Shown in pieces: positions 1-32,666 of a stretch of DNA of 32,666 nt. The notes under the pieces were generated by a model. It saw nothing but the letters and a program-made list of their open reading frames with translations, was not told where the DNA came from and ran no database searches. Each line of letters opens with the position of its first letter. Position 1 is the first letter of the stretch. The translations under genes and the position numbers were made by a program. The DNA is from Pseudorhodobacter antarcticus. GTDB lineage: Bacteria; Pseudomonadota; Alphaproteobacteria; Rhodobacterales; Rhodobacteraceae. The stretch spans positions 1-32,666 of the forward strand of contig CAMAQR010000040.1 in NCBI GenBank assembly GCA_945860375.1. Direction: 5' to 3'.

Positions 1-30
1 GGTTCATGTCGCAGATCGGCCCGCTGCTGC

Positions 31-56
31 GGCCAGCCCGCCATCAAGGGCTGGCC
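31..56 (-). terminator. GC-rich hairpin downstream of the 203-aa gene
   Basis: GGCCAGCCC (31-39) and GGGCTGGCC (48-56) form a perfect 9-bp inverted repeat with an 8-base loop. It lies 22 bases past the stop codon of the minus-strand gene that ends at 78. No T-run follows it on the minus strand, so it may be a weak or Rho-assisted terminator, or only an mRNA 3'-end stabiliser. Confidence 0.35.
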
Positions 57-77
57 AGCGCGCTGGCGCGAAACATC

Positions 78-689
78 TTACCGTTTCGGGTTCCTGAACT
101 TCACGGCTTTGAGGATCGGGGTCAATCGCCGCCGGATCGAGCGCTCGTCTGGAAATTCCCCGGTTTCCGACTGCGCGGCGAACCAGTCCTGTAATTCTCT
201 GATCCATTCGGCCTGGGATTTGGGCAAGCCCTCTTCGAACACCCGCCGCGTGATCTCGACACTCATCCCGGGCCAGTCGTAGTCCCCATCATCGCCAAGC
301 CCCGCGCCTTCTGCGACACGGCCGAATAGATTGTTCGCATCTTCAAATCGTTCCAGCTCAGGGCCCAAGATCATCATATCTCCGATGGAAACGAGAACTC
401 CCCCCTCGGGGACAGTAATGTAAAGCCAATCTTCGGCCGTCAGAGGCTGTACGCGATGCAAATGTGCTTCGTGCGGGCCGGTCCCACAGCGGCGGAACAT
501 CGGCAAGACATCCGTGGGCGCGATCTGGACCAGCCCAGCGATGCGGAGATCGCCACACTCGACCGGCGGAATTCCCGTGACAATCTTCAGCGCCCCAATC
601 GCGGCCCAGCCAGCGATGTCGGAAACCGTGCACCCCCAGCGTGCAGCGGTTTCATGAACAGGATAAAAGACACGTTGTGGCAGGCCCAT
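78..689 (-). CDS. Unrecognised 203-aa protein, divergent partner of the WYL regulator
   Basis: I do not recognise a named family. The start was chosen at the ATG encoding MGLPQ because GAAGGAGGA lies 7-8 bases upstream. An in-frame TTG six codons earlier overlaps that ribosome-binding site and is unlikely to be used. The N-terminal 40 residues include a helix-rich segment (HETAARWGCTVSDIAGWA) that could be a small DNA-binding helix-turn-helix. The middle is beta-rich and acidic. The C-terminus (PKSQAEWIRELQDWF, then a basic SIRRRLTPILKAVKFR tail) resembles the nucleic-acid-binding tails of small phage- or plasmid-related proteins, which is only an impression. There is no signal peptide or membrane segment. 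It diverges from the WYL regulator gene across a palindrome-containing gap, so it is a plausible target of that regulator. No function is claimed. Confidence 0.7.
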   Translation of the reverse strand: MGLPQRVFYPVHETAARWGCTVSDIAGWAAIGALKIVTGIPPVECGDLRIAGLVQIAPTDVLPMFRRCGTGPHEAHLHRVQPLTAEDWLYITVPEGGVLVSIGDMMILGPELERFEDANNLFGRVAEGAGLGDDGDYDWPGMSVEITRRVFEEGLPKSQAEWIRELQDWFAAQSETGEFPDERSIRRRLTPILKAVKFRNPKR

Positions 690-799
690 ACTCGAATCCT
701 CCTTCAAGGACCGCTGGCCAGATCGAGCAGAGCCTGGCAGCGGGCGTTAAGCTTTTGGCGTCGTTGCTGGTTGGCGAAATCACTGAAACAATTTGATTT

Positions 800-857
800 T
801 TGATTCGCATTGGCGTGAGACCTGTTTAATCTGCCTGTGGGGTAAGTTGCTTACCCC
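800..857 (+). promoter_or_regulatory. Candidate operator (GGGGTAAG-TTG-CTTACCCC) with possible promoter for the WYL gene
   Basis: A perfect inverted repeat, GGGGTAAG (839-846) and CTTACCCC (850-857) separated by TTG, lies 28 bases before the WYL regulator start codon. Upstream, TTGATT (800-805) and TTTAAT (825-830) could be -35 and -10 boxes, but their 19-bp spacing is longer than ideal. An operator just past the start site fits autorepression, and the position between divergent genes fits control of both. The palindrome is seen directly; the assignment to the WYL protein is inferred from proximity. Confidence 0.5.
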
Positions 858-885
858 TTGCACAATTAGGAAGAGAATATTCACC

Positions 886-1878
886 ATGTCATTCGCCAAG
901 GCGCAGGACCTGTTCCGACTGGCCGAAATGGCCAAGGCGCGCTACCGAGGCGTAAGCTTGCGCGACATCATGGCGGAGTTTGCCGTCAATGAGCGGACGG
1001 CGCGACGCATGGCACGTGCGCTGGAGGACGTGTTTCCCCGGATTGATGTTGTGACGGATGATGAACGCCGCCGCTGGTGGTCGCTGCGCGACGTCGATTA
1101 CCTCCGCCACCGTGGGTTTCGCGCCAGTGAACTTGCTGCGCTGGATCTGGCGATCCGCAGAGCCGAGCGGGACGGGGCTGCGACCGAGGTCAAATCTCTT
1201 ACCGAGCTGCGTGATCGGCTCTTGGCGTCAGCGTCGCCGCCGCAAGCGCGTTCGGCCGAGGTGAGTTCTGAGATCGTGCTCGAGGCGAATGGTTTTGCGT
1301 GCCGCCCTGGGCCAGAAAGTCAGGCATCACCGCATTATCTTCGGCTTCTGTTCGAGGCCTTCATCGCGCCGATGTCGATCCGCATGACCTACCGGAGCGC
1401 GCGCGACGATGCACCCCGCGAGCGGGTTCTGGAACCTTACGGCGTCATCCTTGGCACCCGGCATTATCTTGTGGCGCGTGACACGACACCGGAGCGGCGA
1501 ATTCGTCAGTACCGGTTTGATCGGATCAGTGAAATGGCTGTTACAGGGCAGGGCTTTGTGCGCGATCCGGACTTCTGCATCAACACCCACTGCGCGCAAT
1601 CGTTCGGGTCATTCTTCTCTGAGGCCGAGCACGGGCCCGTCCGCTGGCGCTTTGCGCCCAGCGCAGCACCCGTGGCGCGCGACTTTCGGTTCCATCCAAA
1701 CCAGGTGATGACCGATCTGCCAGACGGAAGCCTGCTGGTTGAATTCAGCGCGAGCGGATGGGTAGAGATGGCCTGGCATTTGGTTTCTTGGGGGAAGGCG
1801 GTTGAGGTTCTGGATCCGCCTGAACTGCGTGTCATGCTGGAGAGGGTGCTGCGTGGCGATGTTGATGTCTTGCCGTGA
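886..1878 (+). CDS. WYL-domain transcriptional regulator
   Basis: This 330-aa cytoplasmic regulator has an N-terminal winged helix-turn-helix at about residues 5-50 (VSLRDIMAEFAVNERTARR) and a WYL domain around residues 175-215 (LEPYGVILGTRHYLVAR). A C-terminal WCX-like extension ends in VLRGDVDVLP. Length and order match WYL regulators of the BrxR/CapW and DeoR-like type, which bind DNA as dimers and sense a ligand, often a nucleic-acid product, through the WYL pocket. The ATG at 886 (MSFAKAQD) is preferred over an in-frame TTG at 793, which would add 31 residues translated from the promoter/operator region. The upstream GGAAGAGA is an acceptable ribosome-binding site. Such regulators often control defence or DNA-damage genes, but no defence gene is visible in this window, so the target is unknown. 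Confidence 0.85.
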   Translation: MSFAKAQDLFRLAEMAKARYRGVSLRDIMAEFAVNERTARRMARALEDVFPRIDVVTDDERRRWWSLRDVDYLRHRGFRASELAALDLAIRRAERDGAATEVKSLTELRDRLLASASPPQARSAEVSSEIVLEANGFACRPGPESQASPHYLRLLFEAFIAPMSIRMTYRSARDDAPRERVLEPYGVILGTRHYLVARDTTPERRIRQYRFDRISEMAVTGQGFVRDPDFCINTHCAQSFGSFFSEAEHGPVRWRFAPSAAPVARDFRFHPNQVMTDLPDGSLLVEFSASGWVEMAWHLVSWGKAVEVLDPPELRVMLERVLRGDVDVLP

Positions 1879-2272
1879 TGGCCATTGTAGATGTGCCGAC
1901 GTTTGCAACTCAAACGAGAAGGGCGGTAAGCGGTCAGACGCATACAAGAGGGGTCGATGATCGCATCTGGGAAAGCTGTCGTCCACACATGCAGTGCCAA
2001 CCTAGGTATCAAAGGCTGTGACCCACCCGTTCGCTGGCTATTGCGGGATGAGAATTTTGCCACGGACAATTGCGGCGTTGGCGGCCTTCCCAAATCGGCT
2101 TCCGGGGTTGCAATCGTCGTCAATTTGGATATGCCGCGTCTCAGCAAACATGGAGCCAGGTGCGATTCCCGGCTGGCTCTTCCGGCCGCCGATCCGCCGG
2201 ACCACCGTCAGACCCATATTTGACCCTCTCGATGCGACGCACTGCGCCGGATCGGTCTGAAACGGATTTTAC
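1879..2272. other. 394-bp stretch without a recognisable gene
   Basis: Short open frames exist on both strands, but none has a convincing ribosome-binding site or a recognisable product. No strong hairpin, repeat or tRNA was seen. The last 30 bases hold the weak translation-initiation region of the downstream SulP gene (AACGGATTTTAC before the ATG). Confidence 0.5.
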
Positions 2273-3763
2273 ATGATTTCGATGACTGCTTACCGCGACC
2301 AATGGTTCGGCAATATCAAGGCGGACCTGCTATCCGGCCTTGTCGTAGCGCTGGCCCTGATCCCCGAGGCGATTGCCTTTTCCATCATTGCCGGGGTGGA
2401 CCCGAAAGTCGGGCTTTACGCCAGTTTCTCGATTGCCGTCATCACTGCGATTGCGGGCGGGAGACCCGGCATGATCTCGGCGGCCACAGCGGCCACAGCG
2501 GTGTTGATGGTGACTTTGGTCAAGGACCACGGGCTGCAGTACCTGCTTGCCGCAACCGTGATGGCAGGGCTTTTGCAGATCGGCATGGGGTTGCTGAAGC
2601 TGGGCTTTGTGATGCGCTATGTCTCGAAATCGGTGATGACCGGCTTCGTCAACGCGCTGGCGATCCTCATCTTCATGGCGCAACTGCCGGAACTGGACCC
2701 GGGCAAGGTCACCGCGTTGACCTTTGTGCTGGTCGCGGCCGGTTTGGCAATCATCTACCTGTTTCCCTATGTCACCAAAGCCATTCCTTCGCCCTTGGTC
2801 ACCATCATCGTGCTGACCGCGTTGACGATGGCCTTTGGCTGGGACGTTCGGGCTGTCGGCGATATGGGTGCTTTGCCCGATACGCTGCCGGTGTTCCTGA
2901 TCCCCGACATCCCGCTGAACATGGCGACCTTGCAGATCATCTTCCCTTACGCGCTTGCTGTTGCGATTGTGGGTCTGTTGGAAAGCCTGATGACCCAAAC
3001 GTTGGTCGATGACCTGACCGACACCAAATCCAGCCGGAATCAGGAGTGTATCGGTCAAGGTCTGGCCAATACATGCACTGGTTTCATAGGCGGCATGGCG
3101 GGCTGTGCGATGATCGGGCAAAGCATGATCAATGTGAAATCGGGCGGTCGCGGGCGCCTTTCCTGCGGCTTTGCCGGGGTGATGTTGCTGATCTTCTGTG
3201 TAGCCTTGGGCAAGTGGGTCAGCCAAATCCCGATGCCGGCGCTGGTAGCCATCATGATCATGGTCTCGGTAGGCACCTTTTCCTGGACGTCAATCAAGAA
3301 CCTGCGTACCCATCCGCGTTCGTCATCGGTGGTTATGATCGCTACGGTGGCGGCGGTGGTCTACACCCACAATCTCGCCATCGGCGTGCTGTTGGGCGTG
3401 CTGCTGTCAGGCATCTTCTTTGCCGCCAAGATCGCGCAACTGTTCGCTGTGACCAGCACAGTCAGCAATGACGGACGGGTGCGGAACTATCGGGTGGAGG
3501 GGCAGCTCTTCTACGGCTCGGTCGAGGATTTCATGGCGGCCTTTGACTTCAAGGAGGCACTGGACCGTGTGATTATCGACGTGTCTGCCGCGCATATCTG
3601 GGACATCTCTTCGGTGCAGGCACTTGACATGGCGGTGCTGAAGTTCCGCCGTGATGGGGCCGAGGTCGCGATAGTGGGTATGAATGCCGCCTCCGAGACG
3701 ATCGTCGACAAGCTGGCGATCCACGACAAACCGGGCGCTGTCGAAAAACTGCTGGCGCATTGA
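2273..3763 (+). CDS. SulP family inorganic anion transporter (STAS domain)
   Basis: This 496-aa inner-membrane protein belongs to the SulP/SLC26 family, whose members carry sulfate, bicarbonate or other anions by symport or exchange. It opens with the family hallmark ([20 protein letters not shown], residues about 14-33). Many hydrophobic segments follow through about residue 400, including [17 protein letters not shown], which corresponds to the conserved anion-binding half-helix region. A cytoplasmic STAS domain (about 410-496: [17 protein letters not shown], then [20 protein letters not shown]) closes the protein. The length is somewhat short but complete for bacterial SulP. An alternative start three codons in (MTAYRDQ) is possible because the ribosome-binding site is weak for both. 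A universal stress protein gene commonly follows such genes in alphaproteobacteria; here only its last codons remain. The substrate cannot be assigned. Confidence 0.93.
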
Positions 3764-3769
3764 GGGAGA

Positions 3770-3847
3770 ATGGACAACCTGATCATTGGATCTAACACCA
3801 CCGCAATGATCCGTGCCTGCAAGGTGCCGGTGTTGATCTATAGGTAG
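3770..3847 (+). pseudogene. Remnant of a universal stress protein gene (internal deletion)
   Basis: Immediately after the SulP stop, GAGGGAGA overlaps the stop codon and leads into a 25-codon frame, MDNLI followed by IGSNTTAMIRACKVPVLIYR and TAG. The tail (GSNTTAMIRACKVPVLIYR) has the look of the C-terminal strand and helix of UspA-type proteins, whose full length is about 140-280 aa. The bulk of the gene, including the ATP-binding region, is absent. The frame has kept a start and stop, so it could be translated as a micro-peptide, but I read it as a deletion scar. The identification rests on remembered family patterns. Confidence 0.6.
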
Positions 3848-3881
3848 GAAGCAGGGCCAGGAACAAGGCGGACCGAACTTG

Positions 3882-4055
3882 GTGAATCACAACCCTCACC
3901 TGCGGCCGCTTCCGTCATGTCCGCTGCATCACTTGACCGGCAGCTATGGGCCGTTCGCGATCATCATCCAGCGGGGCAAGAATATTGTCTACATCAACGC
4001 CACATCAACCCGCGAATGCACGTTTGCGCTCAGTTTTGCCCGCGAATACGCGTGA
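3882..4055 (+). CDS. Small unrecognised ORF (57 aa), doubtful
   Basis: A GTG-started frame of 57 codons whose second half reads like protein (GSYGPFAIIIQRGKN, then a short TRECTFALSFAREYA tail). No convincing ribosome-binding site precedes it. It may be the 3' end of a larger gene removed by the same rearrangement that truncated the usp gene, or a non-coding frame. It overlaps the left 19-bp repeat. No function is proposed. Confidence 0.25.
   Translation: MNHNPHLRPLPSCPLHHLTGSYGPFAIIIQRGKNIVYINATSTRECTFALSFAREYA
3991..4009 (+). repeat. Left 19-bp repeat (two ACATCAAC units, 11-bp period)
   Basis: ACATCAACGCCACATCAAC contains ACATCAAC twice, at 3991 and 4002, one helical turn apart. A 17-of-19 match lies at 4263-4281 in the same orientation on the other side of the tRNA fragment. 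The spacing and placement resemble arm-type binding sites of tyrosine integrases. That function is inferred. Confidence 0.45.
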
Positions 4056-4127
4056 ATGACGCTGAATGTGTGGTTGGAAACTTTGTGAAATCAAAGGCTC
4101 GTCGTCTAAGTGTTTGATTTTAATAAT

Positions 4128-4206
4128 TTATTAGATTTTTGTATTGATAGGCTCATAACCTGAAGGTCACAGGTTCAAATCCTGTCCCCGCAACCAAATC
4201 TAATAA
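4128..4206. repeat. 11-bp inverted repeat framing the tRNA fragment
   Basis: TTATTAGATTT (4128-4138) and AAATCTAATAA (4196-4206) are perfect inverse complements. The right copy begins on the last A of the tRNA CCA end. The pair encloses the whole 48-base tRNA remnant, within a locally AT-rich stretch unlike the surrounding DNA. Confidence 0.6.
4149..4196 (+). tRNA. 3' fragment of initiator tRNA-fMet (CAT), probable attachment site
   Basis: Reading from the 3' side of the anticodon stem, the sequence contains the anticodon loop CTCATAA, the strand CCTGA and variable loop AAGGTC. A perfect T-arm follows (ACAGG, TTCAAAT, CCTGT), then acceptor strand CCCCGCA, discriminator A and an encoded CCA. 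This is the pattern of bacterial initiator tRNA, including A72, which is left unpaired opposite C1. The 5' half (acceptor strand and D-arm) is missing; AT-rich DNA stands in its place. Identity begins right at the anticodon stem, a typical crossover point for tyrosine integrases that use tRNA genes. It is not a functional tRNA. Because the 3' part is on the plus strand, the integrated element would have lain to the left and the old chromosomal flank to the right. Confidence 0.75.
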
Positions 4207-4262
4207 CAATATCAAAAAGTTAAATGTTGAGCGTTTCGCTTGTGTATAGCGTTGCGCAAAAC

Positions 4263-4281
4263 ACCTCAACGCCACCTCAAC
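4263..4281 (+). repeat. Right 19-bp repeat (two ACCTCAAC units, 11-bp period)
   Basis: ACCTCAACGCCACCTCAAC differs from the left copy at 3991-4009 only by C for A at two equivalent positions. The longer unit CACCTCAACG occurs at 4262-4271 and 4273-4282. A possible inverted half-unit, GTTGAG, lies at 4226-4231. It is interpreted as a second set of integrase arm-type sites; this is inference. Confidence 0.45.
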
Positions 4282-4344
4282 GTTTGTCGAGTCCCTCCTG
4301 AAAAGTGGAGACTTTTGCGTTTTTGGGGGCGTGCAGTCGTGCCC

Positions 4345-5922
4345 TCAAATGACGGAGCTTTCGAACGCTTCATTGACAATGCCCTCGGCCAATTCAACTT
4401 CGTCATCGGTAAGTTTGGCGAATTCCCGATCCCGACGCTTGCGCCCGAGCTTGCCCTCGTTTTGACGAATGAACGTGATCAGGCTCGCAGCGAGCCGGTC
4501 TGGCATCTCGATGGCATTCATGATCGCACGCATGGCGGCGTCATGGGCCTTCAGGTATTCAATCTCTCGCGGCAGATCTTCTTCGACCGTCCTTTTGACG
4601 CATTCGAAAAGGAATTCTGCCGCTGCCGTACAATCGAAGAAACGGTAGAGGTCGCTCGTATCGTTCGTCACTTCGACGTTGCCATTGGGAAGTGCGCGCC
4701 AGTCGATTGCATCCATCAGCGGCCCGGTGTGCGCATGCAGGGTTTTGCGGTAGTCGTCGATCCGTTCGAACATCACCGTCGATACTGGAAATACCATCCC
4801 GGGTGGCGTGAACCTTCGTTCGGCTAGCACGTGATGGATCAGACACCGGTGGAGGCGGCCATTCCCGTCCGCTAGTGGGTGGATATAGACGAAACCGAAG
4901 GCGATGATCGCGGCCTGCAGAACAGGATCGACATCTGATGTGCGCAATCGGTTGTTGCATAGATTTAGCCCGGTCATCAGCTCCAGGACATCATGGTGCC
5001 GGGCACCGATGAACTCGGGCAATGGCTCATTGTTGTGGTCTCGCTCTCCGAGGAACACGCCATCTTCACGATAACCGATCGGGGTAAAGCGATCATCACC
5101 GATCAGAATTCGGTGCAACCGGTAAATCTCGGTGTGGTTGAGCGGCCGCTTGCCTGCCTCCAGGATGGCTTTGCCCCAGCGTTCCAGTCGATTGGCCGCA
5201 GGGTGTTCACCCTCAATCTCAAAGCTGGCGCGGCTGTCGGCCAGCAGCATGAAGCTGGCTGCCCGCGCGATGATATGCGTGCCGGTCTGGCCAATTACCT
5301 CCTGCGCCCGTGCAGATAGATCATCAGCGATGAAGGTTTCCAACTTGGCTGTTCGGCGGATGATGGGACAGAACGTACCGGTTCCCAACAGGTTGTCGCG
5401 TATCCGGTGGCGTGCCGACAAGCGCCCCCGATCAGCGGAATCCCGGAACCAGGTGATGTATTGAGCGGGGTCGAGGGCGTTGACAGCCGTGACTGCGGGC
5501 GCGTCCGGCAAGTCCAGTTGGTTCCCGGTAAGCGTTTCGTAGAAAAACCAGATACGCCGTGCGATGGCGCCGGTGGGAGCAGCCTGCACGATCCGGATTA
5601 GCGCCGATTGCGGTGCTGCATCGAGAACCCGTTTCAGGATCAGTAGGTCCATGCTCTCGTGGCGCAGCGCAAAGGTCAGATGGCCCAGTAGGGTCGGTTC
5701 TGGCCGATAGCGCTTGTCAAACAATTCCCAAGGGCCTTCCGATCGCTTGTTGCCGCCTACATGCTTGCCGGAAATGCATGAGAGTTGCCTAACGGGTGCC
5801 CGAATACCAAAGAAATCAACCAGAGCTGCCCAGCCCGCGAGCTCTGCACCCTCCGGAAGCGGCTCGTATTGGAAAATGGCTGGGGTTCGTAGTGGGATAT
5901 CCATTCGTCGAAGAACCTTCAT
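4345..5922 (-). CDS. Fic family protein (AMP-transferase fold), class II
   Basis: This 525-aa cytoplasmic protein has a Fic domain whose active-site loop is HPLADGNGR (residues 348-356), matching HPFx(D/E)GNGR with Leu for Phe. The catalytic His and the phosphate-binding GNGR are present. Upstream, SFEIEG (233-238) fits the inhibitory motif (S/T)xxxE(G/N), so it is a class II, self-inhibited Fic protein. Such enzymes typically transfer AMP from ATP to a hydroxyl side chain of a target protein. The N-terminal 220 residues are an extension of unknown role; the C-terminal 120 residues are helical (VELAEGIVNEAFESSVI). The start could instead be the ATG six codons in (MDIPLRTP, at 5904), which has GAAGG 11 bases upstream. 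The gene stands alone, with no antitoxin-like partner, and its 3' end lies 150 bp from the tRNA-fMet scar. The target is unknown. Confidence 0.9.
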   Translation of the reverse strand: MKVLRRMDIPLRTPAIFQYEPLPEGAELAGWAALVDFFGIRAPVRQLSCISGKHVGGNKRSEGPWELFDKRYRPEPTLLGHLTFALRHESMDLLILKRVLDAAPQSALIRIVQAAPTGAIARRIWFFYETLTGNQLDLPDAPAVTAVNALDPAQYITWFRDSADRGRLSARHRIRDNLLGTGTFCPIIRRTAKLETFIADDLSARAQEVIGQTGTHIIARAASFMLLADSRASFEIEGEHPAANRLERWGKAILEAGKRPLNHTEIYRLHRILIGDDRFTPIGYREDGVFLGERDHNNEPLPEFIGARHHDVLELMTGLNLCNNRLRTSDVDPVLQAAIIAFGFVYIHPLADGNGRLHRCLIHHVLAERRFTPPGMVFPVSTVMFERIDDYRKTLHAHTGPLMDAIDWRALPNGNVEVTNDTSDLYRFFDCTAAAEFLFECVKRTVEEDLPREIEYLKAHDAAMRAIMNAIEMPDRLAASLITFIRQNEGKLGRKRRDREFAKLTDDEVELAEGIVNEAFESSVI

Positions 5923-6297
5923 CGAGCTCGAAAAGTGCAGCAGGGGAGCTCACACTATCGAAAAACAATGTACTGCGGGAGGGTCGAAAAGCAAGCAATG
6001 AAGACGATGAGCGCCACGGTGAAACCATTGGGTCGAAAAATGCCTCAACAAGAATACATTGCCGGAAGGAGGACTATTTCTTTGGGTGGTTTAGCCATTG
6101 GAAGGCGGGCTGAGGCAACGCATCTATCTGGCGTCGAACACCGGATCACGTTCCACACCCACCAGCTGCCTCACGCTGACCATGGCAGCAATCCGGCCAT
6201 CGTGGTCTACTTCAAAAGTACCGAAAACGATCAGCGGGTACAGGACGTCGCCTAAATCAACTGGAAAGCTGCGCAAGGATTGTAGGAAGTTCAAAGA
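5923..6297. other. 375-bp gap with a possible minus-strand gene remnant
   Basis: No complete gene is supported here. On the minus strand an open frame without a convincing start ends at 6124 and contains DVLYPLIVFGTFEVDHDGRI. The composition is protein-like, and the G-x-F-E-V-x-x-D-G pattern is faintly reminiscent of SnoaL/epoxide-hydrolase-fold proteins, but it is too short to name. The final bases include GTAGGAAG, the ribosome-binding site of the regulator starting at 6298. Confidence 0.35.
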
Positions 6298-7308
6298 ATG
6301 CCGGAAAATATCTCTTCGCTCAAGCAGTTAGCTGAGAGCAACCGACCGATCAGGATCGGTTTCATGTTGGTTCCGGACTATCCTCTCATGACGTTTTCGG
6401 CTGCCCTAGATTCGCTACGTCAGGGCAACCGGCTGGCGAAACGCAAAGTTTTTGAATGGGTGCTCATCTCTGCCGACGGAAGGGCTGTCAAGTCCAGCAG
6501 CGGTCTAGGGTTTGACGCTGACACCGCAATGGCCACTGCTCCGCGCTGTGACGTGGTGATCGCCTGCGCCGGCATCCATTACGCCGACGCCTATGACCCG
6601 GCGATCTTCGCCTGGTTCCGACGCCTGTATTCCGAAGGCTGCATTCTGGGGGCGGTCAGCACAGCAGTCTTCTTCTTCGCTAAGGCCGGTCTTCTGGAGG
6701 GCCGCCGTTGCGCGGTTCATTGGGAATCTCTGGACAGCTTTCGCAGCGAGTTTCCCAATTGTCTTGTAACGGATGATATCTTTGCCATCGACGGGCGCAT
6801 TCTGACATCCTCTGGTGGAACTGTGACGCTGGATATGATGCTGTATCTGATCGAAGCAAGCCAAGGGCGCGCGCTTGCTTCGCAGATATCGGATCAGTTC
6901 AACCATCCACGGATCCGTCGACATGACGACATACAGAAGATGAACCCCGAGGACCGATTCGGCATTCGCAACGCCAACCTGGGCTTTGTCATCCGCCGGA
7001 TGGAGGCCAGCCTGAACGTGCCGATCAACATCGAAGATCTGGCGGAAAGCACATCGCTTTCGATGCGTCAACTGGAACGGCTTTTTCTCGCGAACCTGGG
7101 AAAAAGCCCTTCAAGATTCTACATTGAGTTGCGTCTGGCACGGGCCAGAGAGTTGCTTTTGAACACCAATCTGGGCGTAGCCACGATAGCCGATATCTGC
7201 GGCTATCAGTCCGCCTCGCATTTCAGTCGGATCTATCGCCAGCATTTTCAGGAGAACCCGGCGGCCACCCGCAAGTTGGACCCAAGGTACGCACCTACTA
7301 CACTGTAA
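6298..7308 (+). CDS. GlxA-type AraC-family transcriptional regulator (DJ-1/PfpI-like N-domain)
   Basis: This 336-aa regulator has an N-terminal DJ-1/PfpI-like domain (about residues 18-200: IRIGFMLVPDYPLMTF, then DVVIACAGIHY and LEGRRCAVHWESL). A C-terminal pair of AraC helix-turn-helix motifs spans about 225-320 (INIEDLAESTSLSMRQLERLF, split by a linker from VATIADICGYQSASHFSRIYRQHF). At the site where enzymes of this superfamily carry a nucleophilic Cys, this protein reads AVSTAVFF (Ser121). This suggests a ligand-sensing rather than catalytic domain, as usual for GlxA-like regulators. GTAGGAAG precedes the ATG. It is transcribed in the same direction as, and about 200 bp ahead of, a transport and catabolic operon. 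It is therefore the likely activator of that operon, responding to the imported nitrogen compound. Related regulators in other bacteria control carnitine, glycine betaine and arginine catabolism. Confidence 0.9.
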   Translation: MPENISSLKQLAESNRPIRIGFMLVPDYPLMTFSAALDSLRQGNRLAKRKVFEWVLISADGRAVKSSSGLGFDADTAMATAPRCDVVIACAGIHYADAYDPAIFAWFRRLYSEGCILGAVSTAVFFFAKAGLLEGRRCAVHWESLDSFRSEFPNCLVTDDIFAIDGRILTSSGGTVTLDMMLYLIEASQGRALASQISDQFNHPRIRRHDDIQKMNPEDRFGIRNANLGFVIRRMEASLNVPINIEDLAESTSLSMRQLERLFLANLGKSPSRFYIELRLARARELLLNTNLGVATIADICGYQSASHFSRIYRQHFQENPAATRKLDPRYAPTTL

Positions 7309-7515
7309 CGCTGTGCAGATACTGCTGACCCGCGATGTCGTATGGCGCATAGACTATGGCGGAATCGTGCATATCGCACTTCAGCATTGATCTTTATGCC
7401 AGCAGGATGGATCGCGGAAGGGCGCTGGCCCGAAGCGGCTTTGACCGGCACAAACAACCGTCGGCGAAGTCCTAGGAAAAATACGAAACAGTATTGTGAC
7501 CAACAGGAGAATCGC

Positions 7516-9189
7516 ATGGAAAAGACCCCTCACCCCTATGTCCCTACCCTCGTCACGGACCTCAAAGCCGGCGCTATCAGCCGACGCGACTTTTTGCGCA
7601 ATGCCACTTTGCTGGGCGTATCGGCCACGGCGGCCTATGCGATGGCAGGCCTGTCGATGCCCCTTGGCATGGCCAGGGCCGATGAGATGCCCAAGGGCGG
7701 CAATCTGCGCATCGGCATGCGCTGCATGGAGATCAAGGATCCCCATCTTGTAGATTTCGCAGAAAAGTCCAACGTGATCCGGCAAGTCTGCGAATATCTG
7801 ACCCTGACGGACCGCAACAACATCACCCATCCATATCTTTTGGAAAAGTGGGAAGCAAGCGACGACCTAAAGACTTGGACGCTGTATATCCGCAAGGATG
7901 CTACATGGCGCAAGGGCGGCAAGCCGCTTAGCGCAGATGACGTGATCTGGAACCTCAAGCGCGTAGCAGATCCGGCTGTGGGTTCCTCGATGCTGGGGCT
8001 CTTCACCGGCTATCTGGTACAGGAGTTTGACACCGGCGAGAAGGACGACAAGGGTAATGCCAAGATGTCCAGCAAGCTATGGGCGGACAATGCCATCGAA
8101 AAGGTCGATGACTTCACGATCCGCTTGAATTGCTTTGCCCCGCAGATCGCTGTGCCGGAGCATTTGTTCCACTATCCGATGTTCATCCTTGACCCCGCCG
8201 AGAACGGTGCCTTTGGACCTGATGCCAACGGAACCGGCCCATTCGAGATGGTTGAATACACCGTCGGCAAGGGCGCCAAGTTCAAGGCCCGCGCCGATTA
8301 CTGGGGCGATGGCCCATACCTCGAGACGTTTGAGTATGTTGATCTGGGTGACAACGCGGGCGCCGGAATTGCGGCCATGGCCTCCAAGCAGGTCGATGGT
8401 CTGTCTGAAGCGGACGCCGTTCAGATCAGCGCCATGCAAGCCTTCCCACATGTCGCCGTCTTCAAGGTGGAAACCACACAGACCATTGTGGCCCGCATGC
8501 ACCCCGATGTCGAACAGTTCAAGGACAAGCGCGTTCGGCAGGCGATGCGCTATGCCATCGACCGCGACAAGGTGATCCAGACCGCCCTTCTGGGTGCAGG
8601 CACTCCGGCCGAGGATCATCACGTGGCGCCCTCGCATCCTGAGTATGCCGCACTTCCGAAATACGGCCGTGACATCGACAAAGCCAAGAAGTTGCTGGCC
8701 GACGCGGGCTATCCGGATGGGTTCGAATTTGACATGGTGACCCGTCCAGACCCGATCTGGGAGCTGAACACAGCCCAAGTCATGGCGGAACAGTTCAAGG
8801 ACATCGGCATCAAGATCAACATCAAGTCGCTGCCCAGCGCTCAGTATTGGGAAGTATGGATCTCGGCCCCGTTTAGCCTGACCGCTTGGGGCCACCGTCC
8901 GCTGGCGGTCATGACCCTCTCGCTTGCCTATCGCTCTAATGCTGCGTGGAACGAATCCCATTATGCCAACCCGGAGTTTGACGCGCTTCTGACCGAGGCA
9001 AATGGCATCCTCGACCGGACGGAACGCAGCAAGGTTATGGCAAAGATCGAGGCGATCATGCAGGATGACGGGCCGATCGTGCAGCCCTTCTGGCGTGTTT
9101 TCTCGACCGTGATGGACAAGAAGGTTCTGGGTTTTGAACTGCACCCATCGCAGTACATCTTCGCCCATCAATACGCAGTTTCGGCATAA
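7516..9189 (+). CDS. ABC transporter solute-binding protein, family 5, Tat-exported
   Basis: This 557-aa periplasmic binding protein of the DppA/OppA class (SBP_bac_5) captures the substrate for the permeases downstream. The N-terminus carries a twin-arginine signal (SRRDFLR, Arg23-Arg24), a hydrophobic stretch and a likely cleavage site after MARA (residue 55). Family features follow: LTLTDRNNITHPYLLEKWE, WTLYIRKDATWRKGGKPLSADDV and FKDKRVRQAMRYAIDRDKV. The start is the ATG at 7516 because CAGGAGA lies 6-8 bases upstream; an in-frame ATG at 7342 would put 58 unlikely residues ahead of the signal. The 207-bp gap before it should hold the operon promoter. In that gap I noticed only a short inverted repeat (AATAC 7480-7484, GTATT 7491-7495). 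Family 5 proteins bind peptides, nickel, opines and many other amides, so the class does not identify the ligand. Confidence 0.93.
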   Translation: MEKTPHPYVPTLVTDLKAGAISRRDFLRNATLLGVSATAAYAMAGLSMPLGMARADEMPKGGNLRIGMRCMEIKDPHLVDFAEKSNVIRQVCEYLTLTDRNNITHPYLLEKWEASDDLKTWTLYIRKDATWRKGGKPLSADDVIWNLKRVADPAVGSSMLGLFTGYLVQEFDTGEKDDKGNAKMSSKLWADNAIEKVDDFTIRLNCFAPQIAVPEHLFHYPMFILDPAENGAFGPDANGTGPFEMVEYTVGKGAKFKARADYWGDGPYLETFEYVDLGDNAGAGIAAMASKQVDGLSEADAVQISAMQAFPHVAVFKVETTQTIVARMHPDVEQFKDKRVRQAMRYAIDRDKVIQTALLGAGTPAEDHHVAPSHPEYAALPKYGRDIDKAKKLLADAGYPDGFEFDMVTRPDPIWELNTAQVMAEQFKDIGIKINIKSLPSAQYWEVWISAPFSLTAWGHRPLAVMTLSLAYRSNAAWNESHYANPEFDALLTEANGILDRTERSKVMAKIEAIMQDDGPIVQPFWRVFSTVMDKKVLGFELHPSQYIFAHQYAVSA

Positions 9190-9196
9190 CTTCTAA

Positions 9197-9232
9197 AGGT
9201 TACCCGGCAGCCTATCGCGGGTCGGGTAACCT
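9197..9232 (+). promoter_or_regulatory. Intercistronic hairpin between binding-protein and permease genes
   Basis: AGGTTACCCG (9197-9206) and CGGGTAACCT (9223-9232) are a perfect 10-bp inverted repeat with a 16-base loop, extendable by a G-T and a C-G pair. It begins 8 bases after the binding-protein stop. No T-run follows, so full termination is unlikely. Such structures commonly protect or attenuate mRNA so that the binding protein is made in excess over the membrane components. Confidence 0.6.
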
Positions 9233-9255
9233 GCCGAAACAAGGGATTACTGTCC

Positions 9256-10269
9256 ATGGTGACATTCTTGGCCAATCGCGTCGCGATGATGTTCGTGACG
9301 ATGCTCTGCGCCTCGTTCCTCGTTTTCGCAGTCTGCGAATTCACACCAGGCAGTGTGGCGCGCAAATCCTTGGGACCTTTTGCCACGCAAGAACAGGTTG
9401 ACCTGCTCAGCGTGAAGCTGAAGGCAAATGATCCTTTGCTGGTGCGCTATGGGCGCTGGTTTGGCGTTCTGGTGGGTGCCATTCCTGACCCGTTACAAGA
9501 CCCCGCCACAGGGCTCAATTTCAAGGACCAGCGCGGCGCACAGTATTTCGGCAACTTCGGCTATTCGACGCTGAACAAACTGCCGGTCAATGATGTGATC
9601 TGGGACCGGTTGGGCAACACGGCGCTCCTTGCCGGTTTAGCCTTCGCGCTGATCGTGCCGCTGTCGATCCTGTTCGGCATCCTGTCGGGGCTTAAAGAGG
9701 GTGGGCCGCTGGATCGGATCCTGTCGATCATCTGTATAATCTTCACCTCGATCCCGGAATTTGCCTCCGGAGTGTTTCTTGTGACGCTGTTTGTCATCCT
9801 GTGGCCCATTCTGCCGGGGACAAGCCCTTTAAACAGTGATGGCGGCTGGTCCATCCCATCGCAGTTCGTGCTGCCGGTGGCGGTGCTGGTCATCTATGAT
9901 TTTGGCTATGTTGCCCGCATGATCCGCGTCTCGATGATCGACGTGATGGAGCGGCCATACATTCGCACCGCCATCCTCAAGGGGATGAGCATACGGCGGG
10001 TCGTTCTGGGTCATGCCCTGCGCAATGCGATGATCGCCCCGTTCACTGTGCTTTTGTTGCAGATCAATTTCCTGGTCAGCGGCGTGGTGGTGACAGAACT
10101 AGTCTTCGCCTATCCTGGCCTTGGGCGCCTGATCCTGGAAGCGAGCCTGTTTGGCGATATAGCCACGCTGGAGGCCGCAACCCTGATAACCGTTGCCATT
10201 GCCGTAGTAACGCAGCTTCTGGGCGACATCGGCTATATGCTGCTTGATCCCCGCATCCGGGTGAGGTGA
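9256..10269 (+). CDS. ABC transporter permease, DppB/OppB type
   Basis: This 337-aa inner-membrane subunit begins with the typical first transmembrane helix (VTFLANRVAMMFVTMLCASFL), followed by the family's periplasmic loop (PGSVARKSLGPFATQEQV, and NDPLLVRYGRW). Further membrane segments span about residues 125-335. The cytoplasmic EAA loop reads AILKGMSIRRVVLGHALRNA, which contacts the ATPase. A weak ribosome-binding site (CAAGGGA) is 10 bases upstream. The periplasmic loop contains an insert (PDPLQDPATGLNFKDQRGAQ, residues about 76-95). It is followed after 3 bases by its partner permease, so the two are co-translated. It forms the heteromeric pore with the next gene product. Confidence 0.93.
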   Translation: MVTFLANRVAMMFVTMLCASFLVFAVCEFTPGSVARKSLGPFATQEQVDLLSVKLKANDPLLVRYGRWFGVLVGAIPDPLQDPATGLNFKDQRGAQYFGNFGYSTLNKLPVNDVIWDRLGNTALLAGLAFALIVPLSILFGILSGLKEGGPLDRILSIICIIFTSIPEFASGVFLVTLFVILWPILPGTSPLNSDGGWSIPSQFVLPVAVLVIYDFGYVARMIRVSMIDVMERPYIRTAILKGMSIRRVVLGHALRNAMIAPFTVLLLQINFLVSGVVVTELVFAYPGLGRLILEASLFGDIATLEAATLITVAIAVVTQLLGDIGYMLLDPRIRVR

Positions 10270-10272
10270 ACC

Positions 10273-11130
10273 ATGGCCCTGCAAGGCACTCTTCCCAAGC
10301 CAAGGACAAAGCGCCCCGGCTGGATGCGGATGTTCCAATCCAAGACGGCGACCGTGGGCCTTGCCCTTGTGGCATTCTGGGTGCTAGCCGCCCTTCTTGC
10401 GCCGATCTTGCCGCTGCCCTCGGCCACGGAATCTGACGTAATGGCGATGGGTAACCCTTACCCTTCGGCAAACCATTGGCTTGGAACGGATATTCTGGGA
10501 CGTGACGTGCTGGCGCGGCTGATCTTCGGGGCTCGAACCGTGCTTTTGGTGGCGCCCTTGTCAGTGGCAGTCGCCATGGTAGTAGGGATCACGCTGGGCA
10601 TGGTGGCGGGCTATTATGGCAGCTGGATTGATGTGCTGATCAGCCGGTTTTCCGACATCATCCTCGCTTTCCCAGTGTTGGTGATCTACGTCATTCTGAT
10701 CGCAAATATCGGTCCCTCGGTCCTGAACATCGTGATCGCCACCACGATCGCCTCGGCCCCCGGCATCGGGCGGATCACCCGCGGGCTGGTTCTGGGCCTG
10801 AAAGAGCAGGAATACATCGCTGCCGCCCGGCTACGGGCCGAAAGCACGATCTATATCATGTTGGTGGAGCTTTTGCCGAACTGCCGCAACATGCTGATCG
10901 TCGATGCATGCCTGCGCATCGGCTACACCATTATCACCATCGGCATCCTCGGCTTCCTTGGCCTCGGCCTGCCGCCGCCCAACCCTGATTGGGGCGGCAT
11001 GGTCAAGGAAAGCGTCACAGTCCTGAACGTCTGGCCACTGATGTCACTTTTTCCTTCGGCAGCACTGGTCAGCCTGGTTCTGGGCTTTAACCTTCTGGCT
11101 GATGGCATGCGAGAGGCGTGGAAACCATGA
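10273..11130 (+). CDS. ABC transporter permease, DppC/OppC type
   Basis: This 285-aa inner-membrane protein is the second half of the translocation pore. The N-terminal cytoplasmic tail (PKPRTKRPGWMRMFQSKTA) and first helix are typical, followed by the OppC_N signature (ANHWLGTDILGRDVLARLIFGART, in which GTDxxGRD is conserved). The EAA loop is about residues 178-200 (YIAAARLRAESTIYIMLVE), and the ending [16 protein letters not shown] is usual for the family. Its stop overlaps the start of the ATPase gene (ATGA), indicating translational coupling. Length is normal and no catalytic or structural element seems missing. Confidence 0.94.
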   Translation: MALQGTLPKPRTKRPGWMRMFQSKTATVGLALVAFWVLAALLAPILPLPSATESDVMAMGNPYPSANHWLGTDILGRDVLARLIFGARTVLLVAPLSVAVAMVVGITLGMVAGYYGSWIDVLISRFSDIILAFPVLVIYVILIANIGPSVLNIVIATTIASAPGIGRITRGLVLGLKEQEYIAAARLRAESTIYIMLVELLPNCRNMLIVDACLRIGYTIITIGILGFLGLGLPPPNPDWGGMVKESVTVLNVWPLMSLFPSAALVSLVLGFNLLADGMREAWKP

Positions 11131-13175
11131 ATCTGATCTCCTCCGCCCCTATACTCGACGTTAAGGACCTGCGGATTGAGTTTCGCACCAAAGCCGAGAC
11201 CGTCGTGGCGGTGCCCAGCTTGTCTTTCCATGTCAGGCCGGGCGAAAGCTATGGGCTGGTCGGCGAGTCCGGCTGTGGCAAAAGCACGACTGCCATGGCG
11301 ATCATGGGTTATCTGGGGGCGACGGGCGTCGTAGCCTCGGGCAGCATCTGCTTTGAGGGGCAAGAGCTGGTCGGCGCCAGCCAAAAAGCCTTGCGCGCCA
11401 TCCGGGGCCGGCGCATCGCCATGGTCTATCAGGACCCGATGAGCGCTTTGAACCCGGTCCAGACCATCGGCGCGCAATTGGCCGAGGTGCCGATGTTGCA
11501 TCTGGGTGCCAACCGCAGGGACGCGATGGAGATGGCCGCTGCCATGCTAGCCGATGTGCGCCTGCCCGACCCCAACGAGATGCTGCGCCGCTATCCGCAC
11601 CAGCTGTCGGGCGGCCAGCAACAACGTGTGGTAATCGCCATGGCCCTGCTGGCGCGCCCCTCGCTTCTGCTGCTGGACGAGCCTACGACCGGGCTCGACG
11701 TGACTGTTGAAGCCGCCGTGATTGACCTGATCGGCGACCTGAGGCAACGCTACGGAACAAGCCTTCTGTTCATTTCGCACAACTTAGGCCTGATCTCGGA
11801 AACCTGTGACCGCGTCGGCATCATGTATTCCGGGGAGATGGTCGAAGAGGGGACGACGGGCGACCTTTTCCGCCACCCGCGTCATCCCTACACCCAAGGG
11901 CTGATCGACTGCATCCCCGACATCCACCACGACAAAAACAGCCGCGCGCTCGCCGCCATTCCCGGCCAGATCCCGCAGCCGCAGGATCGGCCCAAGGGCT
12001 GCTTTTTCGCCCCGCGTTGCGCAGGCTTTACACCGGGCCTCTGTGACCGCGAAGATTTGGCGATGGGGCCGATTGGCCCTGGCCATCTGGTCCGCTGCGC
12101 GCGAACGACCGACATGCACTGGGACAGGCCCGTTCCCCAGCGCAGGCTGGCCCTTTCAAAGTCGCAGGGCGCGGCCCTTGCGATCACGGATCTGTCTAAG
12201 CTCTACAAGGTGGGCGGGCACAAGACGCTGAAAGCCAATGACGCGGTATCCTTCACCGCAGGTGCTGCCGAGATCGTGGCATTGGTGGGAGAATCGGGTT
12301 GCGGCAAATCCACGCTAGCGCGGATCGTAACCGGGCTGAACCGCGCAACCTCGGGTCAGATCCGGCTGGCGGATGAAGATATCGCCCGGCTTCAGGTCAA
12401 GGACCGCCCACGCCCGCTGCTGCAAGCGGTGCAGATGATCTTCCAGAACCCGGACAGCACGCTCAATCCCTCGCATTCGGCGGCCTTTTCGATCCGCCGG
12501 TCGATCAAGAAGTTCGGCGTGCGCGTCGGCAAGGCCGCCATCGACCAAAGGGTGCGTGAACTGCTGGAGATGGTGCGCCTGTCGCCTGCGCTGGCCGACT
12601 GCAAGCCCAGCCAGCTTTCGGGCGGCCAGAAACAGCGCATCGCCATCGCCCGCGCCTTTGCCGCCAACCCCGCGCTGATCGTGGCGGATGAGCCGGTCTC
12701 GGCACTCGACGTCTCGGTTCAGGCGGCAGTGGTGACGCTGCTTCTGGACATCCAGCGCGAAAAACACACGACCATGCTGTTTATCAGCCATGATCTGGCA
12801 CTGGTGCGGCATGTGGCGGACAAAGTCGTGGTCATGTACCTTGGCAAGGTCATGGAGCAGGGCACTGTAGAAGAGGTCTTCGGTGGCGACAGTCACCCCT
12901 ACACCGAGGCGCTGATCTCCGCCATCCGCAGTCCTAACCCGGATGATCGCTCGCGTGACCGCATCCACCTGACGGGTGACACGCCCAGCCCGGTCAATGT
13001 GCCCGCCGGGTGCCGCTTTGCCACCCGCTGCCATCGCAAGCTTGGTGCGCTGTGCGACACCGTGCCGCCGCCCATCCGCAAGCTTTCGCCCAGCCATGAG
13101 ATATCCTGCCATATCGAAACGGCGGACCTGCGTCATGCCGCACTGTCCGTTACTGAAGGATTGGCTATATCATGA
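11127..13175 (+). CDS. Fused double ABC ATPase, DppD-DppF type
   Basis: This 682-aa cytoplasmic protein carries both nucleotide-binding domains of a peptide-class importer on one chain. Domain 1 has Walker [10 protein letters not shown] (46-54), signature LSGGQQQR (about 160) and Walker B LLLLDEP (about 180). Domain 2 has Walker [10 protein letters not shown] (about 387), signature LSGGQKQR (about 497) and Walker B LIVADEP (about 518). Each half ends with an oligopeptide-transporter C-terminal segment containing cysteines ([26 protein letters not shown]), possible Fe-S or metal ligands as in DppD-type subunits. The ATG at 11127 overlaps the permease stop as ATGA and has GAGAGG upstream, so I prefer it to the GTG at 11118. 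Fusions of this kind (as in YejF and GsiA) are known. It powers import through the two permeases before it. Confidence 0.94.
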
Positions 13176-13208
13176 CCCACATCCCGCTTGCCGTGACGGA
13201 GCCTTGCC

Positions 13209-14642
13209 ATGACCGATGAACCCGCCTTTGATCTTGTGATTCGTGGGGGACGCGTCGTCCTTCCAGACGCGACAGTGGCGCTGGATATCGGCGTCCGGGA
13301 TGGCCGCATTGCCGCTCTTGGCCCAGACCTGCCCCCTGGCCTGCAAGAAGTGTCGGCCAAGGACCGGATCGTCCTGCCGGGCGGTGTGGACACCCATTGC
13401 CATATGGACCAGCAGCCCTGGGAGGGGAAGTCCACCGCCGATGATTTCAACTCCGGCACCCGCTCTGCGCTCTGCGGGGGCACGACGACGGTGGTGCCAT
13501 TTGCCATGCAGATGCGCGGTCAATCCTTGCGCGCCATCGTTGAGGATTACCACGAAAGGGCGCGTCCTAAGGCGCATATCGACTACGGCATCCATCTGAT
13601 CGTGGGCGACCCGTCGCCGGAGGTTCTGCGAGATGAAGTGCCGGCGTTGATCGCGCAAGGCTGCACTTCGATCAAGATCTACCTGACCTATGACGGGCTG
13701 AAGTTGGATGACTACGAGGTTCTCAATGTGCTGGACCTTGCCCGTTCGCAAGGCGCCATGGTCATGGTCCATGCCGAGAATGACGCCTGTATCCGCTGGC
13801 TTACGGAAAAGTTCGTGGCTTCCCGCAAGACGCAGTTGCGCTATCACGAAAAGGCCCATTCCCAGATTGGCGACCGTGAGGCGACGCACCGCGCTATCAG
13901 CCTGTCGGAGCTGATCGAGACGCCGATCCTGATCAGCCATGTGGCGGCAGCAGGCGCTGTCGAGGAAATCCGCCGCGCCAAGGCGCGCGGTCTGCCGATC
14001 TTTGCCGAGACCTGCCCGCAGTACCTGTTCCTGTCGGCAGAGGATATCGACACGCATGACCTGTCAGGCGCCAAATGCGTCTGCACCCCGCCGCCCCGCG
14101 ACAAGTCCAACCAGCCAGAGATCTGGCGTGGCATTCTGGATGGCACGCTGGATATCGTGACCTCCGACCATTCGCCGTGGAACTATGCCGACAAGATCGC
14201 GGGCGGGCCGGATACCCCCTTCACCCGGATTCCCAACGGCATTCCCGGCATCGAAACACGGCTGCCGCTGATGTTCTCTGCCGGAGTTAACGGCGGGCGC
14301 ATGTCGTTGCAGAAGTTTGCCGAGTTGACAGCGACCGTGCCGGCCAAGCTGTTCGGGCTTTTCCCGCGCAAGGGGGTGATCGCCGTGGGCTCGGACGCAG
14401 ATCTGGCGATCTGGGATCCGGAGCGAGAGGTGACGATCTGCAATGACCTGTTGCACCATGCCACCGACCACACGCCCTACGAAGGTCAGGTGCTGCGCGG
14501 CTGGCCGGTGGTGACAATCTCACGTGGAGAGGTTGTCTGGGCGGACGGCCAGGTTCTGTCCTCCCCTGGTCGTGGTCAGTTCATCGCCCGCAGCCGCCCC
14601 TTCGTACCGCAACAGGACCTATCCTCGGTGTTGGCATCATGA
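13209..14642 (+). CDS. Dihydropyrimidinase / D-hydantoinase family amidohydrolase
   Basis: This 477-aa cytoplasmic hydrolase opens cyclic ureides (dihydropyrimidines, hydantoins) at the amide bond, giving N-carbamoyl amino acids. All ligands of the binuclear metal centre are visible: His63 and His65 (DTHCHMDQ), carboxylated Lys156 (SIKIYLTYDG), His188 (VHAEN), His244 (ISHVA) and Asp320 (TSDHSPW). The N-terminal small beta domain (LVIRGGRVVLPDA) and C-terminal closing strands (GQVLRGWPVVTISRGEVVW) are normal, and the length is typical for the family. It starts 33 bp after the ATPase gene with GACGGAG upstream, and its stop overlaps the next start (ATGA). Context suggests that it acts on the imported compound. 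Whether the substrate is a pyrimidine, a hydantoin or an allantoin-like ring cannot be told. No N-carbamoylase follows. Confidence 0.92.
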   Translation: MTDEPAFDLVIRGGRVVLPDATVALDIGVRDGRIAALGPDLPPGLQEVSAKDRIVLPGGVDTHCHMDQQPWEGKSTADDFNSGTRSALCGGTTTVVPFAMQMRGQSLRAIVEDYHERARPKAHIDYGIHLIVGDPSPEVLRDEVPALIAQGCTSIKIYLTYDGLKLDDYEVLNVLDLARSQGAMVMVHAENDACIRWLTEKFVASRKTQLRYHEKAHSQIGDREATHRAISLSELIETPILISHVAAAGAVEEIRRAKARGLPIFAETCPQYLFLSAEDIDTHDLSGAKCVCTPPPRDKSNQPEIWRGILDGTLDIVTSDHSPWNYADKIAGGPDTPFTRIPNGIPGIETRLPLMFSAGVNGGRMSLQKFAELTATVPAKLFGLFPRKGVIAVGSDADLAIWDPEREVTICNDLLHHATDHTPYEGQVLRGWPVVTISRGEVVWADGQVLSSPGRGQFIARSRPFVPQQDLSSVLAS

Positions 14643-15412
14643 CTGGCTTGCCGGATCCGATGAGCGCACGGCTGGCCGGCAAGGTGATCCTGATCACCGG
14701 GGCTGCCAGCGGAATTGGAGCGGCAATTGCCACGCGATGTTTGGTCGAAGGCGCAAATGTCGTCTGTACCGACCGGTCGGCGGATCAGGTGGTGGCCTTG
14801 GCCGAGGCCTTTGGGCATGCAGCCTTTGGCATACAGTGCGATGTGACCGACAGCGCCTCGCTTGACCGCGTGGTAGCAGCGGCGAAGGCGCACTTCGGGC
14901 GGCTCGACGGGTTGGTGCATAACGCCGCAGCCCCCTCCAAAGACGGGACCGCGGTCGATCTGGATCTGGCCCAGTGGCGGCTGGAACTGGACGTGTCGTT
15001 GACCGGTGCCTTTCTGGCAAGCAAGGCGGCGCTGCCCCTGATGATCGCGGGCGGCGGCGGGTCGGTGGTCTTCATCGCCTCGCAATTTGCCCATGTCGCG
15101 GTGGGCAGGGCGGTCGCTTACTGCGCGGCCAAGGCGGGGCTGGTGCATCTGGCCAAAGCGATGGCGGTGGATCACGCGGCGGACGGCATCCGCGTGAATT
15201 CGCTTTCCCCCGGTGCGGTGGCCACGGCGCGGCTTTTGCAGCGTTGGCCGGATCTGGAGGCCGCGGACAAGGCCCTTGGCCCGGCGCATCTGCTGGGCCG
15301 GATCGCCCAACCGCCCGAGATTGCCGCCGCCGCTGCCTTTCTTCTGTCGGCCGATGCCTCCTTTGTCACCGGCACAGATCTTCTTGTGGATGGCGGCTAC
15401 GCGACAGCCTGA
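14639..15412 (+). CDS. Short-chain dehydrogenase/reductase (classical SDR)
   Basis: This 257-aa cytoplasmic NAD(P)-dependent oxidoreductase has the Rossmann motif TGAASGIG (20-27), structural motif HNAAA (about 94-98), catalytic Ser148 (IASQF), Tyr161 and Lys165 (YCAAK), and a C-terminal VTGTDLLVDGGYA. Asp at the end of strand 2 (CTDRSA) suggests a preference for NAD(H). It is translationally coupled to the hydantoinase gene by an ATGA overlap. A second Met at residue 8 is possible but less likely. The likely role is oxidation or reduction of a hydroxy/keto intermediate of the pathway; the substrate is unknown. Confidence 0.9.
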   Translation: MTGLPDPMSARLAGKVILITGAASGIGAAIATRCLVEGANVVCTDRSADQVVALAEAFGHAAFGIQCDVTDSASLDRVVAAAKAHFGRLDGLVHNAAAPSKDGTAVDLDLAQWRLELDVSLTGAFLASKAALPLMIAGGGGSVVFIASQFAHVAVGRAVAYCAAKAGLVHLAKAMAVDHAADGIRVNSLSPGAVATARLLQRWPDLEAADKALGPAHLLGRIAQPPEIAAAAAFLLSADASFVTGTDLLVDGGYATA

Positions 15413-15440
15413 ATATGACTGAAATGGATTGGATGTTTCG

Positions 15441-16484
15441 ATGACCCTTCTTGTGACCGGTGGAACTGGCTTCGTGATGAGCGTCTTGGTACGCGCCTGG
15501 CTGGACCGTGATGCGCAGGCCAAGGCCGTGATCCTCGACCGCTCTGGCCCAGATGCAATGGCCGAACGGTTCTTCGCCTCGGTGCGCGACCGGCTGACAG
15601 TTATCAGCGCCGATGTGCTGCAACCGGATCAATGGGCCAAGGCGATCGATGACCACGACATTTCCGCCGTTGTGCATGGCGCCACCATCACCCCCATCTC
15701 TCGCGGAACAGCCGGTGAGGCCAAGCGCCAGCCTGAGGCTGAGGATCCGGCGCGCATCGTCGATGTGAATCTGATGGGCACCGTGCGCCTTCTGGAATGG
15801 GCGCGCCAAAGGCCGGCCGTGAAGCGGTTCGTCTACGTCAGCTCTGGCTCTGTCTATCGCCATAACGGCCCGGATTGGGCCTCAGAGCCTTTGCCGGAAG
15901 ATGGCTATGTGGCTCCCCTGACGCTGTACGGTATTTCCAAATTCGCCGCGGAGATGGTGGTGAACCGCTATGCCGACCTTTTTGGGATGTCGGCGCTTTC
16001 GGTCAGGCTCGCCTCGGTTTATGGTCCTATGGACCGCGCCACGGAAAGCCGCAACTTCCGTCACGTTCCCAACCGCGTGGCCCATATGGCCCTGGCGGGA
16101 GAGGTAATCCGCCCCAACGCGCTGGACCCGGTGGGGGACTATGTGCATTCCGCCGATGTGGCGCAGGCGATCATCGCCCTTCTGGCCACCACAGACCTGC
16201 GATATCGCCATTACAACATCGGCAGCGGCACGACCTCCACGATCGGTGAGGTGATCGGCTGGGCCCGCGAAAAGGTACCCGGCTTGAAGGTCGAGGTCAG
16301 CCCGCCTGAGAGCGCCAACGTCATTCAGGACTCAGCGCTTAAAGGCGGCATGTGGGGCGCCTATGATACCGCCCGGATCGAGCGTGACACCCAATGGCGC
16401 GCCCGCACCGGCAAGACCGCCTTTCACGACTACATGGATTGGATCCTCGCTAACGAGGGTGCACCGCAGGGGAGGAAGCTCTGA
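15441..16484 (+). CDS. NAD-dependent epimerase/dehydratase family protein (extended SDR)
   Basis: This 347-aa cytoplasmic protein has an extended-SDR fold: nucleotide-binding VTGGTGFV (5-12), DADV-like acidic site ISADVL, catalytic Ser region YVSSGSVY (132-139) and Tyr163-Lys167 (YGISK). The third glycine of GxxGxxG is replaced by Met (GGTGFVMS), which may loosen dinucleotide binding. The ATG at 15441 is chosen over an in-frame TTG four codons earlier. Its stop overlaps the next start (TGATG). The C-terminal half (HSADVAQAIIALL, IGSGTTSTIGEVI) is that of sugar-nucleotide epimerases. In this operon an action on a small polyol or carbamoyl compound rather than a sugar nucleotide is possible. 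Confidence 0.88.
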   Translation: MTLLVTGGTGFVMSVLVRAWLDRDAQAKAVILDRSGPDAMAERFFASVRDRLTVISADVLQPDQWAKAIDDHDISAVVHGATITPISRGTAGEAKRQPEAEDPARIVDVNLMGTVRLLEWARQRPAVKRFVYVSSGSVYRHNGPDWASEPLPEDGYVAPLTLYGISKFAAEMVVNRYADLFGMSALSVRLASVYGPMDRATESRNFRHVPNRVAHMALAGEVIRPNALDPVGDYVHSADVAQAIIALLATTDLRYRHYNIGSGTTSTIGEVIGWAREKVPGLKVEVSPPESANVIQDSALKGGMWGAYDTARIERDTQWRARTGKTAFHDYMDWILANEGAPQGRKL

Positions 16485-17407
16485 TGTCCGCCAAGAACAG
16501 TCTAACCACCACCGAACACCAGCCGCGCGATTTCGTGGGCTATGGGCCGAACCCGCCCCGAGTCACCTGGCCGGGCGGTGTCAAACTCGCTATCAATCTG
16601 GTGTTAAACTACGAGGAAGGGGCGGAGTATTCTTGGCTTGACGACGGGCGCAACGACAATTGGGGGGAATACAACATCCCCAACAGCCCGCCGGTCCGCG
16701 ATCTGGGCACTGAGACGCATTTTGAATATGGTAGCCGCGCCGGGGTCTGGCGTCTGGCCCGGCTGTTTGACCGCTATCAGATTCCGGTCACCGTCTCGGC
16801 CTGTGCCGTGGCGCTGCAAAAGAACCCAGCGGTGGTCGAGTGGATGAACGCGCGCGGCCATGACCTTCTGGGCCACGGCCTGCGGTGGAGCGAATACTCC
16901 ACCCTGCCGCGGGAGGAAGAAGAGCGTCAGTTGCATGAAGCCCTAGCCCTTTACAAGGAACTGACCGGGCGGCGTCCGATGGGCTGGAACTGCCGGTCCT
17001 TTCCCAGCGTGAACACCCGCGACCTGATCGTGCGTGAGGGCGGGTTCCTGTATTATTCCGACCCCTGCAACGACGATTTGCCCTATTTCATGGATCACGC
17101 CGGCACCCAGCTTTTGGTTGTGCCATATTCCAAGACGCTGAACGACAGCCGCTTTCTCATTGCCCCCGGCTACAGCAATCCGCGCGACTTTGCTGAAGAC
17201 TGCCGCGCGGCCATCAACTACATGGTTGAAGAGGCCGACGAAGCGGGTGGCCGGATGCTGACCATCTGTGTCCATGCCCGCTGGATGGGCCAACCCAACC
17301 GTGCCATGGGCCTGCGCGATGTGATCGACCATGTCACCAAGGTTCCCGGCGCCGCATTCATGCGGCGTGAGGATATTGCCCGGCATTGGTTGGCGCATCA
17401 TGGCTGA
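16484..17407 (+). CDS. PuuE-like polysaccharide-deacetylase-fold protein (allantoinase-like)
   Basis: This 307-aa cytoplasmic protein is of the NodB/polysaccharide-deacetylase fold. It carries the variant motif seen in PuuE-type allantoinases: NYEEGAE (42-48) in place of the Asp-Asp motif, and HDLLGHG (126-132). A PuuE-like N-terminus (RDFVGYGPNPPRVTWPGG) and tail (LTICVHARWMGQPNRA, then an arginine-rich REDIARHW) complete the match. PuuE enzymes hydrolyse allantoin to allantoate without the classical amidohydrolase metal site; others in the family act on related cyclic amides. There is no signal peptide, which argues against a cell-wall role. The start overlaps the preceding stop by one base. 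Together with two amidohydrolases it makes this operon unusually rich in ring-opening candidates. The exact substrate is not deducible. Confidence 0.9.
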   Translation: MSAKNSLTTTEHQPRDFVGYGPNPPRVTWPGGVKLAINLVLNYEEGAEYSWLDDGRNDNWGEYNIPNSPPVRDLGTETHFEYGSRAGVWRLARLFDRYQIPVTVSACAVALQKNPAVVEWMNARGHDLLGHGLRWSEYSTLPREEEERQLHEALALYKELTGRRPMGWNCRSFPSVNTRDLIVREGGFLYYSDPCNDDLPYFMDHAGTQLLVVPYSKTLNDSRFLIAPGYSNPRDFAEDCRAAINYMVEEADEAGGRMLTICVHARWMGQPNRAMGLRDVIDHVTKVPGAAFMRREDIARHWLAHHG

Positions 17408-19106
17408 AAGAACCCTGCTGCCCAAAGCGGGCCGGACCGAACCGGCACAGGATCTTTCGGAGGGGCGAATTCTGACTGGCGCACAGATGGTGGCGGCGAT
17501 TCTCAAGCAAGAGGGGGTCCGCCAGATCATCGGCTTTCCCAACAGTGAACTGTTTGACGCCGCCGCCGCCCTTGATATTCCACCCGTAATCACCCGCACT
17601 CCCCGCGTTGCAGCCAATATCGCGGAAGGTTATGCCCGCACCGCTCCCGAAGCCGGGCTTGCCGTGGTGACGGTGCAATATGGCCCGGGTGCTGAAAGTG
17701 CCTTTGGCGGCATCGCGCAGGCCTATAACGACGGTGCGCCGATCCTGTTTCTGCCCACCGGCTATCCGCGCGGGTCAGAGGCGGTGGCACCCAACTTTCA
17801 TGCCAGCCGCAACTTTCGCCATATCACCAAATGGGCCGAAACCGCCAGCAAGGTAGAACACTTGCCCAAGCTGATGCACACGGCCATCTCTCGCGTGCGC
17901 AATGGCCGCCCAGCACCCGTCTTGCTGGAATTGCCGGTGGATCTTTTGGCCGAGGGGCTGGATCCCGCCATGCAGGCCTATCAATGTCCTCGGCGCAGTC
18001 TGCCGCAGGCGGATGCGGCAGAGGTTAGCGAAATGCTCTCCGTTCTTCTGGCAGCGCAAAACCCGGTGATTTTTGCCGGGCAAGGCGTGCTGGCCAGCGG
18101 CGCAACAACAGACCTTGTCCGCTTTGCAGAGGCGATGCAGATCCCGGTCATGACCACGCCCAATGGCAAGAGCGGCTTTCCCGAGAATCATCCGCTGGCG
18201 CTTGGCACTGCCGGGCGAGCGCGTCCGGCCACGGTGGATCATTTCATGGACAAAGCAGACGTGGTGCTGGCCCTGGGCACCAGCCTCACTCGCTCGCACT
18301 ACATCCTTCCCATCGCCAAGGATAAAGTCCTGCTGCAGGTGTCGATCGAACCGGGGGATCTGGGCAAGGATTACCCGGTCGCCCAAGGCATCGTGGGCGA
18401 TGCCTGCGCAGTTCTCAAACAGATGGTCGCGCTGATCGCGAACCGCGGGTTACTCCCCTTGGGCCGTGAAGGGCTTGCTACCGAAATAGGTCAAGTCCGC
18501 GCAGCGTTTCTGCGACGCTGGATGCCGCATCTTCTGGCCGACAGCGACCCGATTTCGCCTTACCGCGTGGTGTGGGAGATCATGCAAGCGCTGGACCCTG
18601 CCACCTCCATCGTCACGCATGATGCAGGCAATCCACGCGATCAGTTCACCCCCTTCTATCAGGCGACCGCTCCGGGCAGCTATATAGGCTGGGGCAAAAC
18701 CACTCAGCTCGGCAGCGGACTGGGATTTGCGCTGGGCGCCAAGCTGGCGAGGCCAGAGGCGACGGTGGTCAACCTGATGGGCGAATCCGCCTTTGGCATG
18801 GTGGCCGGGGATTTTGAAACTGCCATCCGCTGCAATTTGCCGATCCTGACCGTGGTTTTGCGCAACAATGTGCTGGGCGGCTATTCAGCCAGCATGCCGG
18901 TCGCCACGCGCAAATACGGCGCAAACCGCATGTCCGGCGCCTATGCCCCGATTGCCGAGGCTTTGGGCGGGCATGGCGAATGCGTCACCCTCGCCGGAAA
19001 TATCCGCCCCGCCTTGCTGAGCGCCCTGACCCGCGTCCGTCAAGGGCAAGCCGCCTTGGTCGAAGTTGTGACCCACGAAGAACCCCGCCTTGCCGGGCTG
19101 TGTTGA
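17400..19106 (+). CDS. Thiamine diphosphate-dependent enzyme, acetolactate-synthase-like, altered catalytic Glu
   Basis: This 568-aa protein has the three domains of the POX/ALS superfamily: N-terminal Pyr domain (about 25-195), central domain (about 215-340, VIFAGQGVLASGATTDLVRF) and C-terminal PP domain (about 390-568). The ThDP/Mg motif runs from GESAFGM (Gly461) to RNN (489-490), with Glu462 where the family has Asp. At the position of the invariant Pyr-domain Glu (as in RHEQAAAFMADGYAR) the protein reads TRTPRVAANIAEGYAR, placing Pro68 there. Glyoxylate carboligase is known to have Val at this site, so loss of Glu does not exclude activity. The ATG at 17400 overlaps the deacetylase gene by 8 bases; an in-frame start at 17331 would bury 23 residues inside that gene. 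The likely role is ligation or decarboxylation of a 2-oxo acid made by the operon. Confidence 0.88.
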   Translation: MAERTLLPKAGRTEPAQDLSEGRILTGAQMVAAILKQEGVRQIIGFPNSELFDAAAALDIPPVITRTPRVAANIAEGYARTAPEAGLAVVTVQYGPGAESAFGGIAQAYNDGAPILFLPTGYPRGSEAVAPNFHASRNFRHITKWAETASKVEHLPKLMHTAISRVRNGRPAPVLLELPVDLLAEGLDPAMQAYQCPRRSLPQADAAEVSEMLSVLLAAQNPVIFAGQGVLASGATTDLVRFAEAMQIPVMTTPNGKSGFPENHPLALGTAGRARPATVDHFMDKADVVLALGTSLTRSHYILPIAKDKVLLQVSIEPGDLGKDYPVAQGIVGDACAVLKQMVALIANRGLLPLGREGLATEIGQVRAAFLRRWMPHLLADSDPISPYRVVWEIMQALDPATSIVTHDAGNPRDQFTPFYQATAPGSYIGWGKTTQLGSGLGFALGAKLARPEATVVNLMGESAFGMVAGDFETAIRCNLPILTVVLRNNVLGGYSASMPVATRKYGANRMSGAYAPIAEALGGHGECVTLAGNIRPALLSALTRVRQGQAALVEVVTHEEPRLAGLC

Positions 19107-19124
19107 ACTTGGGAAGGAAATCGC

Positions 19125-20459
19125 ATGTTTGACCTGATCCTTTCCGGCGGCACCGTCGTCAATGCCACGGGCAGCACCCGCGCCGATGTGGCCATCAGCG
19201 GCGAGCGTGTGATGGCCCTGCTGCCGCCCGACATGGTGGCCGTGGCGCGGCGGCGCGAGGACGTCACGGGCAAGCATCTGCTGCCTGGCCTCGTTGATGC
19301 CCATGCCCATCTGCGCGACCCCGGCCTGACGCATAAAGAGGATTTCACCTCTGGCACCACGGCGGCGGCCTTGGGTGGCATGACTACGGTCTTGGACATG
19401 CCGACCGATGACCCGTGGACCGATACGGCAGCGCGGCTGGCCAACAAGATGGCGCGAGCGGCGGGGCGACTTCAGGTCGATGTGGGATTTCAGGCTGTGC
19501 TGACCCAAGGTCTGGCCGAGGCCGAGGCGCTGATCGTCCTGCGTCCCGTCTCGCTGGAACTCTTCACCGCCGATGTGCCGCCCGAATTCATGTTCGACAG
19601 TTTGGAGAGCATTAGTCAGGCGCTGAAGGCGCTGGCGTCGAAGGACATGCTGATTGGCGTCTCTCCGGGCGATCAGTCGATTTTGGTGGGCAGTGCCGCG
19701 CGGGACAAGGGCCGCGACATCGCGGCCTTTCTGGCAAGTCGTCCACCCTTGGCGGAGGCCGGGGGCATCGCCCGCGCGCTGATCGCCGGGGCGGATGCCG
19801 GGGGGCACATCCATGTCCGGCAGATCAACTCTGCCGCTGGTGTCGCGGTATGGCGCCGCCTGCGCGACCTGTGCGACGCAAGTGTCGAGACCATGCCGCA
19901 GAACCTTTTCTTCACCGCCGAGGATTACGCGATGCAGGGCGCAGGCCTGAAAGGTTCTCCTCCGCTGCGGGAAAAGCGCGATGTGGAAGCATTGCGGGCG
20001 GCCCTGTCCGAAGGGTTGATCGACATGGTGGCTACCGATCATGCCCCCCATGCTCCAGCAGAAAAGGCCATGCAATACAAGGCGTTTTCCGACATTCCGG
20101 GCGGGATGCCGGGGATGCAGACCCTGCTTGCCACTATGTTGAAACTGGTGGGCGAAGGGGTGATCGGCCTGCCTGATGTCGCGCGCATGTGCGCCTTTAC
20201 CCCGGCCCGGCGCTTTGGTTTGGGCGGCAGCAAAGGAGCGATTGCGCCCGGCATGGATGCCGATATCGCGGTGATCGACATGGAGCAGACCTCGGTCATC
20301 CGCCACGACGATCAAGCTTCCAAGGCAGGATATACGCCGTTTGACGGCTGGATCATTCCAGCCCGCTTGACCGATGTTTTCTTGCGTGGCACCCACATCG
20401 TGCGGGATGGCGCACTGATTGCCGCTGGTCACGGCCGCGTTGTCACCCGCCAGACATGA
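19125..20459 (+). CDS. Dihydroorotase/allantoinase-like amidohydrolase with degenerate metal site
   Basis: This 444-aa amidohydrolase resembles AllB/PyrC throughout: LILSGGTVVNA, DAHAHLRDPG (His60, His62), ATDHAPHAPAEK (Asp305), then PGMDADIAVID and a closing YTPFDGWIIPARLTDVFLRG. Aligned by eye to E. coli allantoinase, three binuclear-centre ligands are replaced. The bridging Lys in FKCF is Glu145 in LELF, the His of VHCEN is Ser180 in VSPGD, and the His of LHVCHVSS is Gln233 in IHVRQINS. HxH and the Asp remain, so it may bind one metal or have changed chemistry. The length is normal and the frame intact, with GGAAGGAAA upstream, so it is not a decaying gene. It could be a ring hydrolase with an unusual site or a non-catalytic partner of the hydantoinase. 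Confidence 0.88.
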   Translation: MFDLILSGGTVVNATGSTRADVAISGERVMALLPPDMVAVARRREDVTGKHLLPGLVDAHAHLRDPGLTHKEDFTSGTTAAALGGMTTVLDMPTDDPWTDTAARLANKMARAAGRLQVDVGFQAVLTQGLAEAEALIVLRPVSLELFTADVPPEFMFDSLESISQALKALASKDMLIGVSPGDQSILVGSAARDKGRDIAAFLASRPPLAEAGGIARALIAGADAGGHIHVRQINSAAGVAVWRRLRDLCDASVETMPQNLFFTAEDYAMQGAGLKGSPPLREKRDVEALRAALSEGLIDMVATDHAPHAPAEKAMQYKAFSDIPGGMPGMQTLLATMLKLVGEGVIGLPDVARMCAFTPARRFGLGGSKGAIAPGMDADIAVIDMEQTSVIRHDDQASKAGYTPFDGWIIPARLTDVFLRGTHIVRDGALIAAGHGRVVTRQT

Positions 20460-20469
20460 AGGACAGCCC

Positions 20470-21243
20470 ATGCCCCTTTTGCTCAACAAGGTCGCCATCA
20501 TCACCGGCGCAAGCTCTGGACTCGGGCGGGCCATCGCCCTGCGCTATGCCAGAGAAGGCGCCAGCGTGGTGATCGCCGATGTCATCGAATCGCCGATTGA
20601 AGGCGGGGAGCCTACCGCAGACCTGATCCGTGCTGGCGGGGGAAAAGCGCTGTTCCTCAAAACCGATATCGCTCTGTGGGAGGACGTCGATGCATTGGTG
20701 AGACAGGCGACGGCTGACTTCGGTCGCCTGGATCTGATGGTGAACAACGCGGCCATCTACACCTCCACTACCTTGCTGCAAACCACGCCAGAGCAGTGGG
20801 GGCAGGTGATCGGCGTCAACCTGACCGGGTTCTTTTACTGCTGCAAACGCGCCACCCAACAGTTTCTGACGCAAGATCCAGTGCAACATGTGCGGGGGCG
20901 GATCATCAATATCTCATCCCAGCACGGCATGGTCGCCTGTCCCGGCGATTTTCCTTACGGGGTCAGCAAGGGCGGCATCGTGCAGATGACGCGGCAGATC
21001 GCCGTGGATCATGCCGACGATGGAATCATCTGCAACGCGATAGCACCCGGCAAGATCATCACCGGAAAGCCAGGAATCGCCAATGATCCCAACGCTTTGG
21101 AATATTCCCGCCGGCGCACCCCCTGGCCCCGCCTTGGCCAGCCCGAGGATGTGGCGGGGGCAGCCCTTTTTCTTGCCAGCGACATGGCGAGCTACATCAC
21201 AGGCGTGAACCTTATGGTGGATGGCGGCTGGATGGCCGGCTGA
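20470..21243 (+). CDS. Short-chain dehydrogenase/reductase (classical SDR)
   Basis: This 257-aa cytoplasmic oxidoreductase has ITGASSGLG (11-19), VNNAA (91-95), catalytic Ser149/150 (NISSQHG), Tyr163 and Lys167 (YGVSK), and the usual C-terminal ITGVNLMVDGGW. Asp37 after strand 2 (IADVIE) suggests NAD. The ATG at 20470 has AAGGA at a good distance and lies 10 bases after the preceding stop; an in-frame start at 20419 would overlap that gene. It is one of three SDRs in the operon, and this one has a complete catalytic triad. Confidence 0.9.
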   Translation: MPLLLNKVAIITGASSGLGRAIALRYAREGASVVIADVIESPIEGGEPTADLIRAGGGKALFLKTDIALWEDVDALVRQATADFGRLDLMVNNAAIYTSTTLLQTTPEQWGQVIGVNLTGFFYCCKRATQQFLTQDPVQHVRGRIINISSQHGMVACPGDFPYGVSKGGIVQMTRQIAVDHADDGIICNAIAPGKIITGKPGIANDPNALEYSRRRTPWPRLGQPEDVAGAALFLASDMASYITGVNLMVDGGWMAG

Positions 21244-21291
21244 CCCACGCTTTCACCAATAAACCGGATAGGCCGGAGGAAAGGATACATT

Positions 21292-22077
21292 ATGGATCTT
21301 GGGATCAAGGGTAAAACCGCGCTGGTTTTGGGCGCAGGCGGCGGGCTGGGCGGGGCCATCGCCCGCACGCTCGCAGCCGAAGGCGCTCAGGTGGCCGTGG
21401 CCGACATAAACAAGGAAGCCGCAGACAAGACCGTGGCCGATATCACCTCTAGCGGAGGCCGGGCTGTGGCGCTCGTATGGGATCTGGGCGATCTGTCGGT
21501 GATCGGCCCCAACCTCGCTGCGGTTGAGGCCGCCTTTGGCACAGTCGATATTTTGGTCAACATCACGGGTGGCCCGCCGCCGACGCTGGTGTCGGGCCAG
21601 TCGGCGGACTCTTGGCGCAAGTACTTTGACGCTATGGTTCTGTCCGTCATCGCCATCAGCGACGCTGCCTTGCCGGGGATGAAGGCCAAGGGCTGGGGGC
21701 GCATCATCACCTCCACCTCCTCGGGGGTTGTCGCGCCCATCGCCAATTTGGGCCTGTCGAACGCGCTGCGGATGTCGCTTCTGGGTTGGTCCAAGACCCT
21801 TGCGGGCGAGGTGGGACGCGATGGGATCACCGCAAACATCGTGCTACCGGGTCGCGTGGCCACCCAGCGCATCGCCTTTCTGGACGAACAGAAGGCCAAG
21901 CGTGAGGGTAAGGCGGTGGTCGATATCTCTGCCGCCAGCACGGCCTCTATCCCGGTGGGGCGCTACGGCGATCCGCAGGAATATGCGGATGTTGTGGCCT
22001 TTCTGGCCAGCGCGCGCGCTTCTTACCTGACTGGATCGGTGATCCGGGTCGACGGTGGGTTGATCGCCAGCGTATGA
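21292..22077 (+). CDS. SDR-fold protein with altered YxxxK (SxxxR)
   Basis: This 261-aa SDR has a clear dinucleotide motif, LGAGGGLGGAIA (about 13-24), Asp38 after strand 2 (VADIN), the NxxG-like ITGGPPP, Ser143/144 (STSSG) and a normal C-terminal LTGSVIRVDGGL. At the catalytic YxxxK position it reads LSNALR, putting Ser156 and Arg160 in place of Tyr and Lys. A similar Ser/Arg pattern occurs in a known minority subgroup of SDRs annotated as oxoacyl-reductases, whose chemistry is poorly defined. A strong GGAGGAAAGG precedes the ATG. It is the last gene of the operon and is followed by a hairpin. Confidence 0.87.
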   Translation: MDLGIKGKTALVLGAGGGLGGAIARTLAAEGAQVAVADINKEAADKTVADITSSGGRAVALVWDLGDLSVIGPNLAAVEAAFGTVDILVNITGGPPPTLVSGQSADSWRKYFDAMVLSVIAISDAALPGMKAKGWGRIITSTSSGVVAPIANLGLSNALRMSLLGWSKTLAGEVGRDGITANIVLPGRVATQRIAFLDEQKAKREGKAVVDISAASTASIPVGRYGDPQEYADVVAFLASARASYLTGSVIRVDGGLIASV

Positions 22078-22094
22078 CGCATCGCGCATAGCAA

Positions 22095-22127
22095 GTGTCA
22101 GGTTGCGGCATGTGCGCCACCTGACAC
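22095..22127 (+). terminator. Hairpin after module 1
   Basis: GTGTCAGGT (22095-22103) and ACCTGACAC (22119-22127) form a perfect 9-bp stem, with an inner GCG/CGC (22105-22107 with 22115-22117) flanked by a T/C mismatch. It starts 18 bases after the last stop of the operon. No T-run follows, so it is a terminator or mRNA-end stabiliser rather than a textbook intrinsic terminator. Confidence 0.5.
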
Positions 22128-22239
22128 CCACTATAGCCTGCTGTCAGATCAGAGTTTCCCTTTGCCCAGACCGGTGGCCCGCGCTACCGGGCCTATAAGA
22201 CCATGTCCCCCGCAAAAAATTGATCCTAAAGGAAAAGCC

Positions 22240-22356
22240 ATGCGATCAACCTTACTGAGTTTTGCTTTGGCCGTCACCTGTGTCACCCCGGTCCTGGAAC
22301 AAGAGGCCAAAGTGATAACGGCATTGCAAAGGTTTGCCACGGAAGTGGCGGGATAG
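22240..22356 (+). pseudogene. Truncated secreted-protein gene (38 codons)
   Basis: AAAGGAAAAGCC precedes an ATG opening MRSTLLSFALAVTCVTPV, which looks like a Sec signal peptide. After about 20 residues the frame ends shortly with ITALQRFATEVAG. A good ribosome-binding site and signal peptide with no mature domain suggests the beginning of a binding protein or other exported protein joined to foreign sequence by deletion. The parent gene cannot be named. Confidence 0.4.
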
Positions 22357-22732
22357 TCTTGCAGCGGGCAGAGTCAATTTTTCAGGCACGCCTCGGCTTC
22401 ACTACTTCGAAGCCGCCATCGCAAAATGCAGCTTCATCTGAGACTGTTAGGTCGAAAATAGTGAGCCAATAGTTTGCTTGCAAAGTTCGCTCCCAGCTTC
22501 GTCAGTTCGCGGGCAACCCGCGCGCTGTCGCTTGTCTGTCCGTAGGCATCTCAGAGCGCGAAGCACTGCTCCCAAAGATGATGGAGGACAAAGCGAAAAG
22601 CCGCTGGAACAGCGCCGCAAGTGCGGCTTCTTGCGTTATCGTCACGACAGACAGTGCCGCCGATGCCCAACAAACGTTTTCTGCATGCCTCCAGTTGTGG
22701 TCCGTCAAACCGCAGCAACGGGGGGGCCGCTT
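22357..22732. other. 376-bp gap with gene debris
   Basis: No complete gene is supported. On the minus strand a 38-codon frame at 22434-22550 reads SARVARELTKLGANF and continues ASKLLAHYF. It has protein-like composition but is closed by stops on both sides, so it looks like a leftover of a longer gene. No IS ends or tRNA were found. Confidence 0.35.
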
Positions 22733-23413
22733 TTAACGGTATCCGCCAGAAATTGGAATAAGTGCTCCGGTCATGTAACTCGACGCTGGCCCGAGTAGGA
22801 ACATTACAAGGTCTGCAATTTCGGATGGTGCAGCTGCTCTCCCGAGTGGGATTTCAGGCAGTGCGCCGGCATATTGCTCGGGCGTGAGCAAGGCGTGTCC
22901 CATTGGGCCTTCGACAAGTCCCGGACAGATCGCGTTTATCCGGATGCGACGTGCTCCAAAATCGAATGCAAGGTGGCGTACCATTCCGTTCACGGCCCAT
23001 TTACTCGCGGTATAATGTGGACCGCCTACGGGGCTGTGGTCGAATGCAGCCGTCGATGAAACGACAACAATCGATGCGCCATCGCGCAAGCTCGGCAGCG
23101 CAGTGTGGATGATCGCATAAAGGCTGTTGATGTTCACATCCATCATTCGGCACCAGCGATCAGGCGGAACATTCTCGATCGGCCCCGGCTCAAGGATGCC
23201 GTGCGCCAGCACGACCCCGTCAAGTGGTGCAGCGACCGACTTTACCGCTTTGGCGAGCGCATCAAAGTCGGTGAAATCGGCGACAATACTTGCATCCTCC
23301 CCAGGCAAATGCGCGAGGCCGATAACTTCGTCGCCTGAGGCACGCAGAGCGTGAAGAGCACCAGTTCCAATGCTTCCGCCGATGCCGGTAAGGAGTATCC
23401 TCCGAGCTGCCAT
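22733..23413 (-). CDS. Short-chain dehydrogenase/reductase (SDR)
   Basis: This 226-aa SDR has LLTGIGGSIGTGAL (7-20), catalytic Ser120 (VVSST), Tyr134 and Lys138 (YTASK), NAICPGLVEGPM and a C-terminal YMTGALIPISGGY. Strand 2 is followed by AHLPGED rather than the usual Asp- or Arg-rich loop, so the cofactor preference is unclear. AAAGGAGA lies 8 bases before the chosen ATG; an in-frame start 11 codons earlier would include the ribosome-binding site. It follows the DapA-like gene by 64 bases on the same strand and is probably co-transcribed, acting on the aldol product or substrate of that enzyme. Confidence 0.9.
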   Translation of the reverse strand: MAARRILLTGIGGSIGTGALHALRASGDEVIGLAHLPGEDASIVADFTDFDALAKAVKSVAAPLDGVVLAHGILEPGPIENVPPDRWCRMMDVNINSLYAIIHTALPSLRDGASIVVVSSTAAFDHSPVGGPHYTASKWAVNGMVRHLAFDFGARRIRINAICPGLVEGPMGHALLTPEQYAGALPEIPLGRAAAPSEIADLVMFLLGPASSYMTGALIPISGGYR

Positions 23414-23477
23414 GTGGTGCGTCTCCTTTTCCTGTTTTTGTCGCACGGGTCTACCCGCGGTGTCCCACGGTGCACGC

Positions 23478-24452
23478 TTAGCTAAGCCCCTCGGTGGATA
23501 TCAGGACCGAGCGCGCTTCTGGGCCTAGCCGACTGATCAAGTATCGGAGTTCGACGTGGTCAGTCTCGTTCAGTATCGGCCCGGGTGTCCGGACTGCTGC
23601 GCTGCGGATGATCCCCCTACGGCGAAGCATTTCCTTACGCAGAGCTAGACTTATTCCCGGCTGCTGTTCGTAACGGACTAAGGGGAGGTAGGCGTCGAAC
23701 AGGTCAAAAGCACCTGTCCTGTCGCCCGCGGAATGTCGTCGACAGACCTCGGCAAGCATTTCAGGAAATGCGAAACCAGTCATGGCTCCGTCCGCCCCCC
23801 GATCGAGTTCGTGTGGCAGGAAGATCCCACTGTTGCCTACCAACACACTTAGCCTCCGCCCACCTGAAGCTGAAGCTTCTGCACGAAGACGTGTGAGCTT
23901 ATTGAGTCCAGGGAAGTCTTCGTGTTTGAACATCACAAGGTTTGGATGCTCCGCTGTCAATTTCAGTATTGTCCGCACTGAAATGTGTACGCCGTTGATC
24001 GGAGGAAAATCCTGCAGACAAACGGGTGTCTCTGCGCCGACCGCGCTGAAGGCAGCCGCAAGATAGCGTTCGACGGCATCGTCGCCTTGCAATCCGGACT
24101 GCGGGGCGATCATGACGCCGCCAGCCCCGGCATCCATGGCCACTCTGGCGAGGTCACGCATGATGGCAAAGCCGGGCGCACTCACGCCGACGACGACTGG
24201 AATACTTCCGCCGGTTCTGCAGAGCACCTGCCGGATGAAATCGTGCGCTTCCTCTTTTGCGAGCTTGGGCGCTTCGCCCATCACGCCGAGGATTGTCAAA
24301 CCCGTCGCCCCGCTCGCAACAAAGAAATCGACCATGGAATCGGTGCTTGCCGGGTCGATGGTGCCATCATCAGAAAAGGGAGTCGGCGCGATAACGCAAA
24401 GTCCGGCGGAAGCTTCATGGATCGCTGCGCTTGGCACTTTCCCACTCTCCAT
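23478..24452 (-). CDS. Dihydrodipicolinate synthase/N-acetylneuraminate lyase family aldolase
   Basis: This 324-aa cytoplasmic class I aldolase fold has GVMGEAPKL (about 56-64) as the family GExxxL turn. The Schiff-base lysine is Lys176 (LVMFKHED). The catalytic Tyr of the YNxP motif is replaced by Gln147 in LQDFPPINGV, a variation seen in a DapA-like subgroup of uncertain function. No strong ribosome-binding site precedes the ATG; TTAGA is all that is visible. The gene diverges from a GntR regulator across an operator-like palindrome, so it is likely under that regulator. Members of this family cleave or form pyruvate-linked aldols, or dehydrate sugar acids; true lysine biosynthesis is unlikely given the missing Tyr and the context. 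Confidence 0.88.
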   Translation of the reverse strand: MESGKVPSAAIHEASAGLCVIAPTPFSDDGTIDPASTDSMVDFFVASGATGLTILGVMGEAPKLAKEEAHDFIRQVLCRTGGSIPVVVGVSAPGFAIMRDLARVAMDAGAGGVMIAPQSGLQGDDAVERYLAAAFSAVGAETPVCLQDFPPINGVHISVRTILKLTAEHPNLVMFKHEDFPGLNKLTRLRAEASASGGRRLSVLVGNSGIFLPHELDRGADGAMTGFAFPEMLAEVCRRHSAGDRTGAFDLFDAYLPLVRYEQQPGISLALRKEMLRRRGIIRSAAVRTPGPILNETDHVELRYLISRLGPEARSVLISTEGLS

Positions 24453-24479
24453 TCTAATATTGTTGCATGTAGCATATCA

Positions 24480-24491
24480 TTGGTATACCAA
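24480..24491. promoter_or_regulatory. Candidate GntR/FCD operator TTGGTATACCAA
   Basis: A perfect 12-bp palindrome sits midway between divergent genes, 38 bases before the GntR start. FCD-type GntR regulators typically bind short palindromes of this kind centred on GTATAC or similar. A possible plus-strand -35 (TTGTTG, 24460-24465) and -10 (TATACC, 24484-24489) would be overlapped by it, consistent with repression. Confidence 0.6.
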
Positions 24492-24528
24492 AAGCACATC
24501 AACGGTATGTTATCGGTAGGCAAGAACA

Positions 24529-25248
24529 ATGCAAGTGCCAACTTTGGGTGAAACGCTAGAGTCGCTGGAAAGCGCAGGCTCTGCTCCTAGCCTTTCGTCG
24601 GTTGCCTATGAGCAAATCCTGGACGCGCTCGTGGCGGGCAAGCTGCCCGGCGGTTCGATCATCCAAGAAAGACTTCTCGCGCGGCTTCTGAACCTTTCAC
24701 GTACACCGGTCCGAGAGGCTATCAGTCGGCTTGAGGGTGAAGGGTTGCTTCAGCGCATCTCTCCGCGGGTGATGATAGTTAACCGAGTGACTGTTTCCGA
24801 GGTCCTGGAAATTCTGGCGGTGCGCAGGTTACTCGAGGTCGAGGCGGTAGGGCTTGCCACGGGTCATATGACCGAGGAAGAAACCGCCGGCCTGATTGGA
24901 AGGGTCGAAGCCCTCCTTGCCGCGCAAACCGTGACGGCTGAAGCGTACCACCTGCTCGACGACGACATACATGAGGGGATTGCCCGGTCGAGCGGTAACC
25001 AAACGCTGCGTGCCATAGTGGTCGATCTTCGGCGCAAAACCGCGATGTTTGACCTGCGACGCGTTCCCGAACGCTTCCGGCCGTCGTGTGAAGAGCATCT
25101 TGCAATCCTGCGCGCTATTCGTATCGGCGATAGCGCAGCAGCACAGACGGAAATAGCGCGTCACATCGGCAATGTCCGTCAAAGCATTCTTCGGCGTCTG
25201 TCGGTGGCACCAGAGCCTCTAGCGGATCGCAGCGAGGTACGCTTATGA
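24529..25248 (+). CDS. GntR-family transcriptional regulator, FCD (FadR-C) subfamily
   Basis: This 239-aa regulator has a GntR winged helix (about 24-92: VAYEQILDALVAGKLPGGSI, then RLLNLSRTPVREAISRLEGEGLL) and an all-helical FCD ligand domain (about 100-225: EILAVRRLLEVEAVG, DDDIHEGIARSSGN, CEEHLAILRAIRIGD). The metal-binding pattern common to FCD domains (Asp in DDDIH, His in EEHLAIL and in ARHIGN) is visible. TCGGTAGG is about 9 bases upstream. Its stop overlaps the next start (ATGA). It probably controls both the minus-strand aldolase/SDR pair and the plus-strand import operon, with release by the imported compound or an intermediate. Confidence 0.92.
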   Translation: MQVPTLGETLESLESAGSAPSLSSVAYEQILDALVAGKLPGGSIIQERLLARLLNLSRTPVREAISRLEGEGLLQRISPRVMIVNRVTVSEVLEILAVRRLLEVEAVGLATGHMTEEETAGLIGRVEALLAAQTVTAEAYHLLDDDIHEGIARSSGNQTLRAIVVDLRRKTAMFDLRRVPERFRPSCEEHLAILRAIRIGDSAAAQTEIARHIGNVRQSILRRLSVAPEPLADRSEVRL

Positions 25249-25943
25249 TTAGCATTGCTTATCTCGAGAACGGCCCTTCGCGTGACGAAACGAGCGGCCT
25301 TTCTGAGCATATGGCATCACTGGGTGCACAGTTAGACTGCTTCTGGGCCTTTGGCGATCGTTTCCCGGATGACCCAAGCGAATTCGATGGCTTTATCCTG
25401 TCAGGGAGCCCTCTCAGTTCCTATGATCGGCACGAATTCATCACCAAAGAACACTCATTCATCCGCGCCGTAGCTGATGCCGGCAAGCCAATGCTCGGTC
25501 TGTGCTTCGGCAGCCAGATCCTCGCTTCAGCGCTATGCGGGCGCGATCAAGTGTTCCGACGCAACAGATGCGAGGTTGGCTACGCACCATTGACGTTGTC
25601 CGACGCCGCTAGTTCAGATTCGATGACCAAGCTCTGTGCGCCAATGGTCGAGATGTTCGTCTGGCACAACGACGAGGTGCGCGATAATCATCCCGATATG
25701 GTGGTCCTTGCCAGTAGCGACGATTGCCCGAACCATATCTGGCGGTTTCGTGACCTGCCTGTCTGGGGCATTCAGGGCCACCCCGAAGTCACTGCCAAAA
25801 ATGGTGCCCGTTGGTTCGGCAAATGCCGTGTCGCTCTCGAAAATGATGGCGCGGATGTGGATGCCCTGATTGCCGATGCCCGCGACAGCGCAGGCGGACT
25901 CCAAATGCTGTCGGCTTTCGTGCACCGCTGCCAGCCAATCTAG
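25245..25943 (+). CDS. Class I glutamine amidotransferase-like protein
   Basis: This 232-aa protein is of the GATase-1 fold with an intact triad: nucleophile Cys87 (GLCFGSQ), His179 and Glu181 (GHPE). There is no synthase domain and no signal peptide. Stand-alone members include gamma-glutamyl hydrolases and GMP-synthase-like amidotransferases, which hydrolyse gamma-glutamyl amides or release ammonia from glutamine. Translational coupling to the GntR gene (ATGA) and the neighbouring polyamine-class importer favour hydrolysis of a gamma-glutamylated or amide intermediate. This is inference from context. Confidence 0.88.
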   Translation: MISIAYLENGPSRDETSGLSEHMASLGAQLDCFWAFGDRFPDDPSEFDGFILSGSPLSSYDRHEFITKEHSFIRAVADAGKPMLGLCFGSQILASALCGRDQVFRRNRCEVGYAPLTLSDAASSDSMTKLCAPMVEMFVWHNDEVRDNHPDMVVLASSDDCPNHIWRFRDLPVWGIQGHPEVTAKNGARWFGKCRVALENDGADVDALIADARDSAGGLQMLSAFVHRCQPI

Positions 25944-25973
25944 AAACTGGATATCAACAACAAGGAGAGAAAA

Positions 25974-27023
25974 ATGAACAAGACACTGAAGGCTGGATTT
26001 TTCGCAGGTTTCGCAGCACTCGGTTTTGCGGCACCTCCGGCATTTGCTGAGGAAATGGTGTTTGTTAGTTGGGGTGGCGCTTACCAGGATGCGATTCGTG
26101 CCGCATGGCTGGATCCATTTAAGGCAGAAACTGGCGTAAGCGTCCTTGAAGAGACCGGCCCGGAGACGGCGAAGATCAAAGCAATGGTCGAAACTGGCAC
26201 GGTCACATGGGATATCGTTACGGATGGCGGTCTTGGCGTGGCGCGTGGTGCTGGGGAAGGCCTATTTGAAGAGATCACGGCCGATATGGTTGATCAGAGC
26301 CATGTCTATCCTGAAATTGTTAACAAGTATGGCGTGCCGTCCGAGATCTTCTCTACGAACTTTGCATTTTCGACAACGGCTTTCCCTGATGGCGGACCGC
26401 AACCTGCCTCATGGACCGATTTCTGGGATATAGAAAAGTTTCCAGGTAAGCGTGCAATGTTTGGCTCGCCGAATACGGTCCTCGAATCGGCCCTGATGGC
26501 CGATGGTGTGGCTGCGGCCGACGTCTATGGCGTCCTGGCAACTCCGGAAGGTCAAGACCGAGCCTTTGCGAAAATCGAGGCGCTCAAGCCGCATATCGCG
26601 GTCTGGTGGACGAAGGGTGCGCAGCCGGCCCAACTGCTCGGAAGCGGCGAGGTCGTCATGTCGAACGGTTGGAACGGCCGGATCGAAGCTGGCATTAAGG
26701 AAGGGCTTCCTATCAAGGCCGTCTGGAACGGAGCAGTGGCAGAGGTCGGCTATTTCATGCTGGTCAAGGGTGCCAAGAACCGTGAAACGGCGGTCAAATT
26801 CCTGAATTATGCAGTTTCTCCAAAGGCTCAGGCCGAATTCCATAAGTATGTTGCCTACGGCCCGGTGACGCCTGGGGCGTGGGATTTCATTCCGAAAGAG
26901 GATTGGTCGCGCCTGCCCTCATCGCCCGACAACCTTGCGCAATCGCTCTTCCTCAACGTCGACTGGTGGCTCGCCAATGAGCCGGCAATGATAGAGCGTT
27001 ACAATACGCTCATGCAGCAGTGA
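25974..27023 (+). CDS. ABC transporter solute-binding protein, PotD/PotF class
   Basis: This 349-aa periplasmic binding protein has a Sec signal (MNKTLKAGFFAGFAALGF, cleavage after AFA, about residue 25). The mature chain starts MVFVSWGGAYQDAIRAAW, the family's WGG(x)Y entry, and includes WDIVTDGG, PASWTDFWDIEKFPGKRAMF and a late EVGYFMLVKGAKN. AAGGAGAG precedes the ATG closely. It is the first transport gene of module 2, and its permease and ATPase lie two genes on. PotD-class proteins carry polyamines, putrescine, ectoine-like and other small cations or amides; the ligand cannot be inferred further. Confidence 0.93.
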   Translation: MNKTLKAGFFAGFAALGFAAPPAFAEEMVFVSWGGAYQDAIRAAWLDPFKAETGVSVLEETGPETAKIKAMVETGTVTWDIVTDGGLGVARGAGEGLFEEITADMVDQSHVYPEIVNKYGVPSEIFSTNFAFSTTAFPDGGPQPASWTDFWDIEKFPGKRAMFGSPNTVLESALMADGVAAADVYGVLATPEGQDRAFAKIEALKPHIAVWWTKGAQPAQLLGSGEVVMSNGWNGRIEAGIKEGLPIKAVWNGAVAEVGYFMLVKGAKNRETAVKFLNYAVSPKAQAEFHKYVAYGPVTPGAWDFIPKEDWSRLPSSPDNLAQSLFLNVDWWLANEPAMIERYNTLMQQ

Positions 27024-27053
27024 CCTGAACAAACGAGGCGGGGGGACGAAACG

Positions 27054-28196
27054 ATGGCTGATCTCATGTGGTTTAAAAAGTCCGAATTTCTCTCCCGCCT
27101 CTCTCGTGTCCAAAGTGCACTTGAAGCGCGAAATCTCGACGCACTGATCGCCTTTCAACCAGAGACCATCACATGGACGACGGGGCATTACACACGCGCT
27201 TACAGCGGCTATCAGGTAGCGATCATCCCTCGTTCAGGTGAGCCGACACTGATATGCCGGAATGTTTCACAGTTCTACGCTGAAAAAACTTGCGCTTTTG
27301 GCGATATCGTCTTCTGGCGCGACGGCGAGGATCGCTTGGCACTCACCCTGCAGACACTTCGAGCCCGTCTGCCTAGGGCACAGAAGTTTGGCGTCGAAAT
27401 GGACAGCTGGGTGTTGAACCCGAGACTCTTGACGGCACTTCGCGAGGGGCTGGCTCCCGCACAGATCGTCGATGTCAGCACCATGCCCGCTCGGCTTCGC
27501 TTAGTGAAATCAGCTGCCGAAATCGCCTACCAGCGGACCGCCGCAAAGGCTGCCGAGGTTGCGATGCAGGCCGCCGTCATTGCCGCCATCCCCGGCGCCA
27601 GCGAGATCGATGTCGCTGCAGCAGCCGCAGCGGCGCTGATTAGGGCGGGTAGTGACACGCCCGGCCCAGGTGTTTTATCTTCGGGCGAACGCGCGCACCA
27701 CTTGCATGGGGGCTACATGCACCGCCAGTTAGAACATGGCGACACGCTCCAATACGAACCCACACCCCACACCCGCCACTACAACGCGCGCTTCATGCGG
27801 ACGATAAAGATAGGTGCGGCAAGCAAAACCGAACGTTCGATGGCTGCCGACTTAATTGCGGTTCAGGACCAAGCGATTGCTGCCGTCGCACCCGGCGTGC
27901 CTGCGTCTATTCCCGACCGCATTTACCGCGAGGGCATAGTCGGAACCGGCCTTGTAACGGCTTATGCCAATAAAACGTTCTATTCCGTTGGGTTGCTTAT
28001 GCCACCGACTGACGCAGAGCCTCTTGAGGCAACACCAGAAGCCCATTGGTGCTTTGAACCGGGCATGACGTTTCACACCTATCTGCTCGTCAAAGGCTTC
28101 GGAATTTCCGAAACGATCATGGTCACTGAAACTGGGGTTGAGCGGCTGACCAACTATCCTCGCGCGCTTCTTATTGGTGGAATAGGTGTTGCGTGA
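27054..28196 (+). CDS. M24 (pita-bread fold) protein, creatinase-like, lacking metal ligands
   Basis: This 380-aa cytoplasmic protein has the creatinase/prolidase N-domain (about 8-150, NLDALIAFQPETITWTTGHY) and the M24 C-domain (about 155-370). At the aminopeptidase metal sites it reads GDTLQYEP where GDxxxxDxG is expected, and NARFMRT where SDxTRT is expected. FYSVGLL replaces GHGIG. FEPGM (Glu335) and ISETIMVTETG (Glu353) remain. Three of five ligands are therefore lost, as in creatinase, which hydrolyses an amidine C-N bond without metal using a His. A candidate is His215/216 in ERAHHLHG. It is not a normal metallopeptidase. A purine-rich GGCGGGGGGACG precedes the ATG, and its stop overlaps the permease GTG. 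Confidence 0.87.
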   Translation: MADLMWFKKSEFLSRLSRVQSALEARNLDALIAFQPETITWTTGHYTRAYSGYQVAIIPRSGEPTLICRNVSQFYAEKTCAFGDIVFWRDGEDRLALTLQTLRARLPRAQKFGVEMDSWVLNPRLLTALREGLAPAQIVDVSTMPARLRLVKSAAEIAYQRTAAKAAEVAMQAAVIAAIPGASEIDVAAAAAAALIRAGSDTPGPGVLSSGERAHHLHGGYMHRQLEHGDTLQYEPTPHTRHYNARFMRTIKIGAASKTERSMAADLIAVQDQAIAAVAPGVPASIPDRIYREGIVGTGLVTAYANKTFYSVGLLMPPTDAEPLEATPEAHWCFEPGMTFHTYLLVKGFGISETIMVTETGVERLTNYPRALLIGGIGVA

Positions 28197-29881
28197 AGGC
28201 GATACACAAATTGAATGGCAGTGAGGTCGCTGAAAGGCTTGAACGTATGATCCCCTCGGTACCCAAGCTTCTGGGTCTAGCGCTGTTGATCGTCATTTTC
28301 GCGGCTTTCGTCTGGCCCATTGCGACACTGATGATGGCCAGCTTCGCAGATGGTGGCAACCTTGATGCCTACGCCAAGTTGACCACTTCGCCAAGCTATC
28401 AGCGCGCCTTTACAAATACCTTCGTCATCGCCGGCCTTGTTACTGTGATTACGATGGTTGCGGCTTATCCTCTTGCCTATCTGATGGCGAGCGTGCCGCC
28501 GGGCACCGCGCGGGTCCTGACTTTCATCGTGCTCCTGCCGTTCTGGACCAGCGCACTTGTAAGAACAGCAGCTTGGATGGTGCTTCTTCAGCGCAACGGG
28601 GCGATAAACAGCGCATTGACCAGTATCGGTATTGTCGATGAGCCGGTGGCGTTCCTTTACAACCTTCCTGCCGTGATTATTGGCATGGTCCACGTTCTGC
28701 TGCCCTTCATGGTCCTGCCGCTCTACGCAGCGTTCCGCGCACTTGATGGGCAGCTCCTTCAAGCCGCAGAGGGGCTCGGCGCAGGGGCAGGAACGCTCGT
28801 GCGGCGCATCATCCTGCCGCTGACCGCGCCGGGTGCTGCGGCAGGCGCCCTCATCGTGTTCATGAGCGCGATTGGATACTACATCACGCCTGCTTTAATG
28901 GGTGGGCCGAGGCAGATGATGCTGTCGCAGATGATCAGCTATCACATGCAAGAGCAGCTTGATTGGGCGATGGCCTCTGCGCTTAGCCTTGTCCTGCTGG
29001 GTTCGACGCTTATCGTTTTTTTCGTGTTCCAGCGTTCCTATGGCTTTGATAGGCTCTTCGCATCCGAGACGGGCACCGCAATCGACCCGAGGGTGGCGCG
29101 CAAAGGCGGCGGCGTTGCGTGGCGCGTTGCACTTGTCTTGGGGCTCGTTGTGGCCTTTTTCCTGCTCGCTCCAATCCTTGTTGTCTTTCCGTTAAGCTTT
29201 GCAAGTTCACCTTTCATTCAGTTCCCACCCGCAGAATGGACCACACTATGGTATAGCAAACTGGCGGCAGATCCAAAATGGCTGGCGGCATTGCTCTCAA
29301 GTCTTCGCGTCGCTGGAATTGCCGTGGTTGCGGCAGTTGTATTTGGAACGCTGGCGGCGATCGTTGTTTCGCGGCTGAGCGGGCCATTTGCGCGTCTGCT
29401 CGAAGTCATGCTCGTCGCCCCACTTGTTGTGCCGCCGATCATTGTGGCGATTTCCCTTTACTACTTTCACGCACGCGGACCGTTCATGGGGTCGCATGAG
29501 TTGCTCGCCTTTGGGCATGCATTGCTTGCCCTTCCTTTTGTCTATATCACCGTGCGCGCGACACTCCGCAGTTTTGAACCCAACTTCGAACTCGCTGCAA
29601 CAGGTCTTGGGGCATCTTGGCTGGTCATGTTCCGCCGCGTGATGTTGCCCTCTCTTCTGCCCGGCATCGCGGCGGGGGCAGTCTTTGCATTCATAACTTC
29701 GTTCGACGATGTCGTTCTTGCCCTGTTCCTTACGACGGCAAAGTCTCGCACGTTGCCGCGTGTGATCTACGAAGGTGCGCTTGACGATATCGATCCAGCG
29801 ATCATCGCCGTCGCGGTCATCCTTATCCTGTTCGCAATCGCAGCACTTTTGACAAGCCTGTTTATTCGGAAGCGCCCATGA
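28193..29881 (+). CDS. Fused double permease of a Pot-type ABC importer (PotB-PotC fusion)
   Basis: This 562-aa inner-membrane protein contains two permease domains in tandem. The first spans about residues 25-275, with EAA loop AAEGLGAGAGTLVRRIILP. The second spans about 305-560, with EAA loop ATGLGASWLVMFRRVMLP. A charged linker (FQRSYGFDRLFASETGTA) lies between them. Each half has about six hydrophobic helices. Separate PotB and PotC subunits would normally be about 280 aa each, so this is a genuine gene fusion, not a frameshift. The GTG start overlaps the preceding stop (GTGA); an ATG at 28247 is an alternative. Its stop overlaps the ATPase ATG. Confidence 0.92.
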   Translation: MKAIHKLNGSEVAERLERMIPSVPKLLGLALLIVIFAAFVWPIATLMMASFADGGNLDAYAKLTTSPSYQRAFTNTFVIAGLVTVITMVAAYPLAYLMASVPPGTARVLTFIVLLPFWTSALVRTAAWMVLLQRNGAINSALTSIGIVDEPVAFLYNLPAVIIGMVHVLLPFMVLPLYAAFRALDGQLLQAAEGLGAGAGTLVRRIILPLTAPGAAAGALIVFMSAIGYYITPALMGGPRQMMLSQMISYHMQEQLDWAMASALSLVLLGSTLIVFFVFQRSYGFDRLFASETGTAIDPRVARKGGGVAWRVALVLGLVVAFFLLAPILVVFPLSFASSPFIQFPPAEWTTLWYSKLAADPKWLAALLSSLRVAGIAVVAAVVFGTLAAIVVSRLSGPFARLLEVMLVAPLVVPPIIVAISLYYFHARGPFMGSHELLAFGHALLALPFVYITVRATLRSFEPNFELAATGLGASWLVMFRRVMLPSLLPGIAAGAVFAFITSFDDVVLALFLTTAKSRTLPRVIYEGALDDIDPAIIAVAVILILFAIAALLTSLFIRKRP

Positions 29882-30969
29882 AACAGAATACCACTCACGT
29901 CGGCAAGACAGTTGAGCTTGCTGCCCTTACCAAGCGTTACAGCGGGGTCACCGCCGTCGAAAGTGTCGACATCGCCATTGAGGCGGGTGAGTTCTGTACC
30001 CTTCTTGGGCCTTCGGGGTCGGGCAAGACGACGTTGCTCAGGATCATCGCCGGCTATGATGAAGCAACATCAGGTACGATCCGGATCGGCGGGCGGGAAG
30101 TCGCGGACATCCCGGTGGCGCGACGCAATATTGGCATGGTATTCCAGAACTACGCTCTTTTCCCACACATGACGGTGGCCGAGAATATCTCTTTCCCATT
30201 AGAGATGCGCGGGATCGCTCCCGCTGATCGAAGTCGCAAAGTGGAGACTGTGATCGACTTGATCGGCCTGCGAGGACTTGCCGGGCGACTGCCGCGTCAA
30301 CTCTCGGGCGGCCAACAGCAGCGTGTTGCTGTGGCGCGGGCCTTGGTATTCGACCCAGACATTTTGCTGATGGACGAACCACTTGGTGCGCTTGACAAGA
30401 ATCTCCGAACAGCCATGCAAAGCGAAATTCGCGCACTGCACCGCCGCATCGGTGTGACGATCGTGTATGTGACGCATGATCAGGAAGAGGCGATGAACAT
30501 GTCCGACCGGGTGGTCGTCATGAATCAGGGCCGGGTCGAGCAGTCCGGTTCCCCTGCTACCTTGTATAACAGTCCTGCCAACGCTTTCGTAGCACGATTT
30601 CTCGGTGAATGCACACTGTTGCCGATAACGGTTGACCCATCGGCGGACGGCTTTCGTCTTAGGGTCGCGGATGGTGCAATCATTCGAAATAGCGATGGCG
30701 CACCGGCAGCGACAGGCCCAATGCTTGCCGGTATCAGGCCCGAACGATTGCGCATACTTGAAGGCTATACTGCAGGTTGGATTACCTTTCCTGCTCGGGT
30801 GCTTGATGTTTCCTTTACTGGCCCAGACTATAAAGTTGAACTGTCTGCGCAGGGCTCTGACCTTACGCTGCGCGCGCCCAACCTCGGCGCACCGCCCGCC
30901 AACTTGGGCCAGGATGTGCTACTCGGCTTCCAGCCGCAAGACGTGTTTCTTGTTCCATTACCTGACTGA
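29878..30969 (+). CDS. ABC transporter ATPase, PotA type
   Basis: This 363-aa cytoplasmic subunit has Walker A GPSGSGKTT (44-52), Q-loop Gln90 (MVFQNYALFPH), signature LSGGQQQR (142-149), Walker B ILLMDEP (162-168) and the H-loop in YVTHDQ. A C-terminal TOBE-like regulatory domain covers about residues 240-363, with MLAGIRPERLRI and a closing VLLGFQPQDVFLV. It is translationally coupled to the fused permease (ATGA). One copy dimerises to drive the single-chain permease. All catalytic motifs are intact. Confidence 0.94.
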   Translation: MKQNTTHVGKTVELAALTKRYSGVTAVESVDIAIEAGEFCTLLGPSGSGKTTLLRIIAGYDEATSGTIRIGGREVADIPVARRNIGMVFQNYALFPHMTVAENISFPLEMRGIAPADRSRKVETVIDLIGLRGLAGRLPRQLSGGQQQRVAVARALVFDPDILLMDEPLGALDKNLRTAMQSEIRALHRRIGVTIVYVTHDQEEAMNMSDRVVVMNQGRVEQSGSPATLYNSPANAFVARFLGECTLLPITVDPSADGFRLRVADGAIIRNSDGAPAATGPMLAGIRPERLRILEGYTAGWITFPARVLDVSFTGPDYKVELSAQGSDLTLRAPNLGAPPANLGQDVLLGFQPQDVFLVPLPD

Positions 30970-31010
30970 ATCGATCGAAGGTGGCGGAATGGGACGGACA
31001 GGGTAACAGC

Positions 31011-32294
31011 ATGGCGGCATTGCTTCTGACAGGCGCGCGACTTCTTGACGTGGTCACTGGTGAAACCGCTCCAGGTATGTCGATATTGATCGAGGGCACG
31101 CGTATCACCCGCATCGTTGAGGGTGAAATTCAAGCACGTGGTGCAACACATATTGACGTTGCGGGCCGAACGGTGATGCCTGGACTGATAGATGCGCATG
31201 TCCACGCAATTGCAGTTGCAGATAGCTTCCCAGCGATTGCTGACCTCTCGCCATACCTCGTCGGTGCGCGGGCGTTGCGTGTCCTATCGGATATGCTGTC
31301 GCGCGGCTACACCACAGTGCGCGATGCCGGCGGAGCAGATGCCGGTCTGGCAGCGGCCGTTCAAGAAGGGCCGGTCTACGGCCCGCGGCTCTTTCCATCG
31401 GGGCTCGCTCTTGCTCAGCGACATGGCCAGGGGGATTTTGGGCGCGGGTCAACCGCCCATCCGGGTTGCCCTGTCTGCCATGGACGCCGAACGATCACGC
31501 GCGTGGTCAAAGGGGAGGTCGAACTGCGGGCAGCTGTGCGTGAAGAGCTGGACAACGGGGCTGCGCAGATCAAGCTCATGGCATCGGGCGGGATCCTTTC
31601 AGGCATACCAATGGAAGAGCCCCACTTCACCCGGACCGAGATCGCAGCCGCGGTTACTGAAGCAAAAGCAGCCGGGACATACGTTATGGCGCATGCCTAC
31701 GAAAGCCTCGCCATCGATAATTGCATCGCTGCAGGCGTGCGGTCAATTGAGCATGCCACGCTCCTATCTCCAGATACGGCGAAACGCATTGCCGCTGCGG
31801 GCGCAGGCATCGTTCCAACGTTAACAGTCTTCGCGGTGCTTCGCGACAGTGCAGAAGATCAAGTGACCCGGGCGCGAATGTCACGCCTTCTCCAGTCGGG
31901 GCTCGAAAGCATCGACATTGCGCGCTCAGCTGGAGTTCTAACCGGCCATGGGACTGACCTGCATCACACTGCGCAGCATCGCCAGCCCGAAGAGCTTTTG
32001 CTCCGCCGCCCAGTAATGAACAATCTTGAGATCATCCGGGCCGCAACACTTGGCAATGCCACAATTATGGGGATAGCCGACAAAGTTGGCAAAATCGTTG
32101 AGGGGATGCTCGCCGACCTTATCGTGCTGAATGGCAACCCATTGGCCAACATCGAAGTGCTCTGCACACCGGCCCGCAACCTCGCATGTGTAATCCGCGG
32201 GGGGGTACTCTGTATCGACAGGATCAGGCACCTGCCTTATGCCGATGTCGGCACAAGGCACACACCTTGCGAGGCGCAATGTCGGAGGCTTTGA
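31011..32294 (+). CDS. Metal-dependent amidohydrolase family protein (Xaa-Pro dipeptidase/imidazolonepropionase-like)
   Basis: This 427-aa cytoplasmic amidohydrolase has a complete binuclear metal set: His63 and His65 (LIDAHVHA), Lys188 (AQIKLMASGG), His228 (VMAHAYE), His248 (IEHATLL) and Asp316 (TGHGTD). The pattern matches the prolidase/cyclic-amide subgroup that cleaves N-acyl or dipeptide bonds, distinct from hydantoinases. The start is the ATG at 31011, preceded by ACAGGGTAACAGC; an upstream GTG at 30981 has no ribosome-binding site. The C-terminus runs past the usual closing strand (ACVIRGGVLCID) into a basic, Cys-containing tail (PYADVGTRHTPCEAQCRRL). This may have been added when downstream DNA was rearranged. 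It is the last gene of module 2 and probably hydrolyses the imported compound or an intermediate. Confidence 0.9.
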   Translation: MAALLLTGARLLDVVTGETAPGMSILIEGTRITRIVEGEIQARGATHIDVAGRTVMPGLIDAHVHAIAVADSFPAIADLSPYLVGARALRVLSDMLSRGYTTVRDAGGADAGLAAAVQEGPVYGPRLFPSGLALAQRHGQGDFGRGSTAHPGCPVCHGRRTITRVVKGEVELRAAVREELDNGAAQIKLMASGGILSGIPMEEPHFTRTEIAAAVTEAKAAGTYVMAHAYESLAIDNCIAAGVRSIEHATLLSPDTAKRIAAAGAGIVPTLTVFAVLRDSAEDQVTRARMSRLLQSGLESIDIARSAGVLTGHGTDLHHTAQHRQPEELLLRRPVMNNLEIIRAATLGNATIMGIADKVGKIVEGMLADLIVLNGNPLANIEVLCTPARNLACVIRGGVLCIDRIRHLPYADVGTRHTPCEAQCRRL

Positions 32295-32350
32295 GCAAGA
32301 AGCTGGATTGATCGTGACCTCGGCGAAAGAAGGCGACGGCGCGCGGGTCT

Positions 32351-32458
32351 ATCATTCCCAACTCCACCGATGAGGGTGTCGGCGCCCGTTCCACCTGCGA
32401 GCGTATCGGCAAGTGCCGACCCCGACACCATCGTGGCGGCTCCGCTGCTGGTCACCAA
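32351..32458 (-). pseudogene. Remnant of an RTX (haemolysin-type Ca-binding repeat) gene
   Basis: The minus-strand frame contains ALADTLAGGTGADTLIGG followed by VGND, two consecutive GGxGxDxLxG nonapeptide units typical of type I-secreted RTX proteins. The pattern breaks after GND into unrelated, arginine-rich sequence. There is no start region, and an insertion sequence lies 62 bases upstream of the repeats. Full RTX proteins are several hundred residues or more, so this is a fragment. Confidence 0.5.
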
Positions 32459-32519
32459 GAAGCCTTTGGTAGCGGGCGTTCATAAAGATCTTCCGCCGTG
32501 CCCACCTGTTCGATCCGAC

Positions 32520-32666
32520 TGAACCGCCCCGGGTTTATCGGAGGGTGATTTGTTCAACGACTAGGCGACCATATCGATTGTGTTCAGGTTTGCATAGAAC
32601 GCCTCCTCTGCTTCTGCGGGGGTGATGTATCCGATAGGGCCGAGCAGGCGACGATTGTTATACCAA
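32520..32666 (-). mobile_element. IS3-family insertion sequence, right end (cut by the window)
   Basis: The segment includes a probable terminal inverted repeat starting TGAACCGCCCCGGGTTTATC (32520-32539) and extending to 32543, a style common in IS3-type elements of alphaproteobacteria. It is followed by the 3' end of a transposase gene. The other end lies beyond the window. Confidence 0.75.
32561..32666 (-). CDS. IS3-family transposase OrfB, C-terminal part
   Basis: This partial minus-strand frame enters from the window edge. Its visible 34 residues include WYNNRRLLGPIGYITPAEA and end in NLNTIDMVA and TAG. The W-Y-N-x-x-R pattern followed by a Gly-x-x-(T/S)P segment is the characteristic tail of IS3-family (rve/DDE) transposases after the catalytic Glu. 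The catalytic residues themselves lie outside the window. Confidence 0.85.
   Translation of the reverse strand, partial: WYNNRRLLGPIGYITPAEAEEAFYANLNTIDMVA

Follow-up and report, generated by a model that had tools for sequence, protein, structure and literature searches.

A conserved operon in Pseudorhodobacter antarcticus with predicted functions in the uptake and catabolism of a cyclic nitrogen compound

Gene content and organization of the operon

The window analyzed here is a 32,666-nucleotide stretch of Pseudorhodobacter antarcticus DNA (contig CAMAQR010000040.1), in which an operon spans positions 6298-22077, entirely on the plus strand. The 13 open reading frames (ORFs) that a preliminary description had assigned to it, encoding eight enzymes along with a regulator of the GlxA type and an importer of the Dpp class, were all found in place on this strand. 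Family calls for the 13 ORFs, made from Pfam and NCBIfam profiles, bore out the hydantoinase, the PuuE-like protein, the second cyclic amidohydrolase, the ThDP enzyme and the four dehydrogenase-type proteins named there, the last being three classical SDRs and one extended, epimerase-type SDR. Gene starts were corrected against annotated relatives, giving 7516 instead of 7342 for the solute-binding protein (SBP), 17400 instead of 17331 for the ThDP enzyme, 20470 instead of 20419 for SDR2 and probably 15441 for extSDR. The features are as follows:

6298..7308, plus strand: AraC-family regulator with a DJ-1/PfpI domain, GlxA/GbdR-like (Pfam HTH_18 and DJ-1_PfpI)
7335..7361, plus strand: putative operator, tandem direct repeat ATGKCG-N6-GCA with a 21-bp period (pattern match)
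7516..9189, plus strand: Dpp-class SBP with a twin-arginine-like leader, SRRDFLRN (SBP_bac_5, 242 bits)
9256..10269, plus strand: ABC permease, DppB type (BPD_transp_1)
10273..11130, plus strand: ABC permease, DppC type (BPD_transp_1)
11118..13175, plus strand: fused two-domain ABC ATPase, DppD-DppF type (two ABC_tran and two oligo_HPY stretches)
13209..14642, plus strand: HydA, D-hydantoinase/dihydropyrimidinase (TIGR02033, NF009941)
14639..15412, plus strand: SDR1, classical short-chain dehydrogenase (adh_short_C2, 219 bits)
15441..16484, plus strand: extSDR, extended SDR with YxxxK kept (Epimerase, 142 bits; start probable)
16484..17407, plus strand: PuuE-like CE4-fold protein, divergent from PuuE (TIGR03212)
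17400..19106, plus strand: ThDP enzyme of the PRK06154 family, canonical catalytic Glu absent (Pro68) (NF004807)
19125..20459, plus strand: DHO-like protein, allantoinase/dihydroorotase fold with a changed metal site (homologue alignment, profile alignment and model)
20470..21243, plus strand: SDR2, classical SDR, 10 bp past the DHO-like stop (Pfam/NCBIfam)
21292..22077, plus strand: SDR3, classical SDR (Pfam/NCBIfam)

The enzyme genes had been described as coupled throughout by ATGA or TGATG junctions. This holds at HydA/SDR1 (ATGA) and extSDR/PuuE (TGATG) and at no other enzyme junction, because the PuuE and ThDP genes overlap by 8 bp and the remaining enzyme genes are separated by gaps of 10-48 bp. 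The permease and ATPase genes overlap by 13 bp. As had been claimed, the 13 ORFs include no gene for urease or allantoate amidohydrolase, nor for an N-carbamoylase of the M20 or CN_hydrolase type. Elsewhere in the window, a candidate tRNA at 4149-4196 was discarded, as ARAGORN and Rfam detected no gene there.

Regulator, putative operator and importer

The best NCBIfam match of the regulator is GbdR, at 296.7 bits and below the cut-off of 480. The tandem repeat lies upstream of the importer genes, and its pattern, derived post hoc from the loci, matches once in the window against 0.05 matches expected by shuffling. The repeat is exact and in the same place in six of the ten other loci covering that stretch, all six from Rhizobiaceae, with near-matches in loci L002, L042 and L051; loci fetched with a 10-kb flank start within the SBP gene, so that the regulator is out of view in them. 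The DppB-type permease is well conserved (79-92% identity across 16 orthologues). Matches of the SBP point to no substrate, being generic peptide, opine and nickel binders.

Active-site residues of the enzymes

The binuclear metal site of D-hydantoinases is formed by an HxH motif, a Lys, two His and an Asp. HydA scores above both curated cut-offs (TIGR02033, 508.4 vs 393.25; NF009941, 678 vs 647), and its six metal ligands are intact in all 18 aligned sequences (17 cassette copies and one Azospirillum homologue). In extSDR, YGISK and D33 are invariant across 21 sequences; the structures matched by its model (pLDDT 70) in a fold search were epimerases and dehydratases of a generic kind.

The PuuE-like protein misses the PuuE allantoinase cut-off (TIGR03212, 277.8 bits vs 424.6), and its motifs NCRSFPS and ARWMGQP are altered relative to PuuE (3cl6). 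Since a canonical PuuE above the cut-off was found elsewhere in the genome in 8/8 cassette genomes tested, the cassette protein is probably not the housekeeping allantoinase.

Profile alignment of the DHO-like protein to HydA with hhalign placed H60, H62, E145, S180, Q233 and D305 at the metal site, with Glu replacing the carbamylated Lys, and Ser and Gln replacing two metal His. E145, S180 and Q233 are present in 120/120 of the best homologues listed, out of 526. The protein falls below the allantoinase cut-off (TIGR03178, 278.5 vs 357.85) and narrowly below that of TIGR00857 (275 vs 279.05). Its model (pLDDT 79.6) is best matched by E. coli allantoinase (8hfd, TM 0.87), and the predicted fold is of the allantoinase/hydantoinase type. 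As this degeneracy is strictly conserved, the DHO-like protein is probably repurposed rather than dead. With three of six metal ligands gone, it could act as a scaffold, and some of the three cyclic amidohydrolase-type proteins may be non-catalytic.

The ThDP enzyme scores above the PRK06154/NF004807 cut-off (798.3 bits vs 607). The position of the catalytic Glu, retained by 94% of the ThDP superfamily, is occupied by Pro (47) or Gln (73) in 120/120 of the best homologues listed, out of 7972, with Pro in the window copy. Residue positions in the HydA, PuuE-like, ThDP and DHO-like proteins come from automatic alignments checked with hhalign and HMMER. In glyoxylate carboligase (GCL), Val at ThDP position 51 replaces the canonical Glu (PMC3534367). 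The cassette enzyme shares with GCL the lack of Glu51, but carries Pro or Gln rather than Val and fails the GCL cut-off by far (NF008431, 192.7 bits vs 791). Because Glu is kept in 7/7 relatives at 40-48% identity, its loss in the cassette enzyme looks independent of that in GCL. Relatives at about 40-45% identity adjoin diverse, unrelated genes. A canonical GCL above the cut-off was found in one of five genomes with the window's architecture and in two of three with a second architecture (see below), a tiny sample of genomes of unstated completeness, which hints that the cassette enzyme might replace canonical GCL.

Distribution and modularity of the cassette

The cassette gene order was found in 18 loci including the window's own (Rhizobium, Neorhizobium, Paracoccus, Burkholderia and others), a recurrence which argues that the arrangement is not due to chance; several hosts are soil and plant-associated bacteria. 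Conserved co-occurrence, proposed as a check in the preliminary description, was observed in two data sets. Among 72,556 plasmid records, the ThDP enzyme, HydA and extSDR occur together in the same 16, at identities of 60-80%, 80-90% and 60-80%, respectively, the next best among the plasmid matches listed being 45%, 59% and 31.5%. Among 394 genomes sampled from the Rhizobium lusitanum family, the DHO-like protein and extSDR occur in the same five, counting the centre genome, which was selected for carrying the cassette; the genome samples are draws, with centre genomes G001 and G004 picked as cassette carriers.

Over 16 loci, the pairwise distances of HydA, SDR1, extSDR, PuuE, ThDP, DHO and SDR2 show correlations of 0.77-0.95, values obtained without an outside control gene. 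SDR3 is the least co-inherited member (0.42-0.58 with other genes). Loci L014 and L016 were excluded from the distance set as copies of L001 and L051. The ortholog sets required at least 55% identity and at least 80% coverage, so that cut loci are absent for some genes, and they exclude L014, L028, L029 and L030.

Two architectures were distinguished: variant A is that of the window, and variant B is carried by three of the five genomes from the R. lusitanum family. Most relatives also encode an MFS carrier beside the ABC importer. In its three genomes variant B keeps SDR1-extSDR-PuuE-DHO, with SDR2 in 2/3 and a related MFS carrier (52%), and has neither the ThDP enzyme nor the window-type importer; the core is thus a module to which the ThDP step is optional. 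Near variant B, an M20 N-carbamoylase-type gene, a CN_hydrolase gene, a DAO gene and a second hydantoinase gene were found in 3/3 loci, and a RidA gene in 2/3. Thus, the absence of N-carbamoylase is a trait of the window's architecture. Some operons free of amidohydrolases (Antarctobacter, Ponticoccus) also contain distant relatives of extSDR. In 13 class-level extSDR loci inspected, no HydA homologue was found, a PuuE homologue was adjacent in one and a ThDP homologue occurred in one. FrhB homologues showed no consistent gene context.

A proposed catabolic pathway

The gene set, its conservation, its modularity and the altered active-site residues are established by these data. As the best explanation, with a probability of about 0.6, we propose a self-contained, conserved and horizontally moved operon for the catabolism of a cyclic ureide or imide bearing an oxidisable hydroxyl or side chain. 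Against this explanation stand the three lost metal ligands of the DHO-like protein, the absence of the ThDP enzyme from variant B, the unrelated neighbours of its relatives at about 40% identity and the other contexts of extSDR relatives. The earlier proposal of an operon that by itself provides for import and degradation, with amidohydrolases for ring opening, is supported.

The following reactions, their sequence and the substrate's chemical class are inferred. A small ligand would activate the GlxA-type regulator, which would bind the tandem repeat and switch on the importer-enzyme transcript. The compound would be taken up by the Dpp-class ABC importer and, in most relatives, also by the MFS carrier. 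Oxidation of hydroxyl or carbinolamide groups by SDR1, extSDR and SDR2 would then create or uncover amide carbonyls, and HydA, the PuuE-like and the DHO-like enzymes would open successive C-N bonds. The resulting short 2-oxo acid would be cleaved or coupled by the ThDP enzyme, with the canonical Glu dispensable as in GCL, and SDR3 would reduce or oxidise the product. Ring opening followed by N-carbamoyl removal, as the neighbours of variant B suggest, would fit cyclic ureides.

Precedents exist for parts of this scheme. In fungal nicotinate catabolism, oxidation by an SDR precedes a CE4-type ring-opening imidase (PMC9304392); unlike HxnW-HxnM-HxnN as covered there, the cassette has a CE4 protein of another branch and, in place of an amidase, a ThDP enzyme. 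In the lumichrome/riboflavin cluster of Nocardioides simplex, hydrolytic opening of the pyrimidine ring is followed by ThDP-dependent decarboxylation (PMC12746152), but the two-subunit ThDP decarboxylase, P450, xanthine-oxidase-type and Rieske enzymes described for it have no counterpart in the unit.

Comparison with known pathways and alternative substrates

The mismatch with the hydantoin, pyrimidine (Rut or reductive) and allantoin pathways noted previously was upheld. Hydantoin utilisation operons consist of hydantoinase, N-carbamoylase and racemase. The unit resembles them in its D-hydantoinase-family HydA and dedicated importer, and variant B adds the nearby M20 carbamoylase-type gene; unlike them, the window's unit has no N-carbamoylase or racemase, and has four SDRs and the PuuE-like, DHO-like and ThDP enzymes in addition. 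Neither dihydropyrimidine dehydrogenase, beta-ureidopropionase nor RutA-B is encoded among the 13 ORFs.

The allantoin pathway comprises PuuE/AllB, AllC, AllA, Gcl and GlxR. The unit might be such a purine-ureide pathway in disguise, with the PuuE-like protein as allantoinase, the DHO-like protein as a second one and the ThDP enzyme as a non-orthologous GCL disposing of glyoxylate. The two allantoinase-type folds (the DHO-like model being nearest E. coli allantoinase), the GCL-like lack of Glu (PMC3534367), the lack of a canonical GCL above the cut-off in 4/5 variant-A genomes and an AllA-like gene preceding the N. petrolearium cassette favor this idea. We consider it unlikely, however, given the PuuE-like score under the PuuE cut-off, the ThDP score far under that of GCL, the changed DHO-like metal site and the canonical PuuE elsewhere in all eight genomes; moreover, AllC, AllA, urease, allantoate amidohydrolase, allantoicase and a ureidoglycolate enzyme are absent from the unit, and four SDRs would be left without a role.

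Slightly less probable is an N-methylated heterocycle (N-methylhydantoin- or N-methylpyrimidine-like) demethylated by MttB/DAO/GcvT-type enzymes near the cassette (variant B) or elsewhere (variant A). MttB-family and DAO-family genes occur in 3/3 variant-B loci (18.5-19 kb examined), and in 2/3 the same contig carries, within about 30 kb, weak GcvT (26-27%) and DAO (27-28%) homologues and an SBP 35-36% like the window's; a GcvT gene also lies in an Aminobacter HydA-extSDR region. Such genes are nevertheless absent from the window's unit and from the flanks of annotated variant-A loci, and MttB could belong to an unrelated pathway. Least probable is a hydroxylated cyclic imide or piperidine-dione from the breakdown of a pyridine-type N-heterocycle, handled as by HxnW-HxnM-HxnN: the SDR plus CE4-type imidase logic (PMC9304392) and a Skermanella operon joining an asparaginase with HydA, extSDR and a CE4 protein speak for it, but the cassette PuuE is nearer to PuuE (3cl6, 235 bits) than to imidase-like HP0310 (3qbu, 45 bits), and the unit has no amidase.

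Legume-specific amino acids, pterins, thiamine pyrimidine, riboflavin and pseudouridine were rejected as substrates, as the unit has no matching genes. No substrate emerged from the transporters, the regulator, the neighbouring genes or R. leguminosarum papers. In open-licence papers, we found neither a characterised operon with the same gene set and a known substrate nor a published description of the unit; the pRL120 tags in passages of PMC3333776 and PMC11103875 differ from those sought, and no open-licence paper was found for pRL12010-pRL12013, a range guessed from position for the copy in strain 3841. Returning to the cyclic ureide or imide operon, we tentatively suggest that it encodes an undescribed pathway for a cyclic nitrogen compound, combining a Glu51-less ThDP enzyme, which would form a further such family next to GCL and couple or cleave a 2-oxo acid derived from the ring, with an allantoinase-fold hydrolase in which Glu takes the place of the carbamylated Lys and which would hold at most one metal, both changes being independent.

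The sequenced laboratory rhizobium R. johnstonii 3841 carries the cassette (RL_RS33595-RL_RS33530), so that routine screens of growth, transcripts and ligands can reveal the substrate. The unit would extend the repertoire of rhizosphere bacteria by a transferable nitrogen-source pathway and give the PRK06154 ThDP family a function, and the ThDP and DHO-like enzymes offer two natural tests of how replaceable 'essential' catalytic residues are.

Gene content and packing of the unit

The thirteen genes listed in the preliminary description proved real and contiguous, all on the forward strand, and its family calls agree with our assignments. In order, they encode a GlxA-type regulator, an SBP, two Dpp permeases, a fused ATPase, a D-hydantoinase/dihydropyrimidinase (HydA), SDR1, an extended SDR (extSDR), a PuuE-like protein, a ThDP enzyme, an allantoinase/dihydroorotase-fold protein (DHO-like), SDR2 and SDR3.

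6298-22077 (+), the thirteen-gene unit (cassette)
7335-7361, tandem repeat between the regulator and SBP genes
17400-19106 (+), ThDP enzyme of the PRK06154 family
19125-20459 (+), DHO-like protein

Comparison with relatives revised four gene starts (SBP 7516, extSDR probably 15441, ThDP 17400 and SDR2 20470). The tight ATGA/TGATG packing ascribed to the enzyme genes was right in spirit: ATGA occurs at HydA/SDR1 and TGATG at extSDR/PuuE, but the PuuE and ThDP genes overlap by 8 bp and the other enzyme-gene junctions are gaps of 10-48 bp. The GC content is 0.628 for the enzyme genes, 0.592 for the regulator and importer, and 0.575 and 0.573 for the flanks.

The tandem repeat has the form ATGKCG-N6-GCA with a 21-bp period; 0.05 occurrences are expected in the window, for a pattern itself derived from these loci. 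It recurs at the equivalent place in six of the ten other loci covering this stretch, all six from Rhizobiaceae and four of them from the R. leguminosarum group, and near-matches were found in three loci (L002, L042 and L051). For AraC/GATase1-type regulators, ArgR among them, direct repeats of the TGTCG type serve as binding sites.

Distribution of the architecture

In tblastn searches of 72,556 plasmid records, the ThDP enzyme matched 1566 records, 16 of them at 60-80% identity and the next among the matches listed at 45%. HydA gave 16 matches at 80-90% and the rest below 60% (next 59%), and extSDR (E<=1e-20) gave 16 at 60-80% plus eight others, the best of those at 31.5%. The 16 accessions are identical for the three proteins. 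Scanning genome contigs with the ThDP protein yielded 16 loci, 11 close (65-78%, one being the Rhizobium johnstonii 3841 plasmid again) and five at 39-42%; these loci begin inside the SBP gene, and the visible genes of the close ones stand in the window's order. The Burkholderia copy is split over two contigs, with SDR2 and SDR3 about 1.1 kb apart. This architecture (A) occurs in 18 non-duplicate loci, the window counted, including Paracoccus aminophilus pAMI1, a plasmid that, according to the available part of the genome paper, can be lost and devotes 40% of its genes to amino-acid transport and metabolism (PMC3925955).

An MFS carrier lies between the ATPase and HydA genes in 16 of the 18 loci, being missing from the window and Burkholderia. 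In R. ruizarguesonis TP23 (L006), the importer ATPase gene (6547-8645) is unannotated and aligns over only 71%, and may be broken. The flanks vary among genera, and a downstream sugar operon is common to three of the four annotated R. leguminosarum-group plasmids. In the Burkholderia order sample (300 genomes), DHO-like (E<=1e-70) was present in five, and of these only the Burkholderia on which the sample was centred has the cassette.

On the window's own flanks, the SulP transporter gene (2273-3763) has its best plasmid DNA matches in Rhodobacterales (77-79%) while the closest relatives of the cassette are rhizobial, which suggests that the cassette was transferred into this host. A segment at 4149-4196 resembles a tRNA-Met gene reduced to its 3' half, and plasmid records of Acetobacter and Phyllobacterium match it at 100% over 47-49 bp; no complete tRNA was found in the window. 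It is perhaps what is left of an attachment site and would then mark the edge of an island, 2 kb upstream of the cassette. Between it and the regulator lies a Fic/DOC-domain protein gene, 4345-5922 (-). A second module (22733-32294), partly similar to a stretch in Roseomonas haemaphysalidis, carries SDR, DHDPS-family, GntR/FCD regulator, class-I glutamine amidotransferase, SBP_bac_8 ABC importer, M24 peptidase-type and amidohydrolase genes.

A shorter architecture and the modular core

In the R. lusitanum family sample (394 genomes), DHO-like (E<=1e-90) and extSDR (E<=1e-30) were found in the same five genomes, R. lusitanum (G001) being among them by choice. Two of these (G001 and G353) have architecture A, and three loci (L043, L044 and L045) show a shorter architecture, B. 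In the 18.5-19 kb fetched for each B locus, the SDR1-extSDR-PuuE-DHO order is kept with an MFS carrier that shares 52% identity with the one in A, and neither the ThDP enzyme nor an orthologous Dpp importer was found; SDR2 is present in L043 and L045 and was not found in the L044 stretch. All three have a 43-45% hydantoinase, a CN_hydrolase, a DAO, an M20 hydrolase (in L043, 473 bits for PRK12891, cut-off 461) and an MttB-family gene near the core, with RidA in L043 and L044 and FrhB-type and isochorismatase-type genes in L043 and L045. Therefore, MFS-SDR1-extSDR-PuuE-DHO(-SDR2) and a hydantoinase make up the core, and the Dpp importer, ThDP enzyme and SDR3 are optional. Given the M20 and CN_hydrolase genes near the B core, the lack of an N-carbamoylase stated in the preliminary description should not be taken as a defining feature.

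An SBP 35-36% like the window's lies on the same contig in two of the three B genomes. There (L078 and L079), no more than about 30 kb from the cassette, a further PuuE homologue and weak GcvT- and DAO-type homologues also occur. A paralogous set in G353 (L080) comprises a GlxA-type regulator (39%), a Dpp importer, HydA (43%), an SDR (36% to SDR3) and PuuE; within the 12 kb retrieved, extSDR, ThDP and DHO-like had no match.

HydA is also accompanied by remote relatives of extSDR (29-32%) in Klebsiella pneumoniae pKPN-80a, Aminobacter and Skermanella, the pKPN-80a region encoding an ECF-type transporter, extSDR, RidA, PuuE, HydA, two M20 hydrolases and a cytosine-type permease. In Antarctobacter and Ponticoccus, such relatives adjoin ThDP and SDR genes without amidohydrolases. 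Directly upstream of the N. petrolearium cassette is an operon of AllA-like, PuuE-like (40%), extSDR (29%) and SDR (56% to SDR2) genes. At class level, 31 of 385 genomes had extSDR matches, and 10 of them supplied the 13 loci examined. None has a HydA homologue; a PuuE homologue (37%) adjoins extSDR only in L068, a ThDP homologue (48%) lies about 3 kb away only in L072, next to an extSDR (42%) with stops in its match, L075 has SDRs and a Dpp importer, and the remaining loci lack a cassette-like neighbour. These contexts speak against extSDR alone as a marker of ureide operons. An 82% extSDR homologue listed from a eukaryote protein set (P0250) is possibly bacterial contamination.

Altered active sites

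HydA keeps its HxH, Lys, His, His and Asp in all 18 sequences aligned, 17 of them cassette copies and one an Azospirillum homologue. DHO-like keeps HxH and Asp, but Glu145 replaces the carbamylated Lys, and Ser180 and Gln233 replace two His, an assignment that a profile comparison with HydA bore out; all of the best 120 of 526 homologues share these three residues. Homologues of two Burkholderiales (43-44%), near racemase-like (22-28%) and M20 genes, also have Glu, Ser/Thr and Gln, and those at 36-37% keep the normal residues. The predicted fold is that of allantoinase (TM 0.87). Because the changes are strictly conserved, they argue for a working but altered metal site, although activity may conceivably have been lost.

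At the canonical Glu position of the ThDP enzyme, aligned by HMMER with the Glu of BbmA, all of the best 120 of 7972 homologues have Pro (47) or Gln (73), and Glu is retained in each of seven relatives at 40-48%. Of the decarboxylase superfamily, 94% carries Glu51 and 3% carries Val, which is characteristic of glyoxylate carboligase (PMC3534367); since the part of that source available to us does not itemise the remaining few per cent, further Glu-less families may exist there. Canonical glyoxylate carboligase exceeded the cut-off in one of five architecture-A and two of three architecture-B genomes, which is a hint only.

With scores of 235-240 bits to 3cl6 and 1z7a, the PuuE-like protein is clearly related to PuuE, but two of its motifs are altered: NCRSFPSVNTR in all 17 cassette copies, and HARWMGQPNR in 16 of the 17 (M to S in one). 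As a canonical PuuE above the cut-off is encoded elsewhere in all eight cassette genomes tested, the cassette protein probably does another job.

Proposed working of the unit

Judging every reaction from the enzyme families, we infer that the importer would take up the substrate, the SDRs would then oxidise it, HydA, PuuE-like and DHO-like would open it stepwise, and the ThDP enzyme would act last. As far as the available parts of the sources go, this logic has two precedents: in fungal nicotinate catabolism, a CE4-type imidase acts after SDR oxidation (PMC9304392), and in lumichrome catabolism, a ThDP decarboxylase acts once the pyrimidine has been opened by hydrolysis (PMC12746152). No published account of the gene set was found in open-licence PMC papers. 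We rate the unit as a putative operon for ureide/imide catabolism, unusual in its combination of genes and in two of its active sites.
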